Shown: in pieces, positions 1-64,000 of the stretch
How positions within the stretch are numbered: the first letter of the stretch is position 1
Layout of the letters: every line of letters starts with the position of its first letter
Assembly (NCBI RefSeq): GCF_030546695.1
Contig: NZ_JAUOTP010000008.1
Span: forward strand, 62,001-126,000
Length of the DNA stretch: 64,000 nucleotides
Direction: 5' to 3'
From: Sphingomonas natans
GTDB lineage: Bacteria; Pseudomonadota; Alphaproteobacteria; Sphingomonadales; Sphingomonadaceae
Notes under the pieces: model-generated
The model's input: only the letters and a program-made list of their open reading frames with translations
Told to the model about the DNA's origin: nothing
Database searches by the model: none
Position numbers and translations under genes: made by a program

Positions 1-81
1 GGTTGCGGAAGCGTCCTGCGCGAAAGCGGGCGCGGCGACGCCGGCGAGCCCGAGCGCGGCGAGGGAAGCGAATTTCAACAT
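1..81 (-). CDS. Exported protein, N-terminal fragment (runs off window)
   Basis: Only the first 27 codons are present, reading leftwards out of the window. They encode a clear Sec signal peptide: a Lys at position 3, a hydrophobic Ala/Leu/Gly core and an AFA-Q cleavage site at about residues 19-22. The mature protein is therefore periplasmic or in the outer membrane. No family can be named from the visible part. The gene diverges from the IalB-like gene on the other strand. Confidence 0.6.
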   Translation of the reverse strand, partial: MLKFASLAALGLAGVAAPAFAQDASAT

Positions 82-218
82 AGTGGTACTCCGTCAATGA
101 CTTGCCCGACCGTGGCCGGGGCGGGCGGAAAGCGCGCTTGCGCCTGTCACGAAGATGAACCTCGCGGCCGATCGGCTGCGCGATTGTGCGCTTCGTCGCA
201 TTGCAGCAGAGAAACGGG

Positions 219-698
219 ATGAAGCGACGCGCGGCCGGGATGATGATGATGCTCGCGCCGTGGCTGGCCGCTGCGGCGGGCGCGCCGCAGTCGCTGGGGC
301 AGTTCGGGCGCTGGGGGGCGTTCCGCGCCGGCGATCCGGTGCGCTGCTATGCGATCGCGCAGCCGGCGCGATCGGGAAAGGCGGATGCGGCTTTTCTGAC
401 GATCTCGTCCTGGCCCGCGCGGCGACTGTTCCGCCAGGTCCATGTGCGCCTGCGCGGCGCGGCCGAGCCGGGCGCGGTGCTGGCGATCGGCGAGCGGCGG
501 TTTCCGCTGGTGACGAAGGAGGCGGATGGCTGGCCTTCAGCGGGGGACGGGCGTCGGATCGCACTCTTCCTGCGCGAGGGCGAGGCGGTGCGGGTGACGG
601 CGCGGATCCGGGGGCGGCGGATCACCGACGTCTATCCCGGCGCGGGCGCGGCGAGCGCGATCGACGCGGCCGATCTGGCGTGTCTGCGGGGGCGGTAG
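219..698 (+). CDS. Exported IalB-like hypothetical protein
   Basis: This 159-aa protein starts at the ATG at 219, chosen because it gives a signal peptide (Lys-Arg-Arg, a Met-rich hydrophobic stretch, Ala-rich cleavage region). An upstream in-frame start at 186 would put a charged stretch before it. The mature part has the pattern of the invasion-associated locus B family: a WGAF segment, then GDPVRCYAIAQP and a run ending SSWP, suggesting a small periplasmic beta-rich domain with cysteines near both ends. IalB-like proteins are often found upstream of rlmN in sphingomonads, which fits the next gene. The biochemical role is unknown. Confidence 0.6.
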   Translation: MKRRAAGMMMMLAPWLAAAAGAPQSLGQFGRWGAFRAGDPVRCYAIAQPARSGKADAAFLTISSWPARRLFRQVHVRLRGAAEPGAVLAIGERRFPLVTKEADGWPSAGDGRRIALFLREGEAVRVTARIRGRRITDVYPGAGAASAIDAADLACLRGR

Positions 699-721
699 CG
701 GCAGGCGAGTCGCGCCCTTTA

Positions 722-866
722 CCCTCTCCCTCTTGCGGGAGAGGGTTGGGTGAGGGTCTTCTGCTTCCTTCGAGACCGCGGGGCGCGACCGCTTGCCAAG
801 CGAAGAAGACCCTCACCCTCCCACCGTCGACGCGGCGGGCCCTTCCGCTTGGCGGGAGAGGGGTCA
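722..866. repeat. Intergenic nested inverted repeat before rlmN
   Basis: CCCTCTCCC at 722-730 pairs with GGGAGAGGG at 737-745 across a 6-nt loop. A second pair, GGGTGAGGGTCTTC at 748-761 and GAAGACCCTCACCC at 805-818, encloses the middle. A further GGGAGAGGGG lies near 854-863. This fills most of the gap between the IalB-like gene and rlmN. It looks like a dispersed palindromic repeat rather than a terminator, since no T-run follows. Confidence 0.6.
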
Positions 867-923
867 CACGCGCCCGCTCCTCCCGCCTAGCCGCAAGACC
901 CCCCTTCCCCTATATAGCGCGCC

Positions 924-2126
924 ATGAACGCCCCCATGGCCATCCCCGGACTGATCGATCCCGTGCCCGTGCCACGTGCGCCGACGCTGCGCGCCGACGG
1001 GCGGATCGATCTGATCGGGCTGCCGCGCGAGACGCTGCGCGCGGTGCTGACCGAGGCGGGGCTCGACGAAAAACAGGCCAAATTACGCGCCAAGCAGATC
1101 TGGCACTGGATCTACAATCGCGGCGCGCGCGAATTCTCAGGTATGACCGACATCGCCAAGACCATGCACCCGTGGCTGGAGGAGCGCTTCGTCGTCGGCC
1201 GGCCGGCGGTGATGGAGGCGCAGGTCTCGACCGACGGGACGCGCAAGTGGCTGCTCCAGTCGGACGACGGGCATGATTATGAGATGGTGTTCATCCCCGA
1301 TGCGGATCGCGGCACGCTCTGCGTCTCGAGCCAGGTCGGCTGCACGCTCAACTGCACCTTCTGCCACACGGGCACGATGCGGCTCGTCCGCAACCTCACC
1401 GCGGGCGAAATCGTCGGCCAGGTGATGCTCGCGCGCGATGCCTTGGGCGAATGGCCGAGCCAGCCCGAGGGGCGGCTGCTGACCAACATCGTGATGATGG
1501 GCATGGGCGAGCCGCTCTACAATTTCGATGCGGTGCGCGATGCGCTGAAGCTGGTGATGGACGGAGACGGGCTCGCGCTCTCCAAGCGGCGGATCACGCT
1601 GTCCACCTCGGGCGTGGTGCCGATGATGGCGCGCGCAGGCGCGGAGATCGGCGTCAACCTCGCGGTCTCGCTCCACGGCGTGACCAAGGAGGTGCGCGAC
1701 GAGCTGGTGCCGCTCAACAAGAAATACGGGATCGAGGAATTGCTCGCGGCGTGCGCGGCCTATCCCGGCGCCAACAATGCGCGGCGCATCACGTTCGAAT
1801 ATGTGATGCTGAAGGACAAGAATGACAGCGACGATCATGCGCGCGAGCTTGTCCGCCTGATCCGCCACTACGATCTGCCCGCGAAGGTCAATCTGATCCC
1901 GTTCAATCCGTGGCCGGGATCGGCTTACGAATGTTCGACGCGCGCGCGGATCGCGAGCTTCTCGGACATCGTCTTCCAGGGCGGGATCTCGGCGCCGGTG
2001 CGTACGCCACGCGGGCGCGACATCGATGCCGCGTGCGGGCAATTGAAGACCGCGGCCGAGAAAAAGCGGCGGAGCGTGCGCGATCGCGAAGATGCGGCCG
2101 CCGCGGAGATTGCAGCCTCCGCCTGA
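924..2126 (+). CDS. rlmN: 23S rRNA/tRNA adenine-C2 methyltransferase RlmN
   Basis: A radical-SAM enzyme that methylates C2 of A2503 in 23S rRNA and A37 in some tRNAs, which affects translational fidelity and antibiotic sensitivity. The 400-aa length is normal for the family. The radical-SAM cluster motif [11 protein letters not shown] (CX3CX2C) is at about residues 138-148. The family pattern [10 protein letters not shown] follows, then the SAM-binding barrel and a C-terminal stretch ([20 protein letters not shown]) carrying the conserved cysteine expected to be the methyl-carrying residue. The start at 924 gives a normal N-terminal accessory domain. It ends 18 nt before the methyltransferase at 2145, so co-transcription is likely. 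Confidence 0.96.
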
Positions 2127-2144
2127 AGCTTTACAGCCGATTTC

Positions 2145-3380
2145 ATGTGGCTGTTCGATCGCGCCTTCCAGAAACTCATCCGCCAGGGCGAGCTCCAGGT
2201 CACCGACCATAAGGGCCGGATCTATCGTTATGGCGCCCCCGAGGCGGGCCGCGATCTCGTCGCGGTGCGCTTCACCGATCGCACCACGCCCGAGCGGATC
2301 GTCAGCGCGCCGTCTCTGGGCGCGGGCGAGGCCTATATGGATGGCCGGCTGATCATGGAGCAGGGCGACATCCATGCGCTGATCGACCTCGTCACCTACA
2401 ACAATCGCTGGGAGAAGCGCGGCGACCGGCCCAAGCTGCAGCGCAAGGCGCGGATCCCGGGTGGGCAGCTGAAGGGCTGGCTGCGGACGTGGAATTACGA
2501 GCGCCGCGCCAAGCGCAACGTCGCGCACCATTATGATTTGTCGGCGCGGCTCTATGATCTTTTTCTCGACAGCGACCGCCAATATAGCTGCGCCTACTTC
2601 ACTGATCCGGGCAACAGCCTTGAGCAGGCGCAGCTCGACAAGAAGGCGCATATCGCGGCGAAATTGAAGCTCGACCGGCCCGGCTTGCGCATCCTGGAGA
2701 TCGGCTGCGGCTGGGGCGGACTGGCGCTTTACCTGCACGAGAAGACGGGCGCCGAGGTGCTCGGCGTCACGCTTTCGGAGGAGCAGCTAATCGTCGCGCG
2801 CCGGCGCGCCGAGGAAGCGGGCGTGGCCGACAAGGTCAAGTTCGAGCTGATCGATTATCGCGCGGTGACGGGCAAGTTCGATCGGATCGTCTCGGTCGGC
2901 ATGTTCGAGCATGTCGGGCCGGGCCATTTCCGCGCCTTCTTCGCGAAGTGTCGCGCCTTGCTCGCCGACGAGGGCGTGATGCTGCTCCACACGATCGGAC
3001 GGCTCGGCAAGCGCCGCCCGACCGATGCGTGGACGGTCAAATATATCTTCCCGGGCGGCTATATCCCGACCCTGTCCGAGATCGCCGAGGCGACCGAGCA
3101 GGTACGGCTGATCACGACCGATGTGGAGACGCTGCGCCACCATTACGGGATCACCTTGATGCACTGGCTGCGGCGGACGCAGGCGGCGAAGGCCGAGATC
3201 GAGGCGATGTACGATCCGCGTTTCTACCGGATGTGGGAATTCTATCTGGCGGGATCCGCGACGGGATTCTTCAATGGGCAGATGATCAACTATCAGCTGC
3301 AATATGTGCGCGACCGCAGCGCGCTGCCGATCACGCGCGATTATATCGGCGAGGCCGAGCGCGAGCTGCGGGGCGACTGA
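2145..3380 (+). CDS. cfa: Cyclopropane-fatty-acyl-phospholipid synthase family methyltransferase
   Basis: A 411-aa SAM-dependent enzyme of the CFA synthase/mycolic-acid methyltransferase family. These enzymes add a methylene bridge to unsaturated acyl chains of membrane phospholipids. The N-terminal half is the family's lipid-binding region. The SAM-binding motif ILEIGCGWGGLALYL is at about residues 184-198, followed by the VSVGMFEHVG segment and a C-terminal substrate region with GFFNGQMINYQLQ. The gene follows rlmN closely. Substrate (oleic/vaccenic chains or another lipid) cannot be told from sequence, so the symbol is given at family level. Confidence 0.88.
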   Translation: MWLFDRAFQKLIRQGELQVTDHKGRIYRYGAPEAGRDLVAVRFTDRTTPERIVSAPSLGAGEAYMDGRLIMEQGDIHALIDLVTYNNRWEKRGDRPKLQRKARIPGGQLKGWLRTWNYERRAKRNVAHHYDLSARLYDLFLDSDRQYSCAYFTDPGNSLEQAQLDKKAHIAAKLKLDRPGLRILEIGCGWGGLALYLHEKTGAEVLGVTLSEEQLIVARRRAEEAGVADKVKFELIDYRAVTGKFDRIVSVGMFEHVGPGHFRAFFAKCRALLADEGVMLLHTIGRLGKRRPTDAWTVKYIFPGGYIPTLSEIAEATEQVRLITTDVETLRHHYGITLMHWLRRTQAAKAEIEAMYDPRFYRMWEFYLAGSATGFFNGQMINYQLQYVRDRSALPITRDYIGEAERELRGD

Positions 3381-3381
3381 T

Positions 3382-3640
3382 TCTCCCCGGGACGGGGAGG
3401 TGGCGCGCCGCAGGCGCGACGGAGGGGGCTCTCCACGCCGCGTTCCGCTTCGCCGATCTCCCCTCCACCACGCTCCGCCCACGGCTTGCTTCGCAAGCCG
3501 GCTTCGCGGCTGCGCCATGCCCCCGGGCATGGCGCTGTCCGCCGCTACGCCCCCCTCCCCGTTCCGGGGAGGATCCTATCTCCGACGTCTGATGCGGGCG
3601 GCGGCGATCCTCCGTTCGGGGAGGGACGCCGCCGCCGCGA
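3382..3640. repeat. Intergenic palindrome cluster
   Basis: This gap between convergent genes holds several inverted repeats: a CTCCCC/GGGGAG pair at about 3383-3400, GGCTTGC-TTC-GCAAGCC near 3483-3500, GCGCCATGCCC/GGGCATGGCGC at 3512-3535 with a 2-nt loop, and CCTCCCC/GGGGAGG at about 3553-3572. The first and last resemble each other and may be the two ends of one dispersed repeat unit. They may also act as a bidirectional terminator. Confidence 0.5.
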
Positions 3641-4369
3641 TCACTTTCCCTCCGGACCGCCGTGACCACCGCGGCCGCGCATGTGGCCCTGCATCGCCAC
3701 GATCATCTCGTCGCGATCGATCGTGCCGTCATGATTGACGTCGGCCTTGTCGAACCAGCCGAGCGCGGCCTTCTGCGCTTCGGCAAGCGTGACCTTGCCG
3801 TCATGGTTGAGATCGGCCTGTTCGAGCAGGCGTCCGCTTATCATGCCCATGCCGGGGCCGCGCATCGGCCGATCCATGCCGCCCGGACCATCGGGGCCGC
3901 CACGAGGACCGCGCATGCCGTCGGGACCGGGGCCACCGGGACCACGCATGCCGTCGGGACCGCCGGGCCCACCCGGCCCGCCATCGGGGCCGCGCTCGCC
4001 GGGGGGCGGCGGAGGCGGCGGCGCGGCATCGAATTCGGCGCGCGAGATCGAGCCGTCCTTGTTGGCGTCGAGCTCGGCGAACATCCGATCGCGATGCATT
4101 TTCATCCGCGCCTCGCGATCGGCGCGGCGCTTGGCGACCATCGCGACGCGATCGGCGGCGTCGATGACATTGTCGTGATTGAGATCCATCATCGCGAAAT
4201 GCTTGGCGACTATGCCGGCCACGTCGGTCCGCTTGAGCGGCTGCATCATCGGCGCCATGCGGGGGCCGCCTGGTCCGTCCGGGCCACCCGGAGGCGGGCC
4301 CATATCCTGCGCGACCGCCACGCCGGCGACCAGGACGCTGAGCGCCACGCCTGTCAGAAAAGCTCGCAT
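3641..4369 (-). CDS. Exported EF-hand protein with collagen-like Gly/Pro linker
   Basis: A 242-aa secreted or periplasmic calcium-binding protein. The start at 4369 is chosen because it begins a clean signal peptide (MRAFLTG..., cleavage after AVAQ). Four EF-hand-like loops are visible in two pairs: DLNHDNVIDAADR and DANKDGSISRAEF in the first half, DLNHDGKVTLAEA and DVNHDGTIDRDEM at the C-terminus. Between the pairs lies a low-complexity stretch of PPP and GPGGPDGMRG-type repeats resembling collagen. A shorter Gly/Pro segment also follows the signal peptide. Such proteins probably buffer or sense calcium in the envelope; no partner is evident. Confidence 0.85.
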   Translation of the reverse strand: MRAFLTGVALSVLVAGVAVAQDMGPPPGGPDGPGGPRMAPMMQPLKRTDVAGIVAKHFAMMDLNHDNVIDAADRVAMVAKRRADREARMKMHRDRMFAELDANKDGSISRAEFDAAPPPPPPPGERGPDGGPGGPGGPDGMRGPGGPGPDGMRGPRGGPDGPGGMDRPMRGPGMGMISGRLLEQADLNHDGKVTLAEAQKAALGWFDKADVNHDGTIDRDEMIVAMQGHMRGRGGHGGPEGK

Positions 4370-4488
4370 CGTTTCCACTCCAAACTCGCGGCGCGTTGCC
4401 GCACTGTGATCTCTCTCGCCGAGTCGTCTTGCCCGGATAGGTCGGCGGTGATGCGAAGTGTCGGCGCTGACATGTGACACCCCACTCT

Positions 4489-4570
4489 CCGTTCGTGCCG
4501 AGCTTGTCGAAGCAGCGTCCTTTTTGCCGACGCAGAAAGAAGGACCGTCCTTCGAGCTCAGGACGAACGG
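4489..4570. repeat. REP-like inverted repeat, copy 1
   Basis: CCGTTCGTGCCGAGCTTGTCGAAGCA on one side is answered by CCTTCGAGCTCAGGACGAACGG on the other. It is one of four copies in this window of the same intergenic palindrome (others at 6064, 47440 and 50967). It lies just beyond the 3' end of rpoN and may help end or stabilise that transcript. Confidence 0.75.
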
Positions 4571-4573
4571 CGA

Positions 4574-6040
4574 CTATCTCGAGAGAGCCCGCGCCCGCCG
4601 TCGCTGAACCGAGGAGCCGAGGCCGATCGCCTCGCGATATTTGGCGACGGTGCGCCGGGCGAGGCCGAAGCCCTTGGCGTCGAGCAGTTCGACGAGCTTG
4701 TCGTCGGAGAGGATGTCGTCGCCTTCCTCGGCGATGAGCCGGGCGATCTGGTTCTTGACCGCCTCCGCTGAGACCGCATCGCCGCCGTCGGCGCCGGCGA
4801 TCCCGCTCGTGAAGAAATATTTGAGCTCGTGGAAGCCGCGTTCGCACGACAGATATTTGTTCGAGGTGACGCGGCTGACGGTCGATTCGTGCATGCCGAT
4901 CGCGTCGGCGACGGTCTTCAGCGTCAGCGGCTTCAGATGGCTGACCCCGTGGAGGAAGAAGCCCTCCTGCTGCTTCACGATCTCGCTGGCGACCTTGATG
5001 ATCGTGCGCGCGCGCTGATCGAGCGCCTTGACCAGCCAGTTGGCGCTGGCGAGACAATCGGCGACCCATGCCTTCGACTGGCGGTTGGTCGCGCCCGCCG
5101 AAAGCTCGGCATGATAGCGACGATCGACGAGGACGCGGGGCAAAGTCGCGCTGTTGAGTTCGATCTGCCAGCCGGCGCGGGTGCGCGCGACGAAGATGTC
5201 GGGCGAGACGGGCGAGGCGGGCTCTCCGCCGAACTTGAGGCCGGGCTTGGGATCGTAATTGCGCAGTTCGCGGATCATGTCGCCGAGATCCTCCTCGTCC
5301 ACGCCGCAGATCCGGCGCAGCTGCGGGAGCGCGCCGCGCGCGAGCAGATCGAGATTGTCGAGCAGGGCGGCCATCGCCGGATCGTAGCGATCGGCCTCGC
5401 GCGCCTGGATGATCAGGCATTCGGCGAGGCTGCGCGCGCCGACGCCGGCGGGGTCGAAGCTCTGGATGAGCGCGAGGATGCGCTCGGCATGCTCCGCGTC
5501 GATACCAAGCTGGCGGGCGAGATCATCGAGCGGCTCGGTCAGATAGCCGGCCTCGTCGATCGCATCGATGATCCGCTGGGCGACAAGAAAATCGACCCCC
5601 TCCAGCCGCTCGCCGGCCTGCGCGGTGAGGTGATCGCGGAGCGACAGGCTGCCCGTGGCGACGGAGTCGAAATCGAAGCCTTCGTCGGGGACCGTACCGG
5701 GGGATGCGCCCGAATCGATCACGCTATCGTGGTGGAAGGTCTCCTCGGCATAATCGACGTCGAGCGGGGCGTCGGCGGTGGCGTCGCCCGTCTCCATGAG
5801 GCGATCGGCGGTGGCGGGCTCGTCAGGCGCATCGGAGGGGGCTTCGCCGTCGGACTCGGTGGCAGGCGCTTCCCCTTCCTCGGCGCCGCCGGTGAGCAAA
5901 GGATTCTTCTCGATCTCCTCAGCGAGGAAGGCCTCGATCTCGAGATTGGACAAGGCCAGCAGCTTGATCGCCTGCTGCAGCTGCGGCGTCATCACCAGCG
6001 ACTGGGACTGCCGCAGGTCGAGGCGCGGAGCGAGGCTCAT
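4574..6040 (-). CDS. rpoN: RNA polymerase sigma-54 factor RpoN
   Basis: Alternative sigma factor that recognises -24/-12 promoters and needs an AAA+ activator to open DNA. The start at 6040 (MSLAPRLDLRQ) is preferred over upstream in-frame codons because it matches the family N-terminus and leaves 488 aa, a normal size. Region I, with QSQSLVMTPQLQQAI and the EKNPLL segment, is at residues 10-50. An acidic region II follows, then the core-binding domain, a helix-turn-helix, and the diagnostic RpoN box ARRTVAKYRE close to the C-terminus. It lies downstream of lptB, the usual alphaproteobacterial order, but a REP-like palindrome separates the two. Confidence 0.96.
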   Translation of the reverse strand: MSLAPRLDLRQSQSLVMTPQLQQAIKLLALSNLEIEAFLAEEIEKNPLLTGGAEEGEAPATESDGEAPSDAPDEPATADRLMETGDATADAPLDVDYAEETFHHDSVIDSGASPGTVPDEGFDFDSVATGSLSLRDHLTAQAGERLEGVDFLVAQRIIDAIDEAGYLTEPLDDLARQLGIDAEHAERILALIQSFDPAGVGARSLAECLIIQAREADRYDPAMAALLDNLDLLARGALPQLRRICGVDEEDLGDMIRELRNYDPKPGLKFGGEPASPVSPDIFVARTRAGWQIELNSATLPRVLVDRRYHAELSAGATNRQSKAWVADCLASANWLVKALDQRARTIIKVASEIVKQQEGFFLHGVSHLKPLTLKTVADAIGMHESTVSRVTSNKYLSCERGFHELKYFFTSGIAGADGGDAVSAEAVKNQIARLIAEEGDDILSDDKLVELLDAKGFGLARRTVAKYREAIGLGSSVQRRRARALSR

Positions 6041-6063
6041 GCGGCGGGCGCGCCCCTTGACCT

Positions 6064-6147
6064 CCGTTCGTGCTGAGCGAAGTCGAAGCACGTGCGACCG
6101 AGCACATCGCCCGCGGCACGTCCTTCGACTTCGCTCAGGACGAACGG
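6064..6147. repeat. REP-like inverted repeat, copy 2
   Basis: A long hairpin between lptB and rpoN. The left arm CCGTTCGTGCTGAGCGAAGT continues into CGAAGCACGTGC. The right arm is GCACGTCCTTCGAC followed by TTCGCTCAGGACGAACGG. The arms pair almost throughout and enclose about 25 nt. Sitting inside the likely lptB-rpoN transcript, it could dampen read-through into rpoN or protect the upstream message. Confidence 0.8.
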
Positions 6148-6172
6148 GGAAGAGATATCCCCGGACCTCATT

Positions 6173-6943
6173 CTAGAGCTCGAAGCTCTCGCCGAGATAG
6201 AGCCGGCGGACATCCTCGTTGGCGACGAGATCGGCGGGGCTGCCCTGGAAGAGGACGCGGCCGTCATAGATGATGCAGGCGCGATCGACGATGTCGAGCG
6301 TCTCGCGGACATTGTGATCGGTGATCAGCACGCCGATGTCGCGGCGCTTGAGATCCTTCACGAGATCGCGAATGTCGGCGATCGAGATCGGATCGATGCC
6401 CGCGAACGGCTCGTCGAGCAGCATGATCGAGGGATCTGCGGCGAGGCTGCGCGCGATCTCGCAGCGGCGCCGCTCGCCGCCCGAGAGCGCCGTGGCAGGC
6501 GCATCGCGCAGGCGCTCGAGATGAAATTCGCCGAGCAGGGATTCGAGGCGTGCGGCGCGTGCGGCCTTGTCGGGCTCGGACACTTCGAGCACAGCCATGA
6601 TATTCTGCGCGACCGAGAGCCCGCGGAAGATCGAGGTTTCCTGCGGGAGATAGCCAAGGCCCAGGATCGCGCGGCGATACATGGGCAGGCCGGTGACGTC
6701 GTTTCCGTCCAGCAGGATGCGGCCGGCATCGGGCTTCACGAGCCCCATCACCGAATAGAAACAGGTCGTCTTGCCCGCGCCGTTAGGCCCCAGCAGCCCG
6801 ACGACCTCGCCGCGCGCGACCTCGAGGCTCACGTCATGGAGCACCTGGCGCTTGTCATAGGCCTTGGCGATCGAGACGATCGCGAGACCCGCGACCTGAT
6901 CGGGCACGGAAGGCGCGGGCGCCGTCATGGTCATCTCGTTCAT
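6173..6943 (-). CDS. lptB: LPS export ABC transporter ATP-binding protein LptB
   Basis: Cytoplasmic ATPase that powers LptFG in extracting lipopolysaccharide from the inner membrane. The start at 6943 (MNEMTMTAPAP) gives 256 aa, close to the usual size with a short N-terminal extension. Walker A GPNGAGKT, the ABC signature LSGGERRR, Walker B IMLLDEPFAGID and the H-loop ITDHNVRE are all present. In most alphaproteobacteria lptC and lptA lie directly upstream. Here the upstream neighbours are two glycosyltransferase genes, 58 nt away, so the usual lptCAB order is broken. Confidence 0.95.
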   Translation of the reverse strand: MNEMTMTAPAPSVPDQVAGLAIVSIAKAYDKRQVLHDVSLEVARGEVVGLLGPNGAGKTTCFYSVMGLVKPDAGRILLDGNDVTGLPMYRRAILGLGYLPQETSIFRGLSVAQNIMAVLEVSEPDKAARAARLESLLGEFHLERLRDAPATALSGGERRRCEIARSLAADPSIMLLDEPFAGIDPISIADIRDLVKDLKRRDIGVLITDHNVRETLDIVDRACIIYDGRVLFQGSPADLVANEDVRRLYLGESFEL

Positions 6944-7001
6944 GGCGCATCCGTAACCGTTCGGGGCTTGATCGGCAATTCGGCTTGGTTCTTGCAGGTC
7001 T

Positions 7002-8183
7002 TCAATCGACGCGTTCGGTCCGGATCCAGCCCGGCGTCTCGCGGCCGCGCACGATCCGGGCGTAGAGCGCGAGCTTCCAGGCCATGTAGAGCGGCAGGCG
7101 CGCAAGCGTGCCCGCCGAGAGCATTGCGCGGCCCGCCAACGCCCAGGCGGCGAGCACGGCGGCGACGACTGACGCGCCGAGCAGGAAGGCCGCGATCGGC
7201 GCGGCAGCGGGAGCAACGCCGATCGCCCACAACCCAAGCCACAGCAGCATCGCGGCGCCGTTGAGCATCAGCAGGAGGGTCAGCGGCGCGGTGAGCAGAT
7301 GGAGCCCCATCCAGATCATCCGCCCATCGAAGCGGACGAGGCCGCGCGCGAGCAGCGGCAGACCGAAGCCCCGCGCGGTGGCGAGGAAGCCGCCTTCCCA
7401 GCGCGCGCGCTGGGTGGCGGTGCCGCCCTCGCTGCTCGGGTGCGACCAGATCGTCGCGCGCGATTCGAACAGAGGCGGGCGGCCTTGGCGGACGAGCTCG
7501 ACGCCGAGCGCCAGATCCTCGACGATATTGCCGGTGGCGAGATCGAGCATGGCGAAGAGCGGCCAGGGAAAGGCCATGCCCGATCCGGTCAGCAAGGCCG
7601 GCGCGCCGATCCGGCGACTGCCGCGCTGACGGACGAGATTCTTCACCAGCATCGCGAAATTGGAGATCTGGACGATCGGCCCGGCATCGCGGCGCGGCGC
7701 GAACAAATAGCTGGCCTGGACGGCGCGGCCGCTCTTCTCGGCGGTGGCGGCGAGGCGCGCGAGCGCGCCCGGCGCGGGCGTGCAATCGGCATCGACGACG
7801 ATCACCGTCGCCGGCGGCGCTGCCCTCAGCACCGCCTGGCCGCCGGCGAGCGCATAGCCCTTGCCGCGGCGATCGGGCTCGTCGAGCACATGGACCTCGG
7901 CCCCGCCCGCGCGCGCCTGCTCGGCGGTGCGATCGCTGCAATTGTGCGCGACGACGAGCACCCGCGTGCCAGGGGGCGATTCGGCGATCATCCGCTCGAC
8001 CGAGGCGCGGACGACGCCTTCCTCGTTGTGCGCAGGTACGATCAGCGCGATCGGTCCGGCCGGACGGGCGGGGCTGCCATGTTCGCCGGCGCGCAGGCCG
8101 AAGAGGACTTCGACGAGGAAGACCGCGTCGGTGACGAGGAGCGGCAGGCAGGCGATCGCGGCGAGAAGGCAGAGGATCGTCAT
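7002..8183 (-). CDS. Family 2 glycosyltransferase, membrane-bound
   Basis: A 393-aa processive-type GT2 enzyme. The start at 8183 begins with a transmembrane segment (MTILCLLAAIACLPLL). The GT-A fold follows: ALIVPAHNEEGVV, the sugar-nucleotide binding DxD-like VDADC, TGSGMAFPW, the EDLALGVEL acidic motif (probable catalytic base), and QRARWEGG (the QxxRW motif of polymerising GT2s). Two or more transmembrane helices follow at about residues 270-350. The start codon overlaps the stop of the upstream GT4 gene by 4 nt, so the pair is translationally coupled. Likely role: cell-surface or exopolysaccharide synthesis. The donor sugar is unknown. Confidence 0.88.
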   Translation of the reverse strand: MTILCLLAAIACLPLLVTDAVFLVEVLFGLRAGEHGSPARPAGPIALIVPAHNEEGVVRASVERMIAESPPGTRVLVVAHNCSDRTAEQARAGGAEVHVLDEPDRRGKGYALAGGQAVLRAAPPATVIVVDADCTPAPGALARLAATAEKSGRAVQASYLFAPRRDAGPIVQISNFAMLVKNLVRQRGSRRIGAPALLTGSGMAFPWPLFAMLDLATGNIVEDLALGVELVRQGRPPLFESRATIWSHPSSEGGTATQRARWEGGFLATARGFGLPLLARGLVRFDGRMIWMGLHLLTAPLTLLLMLNGAAMLLWLGLWAIGVAPAAAPIAAFLLGASVVAAVLAAWALAGRAMLSAGTLARLPLYMAWKLALYARIVRGRETPGWIRTERVD

Positions 8184-9367
8184 GCGCGGAAGAGTGCCGC
8201 CATCGCCGCGCCGTTCGCGCGGGCATCGTGGCGGGCAAGAACGCGGCCGCGGCCGACCTCGCCCATGTCGCGCAGCTGCGCCGGATCGGCGGCGAGCGCT
8301 GCGGCCATCGCCTCGACCAGCGCTTCTACCGATCCGGCGGGGACGACCCAGCCGCAGGCGGCATCGACGAGCTCGGGTATGCCGGCGATCGCGGTGGTCA
8401 CGACCGGGACGCGTAGCGCGAGCGCTTCCATGATCACGACCGGCAGACCCTCGGCGAAGCTGGGCAGGACCATCGCGCGCGCGGCGAGCAGGCGCTGGCG
8501 AACGCCCGCCGCATCGAGATAGCCGGTGATCGTGACCGCGTCGGCAAGCCCGCGAGCGACGATCGCCGCCTCGATTTCCGCGCGCATCTCGCCATCGCCG
8601 ACGAGCGTCAGGTGGAACGGGATATCGCGCGCACGCAGCTTCGCGGCGGCCTCGATCAGCAGCGGCAGGCCCTTCTGGCCGCTGAGCCGGGCGATGCAAC
8701 ACAGTTCGGCGGCGGAGACGGGTGGAGCGGGTGTGAGAGAGGAAAAGGCTTCGTCGATTCCGCAGCGGACGACCTTCAATTTCTCCCACTGATCGGGCTT
8801 CGTCCAGCGCATGAGCTGGCTGCGGCCGAAATCGCTGATCGCCATGACCTGGGCGGCATCGCCGATCTTGGCGGGCAGATCGATTGCGCCGGGCGCATCG
8901 AACTCCTCGGGGCCATGGACGGTGAAGCTGTAGGGGATGCCCGAGAGCAGATAGACGAGGCGGGCGACGGCGGCGGGATTGGTGCCGAAATGCGCGTGAA
9001 GGCGCGTGACGCCGTCGAGCCGGCGCGCGAGCCAGCAGGCTTCGACCAGATAGATGATGTGGCGGAGCGCGATCTTCGGGCGGCCTTGCGCCATGCCTAT
9101 CGCTGCCGCCATCGCGCCGAGGAAGCGGCCGGGCCGGGCGAGCGCGGTAACGAGCGCCGCCGCCAGCAAGGCGGCTTTTGACTGCGCGAGAATCACTATC
9201 GTGCGGGGTAGCTCGGCGCGATCGGCCGCGTCGGGCAGCGACGCATCGGGCGGGCGGATCGAGAAACGCAGCACCTCGACACCCGCCGCCTCGACCCCGG
9301 CGATCTCGCGGCGGATGAAGCTGTGGCTGACGGCCGGATAGCGATTGACGAGATAGGCGACGCGCAT
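8180..9367 (-). CDS. Family 4 glycosyltransferase
   Basis: A 395-aa GT-B enzyme of the colanic-acid/exopolysaccharide glycosyltransferase type. The start at 9367 (MRVAYLVNRYPAVSHSFI) is the family-typical N-terminus. The N-terminal Rossmann domain carries HAHFGTNPAAVA and PYSFTVHGPEEFD. The C-terminal nucleotide-sugar domain carries CIARLSGQKGLP, LVGDGEMR and the acidic-phosphate motif ending SFAEGLPVVIMEAL, which fits the family's E-x7-E pattern. It overlaps the following GT2 gene by 4 nt. Together they probably make a surface glycan. Confidence 0.88.
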   Translation of the reverse strand: MRVAYLVNRYPAVSHSFIRREIAGVEAAGVEVLRFSIRPPDASLPDAADRAELPRTIVILAQSKAALLAAALVTALARPGRFLGAMAAAIGMAQGRPKIALRHIIYLVEACWLARRLDGVTRLHAHFGTNPAAVARLVYLLSGIPYSFTVHGPEEFDAPGAIDLPAKIGDAAQVMAISDFGRSQLMRWTKPDQWEKLKVVRCGIDEAFSSLTPAPPVSAAELCCIARLSGQKGLPLLIEAAAKLRARDIPFHLTLVGDGEMRAEIEAAIVARGLADAVTITGYLDAAGVRQRLLAARAMVLPSFAEGLPVVIMEALALRVPVVTTAIAGIPELVDAACGWVVPAGSVEALVEAMAAALAADPAQLRDMGEVGRGRVLARHDARANGAAMAALFRA

Positions 9368-9467
9368 GTTCGGTTCGTCTGCCCCCGCAACGCTGAACAA
9401 GGCGTAACCGGCGCGCGCGCCAGCGTCCAGCAGGGAGCACCAAGCGCTCCCTGCTCAGTGCCCCCGC

Positions 9468-9803
9468 TTAGAAAGGCAGCTTGAAGCCCGGGGGCAGCGG
9501 GAGGCCGGCGGTCATCTCGCCCATCGCGGCGTTGCCCGCGGCATCGGCCTTGCCGCGCGCATCGTTGAGCGCGGCGGCGACGAGATCCTCCAGCATCTGC
9601 TTTTCGGACAGGACCATCAGCGAATCATCGATCGCGACGCCGAGGATGCGGCCCTTGGCGGTGGCGCGGATCTTGACGAGACCGCCGCCGGCGGCACCCT
9701 CGACCTCGATCTTGTCGAGACCGGCCTGCGCATCGGCCATCTGCGCCTGGACCTTGCCCGCCATCTCCTGCGCGGCGGCCATCAGTTCGTTCAAGTCCTT
9801 CAT
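9468..9803 (-). CDS. ybaB: YbaB/EbfC family nucleoid-associated protein
   Basis: A 111-aa small DNA-binding protein that forms tweezer-like dimers and is almost always encoded next to dnaX and recR. It has the family's N-terminal helix (MKDLNELMAAAQEMAGKVQ), the central strands with GGLVKIRATAKG, and a C-terminal helix followed by the usual GLPLPPGFKLPF ending. Its start overlaps the dnaX stop by 4 nt (ATGA), so the two are co-translated. A recR gene is not next to it here. Confidence 0.93.
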   Translation of the reverse strand: MKDLNELMAAAQEMAGKVQAQMADAQAGLDKIEVEGAAGGGLVKIRATAKGRILGVAIDDSLMVLSEKQMLEDLVAAALNDARGKADAAGNAAMGEMTAGLPLPPGFKLPF

Positions 9804-11443
9804 CGCGACATACTCCTGGGATCATCGCCCCTGTCTTCGGGGGCGTAGCCGATCAGCTCGGCATCGGGAAAGGCGGCGAAAGCGGCGGCAACGACCGGCG
9901 TCGCGAGCAAGGCATCGCGCGCGGCACTTTCGTGCGCCTTGGCTTCATCGAGCAAACTGGGGCGGCCGATGCCGTCCTGCACCGAAATCGTCCAGCGCTC
10001 GCCGAGTTCGCCGATGCGCGGATTGAGGCAATCCTGCAGCTCCTTGCCGAAGCCGGGGCCGATGCCCTGGCCGGCGGCGATGACCATTTCGGGCGGCTGG
10101 AAGCGGATCATCCGCGCGCCTTCGAAACAGGACGCGAGGCGATGCGCCTTCTTCTCGATCAGATGATCGTAGAGCGCCTGCGGGCTTTGCGGCAGGCGCG
10201 GAAGGACGGGCTCGGCGAGCATAGGGCGCTGCTCTTCAGGCGCGGGTGCGGGCGCTGCCGGCGCCTCGGCGGACCCGAGCTCGCCCGCGCGGATGCGCCT
10301 GGCGAGATCCTGCGGGTCGGGGAGCTGGCTGGCATGGACGACGCGCAGCAGCGCCATTTCGGCGGCCTCGCGGGGCAGGACGGCGGTCTGCACCTCGGCA
10401 TGGCCCTTCAGCAGCAATTGCCACAGGCGGTGCAAGGTCGCGAAGCCCATCCGGCTCGCCCAATCGCCGAACGCCTCGCGCTCCTCGGCCGACAATGCGA
10501 GATCGTCGGCCCCACCGACCTTGGCACGGGTGACGCCGTGGACGGTCTCGAGCAGGCCCTTGAGCAGAGCGGCGGGCTCGACACCCAGCGCGTGCTGGTG
10601 CGCGACCGAACCGAGCACCGCGGGCACGTCACCGGCGAGCAACTGCCCGAACAGGCGGCGGATCGCGCCGCGATCGGACAGGCCGAGCATGTCGCGGACC
10701 TGATCGGCGGTGACGCCGCCGTCGGCCGCGCCGTGCGCGATCGCCTGATCGAGGATCGACAGGCCATCGCGCGCCGAGCCTTCGGCGGCGCGCGCGATCA
10801 AGGCGAGCGCCTCCTCCTCGACCGTGACACCCTCGGCATCGACGACGCGCTGGAAGTGCGCGGCGAGCGACTCTGCGGGGATGCGGCGCAGATCGAAGCG
10901 CTGGCAGCGCGACAGCACCGTGACCGGCACCTTGTTCACCTCGGTCGTGGCGAACAGGAATTTCACATGCGCGGGCGGCTCCTCCAGCGTCTTCAGCAGC
11001 GCGTTGAACGCATTCTTGGTCAGCATGTGGACTTCGTCGACGATATAGACCTTATAGCGCGCCGAGACCGCCGAATAGCGCACCGCCTCGATGATCTCGC
11101 GCACGTCGTCGACGCCGGTATGGCTCGCGGCGTCCATCTCGACCACGTCGATATGGCGGCCTTCGGCGATGGCGACGCACGGCTCGCACACCCCGCACGG
11201 ATCGATCGTCGGGCCGCCCGTCCCGTCCGGGCCGATGCAGTTCAGAGCCTTGGCGATGAGCCGCGCGGTCGAGGTCTTGCCGACGCCGCGCACCCCGGTG
11301 AGCAGGAAGGCGTGGGCGAGGCGATCGCGGCGGATCGCGTTGCCCAAAGTCTGGACCATCGCATCCTGACCGATCAGCTCGGTGAAGCGCTGCGGGCGAT
11401 ATTTGCGCGCGAGGACGCGATAGACGGGAGCGGATTCGGACAT
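9800..11443 (-). CDS. dnaX: DNA polymerase III subunit gamma/tau
   Basis: Clamp-loader ATPase subunit of the replicative polymerase. The start at 11443 (MSESAPVYRVLARKYRPQRF) is the standard N-terminus, giving 547 aa. Walker A GVRGVGKTSTA, the four-cysteine zinc module (CIGPDGTGGPTIDPCGVCEPC), Walker B VYIVDEVHML, sensor 1 LFATTEVNKVP and the SRC arginine finger are all visible. The tail past about residue 370 is the tau region. I saw no A-rich slippery sequence of the E. coli type, so a frameshifted gamma form is not supported. It sits between DUF1905/SRP RNA and ybaB. Confidence 0.96.
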   Translation of the reverse strand: MSESAPVYRVLARKYRPQRFTELIGQDAMVQTLGNAIRRDRLAHAFLLTGVRGVGKTSTARLIAKALNCIGPDGTGGPTIDPCGVCEPCVAIAEGRHIDVVEMDAASHTGVDDVREIIEAVRYSAVSARYKVYIVDEVHMLTKNAFNALLKTLEEPPAHVKFLFATTEVNKVPVTVLSRCQRFDLRRIPAESLAAHFQRVVDAEGVTVEEEALALIARAAEGSARDGLSILDQAIAHGAADGGVTADQVRDMLGLSDRGAIRRLFGQLLAGDVPAVLGSVAHQHALGVEPAALLKGLLETVHGVTRAKVGGADDLALSAEEREAFGDWASRMGFATLHRLWQLLLKGHAEVQTAVLPREAAEMALLRVVHASQLPDPQDLARRIRAGELGSAEAPAAPAPAPEEQRPMLAEPVLPRLPQSPQALYDHLIEKKAHRLASCFEGARMIRFQPPEMVIAAGQGIGPGFGKELQDCLNPRIGELGERWTISVQDGIGRPSLLDEAKAHESAARDALLATPVVAAAFAAFPDAELIGYAPEDRGDDPRSMSR

Positions 11444-11453
11444 TGGCGCCAAT

Positions 11454-11780
11454 CTAGGGTGTCGGCGAGCCCGCGTCACGGCCCGTGATCCGCATCCGGA
11501 CATGGATCGCGTCGCCAAGCGCGATTGCCTCCGCCCGCCGGACCGCGATTCTGAGCGGCAGCAGATAGCCGCCCGCCTTCGGAAAGAGCGACGTGCGGAA
11601 GTCCGTGTCGCCGATGCAGGCTTCGACCGGCACGACGCCCCAGCCGTAGCTGGCCAGGCGCGCGGCATAGCTGACCTCGCCCTCATAGGCGGACGGGATT
11701 GCCACGAAATGGAAAGGCGATGGCCCGCGCCAGTGGATGACAGGCGCGGTGAAACCGATATCGAGCAGGATTTCGCGCAT
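11454..11780 (-). CDS. DUF1905 domain protein
   Basis: A 108-aa protein matching the DUF1905 (AF2212/PG0164-like) family: an N-terminal strand run with FVAIP near residue 28, then GWGVVPVEACIGDTDF, then KAGGYLLPLRIAVRRAEAIALGD near the C-terminus. These are small beta-barrel proteins of unknown function, possibly ligand binding. It ends 10 nt before dnaX, so it probably shares that transcript. The first ATG is used; no better start is evident. Confidence 0.8.
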   Translation of the reverse strand: MREILLDIGFTAPVIHWRGPSPFHFVAIPSAYEGEVSYAARLASYGWGVVPVEACIGDTDFRTSLFPKAGGYLLPLRIAVRRAEAIALGDAIHVRMRITGRDAGSPTP

Positions 11781-11843
11781 CGATCAGGCCCATCGGCTCG
11801 CCCGCGGCTTACCGGGATCAGCCACAGCGGCGCGTGAACGGGT

Positions 11844-11932
11844 GGGAGCCGGAACGACCCGATACGAAATCGTTGTGGCTGCTTCCTTCCGGATCTGACC
11901 AAGTTGGCGACGGCACCGTCCGCCCGACTCCC
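11844..11932 (-). ncRNA. ffs: Signal recognition particle RNA (small bacterial type)
   Basis: On the minus strand this 89-nt stretch contains the SRP RNA signature: GGTCAGATCCGGAAGGAAGC, the apical loop and Ffh-binding domain, followed by AGCC. The ends close in a 9-bp helix, GGGAGTCGG at 11932-11924 with CCGGCTCCC at 11852-11844 (one G-U pair). The RNA joins Ffh protein to target nascent membrane proteins to FtsY and SecYEG. Its place just upstream of dnaX is a known bacterial arrangement. Ends are set by the closing helix and could be a few nucleotides off. Confidence 0.93.
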
Positions 11933-11953
11933 GCGCGGCGATATGGTCGACGC

Positions 11954-13102
11954 TTATCCCGCTGGCAAGGGTCTGGCGAAGCGCAGGATCAGGAAGCCCG
12001 CGATCGCGGACAGGAACGAGCCCGCGAGCACGCCGAGCTTCACCTCGTCCAGCATCGCGCCGTCCCCGAATGCCAGCCCACCGACGAACAGGCTCATCGT
12101 GAAGCCGATGCCCGCGAGCAGAGCGACGCCGTAGAGCTGGAGCCCGCTCGCGCCTTCGGGACGCGGCGCGAGGCGGAGTTTCAGGCAGGCGAAGGTGCCG
12201 AGGCCGATCCCCACCTGCTTGCCGAGGAACAGGCCCATCGCGACCGCGAGCGGCAGCGGCGCCGCCATCTTGGCGACGCTCAAGCCACTAAGCGAGAGCC
12301 CGGCATTGGCGAAACCGAACAGCGGCACGATCGCGAAGGCGACCCACGGGTGGAGCCGGTGCTCCAGCATGGGCAACGGCGCGCTGCCATGGCCGCCGCG
12401 GAGCGGTATCGTCAGCGCGGCGAGCACGCCCGCGACGGTCGCGTGGACGCCCGAGCGATAGACGGCGACCCACAGCAGAGCCGCCAGCAGGAGATAGGGC
12501 CAGAGCCGATCGATCCCGCGCCGGTTGAGCAGCAGCATCACGCCGAAGATCGCGGCGGCGGCGGCGAGCATCACGGGATCGACCGCGGCGGTATAGCCGA
12601 AGGCGATGATCAGGACGGCGCCGATATCGTCGACGATCGCGACGGTGGTGAGGAACAGCCGCAGCGATGGCGGAACGTGCCGACCGGCGAGCAGGAGGAC
12701 GGCCTGGGCGAAGGCGATATCGGTCGCGGCCGGGATCGCCCAGCCGCGCGCCAGCGCCGGATCGGACAGCACGAAGCCGAGATAGACGAGTGCCGGCACG
12801 ATCATGCCCGCCGCGGCGGCGATCACCGGCAGGACGCGCGCGCCGCCGGTGCTGAGCGCGCCTTCCAGCGCCTCGCGCTTCACCTCGAGCCCGACGAGCA
12901 GGAAGAAGAGCGCCATCAGGCCGTCGTTGATCCAGTGCGCGAGGCTGAGCGGACCAAGCTGCGCGTGCAGCGCGCTCTGGTAGGCGGTCACCAAGGGCGA
13001 ATTGGCGACCAGCAACGCCAGTATGGCGGCCGCGATCAGCGCGATCCCGCCCGCCGCTTCGCCGCGCACGAAGGCGGGCAGCAATGTCTGTCGGCCGGCC
13101 AT
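11954..13102 (-). CDS. nhaA: Na+/H+ antiporter NhaA
   Basis: Inner-membrane electrogenic antiporter that exchanges Na+ for H+ for pH and salt homeostasis. The start at 13102 (MAGRQTLLPAF) gives 382 aa, typical for the family; an in-frame codon 36 nt upstream adds only basic residues. About twelve hydrophobic helices are visible. The key AIPAATDIAFAQAV segment and the paired-aspartate motif VAIVDDIGAVLIIAFGY (equivalent to Asp163/Asp164 of E. coli NhaA) are intact. It is divergent from the interrupted nfrB-like gene. Confidence 0.95.
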   Translation of the reverse strand: MAGRQTLLPAFVRGEAAGGIALIAAAILALLVANSPLVTAYQSALHAQLGPLSLAHWINDGLMALFFLLVGLEVKREALEGALSTGGARVLPVIAAAAGMIVPALVYLGFVLSDPALARGWAIPAATDIAFAQAVLLLAGRHVPPSLRLFLTTVAIVDDIGAVLIIAFGYTAAVDPVMLAAAAAIFGVMLLLNRRGIDRLWPYLLLAALLWVAVYRSGVHATVAGVLAALTIPLRGGHGSAPLPMLEHRLHPWVAFAIVPLFGFANAGLSLSGLSVAKMAAPLPLAVAMGLFLGKQVGIGLGTFACLKLRLAPRPEGASGLQLYGVALLAGIGFTMSLFVGGLAFGDGAMLDEVKLGVLAGSFLSAIAGFLILRFARPLPAG

Positions 13103-13197
13103 CGCTGCACCGCTATTCCCCGGACGCCTCCGCCGCAACCGCGCGATAGCCGTTGCTCCAGCGACGCAAGATCGACAGAAATGCGCGTCAGGGGGAC

Positions 13198-13896
13198 ATG
13201 GACGGGGCGATCCATCTCGATGCGGTGCGAGCGGGCGCCGGCTGGCTGCTTGCCGCAGTCACGCGCGAGATCACCTTATTCGCTTTGTTCGGGCTACTCG
13301 TGGGTGGGCTGGACGACCTGCTCGTCGATCTTCTGTGGCTCGCGCGGGGCGGCTGGCGCCGGCTGACCGTCTATCGCCGCCACGCGCGGATGACGATGGC
13401 GACGCTGCCGCCGGCCGAGGCACCCGGCGCCATTGCGATCTTCGTCGGCGCCTGGGCCGAAGGTGCGGTCATCGGCGCGATGGTGCGCACTGCGCTGACG
13501 AACATCCGCCACGAGGATTACCGCCTCTATGTCGGCACCTACCCGAACGATCCGGAGACGGAGCAGGCCGTCGATGCGATCGGCGACGCGCGCGTCCGCC
13601 GGGTCGGGGGGATCCTGCCGGGTCCGACGACCAAGGCGGAATGCCTGAACCGCGTATGGCAGGCGATGCTGGCCGACGAGGCGGCAGAGGGGCGTCGCTT
13701 CAAGACGATCATCCTCCATGATGCAGAGGACCTCATCCACCCGCTGGAGCTCACGCTCTACGACCGGATGATCGAGCGCTTCGATCTCGTCCAGATACCG
13801 GTGCTGCCGCTGATCGCGCGCGAAAGCCTGTGGGCGCGGATCATCTCGGCCACTTACGCCGACGAATTCTCCGAACCAAACTTCGCGTTAGCGTAG
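13198..13896 (+). pseudogene. NfrB-like glycosyltransferase, 5' part, split by the integrated element
   Basis: The N-terminal half of an inner-membrane GT2 protein related to NfrB (phage N4 adsorption protein B). The ATG at 13198 is chosen because a GGGGG Shine-Dalgarno sits just before it; a TTG at 13153 is the alternative. Visible are a membrane segment (about residues 20-45), a GT2 core with IAIFVGAWAEGAVIG, YVGTYPNDPE and the acidic ILHDAEDLIHP motif, then ARIISATYADEFSE at the break. Native codons end with GAA at 13873-13875. The last residues before the stop at 13896 come from the element. The remaining half is at 30766-31485; joined, they give 465 aa. Confidence 0.9.
13873..13896. other. 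attL: left junction of the integrated element
   Basis: Host codons run to GAA (13873-13875), then element sequence begins. Nine bases later comes GCGTTAGCGTAG (13885-13896), which is the exact reverse complement of CTACGCTAACGC at 30741-30752 by the right end. The shared core between the two junctions is only GAA, as expected for large serine recombinases, whose crossover core is 2-3 bp. Confidence 0.85.
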
Positions 13897-13944
13897 CAAA
13901 CGGCGTGGGCCTCGGCGGGTGGCGCTGTTCCGCGTAGCGGCTAT

Positions 13945-13969
13945 ATGATCCTGAAGACGACAGGATCAT
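13945..13969 (+). promoter_or_regulatory. Hairpin that would cover the ribosome binding site of the next gene
   Basis: ATGATCCTG (13945-13953) and CAGGATCAT (13961-13969) form a perfect 9-bp stem with a 7-nt loop. The right arm contains the AGGA that would serve as Shine-Dalgarno for the ATG at 13973. In RNA it could hide that site; as DNA it could be a repressor operator. Confidence 0.6.
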
Positions 13970-13972
13970 TTG

Positions 13973-14533
13973 ATGAGCTCGAAATTCTATCGGTTGCTGA
14001 CGGCAGACGGCTCTTGGCAAAAAGTAATCGACGACTGGCAACGGCAATGCGAGGAGGTCGGCGAGTCAATAGATGAGTTTGCGCCGGAATCACGAGCGCT
14101 CCTCCATGGCTTTGCAGAGTCGTGTGAAAAAGACACTTGGGCCGCAGGACTCTTCGAGGACAGCCGGTGCGTGGCGATTGCTATGCTGAACCGCACGATG
14201 CTACCGAAAACGAGCGGCTATACCTTGCGTGTTCGCCATGTAATTGTCTCGCCACTCTTAGATTATGGCGCTTTATCCAAAGATGCTTACGCCGATACGC
14301 TTGTATCGTTTACGTGGGCGGTCGTTCAGATTTCCGAAACCACTTTGCCTGCAGAGCATGTGAAGTTTCATCTTCGCAGCCCCGGCGACATGGATTACTT
14401 CCGTGCGTTTGGGAACGCTCTTGACAGCAAGGGCGTATTTGCACGAGTGAGCATGCACGGCGCTTGGTTGGCTATCACCAAGAGCAATGGCGAAGGGCAA
14501 CCTTCGGAGTCGATTGAGGAGGGTGCGGCATGA
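13973..14533 (+). CDS. Hypothetical protein (element cargo)
   Basis: A 186-aa soluble protein not recognised. The ATG at 13973 is preferred to the adjacent TTG. The middle of the protein (TLRVRHVIVSPLLDYG, then a long helix, then HVKFHLRSPGDMDYFRAFG) has an alternating strand-helix pattern that could be an acetyltransferase-like fold, but no decisive acetyl-CoA motif is visible. Base composition is clearly lower in GC than the flanking chromosome. It overlaps the next small gene by 4 nt, so the two probably form a functional pair. It lies between attL and the recombinase and points away from attL. Confidence 0.6.
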   Translation: MSSKFYRLLTADGSWQKVIDDWQRQCEEVGESIDEFAPESRALLHGFAESCEKDTWAAGLFEDSRCVAIAMLNRTMLPKTSGYTLRVRHVIVSPLLDYGALSKDAYADTLVSFTWAVVQISETTLPAEHVKFHLRSPGDMDYFRAFGNALDSKGVFARVSMHGAWLAITKSNGEGQPSESIEEGAA

Positions 14534-14688
14534 ATGAGGGCACCGCCAGGATGTATCTGGCTATCCAAGAAGCAGTCCACGAAGCTGTGGAAATTGTCGG
14601 CATCGACGGCGTGCGCCGAATGTCGTGGTTCGCATCATCGGATCAAGCAGAGGCGCTCTCTGCAATGCGAGAGCTTGAAGCCGCGTAA
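14530..14688 (+). CDS. Small hypothetical protein, coupled to the preceding gene
   Basis: A 52-aa ORF starting at an ATG that overlaps the preceding stop by 4 nt (ATGA). It encodes a mostly helical, acidic peptide (MNEGTARMYLAIQEAV, then EAVEIVGIDGVRR, ending MRELEAA). The tight overlap is the main support. An overlapping small helical partner of a larger unknown protein recalls toxin-antitoxin or inhibitor pairs, but this is only an inference from layout. Confidence 0.5.
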   Translation: MNEGTARMYLAIQEAVHEAVEIVGIDGVRRMSWFASSDQAEALSAMRELEAA

Positions 14689-14741
14689 GGTTGATCTGCT
14701 ACGTTTGAGTAGCAGTGCTTGCATCGTAGCGCGGGGATCCG

Positions 14742-16316
14742 TCAGCCTATCTCGCGCAGCCCCGTAGCCAGCGAAAGCACTTCGTCAATCTGCCGGACGA
14801 CCTCGATCTCAACGCCGCGCCGTTCTTCACTTGGGCGCACGATGATCCGAGCGATCATGGCACGCAAACGGGGTACGGCTTCGTCGGCGGCTTCTGGCAT
14901 GGCGAGCGCCGTCTGCAGGTCTGCGATCTGACGGCGGTATTCTTCTTCTAATCGAGGATGGAGCGCCAAGACCGTCGGCAACGCCTCGAGGCTGGCCAGC
15001 TCGCGTCCCAAGGCTTCCTTCTCCGTCCGGGCGGTCGCCAGCGCATCGCGTATCTCTGGCAGCTCACGGAAGCCCGACGTGAAGGCTTCAATAAGGCGAT
15101 CCAGACGGCGCTGCACCTCCGCCAGCTTCCGATCGAGCCGGGCTCGATCTTTCGCGAGACTGGCCGAGCGGCGCGCGAAATCCCGATGATACTCCCGCAC
15201 ATAGGCAGCCACGACGTCCGGCGCGAGCATGCCAGCCTGTAGATCCGCCAGCACTCTTTCCTGGTATAATCGCGAGTTAATCATGCGATTGTTAGTGCAG
15301 GTGCCACCGTTGCGATTGTTGCGGCAGCCCCAGTGATCGCCAGTGATCTTTGTCCAGCTGGTGCCGCAGACGGCACAGACGCCCAGCCCGGACAGCAGAT
15401 GCTTCGGCCGGCGCTGCCGTTCCGGTCGTGTTCGGCGTCCCGCCTCCAGCCGGTCTTGCGCCGCCTGCCAAAGATCCTCGGGGACGATGCGGAGACGCGG
15501 AACCTCTTGCTCGACGATCTGGCTCGGATCGCCTGGCCGCATCATCTTACGCCGCGTCTGAGGGTTGGTGACGACCTTCGACCGGCCGTAGACGATCCTA
15601 CCAATGTAGATCCGATTCCGAAGGATCCCGAAGCCAGTGCTCGGGCTACCGCTGATTGTCCCAGTCTGCCAGAATCCCTGCCGCGGTGGGGCGACACCTT
15701 CAGCGTTAAGGCGCTCGGCGATCGCGCGAGGGCTGCGACCGGCAACGAACTCCCGGAAGATACGGATGACGATCTCGGCTCGATCGGGCTCGATCTCTCG
15801 GAGCCCGGCGATTAGGTTGCCTTTTTCGTCCAGGCGGTTCGCGCGTCGATAGCCATAGGCCGGCCCTCCTGAAGATCGCCCCTGCGCGAGCGCTCCTCGC
15901 TGACCGCGCCGAACTCGCGCCCCCAGATCCGTCCGAAATTGCGAATCCATGAATCCTTTCAGGAGGCCGATCATCGGCGTGACCGTGCCGTCGAACAGCG
16001 TGAAGAGGCGCGCGCCAGCGAACTCGATACGCTCACGGATCGTGTGAGCGTCGGCGATGTGGCGGGCTACGCGATCAGTCGATTCCGCTAGAACCTGATC
16101 GATGCCGCCGGCTTCAACCAAGCGAAGCATAGCGTTCATGCCGGGTCGCTGATCCTCACCGATGCCTGCTGCACCGGACAAGGCGGCGTCTCGAAACTCG
16201 GCGATGATAGTCCAGCCCTCGCATTCCGCTCGCGCGCGGCAGGCCGCAATCTGGTCATCGACTGACCTAGGATTCTGATTATCGCTGCTGAAGCGGGCGT
16301 AGATTACGGTCCGCAC
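14742..16316 (-). CDS. Large serine recombinase (element integrase)
   Basis: A 524-aa site-specific recombinase that would integrate and excise this element. It starts with GTG at 16316. The resolvase domain has YARFSSDNQ with nucleophile Ser10 and the conserved ESTDRVAR segment near residue 80. The recombinase domain spans about 145-290 (GPAYGYRR, RAIAERLNAEGV). The zinc ribbon has cysteines at 314, 317, 331 and 340. A long coiled coil (about 365-450) follows, typical of the family, where it controls the direction of recombination. The gene is about 0.9 kb from attL and transcribed toward it. A separate directionality factor was not identified. Confidence 0.95.
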   Translation of the reverse strand: MRTVIYARFSSDNQNPRSVDDQIAACRARAECEGWTIIAEFRDAALSGAAGIGEDQRPGMNAMLRLVEAGGIDQVLAESTDRVARHIADAHTIRERIEFAGARLFTLFDGTVTPMIGLLKGFMDSQFRTDLGARVRRGQRGALAQGRSSGGPAYGYRRANRLDEKGNLIAGLREIEPDRAEIVIRIFREFVAGRSPRAIAERLNAEGVAPPRQGFWQTGTISGSPSTGFGILRNRIYIGRIVYGRSKVVTNPQTRRKMMRPGDPSQIVEQEVPRLRIVPEDLWQAAQDRLEAGRRTRPERQRRPKHLLSGLGVCAVCGTSWTKITGDHWGCRNNRNGGTCTNNRMINSRLYQERVLADLQAGMLAPDVVAAYVREYHRDFARRSASLAKDRARLDRKLAEVQRRLDRLIEAFTSGFRELPEIRDALATARTEKEALGRELASLEALPTVLALHPRLEEEYRRQIADLQTALAMPEAADEAVPRLRAMIARIIVRPSEERRGVEIEVVRQIDEVLSLATGLREIG

Positions 16317-16522
16317 GAGCGGGATCTCCCCTTTGTACAGCTGCGAAATCGCGACCGACTGCCGCCCTCGCGAGGGCTTTCACGAAATCGATCACGAGCG
16401 AGCTGGGCTGATCAACAGCACTGTCGAAGCGGGCGGATATCGTCACGGGAGCTCATTCTCCTGGACGGGCGGGGGCGAACAGCAAATGAGTCTAACGCGC
16501 ACTTTGAACCTCATCGTCGGGG

Positions 16523-16542
16523 TGTGTGTTTTCATACACACA
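16523..16542. promoter_or_regulatory. Palindromic operator candidate between recombinase and regulator
   Basis: TGTGTGT-N6-ACACACA is a perfect 7+7 palindrome in the 267-bp divergent gap between the recombinase (16316, leftward) and the HTH gene (16584, rightward). Its position 42 bp before the HTH start suits autoregulation and control of the recombinase. The downstream TTGATTGATCAA (16550-16561) is a second, smaller dyad. Confidence 0.6.
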
Positions 16543-16583
16543 TAACGCTTGATTGATCAAGGGGCGGGTGAAATAAGCGGGCG

Positions 16584-17156
16584 ATGCAGACAAAGAAGAA
16601 ACAAGACGCGGTCGACTTTCCGTACCGACACACTGAAGCGGTTCGGCTGCTCGCCGAGGGTCTGGAACGGGCCAAAGCAAGGGGCGTTTCGCTCCGCGCG
16701 GTCGCCAAAGAAATGCGTTACGCAGAGCCTGTGAGCATATCTCACATGGCAACCGGAAGGAGCGCGGTGCCAATCGACCGTGCTCATGAAATTGCATCTG
16801 TCTTGAAGCTGGATGCTGACCTGTTCATGGTGGCTGCGCTCGAGCAGCGCCTTCCTGAGTTCGATTGGGCTGCAATACGGTTGCTGATGACTGCCGAGAG
16901 GGAGCTCGCCGTATTTCGCGTCGTGACCGGCAGGGCGCTTTCGGACATGACCGATGAACAGCTCGCCATCATCTCCAATGTCGCGAATGCGGACGACCCG
17001 GAGCGTCGCTGGATTAAGCCTCTAGAAGTGCCTCTCGTCGAGGCAGTTAGAAAGGCTGATCCAAGCTCAAGCAGTCTCGGGCTGGACTCGAACACCTTGT
17101 CTGCGATCGCCGCGGTCGTGGCCGAAGCCCAACCTCGTCAGCCCGGCCTGTTCTAG
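16584..17156 (+). CDS. Helix-turn-helix regulator of the element
   Basis: A 190-aa protein with an XRE-like N-terminal DNA-binding region at about residues 18-75: AVRLLAEGLERAKARGVSLRAVA then SISHMATGRSAVPIDRAHEIASVL, which is the helix-turn-helix layout of phage-type repressors. The C-terminal part (70-190) is helical and not recognised. It diverges from the recombinase across a gap holding a perfect palindrome, so it is the likely controller of integration or excision. It ends 14 nt before the HUH protein gene and may regulate that as well. Confidence 0.75.
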   Translation: MQTKKKQDAVDFPYRHTEAVRLLAEGLERAKARGVSLRAVAKEMRYAEPVSISHMATGRSAVPIDRAHEIASVLKLDADLFMVAALEQRLPEFDWAAIRLLMTAERELAVFRVVTGRALSDMTDEQLAIISNVANADDPERRWIKPLEVPLVEAVRKADPSSSSLGLDSNTLSAIAAVVAEAQPRQPGLF

Positions 17157-17169
17157 CCCACCCGCAATA

Positions 17170-18126
17170 ATGGGTGGGCGTGTCCGAGGGACTCGAGACG
17201 GAAAAAAGCCCGAAAATTGTTTCAACGTGCGTGACGAAAGCTTCAAAATGCTCCGGAAGATCTCAGCTCGGCGACGTCAAGATTTTAGCGGCCCTCGTCG
17301 AGCGATTCCGGCAATCGCTCGACAGAAACGAGAGCTGAAAACGCTTCTTGAGCGCGAGCGCCAGCTCATCGACAGCATGATGTCCGACGGACTGATACGA
17401 GCAGCATTCTTGCGCGGCCATGGCGAACCTATCGAGCCCTTTTCAGTATGGCACGATAATGACCATAGCTCAAACCACACGGAGCTTTCACCCTCATGGC
17501 TCCCGAAATGGGATCAGCTCTCTGAGGCTATCAAGATGTTTGCGGCCTTTGACACCGGCCAAGAGCTTCAATGCTGCTATTCGTTCACCGCTCACATCGC
17601 TCCGGATCTCATAACCCGATGGACGAGCGGGCGTCGAGACCTGATGGCCAATGTGCAGCAAGCTCTTCGACGGGCTTTGCATAAGCTGAACATTGCGGAC
17701 AGCGAATTTTGCTACGTGGTAGAGACGCGTTCGCGCTCTGGTCGCTCAAAGACGAGGCCACACCTTCATGGGTTCGTGCTGGCAGACGATCCTCGTGATG
17801 CGTCCAGATTTCGGACCGCAATCGAGCTCGCTCTCAACCCGACATTGCTGAAGCACGGTCGCAAGCGAGAGATTGAAGTCAAGCGAGCCTATGATCCACG
17901 CGACGAGATTGGAGGGCGGGCGCGGTGGGTCAGCTACATTCTCAAGAATGTGCAGCGATACGACCCCGTCCTCGGCAAGCGCCGCGTGTTCATGTCGCAA
18001 GAGCTAACCAAGACGGCACGGGAGGCGTGGTCACTTCGTCGTTATCCCGCCTCAGAGCCATCGCCTGCGGGACCCGTAACGCAGGTGCGGAGCATGTCAC
18101 AGAGTCTCGCGTTGCTGGTTGAATAA
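17170..18126 (+). CDS. HUH-type, rolling-circle Rep-like endonuclease
   Basis: A 318-aa protein with the three motifs of HUH single-strand DNA endonucleases in the right order. Motif 1-like is CYSFTAHIAPDLI (about 136-148). Motif 2 is RPHLHGFVL, with the metal-binding His198-Leu-His200. Motif 3 is WVSYILKN, with Tyr256 and Lys259 (YxxK). Such proteins nick an origin and covalently hold the 5' end to start rolling-circle replication or transfer. A basic, coiled N-terminal region of about 70 aa precedes the domain. The ATG at 17170 is used; Met27 (17248) is an alternative. No helicase gene is adjacent. Confidence 0.75.
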   Translation: MGGRVRGTRDGKKPENCFNVRDESFKMLRKISARRRQDFSGPRRAIPAIARQKRELKTLLERERQLIDSMMSDGLIRAAFLRGHGEPIEPFSVWHDNDHSSNHTELSPSWLPKWDQLSEAIKMFAAFDTGQELQCCYSFTAHIAPDLITRWTSGRRDLMANVQQALRRALHKLNIADSEFCYVVETRSRSGRSKTRPHLHGFVLADDPRDASRFRTAIELALNPTLLKHGRKREIEVKRAYDPRDEIGGRARWVSYILKNVQRYDPVLGKRRVFMSQELTKTAREAWSLRRYPASEPSPAGPVTQVRSMSQSLALLVE

Positions 18127-18400
18127 CTAGAGGAGAAGCCGTGAGCGCCGAATGAGTTGAAGGTCGATCGTCAAGTAAGCTCGATCAGGAAGTCGGGCTC
18201 ACTCGGCATAGGAGCGCTGCGGCGGTCACCAGCGCACGCCCGCCCTTTTAAGATGAACACCCACCGAAGCCGCCCTTAGCCTCGCCTGCGCGCATCCTGT
18301 CGCAATCCAGGGCATATCTCGACCATGTGCTGCGAAGCCACCCGCGTCCCATAAGTGAACAATGCAACGTCGCTTCGTCACAACGCGACGGAGTCATTGA

Positions 18401-19003
18401 ATGCACATTTTCCAAGCCGAAACCGACACGGACATCCTCACCATCTTTGCCAAAACATACGACGATGCCGCCAACCTCTTTTGCGCGTGGCATCTGATCA
18501 ACTATGGAGACGCGTTGGAGCGGTTTTCCATAGCCCGCTGGGCAAAGACCCGCATCGAGCGTTATGGCCTACCACTGCGCCGTGCGCTGGCTGCCGGACT
18601 CTCTGGCGTCGGCGTTCTGGAGGGGGACATCTGGCGCATCTACGGAGTCGATGAGGCTCCTATGGCCTTCGTCCTCGTTGGCTTCGCCACCGATGACAGT
18701 GACCACCAGGCTGCAATATTCGCCGAGAGTGTCGAACGCGCGGAAGAGATCTGGGATCACGTCCAGCACCAACTCCAACATATGCCTGCAGGCTGGCTGG
18801 GATCCGAGTGGTCGGAATGGCAGCTGCTAGGCCACGGTCGACACCAGCAAGCAGCCGAAAGCCTTCGGAGGGAGGGAGTCGGAATTTACTCGCCTGACAC
18901 CGGCTGGGCAATCCTGCCGATCGACTATGCGGCATTCGATCTCGATCCGCCGGAAGATGATCCTCGGGAGCATAGCGCCCGGTCGGTGATCAGACAGGCA
19001 TGA
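18401..19003 (+). CDS. Hypothetical protein (element cargo)
   Basis: A 200-aa acidic soluble protein not recognised. Start at 18401 is supported by GGAG 9 nt upstream. The N-terminal part (MHIFQAETDTDILTIFAKTY, with FCAWHLINYG) and the middle (EAPMAFVLVGFATDDSD) suggest an alpha/beta fold. Trp and Asp are frequent toward the C-terminus. No membrane segments or known catalytic motifs were seen. The gene stands alone between the HUH gene and the nested palindrome at 19102-19177. Confidence 0.55.
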   Translation: MHIFQAETDTDILTIFAKTYDDAANLFCAWHLINYGDALERFSIARWAKTRIERYGLPLRRALAAGLSGVGVLEGDIWRIYGVDEAPMAFVLVGFATDDSDHQAAIFAESVERAEEIWDHVQHQLQHMPAGWLGSEWSEWQLLGHGRHQQAAESLRREGVGIYSPDTGWAILPIDYAAFDLDPPEDDPREHSARSVIRQA

Positions 19004-19101
19004 TCGAAGTCGCCCATGGTCGATCGTATGACTCATCGACATTGTCACGTCCGTTGACAAAAGACAAATGAAAACTTCTCCCCGTCACGGGGACGGCTGT
19101 C

Positions 19102-19177
19102 TCACGAGTGCAAACTATAAGGATGCGATTTCGGGAAGGTTGCCTGACGCAACCTTCCTACCCGAACACACTCGTGA
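19102..19177. repeat. Nested inverted repeat (candidate replication origin or structured RNA)
   Basis: The outer arms TCACGAGTG (19102-19110) and CACTCGTGA (19169-19177) enclose inner arms GGAAGGTTGC (19134-19143) and GCAACCTTCC (19149-19158) around a 5-nt CTGAC loop. Both pairs are perfect. There is no T-run after the inner stem, so a terminator is unlikely. It lies 1 kb downstream of the HUH gene and directly before a small HTH gene; TATAAT at 19178-19183 could be a -10 box. Confidence 0.6.
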
Positions 19178-19189
19178 TATAATCTTGCC

Positions 19190-19564
19190 GTGACACATAC
19201 CGCTTCAACATCGCGCTTTTATACTCGATTGAGTTCCGAAGATCGATTGGCGATCATCGAAGACTTTGAATTAGGTACAGCGAACGGCCGAGAACTCGCG
19301 AGCTTATACCATGTGCACAAAAACACGGTCTACCGACTGCTGAAGGCTGCCGGCGCTAAGAAAGGTAGCCGCGCGCTCGAGGCGATAGCGCCACTGATCG
19401 CTGCTCTCGACGAGCGAGATCGACAGGCGGCGATCCAGCAGGCAGAGGACCTCCGGGCTAGGATCGCGCTGCACGACGCTCATATGGCGATCATGGAGCG
19501 GTTCATGGCGCGGCTCATCGAGGCAAACGCACGAGGCGCATTGGCGGAGCTGCGTTGGTGTTGA
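19190..19564 (+). CDS. Small helix-turn-helix protein
   Basis: A 124-aa protein starting at GTG 19190. Residues 14-52 (LSSEDRLAIIEDFELG, then ANGRELASLYHVHKNTVYRLLKAAGAKKG) form a resolvase/invertase-type helix-turn-helix similar to the C-terminal DNA-binding part of Hin and related proteins. The rest is a long helix that could be a dimerising coiled coil (DERDRQAAIQQAEDLRARIA). There is no catalytic recombinase domain, so it is a free-standing DNA-binding protein, possibly acting on the nested palindrome just upstream. Confidence 0.65.
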   Translation: MTHTASTSRFYTRLSSEDRLAIIEDFELGTANGRELASLYHVHKNTVYRLLKAAGAKKGSRALEAIAPLIAALDERDRQAAIQQAEDLRARIALHDAHMAIMERFMARLIEANARGALAELRWC

Positions 19565-19599
19565 AGCCGCGCATTGACGTGGATCCGTCATAAGCGGCT
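19565..19599 (+). terminator. Hairpin after the small HTH gene
   Basis: AGCCGC (19565-19570) pairs with GCGGCT (19594-19599), and inside them TGACG (19575-19579) pairs with CGTCA (19586-19590). The stem begins at the stop codon of the preceding gene. No T-run follows, so it may be a weak or Rho-assisted terminator. Nothing else was recognised up to 19819. Confidence 0.4.
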
Positions 19600-19819
19600 G
19601 GAGCAATAATCGGAGCTTTCGGGGCGGTCGTCGCGGTCAAAGCTGCTACATCAAACCTACGGTCGCTCAAATGACGTGAGCCTCATCCGCGAGCGGGCGA
19701 TCTCAGCGCCGGCACACCGGCTAATGCGCAGAAACCTCCCAATAGAATAACGCAACCCATTTACAACGCGTCAACAGTGCTGCCAATGCGCGTAGGGGCA
19801 AACGAGCATGGGGTGCGCA

Positions 19820-20326
19820 ATGAGATTCGGCATATTGACGGCGATCGTGGCGATGACTGTCGGCGCCGGTTCGGCGCAGGCGGCGCCAATTCTCTATACG
19901 ATCAGCGGTGGCTTCAGCGGCACGTTCAGTCTCGATTATGACACGCAGACGCTCTCTAGTCTGTCGCTCGATATCGGTGGGCGCTTGTTCGATGAGACCA
20001 ACTCAAGCGCCTTGTTTCAGAACAGCGGATACACGATCGGCGGCAATATCGGTGGAGCGAGCACACTCATGGTGAATAATACGCCGAGCCCGCTCAATAA
20101 TGACTTCATATTGTTTCTTCCGCAGAGCAGCTTTCAGAACCTTCAAGCGTCAATCGGCTACAGCACGAACGGCATGAACTATTATTCGGGGCGCGAGGTC
20201 ACTATCAGGGCTGGATCTAGCGGCGCTGTCCCAGAGCCTGCGACGTGGGCGATGTTCATTGGCGGCTTTGGATTGGTCGGTGCAGGTATGCGCCGTCGTT
20301 TAAAATTTAACTTCAAATACGTCTGA
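19820..20326 (+). CDS. Exported protein with PEPxxWA-CTERM sorting tail
   Basis: A 168-aa exported protein. The start at 19820 gives a short signal peptide (MRFGILTAIVAMTVGAGSAQA, cut after AQA); an in-frame ATG 12 nt upstream is less likely. The mature part is rich in Ser, Gly, Asn and Thr, with likely beta strands. The C-terminus has the sphingomonad sorting signal: VPEPATWAM, a short hydrophobic helix (FIGGFGLVGAGM), then basic RRRLK. Such tails are recognised by an exosortase-like system and linked to exopolysaccharide producers. It is unusual to see one on an integrated element. Confidence 0.85.
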   Translation: MRFGILTAIVAMTVGAGSAQAAPILYTISGGFSGTFSLDYDTQTLSSLSLDIGGRLFDETNSSALFQNSGYTIGGNIGGASTLMVNNTPSPLNNDFILFLPQSSFQNLQASIGYSTNGMNYYSGREVTIRAGSSGAVPEPATWAMFIGGFGLVGAGMRRRLKFNFKYV

Positions 20327-20399
20327 GACATTGAGTTCGGCGAGCGCCGCTGATCGCGAGGTCGGCGGCGGAACCGTATGATAGCGAATAGGATATGGA

Positions 20400-20576
20400 T
20401 TAGCACAGGCTACGTTCGGCAACCGGATCGTCGCAGCGATAGGCCCCATGCTGAACACGACGGCATGTTTCGGTATTCTCAAACTCCGGGGCTTGGATGC
20501 CCGCCACGCGCACCTTCTCTCCGCTGGCATACGAAAGCGGGCCATCGCCGTCGTGGACGCGCGTCGCTGCGCCGGA
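20400..20576 (-). pseudogene. Remnant of a staphylococcal-nuclease-like (thermonuclease) gene
   Basis: Reading leftwards, codons give SGAATRVHDGDGPLSY, then a segment with VRVAGIQAPEFE, then HGAYRCDDPVAERS and a stop. This resembles the start of thermonuclease-family proteins: the conserved DGDG, the strand with the first catalytic arginine in V-R-x-A-G-I, and the following A-P-E. There is an in-frame stop just upstream and the C-terminal half of the domain is missing. It is a short fragment in a 486-bp gap (20327-20812) in which nothing else was recognised. Confidence 0.5.
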
Positions 20577-20812
20577 TCAGCAGGGCCGTCGCCCGCCGAT
20601 CTCCAGATTGTGCCCACGGCCGTGCCGGTCAAACGCTGGTTAAAGGAGGGGAGCAGCTCGCCGGAGCGAACATAGATCGTAACGAGGCGCTGGCGACTCA
20701 AGCCAAGTCGCTCACCGGGCTGGACAGCTAAGCGGCGGGCGCTTGTAAGCACCGAACGGCCTGCGTAGGACGAGGCGGGCGCACGGGCGCCCGTGGGGCA
20801 CGCGGGGCAGAC

Positions 20813-21859
20813 GTGGACGATCCGAGAGCGTCTATCCCCCTGCTGCGCAGCCTCGAAGGCCTGCGCCTGATCTCCAGCCTCGGGATCGTCTCGATTCACA
20901 TGCTCCCTCATGTCGGGCTTATCCCGCCCGACGGGTTCGATCTGTTTGTCGATTTGTTCTTCGTCATCTCGGGCATCGTTATCGGTCAGCTCTATGTCGG
21001 CGCGATCGAGAACTGGAGCACGTACGGCACCTTCCTGCGCCGCCGGCTCGCACGCATCTATCCGCTTCATCTCGCCACCCTCCTTTTTTATATCGCGATC
21101 GGCTTCGGGGTGGCCCGCTATCACCTCACCGTCGATGATCCGTCGCGCTTCGACACCGGCCAGATCCTGCCGAACCTGCTGCTAGTGCAGGCATGGTTTC
21201 CAAACGGGCGGCTGTCGTACAACTTCGTCTCTTGGTCGATCAGTGCGGAGCTCTTCGCTTATCTCTGCTTTCCGTTGATCGCTGCGCTCGCCACCCGGCG
21301 CGCGGCCTGGGGGCTGGCGGCGCTGCTGCTGATGTTGGCCCTCAGTATTGCAATTGCCGAGGGGCTGCTCGGCAGGCCGCTCACCGCCCTCCGCTGGGAC
21401 TGTTCGCTGCCGCGGGTGATCCCGAGCTTCGCGTTCGGGATCTTCATGAGTCGTTTCGGCGGCGACATTCTCCGATGGGCAGGTGGGGCAACCGTGCGAG
21501 CGGCCTTCACCGTGTTTGCGATCGGAACCGTCGCGGGCATGGCGCTGGGAGTCTCGAGCTACACGCTGTTGGCGCTGATCTGGGGGTTGGGGGCGAGCGC
21601 CTATCTATGTGATCTCGACGGCTGGCGGACGATCGCGGCGTGGCGGCCGATCAGCGACCGCGGTTACCTCACCTATTCGCTCTATATGCTGCACGTGCCA
21701 GTCTCGACCGTATTTTTATCGTTCGTTTTCCCACGTTTGCTTGGGGCATCGCCAGCCGCGCTCGCTGCCTCGATCGTGCTGGCAACGATCATTCTGTTCG
21801 CCGCAGCTGAGCTTTCCTTCCGTCTGTTTGAGCAACCGCTGCGAAAGCGGCTGCGCTAG
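20813..21859 (+). CDS. Acyltransferase 3 family membrane protein
   Basis: A 348-aa integral membrane acyltransferase of the OafA/NodX/WecH type, starting at GTG 20813. These enzymes transfer acetyl or other acyl groups to sugars of O-antigen, exopolysaccharide or glycolipids. The family-typical N-terminus is present: RSLEGLRLISSLGIVSIHML with the catalytic-type His30 in the first membrane segment. FDLFVDLFFVISGIVIG and LRRRLARIYPLHL follow. About ten hydrophobic helices run to FEQPLRKRLR at the C-terminus. No partner glycosyltransferase lies on the element, so it may modify a host surface glycan and thereby alter phage binding. Confidence 0.88.
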   Translation: MDDPRASIPLLRSLEGLRLISSLGIVSIHMLPHVGLIPPDGFDLFVDLFFVISGIVIGQLYVGAIENWSTYGTFLRRRLARIYPLHLATLLFYIAIGFGVARYHLTVDDPSRFDTGQILPNLLLVQAWFPNGRLSYNFVSWSISAELFAYLCFPLIAALATRRAAWGLAALLLMLALSIAIAEGLLGRPLTALRWDCSLPRVIPSFAFGIFMSRFGGDILRWAGGATVRAAFTVFAIGTVAGMALGVSSYTLLALIWGLGASAYLCDLDGWRTIAAWRPISDRGYLTYSLYMLHVPVSTVFLSFVFPRLLGASPAALAASIVLATIILFAAAELSFRLFEQPLRKRLR

Positions 21860-22466
21860 AAGGGCTCGAACGCGTTGTGGCCGGCATGGTATCGGCGGCA
21901 TACCTACAAGACGGGCTCCAGCCCGCACGAGCGGCGGAAGGCCATTAAGAAAGCTCACTGTGCCGCTACTCGCTCCAACAAAAGATGATGGGGCAGATAC
22001 TGGCGCGCCTTTGAACATCGGCAAAATCCGCCAACCCAAGTTTCGGCCTGGGCAGAGGCTGAAGGGCTCGCTCAAATAGCATCAATGCTCGACCCCATGC
22101 GTGCGGCGCTCGGGGGTTTTCGCAGCCCGCGCCGGGCGACGCCCTCCTTCTCGGTGCAGTGCTTTACCGAGCACTGAAGACCGCCCTCCGTAGCTCACAC
22201 CGCCAACCATAGCATCTGCGATCACCAAATTAGGCATCTGCCGAGGCGCTCCAAACCGCGCCGACAAAGCTTGCCGCAAAGTGGGGTTCCAAAAGAACCT
22301 TGCCCTGAAATGGTAAGCCAGTTCGGGGTGGTGTCCCGGCTGCCCCCAAAAAAAAGATCTTCGAAATCGGGCTCTGTCGCGCCGACGCGCGGGCCGCATG
22401 GCTGAGCTGCGTTGATGGTGAGGCATGGGGCCAGCACCCGACTACAGATCCATCCCGCCAGCCGTG
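21860..22466. other. Gap of 607 bp with no supported gene
   Basis: No convincing gene was found. A short open stretch at about 21866-21987 encodes LWPAWYRRHTYKTGSSPHE, then RRKAIKKAH, and may be the tail of a lost gene. From about 22283 (AAGTGGGGTTCCAAA through GGTAAGCCA near 22324) lies a segment that resembles one at 29756; both are described under findings as possible transposon ends. Confidence 0.5.
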
Positions 22467-25400
22467 TTAAGCAGCGCGGCGCAGCGTGTAGCGCTCTCGT
22501 TCGGCGGCGACATGCCCAAGCCTGACGAGAGCGGCGAGCGTGGCAGCTATTCGAGGCTCGACTTTGAGCCCCTGCGCGTAGCGCCGCGCGATCTCCGCGC
22601 TGGTCAGCACAGCACCGCTACGCAGGTCGGCAAGGACCGCGGCTGTCTGGCCGATTGCTTCCCGCGGGAAGGTGGGCTTCTTCGCCTTCGCCTCCGGCAG
22701 TAGCGCCTCGATCTGCGCGGGCTTGGCGGCGGTCGGCAGCGCGGTGAGGCCTGCCTTGGCGATCTGATAATCGGGGCGCAGCCAGCGGACCGTGCCGGCT
22801 TTTTCCTCGGCATGGCGCTCGGCGTTGAGCGCGACGAGGCGGGTGACGATCTCGGCATCGGACAGGTCACGCGGCCAACCATAGGCATCGGCGACCGCGG
22901 CATCGATGCGATCGTGCAGCTCGGAGAGGATGTCGATCCGGCCGCGGCGGCGCTGGTCCTGCTCGGCCGCGGTCAGCGGACCGTGCTGGAGCAGCTTTTC
23001 GCGCAGATTGTAGAGTCCAGTGAGCGTTAGGTCGGCGTGCTCGGTGAGCACGTCCTTCCGGGTCGCGTCGAGTTCCTCGGCGAGGTCGCCGATGACCGTG
23101 CGCTGACCCGGTGTGGCGTCGGGGAACGGAAATGGGTCAAAGCACTGGCTCTTCGTGTATCGTGGCCGATCCTCAAGAGTTCCACCCTGCGCCGATGTCC
23201 ACGCAAGATCGAATTTTGACCCCAAACATCCAATATGGTACGCATCATCGCTGGCAATGCAGATCAACATGTTGTCGGCGAGAATGGTAGCGTTGAGAAA
23301 CTGAAAGACGCGATGTCTAGCGGTTTCCACAGTTACGATATAGCGGGTCAGCCCTGCGAGTGCCGGCCGCAGTTCCGTCCGTGGCTTGCCGAAAATCCAC
23401 CAGCTGCTCGCATACGCCTGGGCATCGGGGGTGGGAGACTTGATCGCTTGCTTGTCACGGTCGACTTTTACCGTGGTCAACAAGTGCTGATAAATCTCCG
23501 GGTAAGACCGCCGAACTTCGGCTTCGCTCAGGCCGAACAGATCGATGACCATTTGTTTACGCGAGCGGGCCATTAGATCGCGGCCGTTGCGATAATGGCG
23601 GATGTATTGCTTGAGGCCGTCGCGCCTTCCGAATCCAAGCATCTCAGCCTCTTTGGGGGACACAATAAAGCCAGAACCGTGAAGCTTCACGCCGGGCGAG
23701 CAAATCCAGTTGTTCGCCCGCAGAGCCTTAGTCTGCGTAACATCGGAGCCTACTGTCAGATCAGCGTGAATTTCGTCTGCCGCATCTCGCAGTTCGATAC
23801 GCGGTGCATCGCTATTTAACCCGCTTTCATGTGTGACCTCGTATAACACGCCCTTCCGCGTCCCAGCCTCCGCAACCGTCATCGCGATCCGCACCGCGGC
23901 CGCATCCGCGGTAGCCTTAGTCCACGGGTGATCCGGGATCGCCATCACCAGACTGATCGGTTTTCTCGCATCCATCCGCGCCGCAATTACTCGTCGACTG
24001 AACTCCTGCGTGATTGAATTGGTCGTCACGAAACCGAAGCGCTTGAGCCGGGTACCCTTCTCAGTGAGCCGTTCGGCGGCGCGGTCCCACCAATACATCA
24101 CGAAATCGGCCGACTTGTTGATCTTCGGGTTCGCCTTCCACAACGCGACGGCATAGGACTCGCCAAGCCGGCTGCGGACGTCCTTGCCGCCGATGAAGGG
24201 TGGGTTGCCAACGATGTAATCTGCCTGCGGCCATTCTGGGCGGCGCGGGTTGGGGAGTTCGATGCCGCTCCCGTCGGCGCGCGGGCGCTCGGGATCGTGC
24301 TTGAGCACCGCATCCATCGCGGTGATGTTGCTCAAGCGTTCGAGTACGGGATCCGCTATCTCGCCGCCGTTGCGCATCTGCCATTGCAGATAGCCGAGCC
24401 ACAGCACTAGTTCGGCGATCGCGGCGGCGCGCGGATTGAGCTCGAGGCCGAGAAAGTTGCGCGGGTGGACGGTAGCGGTCTCCAGCGCGAGCGCTTCCTG
24501 CCCGCCGAGATCGGCAAGCACCTCGAGCACGTCGCCTTCGAGCCGCTTCATCAGTTCAAGCGCGACGTAGAGGAAGTTGCCGGTACCGCAGGCAGGATCG
24601 AGTACCTTGGTTTCGGCCAGCCTGACGTGGAAATCGTGGACCGCAAGGATCGCGGCCTGTGGGTTGGCGGTGCGCTCGCGCTCGACGGTCCCCAGGACTT
24701 TAGTTTCCCATTCCCGCTGCAGCGGCTCGATGATCGTCGCGATCACGAGTCGCTCGACATAAGCGCGCGGCGTGTAATGCGCACCGAGCCGCTTGCGTTC
24801 GACTTTGTCGAGCGCCTGCTCAAGCAATGTGCCGAAAATCGCAGGCTCTACCTCGGTCCAATTGTGCTTGGCGGCTTCGTAGAGCTCGCCAATCTCTTCC
24901 TTGTAGAGAGGGATTGCGGTGCGTTCGGCGAACAGGCCGCCGTTGAATTTGCGGACCTTCCTACGGAGAACGGTCGAAACCAAGCCCAAGTCCATGCTCT
25001 GCCACAGCTCCTCAAGCATTGGCGCGAAGCTCTCGGGATTGGCGCGAGCGTCGGAAAGCACGTCCGCGAAGCTTCCGGCCTCGAGCAACCCCGTGTCCTC
25101 GGCAAACATCGTGAAAAGGCAACGCATCAGGAAATGCGCCACGGGCTCCGGCTGGTAGCCGCGCTCCTCAAGGAGCTTGCTGACGCTGGCGAGCCTCTTG
25201 GCGATGTCGCGTGTGACCGCCGCGGAATGTTTGGCGGGATCAAGCGACTGCGGATCCAGCCAGATTGCGCGTAGCCGCTGGCGGATAACGGGATTGCGAA
25301 GGTCGTCGAGGTAGATGCGGAAGCCGGAGCGGTCGGGAAACTGGCGGTAGTTCTTTCCCTGCCCCGAGAAGTCGGCAAACACCTCGATAGCGTGGCCGAC

Positions 25401-25871
25401 ATCGACGACCAGGATGAACGGCGGCCAGCCGTGCTCGGTGGGCAGCGCACGGGCATATTGTTCGGCTTGCTCGCGGGCGTTACGCATTAGCACGTCCCAG
25501 CCGCGCTGTGCGCTGCGGCGGCCGCGCAACTGCGGCAAGATGAAGCCGGGGAGCGCGGTCTGCTCGGGCGGGAGCGTCACTTCTTTGGCGCCGCCGGGTT
25601 CGCGGCTCTGCTTGGCCTCGAGCACGAAGCTGCCACGTTTGTAGAGATCGATGCGGCCGTGGCCGGACTTGCCGGCTTCGTCGCGGAACGTGACCGCACG
25701 TTCGAAGACATAGTCGTTGCGGTGGTGGGTAGCCGCCGCAGGCTCGGGCTGCGGTAGATCGAGCAGTGTGCAAAGTTCGGTTAAAAACAGCGGGAAATTA
25801 GCGCGTTCGGCGCCGCCCTCGTTTGCACGCCAGCGCGCGATGAAGCGTTCGAGTACGGCGTCTTCCCCCAT
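22467..25871 (-). CDS. Single-chain restriction-modification enzyme (type IIG/MmeI-like)
   Basis: An 1134-aa protein that appears to join a nuclease and an adenine DNA methyltransferase. The N-terminal PD-(D/E)xK-like site is GRIDLY (Asp75) with FVLEAKQ (Glu85, Lys87). A helical linker follows. The methyltransferase core has KRLGAHYTP (about 360-368), motif I DPACGTGNF (425-433) and catalytic motif IV NPPF (556-559). A target-recognition region probably spans about 750-950, and a helical C-terminus follows. One protein would both modify and cut DNA at a recognition site. It could also be a methylase of a larger system, but no partner genes flank it. It is the clearest defence gene on the element. 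Confidence 0.85.
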   Translation of the reverse strand: MGEDAVLERFIARWRANEGGAERANFPLFLTELCTLLDLPQPEPAAATHHRNDYVFERAVTFRDEAGKSGHGRIDLYKRGSFVLEAKQSREPGGAKEVTLPPEQTALPGFILPQLRGRRSAQRGWDVLMRNAREQAEQYARALPTEHGWPPFILVVDVGHAIEVFADFSGQGKNYRQFPDRSGFRIYLDDLRNPVIRQRLRAIWLDPQSLDPAKHSAAVTRDIAKRLASVSKLLEERGYQPEPVAHFLMRCLFTMFAEDTGLLEAGSFADVLSDARANPESFAPMLEELWQSMDLGLVSTVLRRKVRKFNGGLFAERTAIPLYKEEIGELYEAAKHNWTEVEPAIFGTLLEQALDKVERKRLGAHYTPRAYVERLVIATIIEPLQREWETKVLGTVERERTANPQAAILAVHDFHVRLAETKVLDPACGTGNFLYVALELMKRLEGDVLEVLADLGGQEALALETATVHPRNFLGLELNPRAAAIAELVLWLGYLQWQMRNGGEIADPVLERLSNITAMDAVLKHDPERPRADGSGIELPNPRRPEWPQADYIVGNPPFIGGKDVRSRLGESYAVALWKANPKINKSADFVMYWWDRAAERLTEKGTRLKRFGFVTTNSITQEFSRRVIAARMDARKPISLVMAIPDHPWTKATADAAAVRIAMTVAEAGTRKGVLYEVTHESGLNSDAPRIELRDAADEIHADLTVGSDVTQTKALRANNWICSPGVKLHGSGFIVSPKEAEMLGFGRRDGLKQYIRHYRNGRDLMARSRKQMVIDLFGLSEAEVRRSYPEIYQHLLTTVKVDRDKQAIKSPTPDAQAYASSWWIFGKPRTELRPALAGLTRYIVTVETARHRVFQFLNATILADNMLICIASDDAYHIGCLGSKFDLAWTSAQGGTLEDRPRYTKSQCFDPFPFPDATPGQRTVIGDLAEELDATRKDVLTEHADLTLTGLYNLREKLLQHGPLTAAEQDQRRRGRIDILSELHDRIDAAVADAYGWPRDLSDAEIVTRLVALNAERHAEEKAGTVRWLRPDYQIAKAGLTALPTAAKPAQIEALLPEAKAKKPTFPREAIGQTAAVLADLRSGAVLTSAEIARRYAQGLKVEPRIAATLAALVRLGHVAAERERYTLRRAA

Positions 25872-26028
25872 CGAGTGAACCTAGCCAGAGACTGCCGCCA
25901 TGGGCAACTGCGAGCTCGCATATCAGTCAGAGGCACTCTCCCATTTTGTACTGACGCCAATAGCGGTCCCATCGCACTGCAGCCCGACCGGCGATCACAG
26001 CGCACGATAGAGATCGCCCATTCGGTAG

Positions 26029-26545
26029 TGTGCACGTGCCTACGTCGTCCGCCAGAACGATCGCGGTATCGGCATCGACATCATGAGCTGGGATGTGCTC
26101 GGCGGCATGGCGAGGTGGCCTATGACTAACGTCCGGCAGCTGGGCCTCCCGCAATGGCGCCGTCTCGCCGAGAGACCGGAGAACCGCTGCCTGATCCCGC
26201 TGACCGAGTTCTGCGAATGGACGCCCGCCGCATACGACCTCGCTGACGGCAAAAAGCCGGTGAAGGTCGAGATGTGGTTCAGGTGACGGACCAGCCGCTG
26301 TTCGCAGAGGCGGGGTTCTGGCAGCCGGTGAAGGATGGCCTAGGCTTCCCGATAATCACCTGTGACTCGAACGACTCGTTGCTCCGATCCATCCCAAGGC
26401 TATGATCACGATCCTCGAGCGCGAGGATCACGAGCGATGGCTGACCGGCTCGTATGACGATGTTATCGCGCTCCAGCAGCCCTTTCCCGCCGATCGCATG
26501 ACGGTGCGCGGACCGGAGTTCCGACGCGAGCGGGAGCGACCTTAG
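26029..26545 (+). pseudogene. Decayed SRAP (YedK/HMCES-like) gene
   Basis: Pieces of an SOS-response-associated peptidase gene lie in three frames. Frame one (26029-26286) gives RAYVVRQNDRGIGID, then MTNVRQLGLPQWRRLAE and ENRCLIPLTEFCEW, up to KVEMWFR. Frame two, from 26283, gives VTDQPLFAEAGFWQPV up to about 26385. Frame three gives LVAPIHPKAMITILERED to HERWLTGSYDDV and ends at 26545. The two frame changes and the missing N-terminus, where the catalytic Cys2 should be, mean it cannot make an active enzyme. Intact SRAP proteins shield abasic sites in single-stranded DNA and are often near recombination or replication genes. Confidence 0.8.
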
Positions 26546-26813
26546 CTTCAACGATGCTATGAGGTACGGCTTCCATGGCAATGATCGAGTTTAAAGATCA
26601 TGAGCGCCGAGCGCCGGTTCCGAGGCGGCGCGATCGACCTATGACAGCAACTGTGTCTCGGGACTAGCTCGAGCGCAGGCATGCTCCAAGCGATCGTGAG
26701 GTGCCGCCCAACACATGATAATGGGTGCCCGATCCTTAGCCGAAGCAGTTGAAGCTACTGGCGATCTCGCCAAGACACGTCGGCCCGCAAGCCAACACTT
26801 CGCGGACGACCCT

Positions 26814-27482
26814 TCATCCAATCCAGCAGCACGACAAATCTCGGCTGGGTTCATACAAAAATATTAGCCGCCCGCGAAAGCTGAACTGAAATGCTCGGTT
26901 TGGGAACCACGCCGTCCACCCCGGCCCCTGTAATTCAACGAGATTCGTGTCGCCACAATGGACAGGTTCGGCAGTGGTCGGCTTCACGCGAGACCCGGCG
27001 GTCACCGTCCGAACCGCCGAAGGTGCCGCCGGCGTGCCTTCCTGCAGCTGCTCGTGGTAGCCGGTCGATAGCTTGCAGCCGGCACTGCGGGCCGTCGAAA
27101 TCGCCGTCATTTCCATTCCAGGTGCGGACGAGGCTTTGATCAGATTTGGCAAGACGGCGACAGGCAACAAGGTAACCTGAGGTGTCAGCGCCTCGCTGGT
27201 CCCATTCCGCGGTGCGGTCAGATAATAACGTGCATAGAGCTTCACGGGAAGCTCGTGACTCTCACACTCGACAAGATATTCAAACTTCCGAGGTAGACTT
27301 ACAGTTAGCGGTTGGCCGGGAGTAATATGTCCGCTCGGGCGACCATCAATCTTGAGATCACATGCAAACTGATCCGCCACGAACGTCACCGGATCTACGT
27401 TAGCTGGCCGTTGGCTAATCCCTGCACCTGCAGCGGAAAGCATAATCATCATGGCGAGGAGCAAGTTAAGCAGGAGTCGCAT
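26814..27482 (-). CDS. Exported hypothetical protein, second gene of a membrane operon
   Basis: A 222-aa protein with a good signal peptide (MRLLLNLLLAMMIMLSAAGA, cut near residue 22). A GGGAG ribosome site precedes its ATG inside the end of the upstream gene, with which it overlaps by 17 bp. The mature part has six or more cysteines and beta-type segments (QFACDLKIDGRPSG, KFEYLVECESHELPVKLY), consistent with a disulphide-bonded periplasmic domain. No family was recognised. The overlap and shared strand argue that it works with the larger membrane protein upstream. Confidence 0.65.
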   Translation of the reverse strand: MRLLLNLLLAMMIMLSAAGAGISQRPANVDPVTFVADQFACDLKIDGRPSGHITPGQPLTVSLPRKFEYLVECESHELPVKLYARYYLTAPRNGTSEALTPQVTLLPVAVLPNLIKASSAPGMEMTAISTARSAGCKLSTGYHEQLQEGTPAAPSAVRTVTAGSRVKPTTAEPVHCGDTNLVELQGPGWTAWFPNRAFQFSFRGRLIFLYEPSRDLSCCWIG

Positions 27483-28755
27483 GCGGATCTCCCTCGCTAG
27501 AATCGGGACTTTCTTTCAGCGAATCTTTGATATTGTCGGCGGCACGGGTGAGGGGGCCAGCCAGTGTTGCGGCCACCGCTCCAGCGGCGATCTGAACATA
27601 TGGGCCGTAAGAAGTAGGCAGCAAGCTGACAAATGCTTTGAAAGTTGAGGCGATGCCTACCGCCGCGGCAAGCCACGCAACCAGAAGGAGTGGAGTCGCG
27701 CCCACGCCATTCCCGAGCCCCGCGGCGATCAGGATTCGGCCGACACCCGATGCGTATGCCAACAGTATGACGCCGCCGGCCAATGCAACACCTGTAAGGG
27801 ACAGCCACTCAGACGAAGGAATTTGATGGTCTGACGTTTCCCATTTCGAGACCGCTGCCGTCACAGCCCCAGCAATAGCAACACGCGTCTCCAGCCAAGC
27901 TTCTGGGCGATCGTACCGGTCGACCTGGAGGTACAAGGTCATCGATGGAAGGCCGCCATGCCCAATGCCGGAGACCAACGCGTTTTCAACAAGCTCCTTA
28001 TAAAACGCAGCCTTGCTGAGGCCGCCTGCGCCGGTCGCAACTGCTGGAAAGACAATGGCGTTGGTCACATGCCGGCCGTCTGCGAGTTGACGGAAGAGGC
28101 TCTCGAGGCTCGAAGCTAACGCGGTGCGTACACAGTCTTGATAGCCATTCTCCGAGAGGGAGATCCCAAATTTCACCCAGCATGGCTGGTTTTCCGAACC
28201 GGGGTTGGAATCAACGATCACGGACAAGCGAGCAAGATTGGAGACGCCGAAACGGCTACCATAAATCCCCCTGCAAGGGGCAATCGAAGCCTCTCCAAGA
28301 GCCTGAGTCGTGTCGGGTTCGTGCGCGATCGCACAGCCCGCCGAATGGGCTTCCGCCAAGCGTCCCATCGTGGACATGCGTTCGTCTACGGAACTGACGA
28401 GGAGCAAATCCTTGCCCCGTTTTGTCCAGACATCGTGCGGCTCGATCGAGCGATCGTAAAATTGCGCTTCGGCTGCAACCAAGGTCACCGCTTTACCGTC
28501 GATCGTTAAGAACTTGGCTAAAACTGCCTGCGACCCGCTACCGACGCGGCCACTTTTATCCACCATCGCCTCAAGTGCTTTGTCGAGCGCGAGCCGTGGC
28601 GACTCGGCCAGCTGGCTATAGGGAATTACTGTCGCCCAATGTGGCGGATACTCAATCGACAAGCGCCAGAGGCCATACCAACCGATTGCGAAGAGAAGCA
28701 TGGCACTTAGGAACGCAACCAGACGTCGCCGCGCATCGCTTTGTGCCTTCGGCAT
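27466..28755 (-). CDS. Membrane protein with macro-domain-like motif, unknown function
   Basis: A 429-aa protein with one transmembrane helix at about residues 13-32, a large soluble region of about 280 aa, and three hydrophobic helices near 317-342, 354-376 and 384-402. The soluble region contains FPAVATGAGGLSKAAF (236-251), which resembles the phosphate-loop of macro domains (P-A-x-x-T-G-x-G-G-x), and a strand-helix alternation compatible with one; several other macro-domain landmarks are not obvious. A GGAG site precedes the start. If real, this is a membrane-anchored ADP-ribose-type binding protein paired with an exported partner. I do not know its function. Confidence 0.6.
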   Translation of the reverse strand: MPKAQSDARRRLVAFLSAMLLFAIGWYGLWRLSIEYPPHWATVIPYSQLAESPRLALDKALEAMVDKSGRVGSGSQAVLAKFLTIDGKAVTLVAAEAQFYDRSIEPHDVWTKRGKDLLLVSSVDERMSTMGRLAEAHSAGCAIAHEPDTTQALGEASIAPCRGIYGSRFGVSNLARLSVIVDSNPGSENQPCWVKFGISLSENGYQDCVRTALASSLESLFRQLADGRHVTNAIVFPAVATGAGGLSKAAFYKELVENALVSGIGHGGLPSMTLYLQVDRYDRPEAWLETRVAIAGAVTAAVSKWETSDHQIPSSEWLSLTGVALAGGVILLAYASGVGRILIAAGLGNGVGATPLLLVAWLAAAVGIASTFKAFVSLLPTSYGPYVQIAAGAVAATLAGPLTRAADNIKDSLKESPDSSEGDPHATPA

Positions 28756-28969
28756 TGTCGTTGTCTCCCAACAACTGACACTTTACTCTAGCTTATAAGA
28801 TGACCGGCGAATGATAGAGAAGCAACCCATTTCTCGCGTCGATGCCGTGAAACTTAACGAGTTTTCTTGACCGGTGAGCATTGCGATCAACGTTGAGTAA
28901 CCGGTTCCATGGACGACCCGAACCGAGGAAGAAGGCGCCCACTGCAACCCTGCCTTGCTCACAGGCTTT

Positions 28970-29333
28970 TTAGTTGACCGCCTTCGTATGCTTTCCAGGT
29001 GCGATCCCCGCGCCGATCAGGTCCAGAAAGCGGGGCTCACCGGCATCGCCCGCAGCGCGATCCGCCTTCGCCATATCCTTCAGCATGGCGCCGAACGCTT
29101 CGCTCTGGAGCCGAACATCGCGAGGCGTTTGCAGGTTGATGTCGCTGGCGATCATGCCCGCCGCAATCAGCATCAGCGCACTCAGCGTAACCCCGATGTC
29201 GATCGACCCCTGGGCATTTACGGCAGACGGTTTTGCCCCGGCGACAGCTACGGCGATGGCGCGCGCAACGGCCTCCAACTCTTCGTTGAAGCCCGGCTTG
29301 GCGTTCAGTTCTTCGATCTTCGATCTTCGACAT
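28970..29333 (-). pseudogene. Small hypothetical gene put out of frame by a 7-bp triplicate
   Basis: An ATG at 29333 with GGAG about 9 nt upstream is followed at once by three tandem copies of the 7-mer TCGAAGA (29330-29310). With two copies the frame would read MSKIEELNAKPGFNEEL and continue through a membrane-type segment (IDIGVTLSALMLIAAGMIA) to DLIGAGIAPGKHTKAVN, about 118 aa. With three copies the ATG frame is lost. The distal frame is also open from an upstream ATG at 29404, so some product might still be made. The family is unknown. It is divergent from the small gene at 29454. Confidence 0.55.
29310..29330. repeat. Three tandem copies of a 7-bp repeat at a gene start
   Basis: TCTTCGA is repeated exactly three times (complement TCGAAGA), immediately after the likely ATG of the leftward gene. 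A change of one copy moves the reading frame by one base, so copy-number slippage would switch the gene on or off. Confidence 0.85.
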
Positions 29334-29453
29334 GGCCAGACTCCAGCTTGCAAGGCACGCACAAAAGGCTCGCTGCGGCCCGGCGAACAGATCGCCGTCG
29401 GCATCGCATCCGATCAAGCACTCGTTCGTTTTCAGCAAGTTAGGAGAGGTCCA

Positions 29454-29669
29454 GTGAAGCCAAACAAGTCGCACGATACGCCCAGTGATGTCGACGCGGA
29501 GGCGGGCCAGGTGCTCGTTGAAGGACCAGATGGTATCATGATCTCATTCACCCCCGAGGCCGCGGTGGAGACCGGGCATCGGCTGCAGGGTAGCGCGAGC
29601 AAGGCGCCGGACCAGGCAGACGGGAAGCGGCCGCCGTTCGATGCGCAGTCTCTGCTGCCGAGGCGTTAG
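29454..29669 (+). CDS. Small hypothetical protein
   Basis: A 71-aa hydrophilic protein starting at GTG 29454 with a strong AGGAGAGG ribosome site 5-6 nt upstream, which decides the start within a longer open frame. The middle is acidic (DVDAEAGQVLVEGPDGIMIS, then FTPEAAVETG) and the end is basic and Pro-rich (KRPPFDAQSLLPRR). No known domain was found. It is divergent from the phase-shifted small gene, and the two may be a pair. Confidence 0.6.
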   Translation: MKPNKSHDTPSDVDAEAGQVLVEGPDGIMISFTPEAAVETGHRLQGSASKAPDQADGKRPPFDAQSLLPRR

Positions 29670-30023
29670 GCATTCTACCGAGGCCGCAACGTGATGGCGA
29701 CAAGTGGTGGTGAGACGTGCTGGTGGCCAAGCTATTCAGTCAAAAGATTGTCTCGAAGTGGGGTACCAAACGTGCTTGCCCAAACCGGTAAGCCACTTTG
29801 AAATTGTGCTCGATAGGAACCTCAAGCGCAGGCCGCATGAGATCGGCAAGCCGGTCCGCCGAGACTGATCTCATCCGAGCATTCGTCGCCTCGTTGAAGT
29901 ATACCTTTCCGAGGCAAAACGTTGAGATGCTTGCCATGCGGCCGGGTCGTCTCTTTAGGGTTGAAAGTCCATTTCCGAGACGTATGGTGACATCATCTAG
30001 AACCGAACGAGACGAGGGCGCTG
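29670..30023. other. 354-bp gap before the resolvase; possible transposon end and res region
   Basis: No supported gene. A segment starting AAGTGGGGTACCAAACGTGC at 29756 and continuing to GGTAAGCCA (ends 29798) begins GGGG and ends GGTAAG, in the manner of Tn3-family terminal repeats. It resembles the segment near 22283. The 90 bp before the resolvase start would normally hold its res site, but I could not pick out clear subsites. Confidence 0.4.
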
Positions 30024-30575
30024 ATGTTGGTGGGTTATGCGAGGGTTAGTTCCAGCGGACAGTCCCTCGACGTTCAGGAGGAGGCACTGCAGGAGGCTGG
30101 ATGTGAGAAGGTTTTCGCTGAGAAGCGGAGTGGTTCCAGCGTTACCGGACGCTCTGCGCTCGCAGATGCGCTCGATTTTGTGCGTGAAGGGGATGTGCTG
30201 ATGGTCACGCGTCTCGATCGCCTCGCGCGATCAGCCGTTGACCTGCATTCGATCGTCGCTCGCCTCAGCGCGAAGAAGGTCGAGTTTCGTTGCCTGCAGC
30301 AAGGAGGCATGGATACGGCCAGCAGCACGGGCAAGCTGCTACTGGGAATGCTCGCCTCCATTGCTGAGTTCGAGACCGACATCCGTCGAGAGCGTCAGCG
30401 CGAGGGCATCGACCGCGCAAAGGCTAATGGCGTCTATCGGGGGCGCAAACCCAGCATCGACGCCGCGCTCATACGATCGCTGCGCGATCAGGGCATCGGT
30501 GCGACCGAGATCGCGAAGCAGATCGGTGTCGGGCGCGCGAGCGTGTATCGAGTTCTGTCCACAGCGACGCCCTGA
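30024..30575 (+). CDS. Tn3-type serine resolvase/invertase
   Basis: A 183-aa small serine recombinase. The catalytic domain has YARVSSSGQS with nucleophile Ser9, the VTRLDRLARS arginine motif (about 61-70) and the GKLLLGMLASIAEFE helix leading to ERQREGIDRAKANGVYRGRK. The C-terminal helix-turn-helix (IRSLRDQGIGATEIAKQIGV then GRASVYRVL) binds the res or inversion site. It would resolve cointegrates of a Tn3-family transposon or invert a segment. No transposase is present, so it is either a leftover or serves the element itself, for example by resolving multimers. It lies about 190 bp from attR. Confidence 0.9.
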   Translation: MLVGYARVSSSGQSLDVQEEALQEAGCEKVFAEKRSGSSVTGRSALADALDFVREGDVLMVTRLDRLARSAVDLHSIVARLSAKKVEFRCLQQGGMDTASSTGKLLLGMLASIAEFETDIRRERQREGIDRAKANGVYRGRKPSIDAALIRSLRDQGIGATEIAKQIGVGRASVYRVLSTATP

Positions 30576-30740
30576 CCCACAAAGAGAGAAGTCCTAAGCC
30601 GGGCGCAAGTCCTCCATCCGGGTCGAGCCTGTCTGGCGGAGTCAATTCGGCTTTGCCCATCCACAGGCCCCGTGGCTTCGGCCGCTCTTCACGTACACAC
30701 GGCTGGCCGTGGATTGCCCGACCTGGAACCCGAATAGGTA

Positions 30741-30765
30741 CTACGCTAACGCACCATTCAAGGAA
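30741..30765. other. attR: right junction of the integrated element
   Basis: CTACGCTAACGC (30741-30752) is the reverse complement of the 12-mer near attL. Ten bases later GAA (30763-30765) marks the crossover core, and host coding sequence resumes with TCG CAC CAG at 30766. The preceding 165 bp (30576-30740) contains no supported gene. Confidence 0.85.
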
Positions 30766-31485
30766 TCGCACCAGAAGAATCTGGGCCTGCGCGAGGCGAT
30801 CGGGGCGGCAGTGCCCTCGGCCGGGGTCGGCTGCGCAGTGTCGCGCGCGATGATGGCGCGAATCGCCGACGAGCGGGGCGGACTGCCCTTCGCGGCCGAC
30901 TGCCTGACCGAGGATTATGAGCTGGGGCTGCGCGTCCGCGCGCTGGGCGGGCGCGGCGCGTTCGTCGCGATCCCCAGCGCTCCGGGCGAAGCCCCCGTGG
31001 CGGTGCGCGCGCATTTCCCCGAGACGTTCGAGGAGGCGGTCCGCCAGAAGACGCGCTGGATCATCGGCATCGCGCTCGCCGGCTGGGACCGGCTGCGCTG
31101 GGACGGCGGCGTCACCGAGCGCTGGATGCGCCTGCGCGATCGGCGCGCGCCGATCGCCGCGCTCGTGCTGGCGGCGGCCTATGTCACGCCCGCCTTGATC
31201 CTGCTCGGCTGGGCGACCGGCGCGGAGCCGGACTGGCCGCCGGGCGTGGCGACCGCCTTCCGGATCACGACCGGCCTGCTCGCGTGGCGGCTGCTGATCC
31301 GGGGGCTGCTCGTCGCGCGCGCTTATGGCTGGCGCGAGGGCCTGTTCGCGGTACCGCGGGTATTTATCGGCAACATGATCGAGATGGTCGCCGCGAGACG
31401 CGCGGTCTGGCGCTACACACCCGGCGAGACCCCTATCTGGGACAAGACCCGGCACCGCTTCCCGGACAGCGCGCGGTGCGATTGA
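30766..31485 (+). pseudogene. NfrB-like glycosyltransferase, 3' part, split by the integrated element
   Basis: The C-terminal 239 codons of the interrupted GT2 gene. They begin SHQKNLGLREAIGAAVPSAG, which follows directly from YADEFSE of the 5' part. The second acidic motif LTEDYELGLR, the RQKTRWIIGIALAGW (QxxRW) motif and three or so membrane helices (about 31150-31320) follow. The longer open frame starting at 30709 begins inside the element and would lack the nucleotide-sugar binding half, so any product would be inactive. The NfrA-like gene follows, overlapping at 31476-31485. Confidence 0.9.
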
Positions 31486-32501
31486 AGGGGCGCCAGGCGC
31501 GCTTCCTCGCGAGCGTGCTCGGCGCGTGGATCGCGGCGCGCGCGATGCTGCTGTTGCCGATGGGTGCGGATGGGGGACGGCTCTCGCGACCAGGAGCGCC
31601 CCCGGTCAGACAGGTTTCCGAGATTGCGGAACGGATCCCGACGCAGGCGGGGGGCCGGTTTCCGGGTGATACGGCGCCAACGATTCGGCTGGACCAGGGC
31701 GAGCGTGCATTCGTCCGGCCTGTGGCGACGCATCGCACGCTGCCGGCCCTCTTGCGCCTGACCGACGCCAGCCCGATGCCGGCCGAAGCGCTCGCGCAGC
31801 CATCGGCGCAGGCCAGCTCGCCGCCCCTCGTCGATAGCCCTTTCCCCCCTGCACCCGCTCCAGCCTCGTCCCCGCGCCGGATCGAGGCGCAAGCCTATCT
31901 TTTCGTCCGCCCCGGCAGCGGACAGGCGCTGGCGTCGGGAAGCGCGCTCGGCGGGAGCCAGGCGGCGGCGCGGATCGCGGTGCCGATCGATCCGGCCGGA
32001 CGCATCGCAGCGGCGGCGCGATTCTATGCGCCGCTCAACGGCAAAGGGGCGGAAGCGGCGCTGGGGATCGACTGGCGGCCGGCGCCCGGCGTGCCGCTGC
32101 GCGTCTCGATCGAGCGGCGGCAGAGGCTGGATCCGGCGGGGCGGCGGGCATGGTCGGGTTATGCCGCCGGGGGATTCTATCGCGCGCTGCCGGGCGCGCT
32201 GCGCTTCGATGGGTATGCGCAGGCGGGCGTGGTCGGGGTGCATGCGCGCGATCTGTTCGCCGACGGCGCGCTCCGGATCGAACGCGCGATGCGGCTCGGC
32301 CAAGGCGAAGCGGGGATCGGCGCAGGGCTGTGGAGCGCGGCGCAGCCGGGCGCGAGCCGGATCGACGCGGGGCCGCGCGCGGCGATGCGCCTGCCGGTGG
32401 CCGATCACACGCTGAGCCTCGCGATCGAGGGACGCTTCCGCGTCGCGGGCGACGCGCGGCCGGGATCGGGCGTGGCCGTTACGCTCGCCGCCGACCTTTG
32501 A
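31476..32501 (+). CDS. NfrA C-terminal-domain-like exported protein
   Basis: A 341-aa protein whose start overlaps the end of the nfrB-like gene (GTG 31476; TTG 31482 is the alternative), so both were one coupled operon. The N-terminus has a hydrophobic signal-like segment (FLASVLGAWIAARAMLLLP). A Pro/Ala-rich stretch follows, then a beta-rich domain from about residue 130 (RIEAQAYLFVRPGSG, GGSQAAARIAVPID, YAPLNGKGAEAALGIDWRP, then RRQRL). This recalls the C-terminal domain of NfrA, the outer-membrane receptor for phage N4. With nfrB split by the element, its transcription may be cut off from the original promoter. Confidence 0.65.
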   Translation: MRLKGRQARFLASVLGAWIAARAMLLLPMGADGGRLSRPGAPPVRQVSEIAERIPTQAGGRFPGDTAPTIRLDQGERAFVRPVATHRTLPALLRLTDASPMPAEALAQPSAQASSPPLVDSPFPPAPAPASSPRRIEAQAYLFVRPGSGQALASGSALGGSQAAARIAVPIDPAGRIAAAARFYAPLNGKGAEAALGIDWRPAPGVPLRVSIERRQRLDPAGRRAWSGYAAGGFYRALPGALRFDGYAQAGVVGVHARDLFADGALRIERAMRLGQGEAGIGAGLWSAAQPGASRIDAGPRAAMRLPVADHTLSLAIEGRFRVAGDARPGSGVAVTLAADL

Positions 32502-32573
32502 GCGGGAGCGGCGCTTGCCTATATGCGTGACGCGCGCCAGAGCGCTCCCTCCCTGCAAACATCGAGTATTCCC

Positions 32574-34568
32574 ATGTCCGCGATGCTGAAGATCAGCCTG
32601 CCCGATGGCTCCGTCCGCGAAGTCGCGGCTGGCACCACCCCGGCGGAGATCGCCGCGTCGATCGGGCCGGGCCTCGCCAAGGCGGCGATCGCGGCGCGCG
32701 TCGACGGCGAGCTGCGCGATATCATGCGTCCGCTGGAAAGCGATGCGAGCCTTGCGCTCGTCACCGCGCGCGACGAAGCGGATGCGCTGGAGCTGGCGCG
32801 CCACGATTATGCGCATGTGCTGGCGGAGGCCGTGCAGCATCTGTTTCCGGGAACGCAGATCACGTTCGGGCCTTCGACCGACGACGGCTTCTATTATGAT
32901 TTCGCGCCGAAGGACCGCGCCTTCACCGAGGAGGACCTGCCGGCGATCGAGGCCGAGATGCGGCGCATCATCGGCAAGGACGAGAAGCTGATCCGCGAAG
33001 TCTGGGATCGCGACGATCTGATCGCGCTTTGGAAGCGGCAGGGCGAGACGTTCAAGGCCGAATGGGCGGCCGGACTTCCCGACGGCGACGAGATCACCGT
33101 GTATCGCGCGGGCGAGTTCCTCGACATGTGCCGCGGGCCGCATATGGCCTCCACGGGCAAGCTCGATCCGAACGCTTTCAAGCTGACGCGCGTCTCCGGC
33201 GCGTATTGGCGCGGCGACCAGAAGAACGCGATGCTGTCCCGCATCTACGGGACGGGCTGGCTCAACAAGAAGCAGCTCGACGCGCATCTGACGCGGCTGG
33301 AGGAGGCCGCCAAGCGCGACCATCGCCGGATCGGCCAAGAGATGGACCTGTTCCACCTCCAGAGCGAGGCGCAGGGCTCGGTCTTCTGGCACCCCAAGGG
33401 CTATGTGATGTGGCGCGCGCTGGAGGCCTATATGCGCCGCCGGCTGGACGCGGCCGACTATCGCGAGGTGAAGACGCCGCAGCTGATGGATGCGCGCCAG
33501 TGGGAGCAGAGCGGCCATTGGGGCAAATATCGCGAGAATATGTTCGTCGTGCCCGACGAGGTGCCCAATACCGAGGACGAGGGCGCAATCCTCTCGGGAA
33601 CGGGCGACCTGATGGCGCTCAAGCCGATGAACTGCCCCGCGCATATCCTGATCTTCAAGCAGGGCATCAAATCCTATCGCGACCTGCCGATCCGGATGGC
33701 GGAATTCGGCTGCTGCCACCGCAACGAGGCGCATGGCGCGCTCCACGGGCTGATGCGCGTGCGCCAGTTCACGCAGGACGACGCGCATATCTTCGTGACG
33801 CCCGACCAGCTCGTCGGCGAGGTCGTGGCGTTCTGCGACCTGCTCGACACGGTCTACAAGGATCTCGGTTTCGAGAGCTACCAGATCAAGCTGGCGCTGC
33901 GCCCCGACAAGCGCTTCGGCTCCGAAGAGATGTGGGACTGGGCCGAGCAGTCGTTGCGCGATGCGGTCGCGGCGACGGGCCGCGCGACCGAGGCGTTCGG
34001 CTGGGAAGAGCTTCCTGGCGAGGGCGCCTTCTACGCGCCGAAGCTGGAATTCCACCTGACCGACGCGATCGGGCGGACGTGGCAGTGCGGCACGCTACAG
34101 ACCGACACGGTCCTGCCCGAGCGGCTCGACGCGAGCTTCATCGGCGAGGATGGCGCACGCCACCGGCCGATCATGCTCCACCGCGCGATCCTCGGGACGT
34201 TCGAGCGCTTCCTGGGGATTTTGATCGAGCACCATGCCGGGCGAATGCCGATGTGGCTGTCGCCCGTGCAGGCGGTGGTGGCGACGATCGTCTCCGATGC
34301 GGACGATTATGCCCATGCGGCGATCGCGAAGCTGCGTGCGGCGGGGCTGCGCGTCGAGGGCGATCTGCGCAACGAGAAGATCAACTACAAGGTACGCGAG
34401 CATAGCCTCGCGCGCGTGCCGGCTTTGCTCGTCGTCGGCCGGCGCGAGGCCGAGGAAGGCACGGTCGCGATCCGCCGGCTCGGCAGCGAGGGCCAGCAGA
34501 TCCTGAGCCTCGACGAGGCGATCCGCCTGCTGACGGGCGAGGCGACGCCACCGGACCTGATGGCATGA
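32574..34568 (+). CDS. thrS: Threonyl-tRNA synthetase
   Basis: Charges tRNA-Thr and edits mischarged serine. The start at 32574 ([13 protein letters not shown]) gives 664 aa, normal for the full-length enzyme. The domains are TGS (residues 1-65), the editing domain with [10 protein letters not shown] (the HxxxH site) and CRGPH, the class II catalytic core with the zinc ligands in MNCPAHI and the [17 protein letters not shown] segment, and the C-terminal anticodon-binding domain. The usual neighbours infC-rpmI-rplT are not adjacent; infC lies 1.6 kb downstream. Its stop overlaps the following gene by 4 nt. Confidence 0.97.
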
Positions 34569-34936
34569 CGCGCGGCGCGGCTTTCCTCGCGCTCGCGATG
34601 CTCGCCGGCGCCGCGACCGCCCAGCCCGCGCCGACGCATTATGGGCTGATTGGCCAGATGAAGGCGGTGCCGGGCAAGCGCGCCGAGCTGGCAGCGATCC
34701 TGCTGGCGGGCACGGCCAAGATGCCGGGCTGCCTCGGCTATCTCATCGCCGAGGATGCCAAGGATCTCGACGCGCTGTGGATCACCGAGACGTGGGACAG
34801 CAAGGCGAGCCATGACGCCTCGCTCTCGCTGCCTGCGGTCCGCGCCGCGATCGCCAAGGGCCGGCCGCTCATCGCCGGCTTCGGCCAGAGCATCGAGACG
34901 AAGCCGCTCGGCGATGCGGCGACGGCCGCTCGATAA
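34565..34936 (+). CDS. Exported antibiotic-biosynthesis-monooxygenase-fold protein
   Basis: A 123-aa protein with a signal peptide ([19 protein letters not shown], cut near residue 20) and a single ABM/quinol-monooxygenase-like ferredoxin fold. Visible are [54 protein letters not shown] and a final strand. ABM-fold proteins handle quinols, haem or small reactive molecules; substrate is unknown. The ATG overlaps the thrS stop (ATGA). Location outside the cytoplasm is unusual for this fold but supported by the leader. Confidence 0.8.
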
Positions 34937-34942
34937 TCGCCG

Positions 34943-35473
34943 TCAGGCGGTCGCCGCGTGACGCTGGCGACGCAGCGCGGCGCCGATCGTACCGAAGCCG
35001 AGCAGCATCATCGCCCATGTCGCGGATTCGGGAACTGAGCCGGCCGGGGCCGCCGCCAGCGTGAGCGATGCGGGCAGGATCAGCCGTCCGAAGCCATTGT
35101 CGGCGAATTCGTGATAGAAGCTCGTATCGCTGGAATCACGGTAGAGGGTGTAGCCGACGCCGCCCGCAGTGAAGGTCAGCCCGAAGCTGTCGACGTAGCT
35201 CTGGAAGCCGTAATCAGGCACGGTCGGAACATAGACTTCGGAAAAATCGGTGAAGCCGTCGATCGCGATGCCGCCACGCGTGCCGCTGATCGCCGTGACG
35301 AGATAGCCATTGGCAAAATAGGGATCGGCATCCGCCTCGATCGCGGCCGAGACCGACACGGGCGCGTTCACGCCGTCCGCAAATGTCGTGTAATTGAGCA
35401 GAAAGCTCGCGGCGGAAGATGGCGCGGCGCACAGAACGAGCAAAAGTGCGGCGGCGATGGCGCGGATGGTCAC
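34943..35473 (-). CDS. Exported protein with PEPxxWA-CTERM sorting tail
   Basis: A 176-aa exported protein starting with GTG at 35473, chosen for the GGGAG upstream and because it opens the signal peptide (VTIRAIAAALLLVLCAAPSS). The longer upstream frame lacks such a leader. The mature domain is beta-rich (FLLNYTTFADGVNAPVSVSA, DSFGLTFTAGGVGYTLY). The C-terminus has VPESATWAMM, a hydrophobic helix and RRQRH, the sphingomonad sorting motif, with Ser in place of the usual second Pro. It is convergent with the preceding ABM-fold gene. Confidence 0.82.
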   Translation of the reverse strand: MTIRAIAAALLLVLCAAPSSAASFLLNYTTFADGVNAPVSVSAAIEADADPYFANGYLVTAISGTRGGIAIDGFTDFSEVYVPTVPDYGFQSYVDSFGLTFTAGGVGYTLYRDSSDTSFYHEFADNGFGRLILPASLTLAAAPAGSVPESATWAMMLLGFGTIGAALRRQRHAATA

Positions 35474-35600
35474 GAAAGCTACTCCCTGTTGAACCCGCTC
35501 TCTTGGGATAAGAGCGGTTCGACAAAGACGCTTAACAGTCCGGTAACATACCGGAAAGATGTGGAAGGAACTTTGCGCGCCACGGAGGCATCTCAACGAT

Positions 35601-36122
35601 ATGAATGATCTCCCGCCTCTGCCGAGCCCCGAGCGCCTCCAGGAATTGCTGTTCGATGCCGCGCGCATGGGGCGCGACGACGTCATCCCGGCGCTGTTGC
35701 GCGCGGGTGCGGACATCGAGGGGCTCGACGCGCGTAACCATTCGCCGCTGATCCTCGCCAGTTACAACGGCCAGGAAAGCACGACCGCTTTGCTGCTGGC
35801 CGAGGGCGCGCGGCCCGATAGCGAGACGGGCAACAGCGCGCTGATGGGCGTGGCGTTCAAGGGCTATGCGGCGATCGCGCGGACGCTGATCGCGGGCGGC
35901 GCGAACGTCGATTACCGCAACGGCGCGGGCCAGAATGCGATGATGATGGCGGTGCTGTTCAACCGGACAGAGATCCTCGATCTGCTGATCGCGGCCGGCG
36001 CGGATCCGCACGGCCGCGACGCCGCGGGCAACACGCTCGCGTCGCTCGCCGAAGCGCAGGGAAATGACGCGCTGGCGGCGCGCTTCGCAGAGTCTGCGGG
36101 CGTCGACGCAGCCCGCCTTTAA
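35601..36122 (+). CDS. Ankyrin-repeat protein
   Basis: A 173-aa soluble protein built of about four ankyrin repeats: LLFDAARMGRDDVIPALLRA then GADIEGLDARNHSPLILAS; ESTTALLLAEGARPDSETGN; YAAIARTLIAGGANVDYRNG; and RTEILDLLIAAGADPHGRD. Each shows the G-A-x-x-x-x/L-L-A-A-G-A spacing of the repeat. The ATG at 35601 is used; an in-frame upstream start at 35559 is possible. Ankyrin proteins mediate protein contacts; the partner is unknown. It is upstream of infC by 63 nt. Confidence 0.85.
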   Translation: MNDLPPLPSPERLQELLFDAARMGRDDVIPALLRAGADIEGLDARNHSPLILASYNGQESTTALLLAEGARPDSETGNSALMGVAFKGYAAIARTLIAGGANVDYRNGAGQNAMMMAVLFNRTEILDLLIAAGADPHGRDAAGNTLASLAEAQGNDALAARFAESAGVDAARL

Positions 36123-36185
36123 AAAAGCCGCTCGCTTCGCTATATCGGCGCGGTGCGGCATCCAGCCGCGACAGGAGAAAGCGTT

Positions 36186-36737
36186 ATACCACCGCCCATG
36201 ATGCGTCGTCCGCTCGGCCAGCAGCCGATGCCGATGAACGGCCCCCGCTATAACGAGTTCATCTCGAGCCAGAAGGTTCGCGTGATCGACGAGAATGGCG
36301 AGAATCTGGGCGTGATGTACACGCGCGAAGCGATGGCGCAGGCGAACGAGATCGGCCTAGATCTCGTCGAAGTCTCGCCCAATGCCGATCCGCCGGTCGC
36401 CAAGTTCCTGGACGTCGGCAAGTTCAAGTACGAGACCCAGAAGAAGGCCAACCTCGCCCGCAAGAGCCAGAAGACGCAGGAGATCAAGGAGATCAAGATG
36501 CGTCCGAACATCGACGACCATGATTATGACACGAAGATGAAGAAAATCTTCGAGTTCATCGAGGAAGGCGACAAGGTGAAATGCACCCTGCGCTTCCGTG
36601 GTCGCGAGATGGCGCACGGCCAACTCGGCATGCAGGTGCTCCAGCGCGTCCAGCAAGACGTCGCCGAGGTCGCCAAGGTCGAACAGCATCCGCGCATGGA
36701 AGGCCGGCAGATGCTGATGGTGATCGCGCCCAAGTAA
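36186..36737 (+). CDS. infC: Translation initiation factor IF-3, probable AUA start
   Basis: IF-3 keeps 30S subunits free and checks the start codon. The ATA at 36186 is placed 8 nt after AGGAG (36173-36177), which is ideal spacing. The first ATG (36198) is 20 nt away and has no better site of its own. infC is the classic gene with a non-AUG start, used for feedback control by IF-3. From 36186 the product is 183 aa: a Pro-rich lead, the N-terminal domain ([20 protein letters not shown]), the linker helix ([12 protein letters not shown]), and the C-terminal domain ([25 protein letters not shown]). rpmI and rplT do not follow. Confidence 0.9.
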
Positions 36738-36745
36738 GGCGTTCG

Positions 36746-36775
36746 GGCCGGCCGTTGCTAGACGGTCGGCCTTTT
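36746..36775 (+). terminator. Intrinsic terminator of infC
   Basis: GGCCGGCCGT (36746-36755) pairs with ACGGTCGGCC (36762-36771), one mismatch allowed, with a 6-nt loop and TTTT at 36772-36775. It overlaps the end of the convergent acylphosphatase gene (stop at 36758-36760). Confidence 0.75.
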
Positions 36776-37039
36776 CTCAAATCCTTGCAGCGTCTCGTGC
36801 GGTGGCGGATCGTCGCCGACGACGACATCCGCGACGCGCGACGCCGGCGAGCCTTCTCGCGCTTTCGCGACGATCGCTTCCACCATCTCCGTGGGGCCCT
36901 GCACGACCGCCTCGACGCTGCCGTCCGCGCGATTGCGGACCCAGCCGTCGAGCCCGAGCGCCTTCGCCTGCTCGGCGAACCAGGCGCGGTAGAAGACGCC
37001 CTGGACACGGCCGTTGATGCACAGCCGCCGGCGGATCAT
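36758..37039 (-). CDS. acyP: Acylphosphatase
   Basis: A 93-aa enzyme that hydrolyses acyl phosphates. The family signature GRVQGVFYR at residues 10-18 supplies catalytic Arg18 and the phosphate loop, and Asn36 in GWVRN positions the water. The C-terminal half has GSVEAVVQGP and the VADV strand. The start at 37039 overlaps the stop of the upstream membrane-protein gene by 4 nt. It is convergent with infC. Confidence 0.95.
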   Translation of the reverse strand: MIRRRLCINGRVQGVFYRAWFAEQAKALGLDGWVRNRADGSVEAVVQGPTEMVEAIVAKAREGSPASRVADVVVGDDPPPHETLQGFEKRPTV

Positions 37040-37395
37040 CGCCGGCCCCGCTTGCGGGCCGGCTGCCCGCCGATGAGCGCGGTCAGCAGGATCGGCCAGA
37101 ACAGGGTCCAGAAGATGTCGGCGATCGTGCCCGACAAGGTCCATTTGGTCGGGAAGAGCCAGTCGGCGGTCTCGTTGAGCGCTTCCAGCAGCATCAGCGG
37201 CAGCAGGTTGCGCGGATCGCCCCAGCGCCGGCCGCGCAGCAGCACCGTCGCCAGCCAGAGGATCAGGCCCGCATTCATGTGGAGCAGCTTGTCGCTGGCG
37301 GGGCCGTTGCGCTCGATCCAGAGCGCGGCGCCGTGATAGTGGCGCATGCCTTCGAGCAGGACGGCTTTGAGGGAATGGAGTGACGCGTCGATCAT
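37036..37395 (-). CDS. Small VanZ-like membrane protein
   Basis: A 119-aa protein with about three hydrophobic segments: [32 protein letters not shown] and [19 protein letters not shown]. The H-M-x-A-G-L and E-x-x-x-x-x-A-D-W pattern recalls VanZ-like proteins, but the match is weak. The function is unknown. Its stop overlaps the acylphosphatase start (ATGA), so the two are co-translated. Confidence 0.65.
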
Positions 37396-37545
37396 GAGCG
37401 ACGCGATACCTACCTGACCGTCGGTGTCGAGGGATCTGGCTGGTTTTGCGCCGAGATCTGGATGCGAGGCCCTTGGCGCGGGCTCTCGACTTCGCTCGAT
37501 CCCTGTGCGTTCTCGACGAGCTCGAACCGATCGGGGGTAGAAGGT

Positions 37546-37565
37546 GGGACGGCCGCGGCCGTCCC
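37546..37565. terminator. Perfect 20-bp GC palindrome after etfA
   Basis: GGGACGGCCGCGGCCGTCCC lies 10 bp beyond the etfA stop. It lacks a T-run, so it is a probable but weak terminator for the etfBA transcript. Confidence 0.5.
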
Positions 37566-37574
37566 AACCTCAGT

Positions 37575-38501
37575 TCACAGCTTGCCCGTCAGCTCCGGCA
37601 CGATCTTGAACAGGTCGCCGACCAGGCCGATGTCCGCGACCTGGAAGATGGGCGCGTCCTCGTCCTTGTTGATCGCGATGATCGTCTTCGAATCCTTCAT
37701 CCCCGCGAGATGCTGGATCGCGCCCGATATGCCGACCGCGACATAGACTTCGGGGGCGACGATCTTGCCCGTCTGGCCGACCTGATAATCGTTCGGCGCA
37801 TAGCCCGCATCGACGGCCGCCCGGCTCGCGCCGACGCCCGCGCCGAGCTTGTCGGCGAGCGGATCGATCACCTCGTGGAACTGCTCGGCCGAGGCGAGCG
37901 CGCGGCCGCCCGAGACGATGATCTTGGCCGAGGTGAGCTCGGGGCGCTCCGACTTGGCGATCTCGGCACCGACGAAGCTCGACAGGCCGGCATCGCTACC
38001 GGTCGCCGCTTCGATTACGCCCGAGCCGCCTTCGCGCGCGGCCTTCTCGAACGCGGTGCCGCGCACGGTGATGACCTTCTTGGAATCCGCCGACTGGACG
38101 GTCGCGATCGCATTGCCCGCATAGATGGGCCGGGTGAACGTGTCCGGCCCCTCGACCGAGAGGATGTCGCTGATCTGCATGACATCGAGCAAAGCCGCGA
38201 CGCGCGGCGCGATATTCTTGCCGTTCGAGGTGGCGGGCGCGACGAACGCGTCATGGTCCGCCATCATCGCGACGATCGCGGGCGCGACATTCTCGGGAAG
38301 AGCATGTTCGAACGCGGCATCGTCGAGCACCACGACCTTGGCGACGCCGGCGATCTTCGCGGCGGCCTCGGCCACGGAGCCGACACCGGCGCCGGCAACC
38401 AACAGATGCACGTCGCCGAGCTGGCTTGCGGCAGTGACAGTCGACAGCGTCGCGTCCTTGACCGCGCCGGCCTCATGCTCGACCCAGACGAGAACGCTCA
38501 T
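37575..38501 (-). CDS. etfA: Electron transfer flavoprotein alpha subunit
   Basis: A 308-aa FAD-binding subunit that, with EtfB, carries electrons from acyl-CoA and other dehydrogenases to ETF-ubiquinone oxidoreductase. The N-terminal domain starts [12 protein letters not shown]. The C-terminal FAD domain has [58 protein letters not shown] and the typical end [13 protein letters not shown]. The start overlaps the etfB stop by 4 nt (ATGA). Confidence 0.97.
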
Positions 38502-39247
38502 GCCGCCACTCCCAATGCCTTGAGCTTCGCCACCAGTTCATCGACACCGGCGACCTTGATTCCGGCCGAGCGCTTGGCCGGCTCGACCACCTTCAGCGTC
38601 TTCAGGCGCGGCGTGGTCTCGACGCCGTAATCGGCGGGCGTCTTCTGCAGGAGCGGCTTGGACTTGGCCTTCATGATGTTGGGCAGGCTCGCATAGCGCG
38701 GCTCGTTGAGGCGCAGATCGGTCGTCACGATCGCGGGCAGCTTGAGGCTGACCGTCTCGAGCCCGCCATCGACTTCGCGCGTGACCGCGACCGCATCGCC
38801 CGTGACCTCGACCTTGGACGCGAACGTGCCCTGGCCCCAGCCGAGCAAGGCCGCGAGCATCTGGCCGGTCTGGTTGCTGTCGTCGTCGATCGCCTGCTTG
38901 CCGAGGATCACGAGGCCGGGAGCCTCCTCATCCGCAATCGCCTTCAGGATCTTGGCGACGGCGAGCGGCTCGACCTCGTCGTCGGTCATGACGAGGATCG
39001 CGCGGTCGGCGCCCATCGCCAGCGCGGTGCGGAGCGTCTCCTGCGCCTTCTGCGGGCCGACGGAGACCGCGACGATCTCGGTGGCAGCGCCCTTCTCGCG
39101 CAGGCGGATCGCCTCTTCGACCGCAATCTCGTCGAACGGGTTCATCGACATCTTCACGTTGGCGAGATCGACGCCGGTGCCGTCCATCTTGACCCGCGGC
39201 TTCACATTATAGTCGATCACCCGCTTCACGGGCACCAGAACCTTCAT
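38498..39247 (-). CDS. etfB: Electron transfer flavoprotein beta subunit
   Basis: The 249-aa partner of EtfA. The start at 39247 ([14 protein letters not shown]) is the standard N-terminus; the longer upstream frame is not coding. Visible are [19 protein letters not shown], the AMP-binding region with [20 protein letters not shown], and the recognition-loop region [20 protein letters not shown]. The two genes form a translationally coupled pair. Confidence 0.97.
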
Positions 39248-39449
39248 GGCTCGTCTCCTCTCGTGGCCCCCATCGTAGCGGTGGAAGCTCGAACCGGATG
39301 CGCCCATGCTGGCCCCGGTCCTGTGTGCAGGGTTTAGCAGCGGATTGACGTATACGTAAAGAAGCTGCCCATTGCGTCTTCGTTGCGTCCGATCGCCTGT
39401 CCGCTCCGTTCGACCGGCCCGACGGCGATTGCAAATGCGAATTTGCGGA

Positions 39450-39487
39450 CTTGCGAAGGTCCATTCCGCAGAACGGACCTTCGCAAG
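39450..39487. terminator. Long perfect hairpin downstream of sucC
   Basis: CTTGCGAAGGTCC (39450-39462) and GGACCTTCGCAAG (39475-39487) form a 13-bp stem with a 12-nt loop, 5 bp beyond the sucC stop. It probably ends or stabilises the sucC message. The remainder of the 245-bp gap up to etfB shows nothing else clear. Confidence 0.6.
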
Positions 39488-39492
39488 TCGGC

Positions 39493-40692
39493 TCAGGCGG
39501 CCTTCTTGACCTGCGCGACGATTTTGCGGGCGGCGTCGCCCAGATCGTCGGCGGCCACGATCGGCAGACCCGAATTGGCGAGGATGTCCTTGCCCTGCTG
39601 GACGTTCGTGCCTTCGAGACGGACAACGAGGGGGACCGAAAGGTTCACTTCCTTCGCCGCGGCGACGATGCCTTCGGCGATGATGTCGCAGCGCATGATG
39701 CCGCCGAAGATGTTGACGAGGATGCCCTCGACCGCGGGATCGGACAGGATCAGCTTGAAGGCCGAGGTGACCTTCTCCTTGTTGGCGCCGCCGCCGACAT
39801 CGAGGAAGTTGGCGGGGAAGGCGCCGTTGAGCTTGATGATGTCCATCGTCGCCATGGCGAGGCCGGCGCCGTTGACCATGCAACCGATATTGCCGTCCAA
39901 CTTGATGTAGGCGAGGTCGTACTTGGACGCCTCGACCTCGGCCGGATCCTCCTCGGTCTCGTCGCGCAGCGCGAGGATATCGGGGTGGCGGTACAGGCTG
40001 TTCGAGTCGAACGACACCTTGGCATCGAGGACGAGGATCTTGCCGTCGACCGTCTCGACCAGCGGGTTGATCTCGAGCATCGACATGTCGGTCGCGATGA
40101 AGGCGTTGTAGAGCTGCTCGGCGACCTTGGCAGCCTGCTTGTTGAGATCGCCGGTCAGCTTGAGCGCGAAGGCGACCGCGCGGCCGTGATGCGCCTGGAA
40201 GCCCTCGGCCGGATCGATCGTGAAGGTGCGGATCAGCTCGGGCGTGTCATGCGCGACGGTCTCGATGTCCATGCCGCCTTCGGTGGAGACGACCATCGCG
40301 ACGCGGCCGGTGGCGCGATCGACGAGCATCGACAGATAATATTCCGACTTAATGTCCGCGCCGTCGGTGATGTAGAGGCGGTTGACCTGCTTGCCGGCAT
40401 CGCCCGTCTGGATCGTCACCAGCGTGTTGCCGAGCATGTCGGTGGCGTTGGCGCGGACTTCGTCCAGCGTCTTCGAGAGGCGGACGCCGCCCTTGGCCTC
40501 GGGGGCGAGTTCCTTGAACTTGCCCTTGCCGCGACCGCCGGCATGGATCTGCGACTTCACGACATAGAGCGGCCCGGGCAGCTTTCCGGCAGCCTCGACC
40601 GCCTCGTCGACACTCATGGCCGCGTAGCCGGCGGGAATCGCCACGCCGAATTTCGCGAGCAGTTCCTTAGCCTGATATTCGTGGATGTTCAT
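39493..40692 (-). CDS. sucC: Succinyl-CoA synthetase beta subunit (ADP-forming)
   Basis: TCA-cycle enzyme subunit that binds succinate and ADP; it works with SucD. The start at 40692 ([17 protein letters not shown]) is the family N-terminus and gives 399 aa. The ATP-grasp domain has [14 protein letters not shown] and [12 protein letters not shown]. The C-terminal ligase domain has [14 protein letters not shown] and [17 protein letters not shown]. sucD is not next to it: the convergent neighbour is a terminator then etfB, so the two subunits are encoded apart here. Confidence 0.97.
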
Positions 40693-40821
40693 CGGAAACC
40701 CCTTTTGGGCGAGCGAGGATCGACTCCCCGCGGAAAGGTGCCCCGGCCTAAAGCATAAGCAGCACGCAACCCGCAAGGCTGCGTCTCGCAAGCGCACAAA
40801 CGGATCGCTATGTAGGCGGCC

Positions 40822-41319
40822 ATGTCCTGGATTGCCGGCCTCTCGCTGTTCGTCGCAACCGTCGCCGGGATGGAGGCGTTCGCTTATGCCGCGCACCGCT
40901 GGGTGATGCACGGGCCGGGCTGGTTCCTGCACGCCAGCCACCACCGCGCGCGCAAGGGCAATTGGGAGCTCAACGATCTCTACGCGGTGATCTTCGCCGT
41001 GCCTTCGTTCGTGCTGCTGCTCGGCGGGGTGCAGCTCGGCTGGTGGCCGGGCTTCGCGTGGATCGGCGCGGGAATCGCCGCTTATGGCGCGATCTATTTC
41101 GGCTTCCACGACTGGATCGTCCACCAGCGGCTCCCCGGCCGCTTCGTGCCGCGCTCGACCTACATGAAGCGGATCGTGCAGGCGCACCGCCTGCACCATG
41201 CGGTGGAATCCAAGCATGGCACGGTCAGCTTCGGCTTCCTCGTCGCGCCGCGGCCCGAGATGCTGAAGGCCGAACTCAAGCGCCGCGCGCTGGAGGGCGT
41301 CCGCGCGCCGCGCGGTTGA
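40822..41319 (+). CDS. crtZ: Beta-carotene 3-hydroxylase CrtZ
   Basis: A 165-aa di-iron membrane enzyme that adds hydroxyls to the beta-ionone rings of beta-carotene to make zeaxanthin. The four histidine clusters of the fatty-acid-hydroxylase fold are present: HRWVMH, HASHH, HDWIVH and HRLHH. Hydrophobic helices lie at about residues 3-22 and 53-95. It is encoded 5 kb from the crtB-LOG-crtI-crtY cluster, but acts after CrtY in the same pathway. The start ATG at 40822 is divergent from sucC. Confidence 0.95.
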
Positions 41320-41392
41320 AGCCGACCCTTTTTCGCAGATCGCGCGTTGTTCCGCCCGAGCTGCCCCGTGCAGCCCTTGCAAGGATGACATC

Positions 41393-41725
41393 ATGCGTAA
41401 ATTCGGAACCGCTCTGTTCGTCGGTCTCGTCGCGATCGGCACCAGCGCCGTCGCCGCCGGCCCGGTCAACGTTCGCCAGGCCAATCAGGAGCGCCGGATC
41501 GATGCCGGCGAGCGTTCGGGCAAGCTGACCCACGCCGAGCAAGCCCGCCTGGATGCCGAGCAGCGCTCGATCAAGCGCCTGGAGGCGCAGCTGAAGGCAC
41601 GCCACGGCGGCCACCTGACCGCGGCCGACAAGCGCCTGATCCATTCGCGCCAGGAAGCCGCCAACCGCCACATCCTCGCGCAGAAGCAGGATTCGCAGCG
41701 CGGCCGGAACAAGCTGAAGCTCTAA
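41393..41725 (+). CDS. Small exported basic helical protein
   Basis: A 110-aa protein with a signal peptide ([20 protein letters not shown], cut after AA near residue 22). The mature part is very basic and helical ([47 protein letters not shown]), with conserved-looking Gln/Arg-rich helices. Similar small proteins occur in sphingomonads, with no known role. It may bind nucleic acid or polyanions in the periplasm. Confidence 0.7.
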
Positions 41726-41733
41726 CGTCCGAC

Positions 41734-41757
41734 GCGGGGCGGCTACGGTCGCCCCGC
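41734..41757 (+). terminator. GC-rich hairpin after the small basic protein gene
   Basis: GCGGGGCG (41734-41741) and CGCCCCGC (41750-41757) form an 8-bp perfect stem with an 8-nt loop, just after the stop at 41725. There is no clear T-run. Confidence 0.45.
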
Positions 41758-41766
41758 TCCCGCCAC

Positions 41767-41785
41767 TGATCGACCAATACGATCA
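41767..41785. promoter_or_regulatory. Dyad upstream of ahpC, possible OxyR-type operator
   Basis: TGATCG-N7-CGATCA is a perfect palindrome about 90 bp before the ahpC start. ATCG-N7-CGAT has the spacing of the ATAG-N7-CTAT half-site of OxyR, the usual activator of ahpC, though the bases differ from that consensus. Confidence 0.45.
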
Positions 41786-41874
41786 GATCGCCGATATTAT
41801 CCAATTTGTTCTTTCAATCCCCGGTTCCTAAATGGACACTGTCGAGACCGACTCACAGCAAGGGAATTGAACCG

Positions 41875-42438
41875 ATGGCGATCATGAGCACGTCCATTAA
41901 GCCGTTTACGGCGACCGCCTTCAAGGAAGGCAAGTTCGTCGACGTCAGCGACGCCGACGTGAAGGGCAAATGGTCGGTCTTCTTCTTCTACCCGGCCGAT
42001 TTCACGTTCGTCTGCCCGACCGAGCTCGAGGATCTGGCCGACATCTACCCGACCCTGCAGGGCATGGGCGTCGAGGTCTATTCGGTCTCCACCGACACGC
42101 ATTTCAGCCACAAGGCCTGGCACGACACGTCGCCCGCGATCGGCAAGATCAACTATTACATGCTGGGTGACCAGAATCATGTGATCTCGAACAATTTCGA
42201 CGTGCTGCGCCCGGGCGTCGGCCTGGCCGACCGCGGCACCTTCGTCGTCGATCCCGAGGGCACGATCCAGCTCGTCGAAATCACGCCCGAGGGTGTGGGC
42301 CGCAACGCCGCCGAACTGCTGCGCAAGATCAAGGCGCTCCAGTATTGGGTCAGCCACCCGGGCGAGGTCTGCCCCGCCAAGTGGGAAGAGGGCGACACGA
42401 CGCTCGCACCCAGCCTGGACCTCGTCGGCAAGATCTAA
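41875..42438 (+). CDS. ahpC: Alkyl hydroperoxide reductase subunit C (2-Cys peroxiredoxin)
   Basis: The peroxidase half of the AhpCF system, reducing H2O2 and organic peroxides. The start at 41875 ([11 protein letters not shown]) is preferred because AAGGG sits before it and it matches the family. The protein is 187 aa with the peroxidatic Cys47 in FTFVCPTE and the resolving Cys166 in [10 protein letters not shown]. This is the robust AhpC type, with the C-terminal [15 protein letters not shown]. ahpF follows 72 nt downstream. Confidence 0.97.
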
Positions 42439-42510
42439 CCAACACATCCGGGGCGGCGATCCGTCGTCGCCCCGGCACCTTCTTCCTCTCCAGCTTATCC
42501 GGAGTCTCCC

Positions 42511-44109
42511 ATGTTGGACGCCAATCTGAAGGGCCAGCTCAAGGCCTATCTCGCGAACATTCGCCAGCCCATCGAGCTGGTGGCGTCGCTGGACGACGCG
42601 CCCAAATCGCATGAGCTCGCGCGGTTGCTGGAGGATATTGCGGCTCTCGCGCCCGAGATGATCTCGGTGCTGCGCGAAGGCGACAAGCGCAGCCCGAGCT
42701 TCATGATCCGCCGCGTCGGCACCGATATCGGCGTCCGCTTCGCCGGCATTCCGATGGGCCACGAATTCACGAGCCTCGTCCTCGCTCTGCTGCAGGTTGG
42801 CGGGCATCCGTCCAAGGCCGCGCAGGATCTGATCGAACAGGTGAAGGGCCTCGACGGCGACTTCCATTTCGAGACCTATTTCTCGCTCTCCTGCCAGAAC
42901 TGCCCCGACGTGGTGCAGGCGCTGAACCTGATGAGCGTGCTCAATCCGCGCGTCAGCCATGTCGCGATCGACGGGGGCCTGTTCCCCGACGAGGTCGCCG
43001 AGCGCAAGGTGATGGCGGTGCCGACGATCTTCCTCAACGGCGAGCCGTTCGGCCAGGGCCGCATGGAGCTGGAGCAGATCGTCGCCAAGCTCGACAGCGG
43101 CGCGGTCACGCGCGCCGCCGAGAAGATCGCCACGAAGGAGCCGTTCGAGGTGCTGATCGTCGGCGGCGGGCCCGCGGGCGCTGCGGCCGCCATCTATACG
43201 GCGCGCAAGGGCATCCGCACCGGCGTCGCCGCCGAGCGCTTCGGCGGCCAGGTGCTCGATACGATGGGCATCGAGAATTTCATCTCGGTCAGCCACACCG
43301 AAGGGCCGAAGCTCGCCGCGCAGCTGGAGAGCCATGTCCGCGATTATGAGGTCGATATCATGAACCTCCAGCGCGCCGACACGCTGATTCCGGCCGCGCG
43401 CGAAGGCGGGCTGCACGAGGTGGTGCTCGAGAATGGCGCCTCGCTCAAAGCGAAGACCGTCATCCTCTCGACCGGCGCGCGCTGGCGGCAGATGGGCGTG
43501 CCTGGCGAGGACCAGTATCGCAACAAAGGCGTGGCCTATTGCCCGCATTGCGACGGGCCGCTCTTCAAGGGCAAGCGCGTCGCGGTGATCGGCGGCGGCA
43601 ATTCGGGCGTGGAAGCCGCGATCGATCTGGCGGGCCTCGTGTCGCACGTCACCTTGATCGAGTTCGACAGCCAGATGCGCGCCGATGCGGTGCTCCAGCG
43701 CAAGCTCTACAGCCTGCCCAACGTGACCGTGCTCCTCTCGGCGCTGACGACCGAAGTGCATGGCGACGGCGAGAAGGTGAACGGCCTCTCCTATCGCGAC
43801 CGCACGACCGACGAGACGCATCTCGTCGAGCTGGAAGGCATCTTCGTCCAGATCGGCCTCGTGCCGAACACCGAATGGCTGAAGGACGTGATCGGGCTCA
43901 GCCCGCGCGGCGAGATCGAGGTGGACCAGCGCGGCCACACCTCGATCCCCGGCATCTTCGCGGCCGGCGACTGCACGATCGTGCCCTTCAAGCAGATCGT
44001 GATCGCGATGGGCGAGGGTTCGAAGGCCGGCCTGTCCGCCTTCGATTACCTGATCCGGCTGACCCCGGCGCAGGAAGCCGAGGCCGAACGCGAGTCGATC
44101 GCGGCGTAA
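42511..44109 (+). CDS. ahpF: Alkyl hydroperoxide reductase subunit F
   Basis: A 532-aa flavoprotein that passes electrons from NADH to AhpC. The N-terminal double thioredoxin-like domain has the disulphide CQNC (Cys128, Cys131). The C-terminal thioredoxin-reductase-like part has the FAD motif IVGGGPAG, the redox-active CPHC, the NAD(P)H motif VIGGGNSG and the final GIFAAGDCT. It is transcribed with ahpC; the gap of 72 nt has no clear terminator. A two-tier palindrome follows the stop. Confidence 0.97.
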
Positions 44110-44119
44110 AACTGATACC

Positions 44120-44227
44120 CCGCTCATCCTGAGGAGGGACTGAGCTTGGCGAAGGCCCGTCTCGAAGGACCCTCATGTCCTTCGAGACGCCATTTCGACA
44201 AGCTCAATGGCTCCTCAGGATGAGCGG
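44120..44227. repeat. Two-tier cruciform repeat between ahpF and the nucleosidase gene
   Basis: Perfect outer arms CCGCTCATCCTGAGGAG (44120-44136) and CTCCTCAGGATGAGCGG (44211-44227) enclose perfect inner arms CGTCTCGAAGGAC (44058+100 to 44170) and GTCCTTCGAGACG (44177-44189) around a 6-nt loop. It fills the space between two converging genes and may end both transcripts. It differs in sequence from the CCGTTCG repeat family. Confidence 0.85.
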
Positions 44228-44238
44228 ACATTTGCGAC

Positions 44239-45144
44239 TCAGTCGGGCAGCGCCTTCAGGAAGGCCGTCACCACCAGCGCGCTATTTTCTGAGGCGAGCG
44301 GATAGAAAGCGCGCGCCTGATTCTCGCCCGGATCGCCGCCGGCAAGATCGGACAGCGAGCGGAAGGCGATGAAGGGCACCGCGTTCGAGTAAGCGACATG
44401 CGCGACCGCCGCGCTCTCCATATCCAGCACCTGCGCGTCGAACGTCTTGAACAGATATTGGCGATATTCGGCGTTATCCATGAAGACCGGCCCCGACACG
44501 CCATGCCCGCCGACGACCACGCGCGGCTGCGCCTTCAGGCAGAGCGTCTTCGAACAGCGCCGGAGCGTGACCGGCGGCATGGCGCGCGCGACCGCGATCA
44601 TCGCCGGATCGGCATCGAACCAGGTGCGCCGCTCATAGGCGCCCGAGACCGGGTGGCGGACGCCGATCGTGCGGGGGTACATCATCCCATAAGCAGGCAG
44701 CCCGGCAGCGCCATCGTCGCGATCGGGCGGCACGAAGCCCGCCGGCGTCGCACGCGCGAAGGCCGATTCCAGATATTCGGTCCATTTGTCGGCGACGACG
44801 ACATCGCCCACGTCCAGCTTCGGATCGATCCCGCCGGCGACGCCCGAAAAGACGATGCTCCTGATCGGGAAACGATCGAGCGCCAGCTGCGTGGTCATCG
44901 CCGCATTGGTCATGCTGACCCCGCTCAGGAACAGCACCACCTTCTTGCCGCCGAGCGTGCCCGACAGGAAGCGCGTGCCGTTGATGAGCTGCTCGCTCTT
45001 GCCGGTCATCGCGGCCTGGAGCGCGATCCATTCGGGCTCGAACGCCGAGATGACGGCGATGCGCTTTTCGGGCTCCGCGGCCGCGGCAGGCAAAGCGGCG
45101 CCGATCATCGCCAACATAGCCATCCATCGCGCCGTGATCCGCAT
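44239..45144 (-). CDS. Exported MTAN/purine-nucleoside-phosphorylase-like protein
   Basis: A 301-aa protein of the nucleosidase/phosphorylase superfamily, most like 5'-methylthioadenosine/S-adenosylhomocysteine nucleosidase. The start at 45144 opens a signal peptide (MRITARWMAMLAMIGAALPA); an in-frame ATG at 45162 adds six residues. Domain features: RIAVISAFEPEWIAL, SIVFSGVAGGIDPKLDVGDV, and the base-binding DMESAAVAHVAYSN followed by FRSLSDLAGGD with the catalytic-type Asp. Cytoplasmic MTANs recycle AdoMet by-products; the leader implies a periplasmic substrate, perhaps scavenged nucleosides. Confidence 0.85.
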   Translation of the reverse strand: MRITARWMAMLAMIGAALPAAAAEPEKRIAVISAFEPEWIALQAAMTGKSEQLINGTRFLSGTLGGKKVVLFLSGVSMTNAAMTTQLALDRFPIRSIVFSGVAGGIDPKLDVGDVVVADKWTEYLESAFARATPAGFVPPDRDDGAAGLPAYGMMYPRTIGVRHPVSGAYERRTWFDADPAMIAVARAMPPVTLRRCSKTLCLKAQPRVVVGGHGVSGPVFMDNAEYRQYLFKTFDAQVLDMESAAVAHVAYSNAVPFIAFRSLSDLAGGDPGENQARAFYPLASENSALVVTAFLKALPD

Positions 45145-45205
45145 GCTGTTCCCCTTCGTCAAACGCGCAGCCTAGCGGCCAATGCTGCGGCGCAAAAGAG
45201 GCTGG

Positions 45206-45886
45206 CTAGGGCCTGATCCAGAAGGTCGCCGAGGCGACGTGGTTGATCCGGATCCGATTGTTCGGATCGTTGATCGTCTGGTTGAGATAGCCGAGATCGA
45301 GCGTCGAGCGGCCCGGCAGCGGCACCTCGATGCCGGCAAAGCTGCGGACCTGATCGAAGCCCTTGTGCGCGCCCCAATCGGTATCGTCGAACGCGACGAA
45401 CGCCTCGACATGCGCGAGCGCGCGGACCTTCTTCGGATTGCCGAGTGGGTGCATGAAGCGGATCATCTGGCGCAGCCGCCAGCCGACATCGTGCCCGTTG
45501 GAGAGCCGGCGATGCTCGAGCCGCGTGCGCAGCAGCATGCTGCCGCCCGCGATCTTGGGCAGCGACCAGTTGAGCTGGCTGAACAGGCGCTCCTCGTTGC
45601 GATCCGGGCCGTTCTCGATCGGCAGAACCACATGCGCATAGCCGCCATAGAGCGTGACCGTGGGCGAGAGCTGATAGCCGATCGCCGGGCGCAGCAGGAG
45701 CTGGGTCATGCGGCTGACATCCTCGCCGACGCGCGGCTGAATCTCGGCGAAATAGGCAAGCTTGCCGACATTGCCGATGACCGTGACGTTGAGCCACGCC
45801 TGATCGTCTTCGTCGGTTCGCGCGAACGCGGGGCTTGCCAGAAACAATCCAGCAAAGATCAAGCAAATCAGGCGCTTCGGGGTCAT
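45206..45886 (-). CDS. DUF2490 outer-membrane-type protein
   Basis: A 226-aa protein starting at 45886 with a signal peptide (MTPKRLICLIFAGLFLASPA). The mature part has alternating strands with aromatic ends typical of a small beta-barrel: DDQAWLNVTVIGNVGKLAY, QLLLRPAIGYQLSPTVTLYG, GSMLLRTRLEHRR and NHVASATFWI at the very C-terminus. The pattern fits the DUF2490 family, whose function is unknown. It lies 17 nt downstream of crtB on the same strand, so it may be at the end of the carotenoid transcript. Confidence 0.8.
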   Translation of the reverse strand: MTPKRLICLIFAGLFLASPAFARTDEDDQAWLNVTVIGNVGKLAYFAEIQPRVGEDVSRMTQLLLRPAIGYQLSPTVTLYGGYAHVVLPIENGPDRNEERLFSQLNWSLPKIAGGSMLLRTRLEHRRLSNGHDVGWRLRQMIRFMHPLGNPKKVRALAHVEAFVAFDDTDWGAHKGFDQVRSFAGIEVPLPGRSTLDLGYLNQTINDPNNRIRINHVASATFWIRP

Positions 45887-45903
45887 TTCGCCCCCGTGCA
45901 CGA

Positions 45904-46839
45904 TCAGCGCGGGCGCGTCCAGAGCGCGGCGCCACGCGGCGGCGGATCGATCGGCGCGGGGCGGCGCGCCGCGCGCCAGGCGGCGATGACCGCGCCGAGC
46001 TTCGCCCATTTCGAGGTGAAGACGCGGTGATCCCAGGCCTGCGCACCGCGCCGCGCGACCTCGCGCCCGATCCCGCCATAGATGTCGGCGGCGGCGAGCA
46101 CGGCCCAGCGCGCGCGGAACGGCAGAGCGTAGGCGCCGATCCGCGCGCTCGCCTCGTGGCGTGCGGCGCCGTCGGTCAGCAGGCGGACCAGTGTGACGAG
46201 CCCGGCGCGGTGCGCGGGGCGCATATGCTCGCCGGGCGGGATGTCCATTTCCGCGAGCCATTCGGAAGGCAGATAGCAGCGGCCGACCGCGTCATCCTCG
46301 CTGAGATCGCGCGCGATATTGGCGAGCTGGAAGGCGATGCCCAGATCGCAGGCGCGATCGAGCACCGCCTCGTCATCGGGCGAGACGCCCATCACGATCG
46401 CCATCATCACCCCGACCGCGCCAGCGACATGATAGCAATAGCGATACAGATCGTCCTCGGTGCGCGGGCTCCAGCCGTCGCCGTCGAGCGCGAAGCCGTC
46501 GATCACGTCGAACGGCAGGTTGGCCGGGATGCCGCATTCGGCGGCTACGAGGCCGAGCGCGTCGAAAGCGGGTTCGCCGGTTGCGTGCCCGGCGAGCGCG
46601 AGCGTCGTCAGCTCGCGGATGCGCGCGATGCGCTCGGGGCCGTCGGAATGCCGCGTCATGCCGTGGCCATGATCCTGGCCGTCGGCAATATCGTCGCAGG
46701 CGCGACACCAGGCATAAAGCAGCCAGGCGCGCTCGCGCGTGGCGGGATCGAACAATTTCGACGCCATCGCGAACGACTTGGAGCCACGCGCAATCGACAG
46801 CCGCGCATGCTCGACGAGCGCGGCGCGGTCGGCGCTCAG
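45904..46839 (-). CDS. crtB: Phytoene synthase CrtB, probable CTG start
   Basis: Condenses two geranylgeranyl diphosphates to phytoene, the first step of carotenoid synthesis. The first ATG (46767) would drop the conserved helix SIARGSKSFAMAS. A CTG at 46839 overlaps the stop of the upstream gene by 4 nt (CTGA) and begins LSADRAALVEHARLSIARGS, a good family N-terminus, so it is the likely start, giving 311 aa. No ATG, GTG or TTG is available between. The aspartate-rich motifs are CDDIAD (first) and NIARDLSED (second), followed by GRCYLP. Confidence 0.9.
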   Translation of the reverse strand: MSADRAALVEHARLSIARGSKSFAMASKLFDPATRERAWLLYAWCRACDDIADGQDHGHGMTRHSDGPERIARIRELTTLALAGHATGEPAFDALGLVAAECGIPANLPFDVIDGFALDGDGWSPRTEDDLYRYCYHVAGAVGVMMAIVMGVSPDDEAVLDRACDLGIAFQLANIARDLSEDDAVGRCYLPSEWLAEMDIPPGEHMRPAHRAGLVTLVRLLTDGAARHEASARIGAYALPFRARWAVLAAADIYGGIGREVARRGAQAWDHRVFTSKWAKLGAVIAAWRAARRPAPIDPPPRGAALWTRPR

Positions 46840-47417
46840 AGTTCGGCCGCCTTCATCTGCGTGATCGTGCGCAGCGGGACATGCGCCGCCATCTTGCCGA
46901 GCAGATCATCGAGGCTGTCGGACGCGATCAGGATGTCGCGATGCTGGGGGCGCAGGAAACCGGCCTCGGCCATCGTCGCGACGAAGCTGAGCAGGCCATC
47001 GTAGAAGCCGGCGACGTTGAGCAGCCCGACCGGCTTGGCATGATAGCCGATCTGCGCCCAGCTCAGCGCCTCCCACAATTCGTCCATCGTGCCCGTGCCG
47101 CCGGGGAGCGTGACGAAGCCGTCCGACAGATCGGTAAAGGCCTGCTTGCGCTCGTGCATCGTCTCGACGACGTGAAGCTCGGTCAGGCCGCGATGTGCGA
47201 CCTCGGCGTCGACGAGCGCCTTCGGGATCACGCCGATCACCGCGCCGCCCGCCGCCAGCGCCGAATCGGCGATCGCGCCCATCAGACCGAGCCGGCCGCC
47301 GCCATAGACGACACCGATTCCGCGCTCGGCGAGCGTGCGGCCGACGTCGCGGGCATTGTCGATGAAGCGCGGATCGGCGGGGGTGGCCGAGCCGCAATAG
47401 ATGGCGAGGCGCTTCAT
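46836..47417 (-). CDS. LOG-family (TIGR00730) nucleotide 5'-monophosphate phosphoribohydrolase
   Basis: A 193-aa Rossmann-type protein. The start at 47417 (MKRLAIYCGSATPADP) fits the family. The signature LPGGTGTMDEL is intact, with GGGRLGLMG and MHERKQAFTDLSD before it. Members cleave cytokinin or other nucleoside monophosphates into base and ribose phosphate. It lies between crtI and crtB, overlaps the crtB start by 4 nt, and is therefore translated with the carotenoid genes, though it has no known role in that pathway. Confidence 0.93.
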   Translation of the reverse strand: MKRLAIYCGSATPADPRFIDNARDVGRTLAERGIGVVYGGGRLGLMGAIADSALAAGGAVIGVIPKALVDAEVAHRGLTELHVVETMHERKQAFTDLSDGFVTLPGGTGTMDELWEALSWAQIGYHAKPVGLLNVAGFYDGLLSFVATMAEAGFLRPQHRDILIASDSLDDLLGKMAAHVPLRTITQMKAAEL

Positions 47418-47439
47418 GCTGCGACCCTCAAACATCCTG

Positions 47440-47520
47440 CCGTTCGCCCTGAGCATAGTCGAAGGGCGTGCCGCAAGCCGCGCCGCTTGCACGTGCTTCG
47501 ACTACGCTCAGCACGAACGG
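47440..47520. repeat. REP-like inverted repeat, copy 3
   Basis: CCGTTCGCCCTGAGCATAGT and CGAAGGGCGTGCC on the left pair with CACGTGCTTCGAC and TACGCTCAGCACGAACGG on the right. It lies between crtI and the LOG gene inside the carotenoid transcript, 16 bp beyond the crtI stop on the upstream side of transcription. Confidence 0.8.
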
Positions 47521-47535
47521 ACTCTCGGGCAACGC

Positions 47536-49020
47536 TCACCGCAGATCCTCCAGCATCAGCCGCGCGGTCGCCTTGGCCGAGCCGACGACGCCGGGAATCC
47601 CCGCGCCCGGATGCGTGCCCGCGCCGACGAAGTACAGGTTCGGGATGACGTCATCGCGATTGTGCGTCCGGAACCAGGCGGACTGGGTCAGCAAGGGCTC
47701 TAGACTGAAGGCGGAGCCGAGATGCGCGTTGAGATCGCCGCGGAAATCGTCGGGCGTGTAGCAGAAGCGGGTGACGATCCGCTGCTTCAGGCCCGGGATC
47801 AGCCGGGCTTCGACCTCGGCGAGGATGCGATCGGCATAGCTTTCCTTGAGCGTCTCCCAGTCGACGGGCAGATTGCCGAGATGCGGCACGGGCGCGAGCG
47901 CATAGAAGGTCGAGCAGCCCTCGGGCGCCATGCCCGGATCGGTGACGCTCGGATGATGGAGATACAGCGAGAAATCGGCCGGCAGCACGCCCGTCTGGTA
48001 GATGTCGTTGAGCAGGCCGCCATAGCGGGGGCCGAACAGGATCATGTGGTGCGGGATGCCCGGCCACCGACCCGTGATGCCGAAATGGACGACGAACAAA
48101 GACGGCGACCAGCGCTTGCGCTCGAGCGACTTGGCGACGCGCTTGCCGCGCCCCGACTGGCTCAGCAGATCGCGATAGCTGTGCATGATGTCCGCGTTCG
48201 AGGCGACCGCATCGAACTTGCCCGACCAGCCGCTCTGCGTGCGCACGCCCGTCGCGCGATCGCCCAATGTCTCGATCTCGGCGACCGGATCGCCGAGCCG
48301 GACCGTGCCGCCGAGCCGCTCGAAGAGAGCGACCATGCCATCGATCAGCGCGCTCGTGCCGCCCTTGGCGAACCAGACGCCACCCATCTTCTCCAGCTTG
48401 TGGATCAGCGCATAGATCGAGCTCGTCGTCATCGGATTGCCGCCGACGAGGAGCGTGTGGAACGAGAGGGCCTGCCGGAGCCGCTCGTCCTTCACGTAGG
48501 AGGAGACGATCGAATAGACCGAGCGCCACGCCTGATATTTGGCGAGCGCGGGCGCCGCCTTGATCATGCTCGCGAAATCGAGAAACGCGTGCGCGCCGAG
48601 CTTGACGTAGCCCTCCTCGTACACGCCCGCCGAATATTCGAGGAAGCGCGCATAGCCGGGCGCATCCGCCGGACACATCTTCTCGATCTCGGCGCGCAGT
48701 GCGGGCTCGTCGTTCGAATAATCGAAATTGGTGCCGTCGGGCCAGTTGAGCCGATAGAAAGGCGAGACCGGCTGGAGCGTGACGTCCTGGTCGATCGACT
48801 GGCCGGAGAGCGCCCACAATTCCTGCAGGCAGGCGGGATCGGTGATCACGGTGGGGCCCGCATCGAAGGTGAAGCCCTCGCGCTTCCACACATAGGCGCG
48901 GCCGCCGGGACGATCCCGCGCTTCGATGAGAGTGGTGGCGATGCCCGCCGATTGCAGGCGAATGGCGAGCGCCAGGCCGCCGAAGCCGGCGCCGATCACC
49001 GCCGCCGTACGCGCTGCCAT
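47536..49020 (-). CDS. crtI: Phytoene desaturase CrtI
   Basis: A 494-aa FAD enzyme that converts phytoene to lycopene. The start at 49020 (MAARTAAVIGAGFGG) puts the dinucleotide-binding GxGxxG at residues 10-15. Other landmarks are EARDRPGGRAYVW, FDAGPTVITDP, the central membrane-association region and the C-terminal carotenoid-desaturase signature GAGTHPGAGIPGVVGSAKAT. Its start overlaps the crtY stop by 4 nt, so CrtY and CrtI are co-translated. Order of transcription is crtY, crtI, LOG gene, crtB. Confidence 0.97.
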   Translation of the reverse strand: MAARTAAVIGAGFGGLALAIRLQSAGIATTLIEARDRPGGRAYVWKREGFTFDAGPTVITDPACLQELWALSGQSIDQDVTLQPVSPFYRLNWPDGTNFDYSNDEPALRAEIEKMCPADAPGYARFLEYSAGVYEEGYVKLGAHAFLDFASMIKAAPALAKYQAWRSVYSIVSSYVKDERLRQALSFHTLLVGGNPMTTSSIYALIHKLEKMGGVWFAKGGTSALIDGMVALFERLGGTVRLGDPVAEIETLGDRATGVRTQSGWSGKFDAVASNADIMHSYRDLLSQSGRGKRVAKSLERKRWSPSLFVVHFGITGRWPGIPHHMILFGPRYGGLLNDIYQTGVLPADFSLYLHHPSVTDPGMAPEGCSTFYALAPVPHLGNLPVDWETLKESYADRILAEVEARLIPGLKQRIVTRFCYTPDDFRGDLNAHLGSAFSLEPLLTQSAWFRTHNRDDVIPNLYFVGAGTHPGAGIPGVVGSAKATARLMLEDLR

Positions 49021-50174
49021 CAAGCGGATCCTTCCAGAAATATGCGCGCAGCCCGGACGAGCGGCACGGGAGGCTTTCCGCACAGGATGCGGATCTTGTC
49101 CAGTTTGGTCGATTGCCCCGCATAGAAGCGCGAGACGAGCTTGGGATCGAGCGCGTAGAAGCGCTCGAGCATGCGATAACGATCCATCGGCGCGGCGGCG
49201 CGGAACAGCATCCGCGCGAGCAGGCGATAATAGCTTCGATCGGCCCAGGCCTTCTCGGCATGGGTGCGCAGCGCATCGTGGAGGAGCTGCCCGTCGAGGC
49301 TGGGCAGAGCGGCGACGAGCGCGGCGGTGCGCACCGCATCGGGAAGCGAATAGCCCGTCATCGGCTGGAAGAGCGCGGCGGCCATGCCGATCTTGCCGAT
49401 CCATTGGGGGCCCGAGCGCCAGTGCAGCTCGAAATGGCCGCCGGTGGCGATCGGCAGCGCGGCGACCTCCTCGCGCTCGACCGACCGCACGCTCCAGCCT
49501 CGTGCCGCGGCGTAATCCGCGATTCGCTGGCGGATCGCGGGCACGTCGAGATCGGGGGTCGTCGTGTAATAGGTATCTTCGACGAAGATGCGGTCGGGGC
49601 CGAAGGGGAGCAGATAGACGAAGCGATAGCCGTCCGCCTGATCGACGGTCGCGTCCATGATCGTCGGGCGGGTCAGCCCGTGCGGGCGATCGAGCACCAG
49701 CAGCTGGCCGACGAACTTCTGCCAGCCGAGCTCCAGCGCGGAGAGATCGCGCGCGCCCCGCGCCTCGATGCAGGCCTCGGCCTCGATCCGGCTGCCGTCG
49801 GCGAGCGTCACCCCGCCGCGATCGATCGCGAGGACGCGCGCGCCGGTGACGAGATCCTCGGGCGTCAGCGCCGCGCGGACGACCGCGTCGAGCCGCTCCG
49901 ATTCGATCGAATGATAGGAGTTGGCGATCGTCCGGCGATAGCGCGGGAAGGCGACGTCATAGCCTTCCCAGCTGTGCGAGATCAGCGGGGCGACGAGGCC
50001 CCAATCCTCGGGCGCGACATCGCTGCCGAAGAAGGACCAGATATGGTTGCCGCCGATCCGATCGGCGCCCTCGACGAGCATCACGCGCGTGCCCGGGCGC
50101 CGCGCGCGGATGGCGAGCGCGAGGAGGCCGCCGGCCAGCCCGCCGCCGACGATCAGCAGATCGACTTTCTTCAT
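49020..50174 (-). CDS. crtY: Lycopene beta-cyclase CrtY
   Basis: A 384-aa flavoprotein that closes both ends of lycopene to beta-carotene. The N-terminal dinucleotide fold is LLIVGGGLAGGLLALAIRA and the bound-FAD segment is ADRIGGNHIWSFF. The family segments DATVDQADGYRFVYLLPFG, EDTYYTTTPDLD and GKIGMAAALFQPMTGYSLP are present. It is first in the operon, 47 bp from the divergent hydroxylase-family gene at 50222. Any promoter for both must lie in that gap or just inside a coding region. Confidence 0.96.
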   Translation of the reverse strand: MKKVDLLIVGGGLAGGLLALAIRARRPGTRVMLVEGADRIGGNHIWSFFGSDVAPEDWGLVAPLISHSWEGYDVAFPRYRRTIANSYHSIESERLDAVVRAALTPEDLVTGARVLAIDRGGVTLADGSRIEAEACIEARGARDLSALELGWQKFVGQLLVLDRPHGLTRPTIMDATVDQADGYRFVYLLPFGPDRIFVEDTYYTTTPDLDVPAIRQRIADYAAARGWSVRSVEREEVAALPIATGGHFELHWRSGPQWIGKIGMAAALFQPMTGYSLPDAVRTAALVAALPSLDGQLLHDALRTHAEKAWADRSYYRLLARMLFRAAAPMDRYRMLERFYALDPKLVSRFYAGQSTKLDKIRILCGKPPVPLVRAARIFLEGSA

Positions 50175-50221
50175 CGCGCGCGCTTCTACCCAGCCGCGAA
50201 GCGCGCGCCTATAGCGGCGAT

Positions 50222-50950
50222 GTGGAGATCATCGCCGCCATCCTGTTGTCCGCGCTGGCGATGAGCGCGATCGTCGCCGTGCGCTATCTTCTGGCGAGCG
50301 GCGGCTTCGCCTGGGCGACGAAGCTGCGCCAGCCGGGACTTTATGCCGGGCAGCGCGGGCAGATCGGGCGCGAGATCGGCTGGAGCCTGGCGTCGGCGGG
50401 CATATACGGCGCGCCGGCGGGGATCGTCGCGTGGGGCTGGCGGCAGCGCGGCTGGACGCGAATCTATGACGACGTTCACGCCTTTCCGCTCTGGTGGCTG
50501 CCCGTATCGGTGCTGCTCTACCTGCTCGCGCACGATACGTGGTTCTACTGGACGCACCGGGCGATGCACGCCCCGCGCGCCTTCAAAGCGATGCACGCCG
50601 TCCATCATGCGAGCCGGCCGCCGACCGCCTGGGCGGCGATGAGCTTCCATCCGTCCGAGGCGTTGAGCGGGGCGATCGTGATTCCCGCGCTCGTCTTCCT
50701 CGTGCCGATCCATGTCGGCGCGCTCGGAGTGGTGCTGTCGATCATGACGGTGATGGGCGTGACCAATCATATGGGCTGGGAGATGTTTCCGAAGCGCCTG
50801 GTCGAAGGACCGGCGGGGCGCTGGCTGATCACGGCGAGCCACCACCAGCGCCATCACGAGCAATATCGCTGCAATTACGGGCTCTACTTCCGCCATTGGG
50901 ACCGGCTGTGCGGGACCGACAAGGGGCTCGGGCGGTTCGGAAAGGTATGA
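50222..50950 (+). CDS. Fatty acid hydroxylase/sterol desaturase family membrane protein
   Basis: A 242-aa di-iron membrane oxygenase starting at GTG 50222. Three histidine clusters are intact: HDTWFYWTH, HAVHH and HHQRHH. Hydrophobic helices occur at about 5-22, 50-68, 90-108 and 160-185. Family members hydroxylate or desaturate lipids, sterols or carotenoid-like chains. Divergence from crtY by 47 bp suggests, but does not prove, a role with carotenoids or membrane lipids. It is not CrtZ (that gene is at 40822). Confidence 0.88.
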   Translation: MEIIAAILLSALAMSAIVAVRYLLASGGFAWATKLRQPGLYAGQRGQIGREIGWSLASAGIYGAPAGIVAWGWRQRGWTRIYDDVHAFPLWWLPVSVLLYLLAHDTWFYWTHRAMHAPRAFKAMHAVHHASRPPTAWAAMSFHPSEALSGAIVIPALVFLVPIHVGALGVVLSIMTVMGVTNHMGWEMFPKRLVEGPAGRWLITASHHQRHHEQYRCNYGLYFRHWDRLCGTDKGLGRFGKV

Positions 50951-50966
50951 CGTTCAGCCTTTCTCT

Positions 50967-51046
50967 CCTTTCGTGCTGAGCCTGTCGAAGCACTGCCTTC
51001 TGGAACGCAAGGTAGACCGCTCCTTCGACAAGCTCAGGACGAACGG
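50967..51046. repeat. REP-like inverted repeat, copy 4
   Basis: TTTCGTGCTGAGCCTGTCGA on the left pairs with CTTCGACAAGCTCAGGACGA on the right, between two converging genes. It belongs to the same family as the copies at 4489, 6064 and 47440. Confidence 0.75.
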
Positions 51047-51066
51047 GGTGAGGGCCGTCTGCCCTG

Positions 51067-51624
51067 CTACAGCAAACGCGGCTGCTCGATCAGCGGCCAG
51101 CTGCCGATCGTGCGGTGCATCGTCAGGCGGAGCAGGCTGTGGATCAGCACGAATTCGTCCGCGCGCCACGCGATCGGGGCAATGACGCGGCCGGACCGTT
51201 CGGGTGCCTCGCCATAACCGAGCGTGACATGCGGATTGAACGCCCAATCCTTGCGCGACGCGATCCCGGCGAGCGCGAGCTTTTGCGCGATCTGCGCGTG
51301 GAAATGGCGCACCGGCTTGGCGCGCGCCGAGACGAGGCTTGTGCCGAGATGCCCGAAGCGGTGCAGCGCGATATCAAAGGCGTCGATGCGGACGCGATCG
51401 AGTTCGGCGGTGATCGCCTGGATCAGATCGACGGGCTCATTCTCGAAATCCTCGGAGACGAACAGGGTCAAATGACGCCGGTCATCGGCGACGCGCGGAG
51501 AGAACGTCATCCCCGCCTCGACGCTCGCGATCCGGCGCAGCGCATGCGCGGGCGGACGCAGCGCGATGAACAGCCGATGCTTGACCAGCGAGCCGGCCGG
51601 GAAATCCGTCTGATGCAGCGACAC
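51067..51624 (-). CDS. thpR: RNA 2',3'-cyclic phosphodiesterase (2'-5' RNA ligase family)
   Basis: A 185-aa 2H-phosphoesterase. The two catalytic HxTx motifs are HLTL at residues 51-54 and HVTL at 132-135. The N-terminal segment HRLFIALRPPAHALRRI is typical. These enzymes open 2',3'-cyclic phosphate ends on RNA. The first ATG (51624) is used; a later start at Val15/His16 would also keep the domain. Length is normal. Confidence 0.92.
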   Translation of the reverse strand: MSLHQTDFPAGSLVKHRLFIALRPPAHALRRIASVEAGMTFSPRVADDRRHLTLFVSEDFENEPVDLIQAITAELDRVRIDAFDIALHRFGHLGTSLVSARAKPVRHFHAQIAQKLALAGIASRKDWAFNPHVTLGYGEAPERSGRVIAPIAWRADEFVLIHSLLRLTMHRTIGSWPLIEQPRLL

Positions 51625-51680
51625 GACTCGTACTCCTCAGCCCTGACGATGTCAGGACATGAGGAACATATCAAGAACGA

Positions 51681-52253
51681 TCAGACGCCGCCCATCGCCA
51701 GCAATTCCTTGGCCTTCGCGCCCGACCAGTCGAGATCGCCCGAAATCCGCCAGACCTCCTTGCCGTCCGCATCGAACAGGATCGACATCGGCAGCGAGGC
51801 CTCCTTCAGCGCCAGCATCAGCGCATTGTCGCGGTCGTGATAGGGATGGATCGCGATCTTCTTGTCCTTCAGGAAGGGCAGGACGACCTTGGCGCCCTGC
51901 ATATCCTCGCTCACTGCGACGACCTGGAGCCCGTTGGGCGCGTCGGCGCCGAGCTTGGCAAGCGTCGGCAGCTCTTTCACGCAGGGGACGCACCACGTCG
52001 CCCACAGATTGACGAGCAACGGCTTGTCCTTGAAATCGTCCATCGTCTTCTCGCTGCCGTCGGCCAGATCCTCGAACTTGGTCGAGGGTGGCGCCTTGCC
52101 CTTGCGATCGACATCGACATCGAAGGCGGGCGCGGGCTTGGCCGGTGCGGCGGCGGCGGTCTGCGTCGCTTGCGGCGCCACAGGCTCTTGCCTATTGCAG
52201 CCGCCGGTCGCGACCACAGCCAACATCACAGGAAGAAGGGCGATACGCCGCAT
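51681..52253 (-). CDS. TlpA-family thiol-disulphide oxidoreductase, lipoprotein
   Basis: A 190-aa thioredoxin-like protein. The start at 52253 gives a lipoprotein leader with lipobox VATGGC (Cys19 becomes the lipidated residue). A Pro/Ala linker follows, then a thioredoxin domain with the active site WCVPC (88-91 are C-V-P-C) and the cis-Pro segment [11 protein letters not shown]. It is anchored in the envelope and probably reduces or oxidises periplasmic thiols, for example in cytochrome c maturation. Its start codon overlaps that of divergent argH. Confidence 0.92.
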
Positions 52254-53646
52254 GTCTGACTCCAACGCCATGTGGGGAGGACGGTTCGCTGGCGGGCCTA
52301 GCGCGATCATGCGCGAAATCAACGCCTCGATTCCGTTCGACAAAAGACTTTGGCGCCAAGACATTGCCGGCAGCCGCGCGCATGTCGCGATGCTCGGCGC
52401 GCAGGGGATCGTCTCGGCAGACGATGTCGCCGCGATCGACGGCGGGCTGGCGACGATCGCCGCCGAATATGAAGCGGGCGGCGTGCCCGAGGATCTCGAC
52501 CGCGAAGACATCCACATGACCGCCGAGAGCCGGCTCGCCGAGCTGATCGGCGCGCCTGCGGGCCGGCTGCACACCGCGCGCAGCCGCAACGATCAGGTCG
52601 CGACCGACTTCAAATTGTGGGTGCGCGACGCGATCGACGCGGTCGAGGCGGGGCTCGCCGGCTTGCAGGCCGCCTTGGTCGCGCGCGCCGAAGAGCATGC
52701 GGCGAGCGTGATGCCGGGCTTCACCCACCTCCAGGTCGCGCAGCCGGTAACGCTCGGCCACCATCTGATGGCCTATTACGAGATGATCGGCCGCGATCGC
52801 TCGCGCTTCGCTGACGCGAAGGCGCGGGCGAACCTCTGCCCGCTGGGCGCGGCGGCGCTGGCGGGCACGGGCTTCCCGATCGACCGGAGCGCGACCGCGC
52901 GGGCGCTGGGCTTCGCCGGGCCGACGCGCAACTCGCTCGACAGCGTTTCCGATCGCGATTTCGCGCTCGATTATCTGATGGCGGCGACCCAGTGCAGCCT
53001 GCATCTGTCGCGCCTCGCCGAGGAATTCGTGATCTGGGCGAGCCAGCCCTACGGCTTCGTGTCGCTGCCCGACAGCTACTCGACCGGCTCCTCGATCATG
53101 CCGCAGAAGCGCAATCCCGACGCGGCCGAGCTCGTGCGCGGGCATAGCGGCCGGATCGCGGGCTGCATGGTGGCGCTGACGATGACGATGAAGGGGCTGC
53201 CCTTGGCCTATTCGAAGGACATGCAGGACGACAAACCGCCCGTGTTCGAGGCGCACGACCTGCTCGCGCTCTCGATCGCGGCGATGACGGGGATGGTCGA
53301 GACCTCGACCTTCCGGACCGAGCGGATGCGCGGCGCCGCGGAGGCGGGTTTTTCGACTGCCACGGATCTGGCCGACTGGCTGGTGCGGCAGGCCGACATC
53401 CCCTTCCGCGAGGCGCACCACATTACGGGCCGTGTCGTGAAGCTCGCCGAGACCGAGAATGTCGCGCTCTCGGCTCTGTCGCTCGACGCGCTGCAGGCGA
53501 TCGACGCGCGGATCGACGAACGCGTGTTCGCCGCGCTGACGATCGATGCCTCGGTCGCGGCGCGCAGCAGCTTCGGCGGGACCGCACCCGATCAGGTGTG
53601 CGCGCGCGTCGCCGAGGCGAAGATCGCTCTGGGAGCCGGCGCATGA
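52252..53646 (+). CDS. argH: Argininosuccinate lyase
   Basis: Last step of arginine synthesis: splits argininosuccinate to arginine and fumarate. The start at 52252 ([15 protein letters not shown]) overlaps the divergent TlpA gene's start; Met7 (52270) is an alternative with the conserved WGGRF immediately after. The protein is 464 aa with the superfamily signature [15 protein letters not shown] and the [13 protein letters not shown] segment. It overlaps the next gene by 4 nt. Confidence 0.97.
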
Positions 53647-53882
53647 AGCGGATCGCTCTAGCCCTTCTCGCGGCAGGCGCGCTGGCCGGCTGCGGCAAGA
53701 TGCAGCCGCTGGTGCCCGCCAAGGGCAAGGCGCTGCCGGTCAAGCCCGCGACCTCGCCGACCCAGCCCAACGCGACCAAGCTGCTCGCCTCGCCGCCGCA
53801 GCTGCGCCCGGGCCGCAGCGACGAGTTGCTGACCAAGAGCCAGGTGCGTCCCGACGACCATTTCGATCTGCCGCCGCGCTGA
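53643..53882 (+). CDS. lptM: LptM-like small lipoprotein
   Basis: A 79-aa lipoprotein with signal [17 protein letters not shown] and lipidated Cys17. The Cys is followed by [16 protein letters not shown] and a Pro-rich unstructured tail. This matches the LptM (formerly YifL) family, which assists disulphide rearrangement and assembly of the LPS translocon protein LptD. It lies between argH and lysA, a common arrangement, and overlaps the argH stop by 4 nt. The longer tail is typical of alphaproteobacterial forms. Confidence 0.85.
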
Positions 53883-53883
53883 C

Positions 53884-55161
53884 ATGGACCATTTCGAGCT
53901 TCGCGACGGCAGCCTGCATGCCGAGGACGTCCCGCTGGCCGCGATCGCCGCGGCTGCGGGCACGCCGACCTATGTCTATTCGACCGCCACGATCGAGCGG
54001 CATGCGCGCGTGTTCCGCGAGGCGCTGGCGGGTCTCCAAGATCCGCTGATCGCCTTCGCGGTGAAGGCCAATCCGAACAAGGCGGTGCTCGCGACGCTTG
54101 CGAAGGCTGGCCTCGGCGCGGACGTCGTCTCGGGCGGCGAGCTGGCGCGCGCGCTGGCGGCGGGCGTGCCGGCCGACCGGATCGTCTTTTCGGGCGTCGG
54201 CAAGACCGCCGACGAGATGGCGCAGGCGCTGCGCGCCGGCATCTTCCAGTTCAATCTGGAATCGGAGCCCGAGGCGGAGACCTTGTCGGCGGTCGCGGTC
54301 TCGCTGGGCAAGGTCGCGCCCGTCGCCTTCCGCGTGAACCCGGACGTCGATGCCGGCACGCATGCCAAGATCTCGACCGGCGGCTCCGAGGACAAGTTCG
54401 GCGTGCCGATCAGCCGCGCGATGCACGCTTACGCGCGCGCCGCCGAGCTGCCGGGGCTCCTTATCCAGGGCGTCGCCGTCCATATCGGCAGCCAGCTGAC
54501 CGATCTTAGCCCAAGCCGCGCCGCCTTCGTCCGGATCGGATCGCTGATCGCCGAGCTGCGCGCCGCCGGCCATGCCATCGCCACCGCCGATCTCGGCGGC
54601 GGGCTCGGCGTGCCCTACGATGCCGCCAAGCCGCTCCCGCCGAGCCCCGCCGTCTATGGCGAGATGGTGCGCGACGTGACCGCGGGCTGGGAGGTGCGGC
54701 TCGTGTTCGAGCCCGGCCGCGTGATCGTCGGCAATGCCGGCGTGCTGCTGACGCGCGTCGTGCGCGTGAAGCAGGGCGAGACGCAGCCCTTCGTGATCGT
54801 CGATGCGGCGATGAACGATCTGCTGCGGCCGAGCCTCTACGATGCGTGGCACGAAATCCGCGCGGTGGCGCCCACGGGCGAGCGCTTCACCGCGACGATC
54901 GTCGGCCCGATCTGCGAGAGCGGCGACACCTTCGCCAAAAGGCGCGAGATGGATAAGGTAGAGGAAGGCGACCTCGTCGTCTTCCTGACCGCGGGGGCCT
55001 ATGGCGCCACGATGGCGAGCACCTATAATTCGCGCGGGCTGACGCCCGAAGTGATGGTGTCCGGTAACGATTGGGCGATAGTCCGCGCCCGACAAACCGT
55101 CGAATCGCTGATATCCGCCGATTCCCTGCCCGCATGGCTCGAGAAGGAACCCGTTGCATGA
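53884..55161 (+). CDS. lysA: Diaminopimelate decarboxylase
   Basis: A 425-aa PLP enzyme making lysine from meso-diaminopimelate. The start is at 53884, 1 nt after the lptM stop. The PLP lysine is Lys61 in FAVKANPNK. Other landmarks are DVVSGGELARAL, HIGSQLTD, the glycine-rich phosphate loop ADLGGGLGVPYD, EPGRVIVGNAG and the substrate-binding GPICESGDTFAK. It overlaps galU by 4 nt. Confidence 0.97.
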   Translation: MDHFELRDGSLHAEDVPLAAIAAAAGTPTYVYSTATIERHARVFREALAGLQDPLIAFAVKANPNKAVLATLAKAGLGADVVSGGELARALAAGVPADRIVFSGVGKTADEMAQALRAGIFQFNLESEPEAETLSAVAVSLGKVAPVAFRVNPDVDAGTHAKISTGGSEDKFGVPISRAMHAYARAAELPGLLIQGVAVHIGSQLTDLSPSRAAFVRIGSLIAELRAAGHAIATADLGGGLGVPYDAAKPLPPSPAVYGEMVRDVTAGWEVRLVFEPGRVIVGNAGVLLTRVVRVKQGETQPFVIVDAAMNDLLRPSLYDAWHEIRAVAPTGERFTATIVGPICESGDTFAKRREMDKVEEGDLVVFLTAGAYGATMASTYNSRGLTPEVMVSGNDWAIVRARQTVESLISADSLPAWLEKEPVA

Positions 55162-56030
55162 GCGTGAAGCCCGTCCGGAAAGCCATCTTCCCCGTCGCCG
55201 GTTTCGGCACGCGTTTCCTGCCCGCGACCAAGGCGGTACCCAAGGAATTGCTGCCCGTCGTCGATCGGCCGCTGATCCAATATGCGGTCGACGAGGCGCT
55301 GGCCGCGGGCTTCGACCAGCTGATCTTCGTGACCGGCCGGTCCAAGCACGCAATCGAGGATTATTTCGATCGCGCGTTCGAGATCGAGAGCGATCTCCAC
55401 GCCAAGCAGAAGACCGACATCATCGAATTGCTGAAGCCGACGCGGCTGAAGCCCGGCCAGGCCGCGTTCGTGCGCCAGCAGGAGATGTCGGGGCTCGGCC
55501 ATGCCGTGTGGTGCGCGAAGGGGCTGATCGGCGACGAGCCCTTCGCGGTGCTGCTGCCCGACGAGCTTTTGTGGAATCCGGCCAATCCCTGCCTCAAGCA
55601 GATGCGCGAGACCTATGACGCGAAGGGCGGCAACGTCATCTCGGTGGTCGAAGTGCCCGCCGAGCATACGCATCGCTATGGCGTGATCACGCCGGGCGCG
55701 AGCGAAGGCGCGGTGACGGAGATCACCGGCATGGTGGAGAAGCCCAAGCAGGGTACGGCACCGTCCAACCTCGCGGTCGTCGGCCGCTATATCCTCCAGC
55801 CGGAGGTGCTCGACATCCTCGATGCGGGCAAGCGCGGCGCGGGCAACGAGATCCAGCTGACCGACGCGATGGCCGAGCTGATCGGCGTCCAGCCCTTCCA
55901 CGCGCAGACCTTCGACGGCACGCGCCACGATTGCGGCGAGAAACTGGGCTTCATCCAGGCGAATGTCGCGCTGGCGCTGGAGCGGAGCGATATCGGCCCG
56001 GCGCTGAAGGAGTGGCTGAGCACGCTCTGA
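55158..56030 (+). CDS. galU: UTP-glucose-1-phosphate uridylyltransferase
   Basis: Makes UDP-glucose for exopolysaccharide, LPS and other glycans. The 290-aa length is typical of the GalU family. The nucleotide-binding start is AIFPVAGFGTRFLPATKAVP and then KELLPVVDRPLIQYAVDEAL. Further conserved segments are MSGLGHAVWCAKGL, VLLPDELL, GMVEKPK and the C-terminal DGTRHDCGEKLGFI. It starts within the lysA stop (ATGA). It may feed the surface-sugar genes elsewhere in the window. Confidence 0.96.
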   Translation: MSVKPVRKAIFPVAGFGTRFLPATKAVPKELLPVVDRPLIQYAVDEALAAGFDQLIFVTGRSKHAIEDYFDRAFEIESDLHAKQKTDIIELLKPTRLKPGQAAFVRQQEMSGLGHAVWCAKGLIGDEPFAVLLPDELLWNPANPCLKQMRETYDAKGGNVISVVEVPAEHTHRYGVITPGASEGAVTEITGMVEKPKQGTAPSNLAVVGRYILQPEVLDILDAGKRGAGNEIQLTDAMAELIGVQPFHAQTFDGTRHDCGEKLGFIQANVALALERSDIGPALKEWLSTL

Positions 56031-56040
56031 GCGTCGCACT

Positions 56041-56142
56041 GTCATGCTGAACTTGTTTCAGCATCCATGAACCGACGTGAGTGGCAGGCGCGCCGCTCGC
56101 TGTGAGTGCGGTTCTTGGATCCTGAAACGAGTTCAGGATGAC
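56041..56142. repeat. Imperfect inverted repeat of a second REP-like family
   Basis: GTCATGCTGAACTTGTTTCA followed by GCATCCATGAACC on the left is answered on the right by GGTTCTTGGATCC then TGAAACGAGTTCAGGATGAC, with a few mismatches. It lies between galU and recF and is distinct from the CCGTTCG family. Confidence 0.8.
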
Positions 56143-56198
56143 GGGAGGAGAGAGTCGCTCTCGACAGCGGCGCGCAACCGCCGGATGAAGCGGCACTC

Positions 56199-57308
56199 AT
56201 GACCGCCCTCGCCCGCCTCGCGCTGACCGACTTCCGCAATCATGCCGAGCTGATGATCGCGCCGGGGCCGGGGCTCGTGCTGCTCACCGGGCTCAACGGA
56301 TCGGGCAAGACCAACATCCTCGAGGCGGTGTCGCTGCTCGCGCCGGGGCGCGGGCTGCGCGGGGCGACCTTGTCGGAAATGGCGCGCAGCGACGGGCCGG
56401 GCGGATTCGCGATCGGCGCGCGGACGGGCAGCGACGTGGATCTCGGCACGGGGACGCTCGCCGCCGCGCCTGAGCGGCGGCAGGTGCGGATCAACGGCGC
56501 CGGCGCGAGCGCGGCGGGCCTCGGCGAATATCTGTCGATCCTGTGGGTGACCCCGGCGATGGACCGATTGTTCGTGGAGGGCACGAGCGCGCGGCGGCGC
56601 TTCCTCGACCGGCTCGTGCTGGCGCGCGAGCCCGGCCATGCGAGCCACGCCAGCCGCTACGAGACGGCGATGCGCGCACGCAACAAGTTGCTCGCCGAGC
56701 CCGAGGGCGCCGATCCCGCCTGGCTCGCCGCGCTGGAGGCGGGGATGGCCGAGCATGGCAGCGCGATCGCTGCGGCGCGCGCGCGGACCGTCGATCGGCT
56801 CGCCGAGCGGCTGGCGACGCAGGCCGAGGGGCCGTTCGCCCGCGCCGGGCTGGCGCTGGGCGGATGGGCGCCCGCAGCGGAGGACGGGATCGGCGCCCTG
56901 GCGCGCGAGCTGCGTTCAGGCCGCGGGCGCGATGCCGCCGCCGGGCGGACGCTGGCCGGCCCGCATCGCACCGATCTGGCGGTCACGCATCTCGGCAAGC
57001 GCCAACCGGCTGGCCTATGCTCGACCGGCGAGCAGAAGGCCTTGCTGCTGGGCATCGTGCTCGCGCATGCCGATCTCGTCGCCGCCGACCGCCGGGACCG
57101 GCCGATCCTGCTGCTCGACGAGGTTGCCGCGCACCTCGATCCCTTGCGCCGCGCGGCTTTGCTCGACCGGCTGGCCGCGGCCGGCGGGCAGGTGTGGATG
57201 ACGGGAACCGACCTCGCCGCGTTCGGGGAATTACCCGCTCCGGCTACGCTGATTCCGCTCGACGGCGAGGAGGCGGCTGAAGACGCACGGCGGGCGGATC
57301 CGCAATAA
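56199..57308 (+). CDS. recF: DNA replication/repair protein RecF
   Basis: A 369-aa SMC-like ATPase that, with RecO and RecR, loads RecA at gaps. Walker A is GLNGSGKTN (about residues 30-38), the signature is [16 protein letters not shown] and Walker B is [13 protein letters not shown]. The start at 56199 ([17 protein letters not shown]) is the family N-terminus. In many bacteria recF sits between dnaN and gyrB; here gyrB is 3.9 kb downstream with three or four other genes between. Confidence 0.95.
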
Positions 57309-57313
57309 TGTCT

Positions 57314-57330
57314 GATTATTGCTAATAATC
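57314..57330. repeat. AT-rich palindrome after recF
   Basis: GATTATT-GCT-AATAATC is a perfect 7-bp inverted repeat 5 bp beyond the recF stop, in a region otherwise very GC-rich. A second hairpin, CCCGCT-TGC-AGCGGG, lies at 57386-57400 just before the next small gene. Confidence 0.6.
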
Positions 57331-57418
57331 CGCACTACCTATATGGAACCGCTCTGGGCCTAACGCGTCGTTGCCTTGGGGAAGTCCCGCTTGCAGCGGG
57401 TCCCGTCCGGGAGTCACT

Positions 57419-57601
57419 ATGGCTATCGACCCGATCAAGGACGAGGTGCTGGAGGGAGCGACCATGCTCCACGACCTCTTTGCCAATGATGCCGAGCCCG
57501 CGATTCAGCGCCGCATCGCCTGGGCGCTCGACTGCCAGCGGATCGACGAGGCGATGTACTGGCTCGGCGTGCGCGAGGCGATGTACGGCCAGCCGCTCTA
57601 G
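57419..57601 (+). CDS. Small conserved hypothetical protein
   Basis: A 60-aa protein starting at ATG 57419 with GGGAG 8 nt upstream. It is helical and acidic (MAIDPIKDEVLEGATMLHDL, then NDAEPAIQRRIAWALDCQR and MYWLGVREAMYGQPL). Similar short proteins occur in sphingomonads; function is unknown. A hairpin at 57386-57400 precedes the ribosome site and could modulate it. Confidence 0.65.
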   Translation: MAIDPIKDEVLEGATMLHDLFANDAEPAIQRRIAWALDCQRIDEAMYWLGVREAMYGQPL

Positions 57602-57670
57602 ACGTTCGGATAAAGCCTCATCCACGCCTGACGCGGACGCGCGCGGCGCTCCGCCTCGGACGATCGAGCC

Positions 57671-59095
57671 CTAGCGCGGCCCCTCCGCATAGACCTTGAC
57701 CAGTTCGGTCAGGAAATCGCGCCCCGTATAGACCGAATTGACGATCGCGCGCTCGTTGAGCCCGTGCGATCCGTTGCCGTCGGGATCGCCATAGGTGCCC
57801 GGCGGGCCGTAGGACGGAATGCCGATAGCCTCGAGATAGATGCCGTCGGTCGCACCCGTCGACATGGTCGGGATCAGCGGCACGCCCGGATAATATTTGG
57901 CGACCATCTTCTCGGCCGGGCCGACGATCTTAGGATCGAGCGGCGGCGGCGCCGCGACGGGGCCGCGCGTCTCGGCCTCCGACACGGTCATCTTCGGATC
58001 GGCGATGACCTTCATCAGCTCCTGGCGGACATCGGCGGGGGAGACGCCCGGGAAGATCCGGCAATTGATGTTGGCGCCGGCGCGCTGGGGCAAGGCGTTG
58101 TTGGCGTGGCCGCCGTCGAGCAAGGTCGCGACGCAGGTCGTGCGCAGCATCGAATGATAGCCCTTGTCGCGATTGAGGATCGCCTCGGCTGCCTTGTCCT
58201 GCGGATTGGCGGCGATCGCGATCATCGCCTTGCCGAGCTCATCGCCGCCGCGCGCCGCGCCGGCCTTCGCGAAATAGGCCTTCGTCGTCTCGTTGAGCAT
58301 CAGCGGGAAATCATAGTCGCGCAGCTTGGCGAGCGCATCGGACAGTTCGTAGATCGCATTGTCGCGCACCGGCGCCGAACTGTGACCGCCGGGATTGGTC
58401 GCCTCGATCCGGTAATTGACCGCATTCTTCTCGCCGACATGCAGGCTGGCGACGGCGATCTTGCCATGGCCGTCGCTGCGGCCGCCGCCGCCCTCGTTGA
58501 GCGCGAATTCGGCGGCGATGAGATCGGGCTTGTTCTTGGCGAGCCACTGCGCGCCGTTGAACACCCAGCTCGTCTCCTCGCCGCAGGTGAAGGCGAGCTT
58601 GATCGTGCGCTTGGGTTTGTAGCCCTGCTCCTTGAAGCGCATCATCGCATCGAGCCAGATCGCGTCCATCGCCTTCATGTCCGAGGTGCCGCGGCCGTAG
58701 AAATAGCCATTCTCCTCGATCAGCTTGTACGGATCGCGCGTCCAATCCTCGCGCTTGGCGACGACGACGTCGATATGGCCGAGCAGCAGCATCGGCTTCA
58801 GCGTCTTCGATGTGCCGGGCAGGATGACGACGAGCCCGCCCTCCTTGGGATGATCGGGCACCGAGAAGCGCGTGATCTGATCGGCGGCGTAACCCGCGGT
58901 CTTCAGGTGTCCCTCGATCTTGTCGGCGAGCGCGGTGCAGCTACCGGTCGTGATCGACGTGTCGGTCTCGACCATCTCCTGATAGAGGCCGCGAAAGCGG
59001 ACCTGGTCCGGCCGCAACGTGGGCGCCTGGGCCAGAGCCGGCATAGCGACGGAGAGCAGGCCCACAGCTGTCACGGCACGGATCGTCATTCGCAT
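57671..59095 (-). CDS. Exported M20-family metallopeptidase
   Basis: A 474-aa di-zinc peptidase of the M20/M25/M40 family. The start at 59095 (MRMTIRAVTAVGLLSVAMPA) gives a signal peptide. Metal-site segments are LLLGHIDVV (first His/Asp), GRGTSDMK (bridging Asp), CGEETSWVF (catalytic Glu and ligand) and the C-terminal NGSHGLNERAI (His ligand). The dimerisation/lid domain carries NPGGHSSAP. It probably trims peptides or acylated amino acids in the periplasm. Confidence 0.93.
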   Translation of the reverse strand: MRMTIRAVTAVGLLSVAMPALAQAPTLRPDQVRFRGLYQEMVETDTSITTGSCTALADKIEGHLKTAGYAADQITRFSVPDHPKEGGLVVILPGTSKTLKPMLLLGHIDVVVAKREDWTRDPYKLIEENGYFYGRGTSDMKAMDAIWLDAMMRFKEQGYKPKRTIKLAFTCGEETSWVFNGAQWLAKNKPDLIAAEFALNEGGGGRSDGHGKIAVASLHVGEKNAVNYRIEATNPGGHSSAPVRDNAIYELSDALAKLRDYDFPLMLNETTKAYFAKAGAARGGDELGKAMIAIAANPQDKAAEAILNRDKGYHSMLRTTCVATLLDGGHANNALPQRAGANINCRIFPGVSPADVRQELMKVIADPKMTVSEAETRGPVAAPPPLDPKIVGPAEKMVAKYYPGVPLIPTMSTGATDGIYLEAIGIPSYGPPGTYGDPDGNGSHGLNERAIVNSVYTGRDFLTELVKVYAEGPR

Positions 59096-59154
59096 AATCC
59101 CCTGAATTCGGGGACGAGAGTGAGCGAGCCGCGCCGCGAGCGCAAGCGGTCGAT

Positions 59155-59463
59155 TCAGCGCGACGCCAGCACGGTGGGGGCGCGCTCCGTCATCGCCTGG
59201 CGCAAGGCCGGGAGCGTGATGCCTGCCATCGTCGCCTGCTCGCAGGCGGTCTCCTCCAGCTTCATGTCCGCGCGGCACAGGCGCGCGACGGCGCGATCGA
59301 CGCGCGCGAGCAGCGCGGCGCGACCAGCCCGGCTGTTCACGTCGAGATCCTCGTAATAAATATGCATGCTGTCGTTGCCGACCTGCCAGCTACCGGAGCG
59401 AGGTTGCGCGACGACGTGGGCAGCAAAGGTAGCGGCAGCGGCGAGAGCGAGAAAAGCCTTCAT
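59155..59463 (-). CDS. UrcA family protein
   Basis: A 102-aa exported protein starting at 59463 (MKAFLALAAAATFAAHVVAQ). The mature part fits the UrcA family: YYEDLDVNSRAGRAALLARV, then an R-AV-ARLC motif and a second Cys in TACEQATM, the two cysteines likely forming a disulphide. UrcA proteins are common in sphingomonads; function is unknown. The gene is 60 bp upstream, in the direction of transcription, of the peptidase gene. Confidence 0.85.
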   Translation of the reverse strand: MKAFLALAAAATFAAHVVAQPRSGSWQVGNDSMHIYYEDLDVNSRAGRAALLARVDRAVARLCRADMKLEETACEQATMAGITLPALRQAMTERAPTVLASR

Positions 59464-59597
59464 GATCGGGTCCTCCGGCGGAACGCGACATCGGCGTCCG
59501 ACCTGCCGGACATGCCGCGGCGCGGCCCGATGGGAGAGGATGACGAGCTTTCGAACGCCTGATGAAATGCCGATGATCGACCGATTTGAGGAATCCC

Positions 59598-63693
<4,096 letters not shown>

Positions 63694-63694
<1 letters not shown>

Positions 63695-64000
63695 TGTCCG
63701 AAATCGTCTCCATCGCCTCGCCGTCTCTGTCGGCGGACATCTCGACCTTGGGCGCCGAGCTGCAGGCGTTGCGCGACGAGGCGGGGCGCGATCTGCTGTG
63801 GGACGGCGATCCCGCCTGGTGGACGGGGCGCGCGCCGATCCTGTTCCCGGTGGTCGGCGTCGTTGCGGGCGACGAGATCCGTGTGGGGGGGATGGTCTAT
63901 CCGCTCCAGAAGCACGGCTTCGCGCGCAAGAGCGAGTGGCAGCTGGTCGAGACGACCGCGACGGCGGCGACCTTCCGGCTGGAAGACGACGACGCGACGC
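63694..64000 (+). CDS. Aldose 1-epimerase family protein, N-terminal part (runs off window)
   Basis: The first 102 codons of a galactose-mutarotase-like protein. Landmarks are ISTLGAELQALRDEAGRDLL, LWDGDPAWWTGRAPILFPVV and YPLQKHGFARKSEW, the sugar-binding face typical of the family. It starts with an ATG that shares bases with the gyrB stop. The active-site His/Glu of the C-terminal half lies beyond the window. Confidence 0.88.

Follow-up and report, generated by a model that had tools for sequence, protein, structure and literature searches.

A 16.9 kb island, acting through the large serine integrase that it encodes, has very probably inserted into an attB site inside an NfrB-like GT2 polysaccharide synthase gene, which appears to be a hotspot for insertions, in the window (the whole stretch of 64,000 nucleotides of Sphingomonas natans DNA that was analysed). 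In the proposed mechanism, the attP of the island would have recombined with an attB formed by the codons of the conserved YADEFxExH motif, with crossover at a GA core generating attL and attR. The gene would thereby have been cut between conserved motifs, so that neither half should be active, and excision assisted by a directionality factor would be expected to restore it. The split, the empty sites of relatives, the layout of the att sites and the entry, at this same codon, of phages whose integrases belong to one clade with that of the island can be read directly from the sequences compared. It is presumably the 524-aa integrase itself that made the insertion, and loss of a glycan and phage resistance are plausible consequences. 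The features concerned are collected in Table 1.

Table 1. Features of the split synthase gene, the inserted island and their neighbours (positions in the window)
Feature	Positions	Strand	Match or basis
NhaA, next gene upstream; also the control query	11954..13138	-	
5' half of NfrB-like GT2 gene, 226 codons, with HDAED	13198..13875	+	
attL core GAA; crossover probably at the dinucleotide GA	13873..13875		sequence and comparison with relatives
attP arm GCGTTAGCGTAG, left end	13885..13896	+	
ORF between attL and integrase, no family found	13970..14533	+	
Large serine integrase of 524 aa with Resolvase, Recombinase and zinc-ribbon domains, presumed to serve the island	14742..16316	-	
Helix-turn-helix regulator, weak match	16584..17156	+	
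ORF, no family found	17170..18126	+	
ORF, no family found	18401..19003	+	
PEPxxWA-CTERM sorting-signal protein	19808..20326	+	
Acyltransferase-3 family membrane protein, O-acetyltransferase-like	20813..21859	+	
MmeI-like type IIG restriction-modification enzyme, 1134 aa	22467..25871	-	PDLC03627, 1460.6 bits; 5hr4 MmeI
ORF, no family found	26814..27482	-	
ORF, no family found	27466..28755	-	
Small serine recombinase, 183 aa, resolvase/DNA-invertase type, right end	30024..30575	+	
attP arm GCGTTAGCGTAG, right end	30741..30752	-	
attR core GAA	30763..30765		sequence and comparison with relatives
3' half of NfrB-like GT2 gene, 239 codons and stop, with TED and QKTRW	30766..31485	+	
GT partner gene for a predicted outer-membrane beta-barrel; overlaps the GT stop, starting at GTG 31476 or TTG 31482	31476..32501	+	
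ThrS, downstream neighbour	32523..34568	+	

A preliminary description of this DNA had placed a 16.9 kb serine-recombinase element within a single gene, split exactly in frame with YADEFSE running to 13875 and SHQKNL resuming at 30766, and the joined frame and intact orthologues bear this out. The two halves, separated by 16,890 bp (13876-30765), make one gene of 465 codons when joined, and the resulting open frame of 465 aa has zero internal stops. The YADEFSE/SHQKNL junction aligns without gaps with intact genes. In genome G003, the intact orthologue is 74% identical over residues 7-460, reads YADEFAESHQKSL at the junction, and lies in an insert-free locus with the order DnaX-NhaA-gene-partner-ThrS. 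Further intact copies are present in G002, G006, Sphingomonas vulcanisoli and Sandaracinobacteroides (G006 and S. vulcanisoli are probably one genome). Relatives thus carry an empty attB, as expected for a serine-integrase integrative element. The same description had called for a comparison with relatives lacking the insertion, and these yielded the joined gene intact, not separate complete genes for each part or an absence of the joined sequence. Its further suggestion that the insertion inactivates the enzyme is likely to be correct, because the break parts conserved GT motifs, leaving HDAED in the N-terminal part and TED and QxxRW in the C-terminal part.

The ends of the island are arranged like the att sites of an integrase, with a GA core and an inversely repeated 12-bp arm set inside the element by 9 bp at the left end and by 10 bp at the right, with both copies exact. 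When up to one mismatch was allowed, the repeat gave two matches, a number also reached in 2 of 100 shuffles. The attP of serine-integrase elements is roughly 46-50 bp long, with inverted arms about a 2-bp core, and this arrangement was found divided between both ends of the island. An intact 46-bp attP of matching layout is present in the free Microcystis phage Mae-JY29, ~245 bp after the integrase gene, where it reads TTGCGATAACGC-N10-GA-N10-GCGTTACCGCAA; the integrase of this phage is 53.2% identical to that of the window. In five insertions, attL shares the GA core and an arm of the form C(G/A)TTA(G/C)CG(T/C)A, and the mirror arm is found at attR in the window's element, G216 and G300. The attR of G300 has GAG, so that the common core is at most GA. 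A search of 397 genomes with a 32-base attR pattern (up to 3 mismatches) returned the window's own site and no other. Near the same codon, G355 carries an insert of 0.66 kb in which att arms were not recognised.

A Tn3-family or other transposon whose resolvase would be the 183-aa protein could also have moved the DNA, and would account for the small resolvase-like protein towards the right and for short inverted repeats close to the ends, but the 12-bp repeat sits inside the ends. Pfam recognised no transposase in the 18 ORFs scanned within the interval. Since these 18 ORFs yielded no transposase and phages with related large integrases share the site, a Tn3-like origin was rejected as extremely improbable. 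The large recombinase, for its part, has the domains of a serine integrase above cut-off (PF00239, PF07508 and PF13408). Of 20 selected ORFs, 10 were scanned against PHROGs, and none of these 10 proteins matched the structural families (head, tail, packaging) expected of a temperate prophage. Plasmid matches were not found for the 429-aa and 318-aa ORFs, and the 12 inverted repeats listed offered no obvious invertible segment on which the small recombinase might act.

In two genomes (G300 and G216) and two virus records (G399 and G402), relatives of the integrase lie next to the GT gene, which is interrupted there at the codon used in the window; NhaA is upstream in all four. In one of the four, the insertion measures 39.5 kb and includes prophage genes. 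Phage genes are carried by G300 (among the 25 families listed of 85; this genome is 79% complete and 5% contaminated) and by G402 (among the 25 families listed of 32). The GT gene was found in none of the phage records of the collection searched. Integrase relatives were located at 58 places and loci were drawn for 30; the tree was built with 29 of these loci (leaving aside L001, the window's own locus), six virus loci and the protein of the window. Nine of its 36 rows form one clade with support of 99/97, of which five adjoin the GT gene and four are virus contigs that end at or shortly past the integrase, the host junction lying out of view. A tRNA gene (tRNA-Gly or tRNA-Met) adjoins 23 of the 27 other relatives sampled. 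Because the integrases at the GT site share a clade and the others mostly abut tRNA genes, the target of this clade has probably switched from a tRNA gene to the GT gene, as judged from the tree. The locus L023 (G351) is the first to join the clade, with weak support (84/82) and with a site that may or may not be the GT gene; the switch is therefore not pinned to one branch.

Insertions in the synthase gene are not restricted to this clade. Assembled insertions were counted in at least 11 of the 359 family genomes with a match to the gene, and comprise elements with serine integrases, elements with tyrosine integrases, IS1595-type elements and others; splits resembling frameshifts also occur. 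This count comes from the examination of 30 of the 359 genomes plus G000, G216 and G300. Where a strong best match was accompanied by others, as in G086, G197, G251, G306, G318 and G357, the six genomes were assumed to hold an intact gene plus a paralogue, and those with partial genes (G163, G193, G211, G249, G257, G264, G280, G298, G308, G315 and G370) were excluded from the interrupted count. Splits may have been missed, as the counts rest on the best places listed per genome. For the control gene nhaA, matched in 341 genomes, 0 insertions were seen among the doubtful cases inspected, which covered 23 of the 341 and left out genomes with two matches of which the best was strong; two contig splits (G347, G120) and three partial genes (G004, G163, G203) remain doubtful, and in many genomes the nhaA copy that matched best is a different one from that next to the GT gene. 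The difference between 11 of 359 and 0 of 341, measured against this single control gene, gives a Fisher p of 0.0009. Since unrelated classes of element use other codons of the gene too, the gene has the appearance of an insertion hotspot across the family.

The most likely cause of the hotspot is a gene that is conserved in sequence but dispensable, the loss of which may sometimes be favoured, for example if it makes a phage receptor glycan. There is about an even chance that integrases and site-specific transposons simply exploit motif-conserved DNA in a gene that can be lost, its loss bringing no benefit. The insertion points agree well with such an economy of target, as the serine integrases enter YADEFxExH, the tyrosine integrase the codons just before it, and the insertion of G294 the TEDYEL motif, while most sampled relatives of the serine integrase use tRNA genes. 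For the tyrosine integrase of G041, the virus contigs yielded just two relatives, both distant (34-35%). On the other hand, the IS1595-type insertions, which fall at codons ~138 and ~160, did not arise by phage integration, and together with the frameshift-like splits they suggest that loss itself is tolerated or favoured.

The product of the synthase gene is probably a surface sugar. The joined protein belongs to the PRK14716.1-5 family (NF011307), scoring 514.7 bits over nearly the full length against a cut-off of 431. The gene had been described at the outset as NfrB-like, and this stands in so far as the product is an NfrB-like GT2 enzyme and its partner weakly resembles NfrA_C in some relatives; it does not extend to membership of the NfrB family (NF008411), for which the score is 333.3 bits against a cut-off of 1170. 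The match ends at position 474 of the 723 of the model, the protein having 465 aa, and the C-terminal c-di-GMP-binding MshEN domain of NfrB is absent. Excerpts of PMC8669469 name DxD, TED and QxxRW as the GT motifs of NfrB. Here, TED is found at 274 and QKTRW at 320; a literal DxD was not found, and HDAED occurs at 174. The orthologue matched none of the solved structures by sequence. As for the partner, Pfam models, NfrA_C among them, gave zero matches to the window's copy, and across ten genomes NfrA_C was below cut-off in two and unmatched in eight, the window's included. An AlphaFold model built from three sequences has low confidence (pLDDT 48.7) and resembles the barrels OmpG, FapF and PgaA, which supports a predicted barrel and nothing finer.

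It is conceivable, although rather doubtful, that the insertions reflect adaptation by receptor loss, the GT making a surface glycan bound by phages and the elements persisting because the host becomes resistant to competing phages, an effect to which the restriction-modification enzyme and the acyltransferase would add. In E. coli, deletion of nfrB is reported to confer protection against N4 and to make the cells resist certain other phages, fully or in part; in addition, the gene is NfrB-like with a barrel-like partner, unrelated classes of element hit it, and the island carries both a type IIG enzyme and an acyltransferase. Nevertheless, MshEN is absent, NfrA_C is unmatched in the window's genome, and dispensability by itself would yield the same pattern. 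A regulated DNA switch of the active lysogeny type, in which the island would excise conditionally and the synthase gene be rejoined, by analogy with SP-beta and spsM, is improbable. The halves are both open and in frame, the att sites are exact, and the spsM precedent exists (PMC4191935, in part), but a directionality factor was not identified and the open halves may merely reflect a recent insertion.

Alongside the preferred reading of integrase-mediated entry into a hotspot, a broader scenario can be put forward as a speculation with the odds against it: the Sphingomonadaceae synthase would be a common docking and kill site, where unrelated elements each took their own conserved codon, occupation removes the glycan receptor and shuts out competing phages, and one integrase clade arrived by switching from a tRNA gene. 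If this were true, excision would amount to a reversible receptor switch. Likewise, if loss of the synthase gives phage resistance, the choice of integration site would be a strategy of superinfection exclusion reached by unrelated elements. In other bacteria of the family, unrelated mobile elements lie elsewhere in the same gene, while the site occupied in the window is one that related phages use. The clade offers a large serine integrase that has seemingly exchanged a tRNA target for a protein-coding one, and its available attP and attB would suit a study of target change, and the partner barrel gene provides a route to the polymer that the pair may make. Within partial literature coverage, nothing was found joining nfrB, sphingomonads and integrase, and none of the titles and abstracts among the matches listed dealt with this integration site; in excerpts of a Caulobacter phage preprint (PMC12633290), NfrB is cited merely as background.

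Among known systems, the joined protein sits in the PRK14716.1-5 family with no difference noted. It shares with E. coli NfrB/NfrA, as far as excerpts of PMC8669469 and PMC8669472 describe them, a GT2 synthase that carries TED and QxxRW and whose gene overlaps the next one, which encodes a predicted outer-membrane barrel, but the window's GT lacks MshEN, its 341-aa partner lacks the TPR-rich region of NfrA, and the NfrB and NfrA_C cut-offs are missed. SP-beta in spsM of Bacillus subtilis, in the portion of PMC4191935 consulted, is likewise a large serine recombinase element in a polysaccharide gene, with the integrase beside an att site and precise joining that restores the gene. SP-beta is 134 kb long and its excision is demonstrated and developmentally timed, whereas the window's element is an island of 16.9 kb in a sphingomonad relative, with predicted excision and no phage structural gene recognised in the ORFs scanned. 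Finally, the integrase resembles those of phages (phrog_95, the Mae-JY29 recombinase) in domain order, attP geometry and its 53% identity to the latter, and differs from other phage large serine integrases in its target, which is a protein-coding synthase gene and not the tRNA-Gly or tRNA-Met gene that most of the sampled relatives adjoin.

Joined in frame, the two parts of the synthase gene (Table) translate as 465 codons without a stop, and no gap appears at the junction when the joined protein is aligned to the intact genes of other genomes. Both half-genes proposed in the preliminary description are real. The best intact orthologue was found in the related genome G003 (74% identity over residues 7-460), and the junction residues YADEFSE-SHQKNL of the window correspond to YADEFAESHQKSL in the intact gene. 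G003 also provided the comparison with relatives lacking the insertion, since its gene order, DnaX-NhaA-gene-partner-ThrS, is that of the window without the insert. A second intact copy is absent from the window's assembly (4.56 Mb, 13 contigs), in which one weak 66-residue match was found besides the two halves. The G+C content of the insert is 0.601, versus 0.675 in the remainder of the window.

Regarding the identity of the gene, GT2 domains were recognized by Pfam in both halves, with the motif HDAED in the N half and TED and QxxRW in the C half. The joined protein scored 514.7 against the NCBIfam model PRK14716.1-5, above the cut-off of 431, and 333.3 against the NfrB model, far under the cut-off of 1170. 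The latter match extends only up to position 474 of 723, meaning that the region of the c-di-GMP domain carried by E. coli NfrB (PMC8669469) is absent. The start of the partner gene overlaps the synthase stop, and a partner follows the synthase in most relatives checked, L077 and G300 being exceptions. The partner of locus L012 matched TPR and NfrA_C weakly, the latter at 20.9 bits against a cut-off of 25. In whole-genome searches with NfrA_C, the best matches in G106 and G403 were the partner gene, under the cut-off, and no match was obtained in eight of the 10 genomes, the window's included. A low-confidence model of the partner has 12 strands and outer-membrane barrels as best structural matches. 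Together, the family and motif results for the synthase and the barrel and NfrA_C results for its partner suggest what looks like a synthase-plus-barrel exopolysaccharide system resembling nfrBA. With the NfrB cut-off missed and the c-di-GMP domain region absent, the synthase is not filed as NfrB.

The cargo of the island was surveyed with family, defence and phage profiles (Table). The 524-aa recombinase has weak sequence matches to the solved integrases 9iu2 and TP901-1. Several island ORFs have no family in these searches, and PHROGs revealed no structural phage families in the 10 island ORFs run, of 20 selected. No invertible segment is evident for the 183-aa protein among the 12 inverted repeats listed.

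Table. Features of the split gene, the island and the compared loci (L, loci taken from genomes or virus records G)
Feature	Position	Strand	Basis or remark
Synthase gene, N half	window 13198-13875
Synthase gene, C half	window 30766-31485
Insert	window 13876-30765		16,890 bp
GAA, left of joint	window 13873-13875
GAA, right of joint	window 30763-30765
Large serine recombinase, 524 aa	island left end	minus	Resolvase, Recombinase, zinc-ribbon domains; PHROG integrase family
Resolvase/invertase-type protein, 183 aa	window 30024-30575, island right end		domain and PHROG search
MmeI-like type IIG restriction-modification enzyme	island cargo		PADLOC 1460.6 bits; MmeI structure match
Acyltransferase-3 protein	island cargo		family search
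PEPxxWA-CTERM protein	island cargo		family search
Helix-turn-helix protein	island cargo		weak match
Mae-JY29 site	L103 4311-4356 (PP438421.1 11761-11806)		free phage
Large terminase subunit, G041 element	L091 4163-5755		counted on reverse strand
Fused E2/E1/JAB-type protein, G294 insertion	L089 2547-4784
G355 insert	L092 930-1590		counted on reverse strand
G211 synthase match	L099 1-900		residues 13-238 only

The joint is bounded by GAA on both sides, and an inverted 12-mer, GCGTTAGCGTAG, is set back from it by 9 bp at the left end and by 10 bp at the right end. Placed side by side, the two island ends read CTACGCTAACGC-N10-GA-N10-GCGTTAGCGTAG. Four other insertions (genomes G300 and G216, virus records G399 and G402) share this layout on the element side of attL, with slight changes in the arm, and the mirror arm is present in attR of G216 and G300. 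As attR of G300 has GAG where the other sites have GAA, the shared core narrows to GA. The free Microcystis phage Mae-JY29 (PP438421.1) encodes a recombinase 53.2% identical to the island integrase and carries TTGCGATAACGC-N10-GA-N10-GCGTTACCGCAA about 245 bp past the end of its integrase gene. Judged by sequence, the site is an attP that is intact and has the predicted geometry, which provides an independent test of the layout. Given the match to Sphingomonadaceae elements, the phage may in truth infect a sphingomonad present in the Microcystis culture, and not Microcystis itself.

The same site is used by related integrases. In G300 (79% complete, 5% contamination) a single contig carries both synthase halves, separated by 39.5 kb; the integrase adjoining the N part is 54% identical, and portal, terminase, tail and primase families are among the 31 ORFs scanned. 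The G216 halves are split between two contigs, and the integrase beside the N part is 56% identical. In G402 and G399 the N part extends to residues 228-230 and adjoins integrases with 62-63% identity, and G402 has a terminase, portal and endolysin (27 ORFs scanned). NhaA is upstream of the N part in all four. In a tree of 36 integrases, the window integrase, these four and those of four virus contigs that terminate at the integrase or shortly past it group in one clade (support 99/97), a claim covering the nine rows (five synthase, four contig-edge) jointly; the label test gave three changes for the five synthase rows, the contig-edge rows being entered as their own group. A tRNA gene lies beside the integrase in 23 of the 27 other loci (L015-L041; nine tRNA-Gly, 14 tRNA-Met, four without) and in none of the four synthase loci scanned. 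Such targets are more typical of tyrosine integrases. The next clade consists of the nine tRNA-Gly rows and no others; L023 falls between the two clades with weak support (84/82). A switch from tRNA-Gly to the synthase gene is probable and would be the simplest reading of the tree.

Insertion in this gene is recurrent, and the gene looks like a family-wide hotspot. The joined protein matched 359 of 397 family genomes, and 30 genomes with split or weak matches were inspected besides G000, G216 and G300. At least 11 genomes have assembled insertions, with both halves on one contig and 0.66-39.5 kb between them (G000, G300, G294, G041, G161, G227, G379, G238, G023, G144, G355), and four further breaks occur at contig ends adjoining an element marker, namely a serine integrase (G216), a tyrosine integrase (G194, G199) or an IS1595-type passenger-gene homologue (G329). 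Insertion points and contents vary. Six genomes (L083-L088) carry, near residues 138 and 160, elements whose transposases are 67-85% identical and, in the one tested by Pfam, IS1595/ISXO2-like; the inserts span 3.5-4.4 kb and include a passenger gene encoding roughly 160 aa, and four of the six, from four genera, are inserted around codon 160. The ends listed show inverted repeats of the GGCATTATGTAGCAAA type together with, in our reading, short direct repeats, for example GAGCGCGC in L083. In G041, G194 and G199 the C part is adjoined, near residue 214, by tyrosine integrases that share 58-64% identity (Pfam was run for two of the three). The 10.8 kb G041 element, which has a terminase, could be a small remnant of a prophage, or a satellite. 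G294 has 22.7 kb at the TEDYEL motif, including an E2/E1/JAB-type protein, of a kind found in phage-defence islands, and a Mutator transposase. The 0.66 kb G355 insert, near the window island's codon, lies between imperfect copies of flanking codons and has no recognised element genes. Left out of the counts were G116, whose C part starts at TEDYEL but whose N part ends sooner, close to the end of a contig, and G193, whose N part runs into a contig end near residue 213. Overlapping or adjacent frames in G005, G277, G276 and G382 look like frameshifts. In the single-contig genome G211, the C-terminal half was not found at E 1e-10.

As control, the upstream neighbour NhaA was searched in the same 397 genomes, with 341 matches, the best match in many of them being to a copy other than that beside the synthase. 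Of the genomes whose matches were weak, truncated or multiple, 23 were inspected, and none had an assembled insertion (gaps below 0.3 kb); nhaA is split over contigs in G347 and G120 and partial in G004, G163 and G203, five ambiguous cases. The difference (11/359 versus 0/341; Fisher p = 0.0009) becomes p = 0.006 with one nhaA case counted as an insertion and p = 0.00006 when the synthase count also includes the four contig-end cases, for a single control gene that may be less dispensable than the synthase. The elements may be making plain use of a dispensable, conserved site, a reading about as probable as its negation. The receptor loss suggested in the preliminary description, by which loss of the glycan would confer phage resistance, draws on E. 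coli: losing nfrB protects that species from N4 and some other phages, and some strains have insertions, deletions or stops in nfrB or dgcJ (PMC8669472). By that analogy receptor exclusion is conceivable here, and we regard it as rather unlikely.

Most likely, the codons of the YADEFxExH motif served as the attB to which the integrase joined attP, a recombination that would inactivate the synthase. Among the papers listed in open-access literature searches, none reported this site, a tRNA-to-synthase switch or family-wide recurrence. A polysaccharide gene split by a prophage is already known from SP-beta, in spsM, and any excision of the island would require a directionality factor, as has been suggested for SP-beta (PMC4191935).
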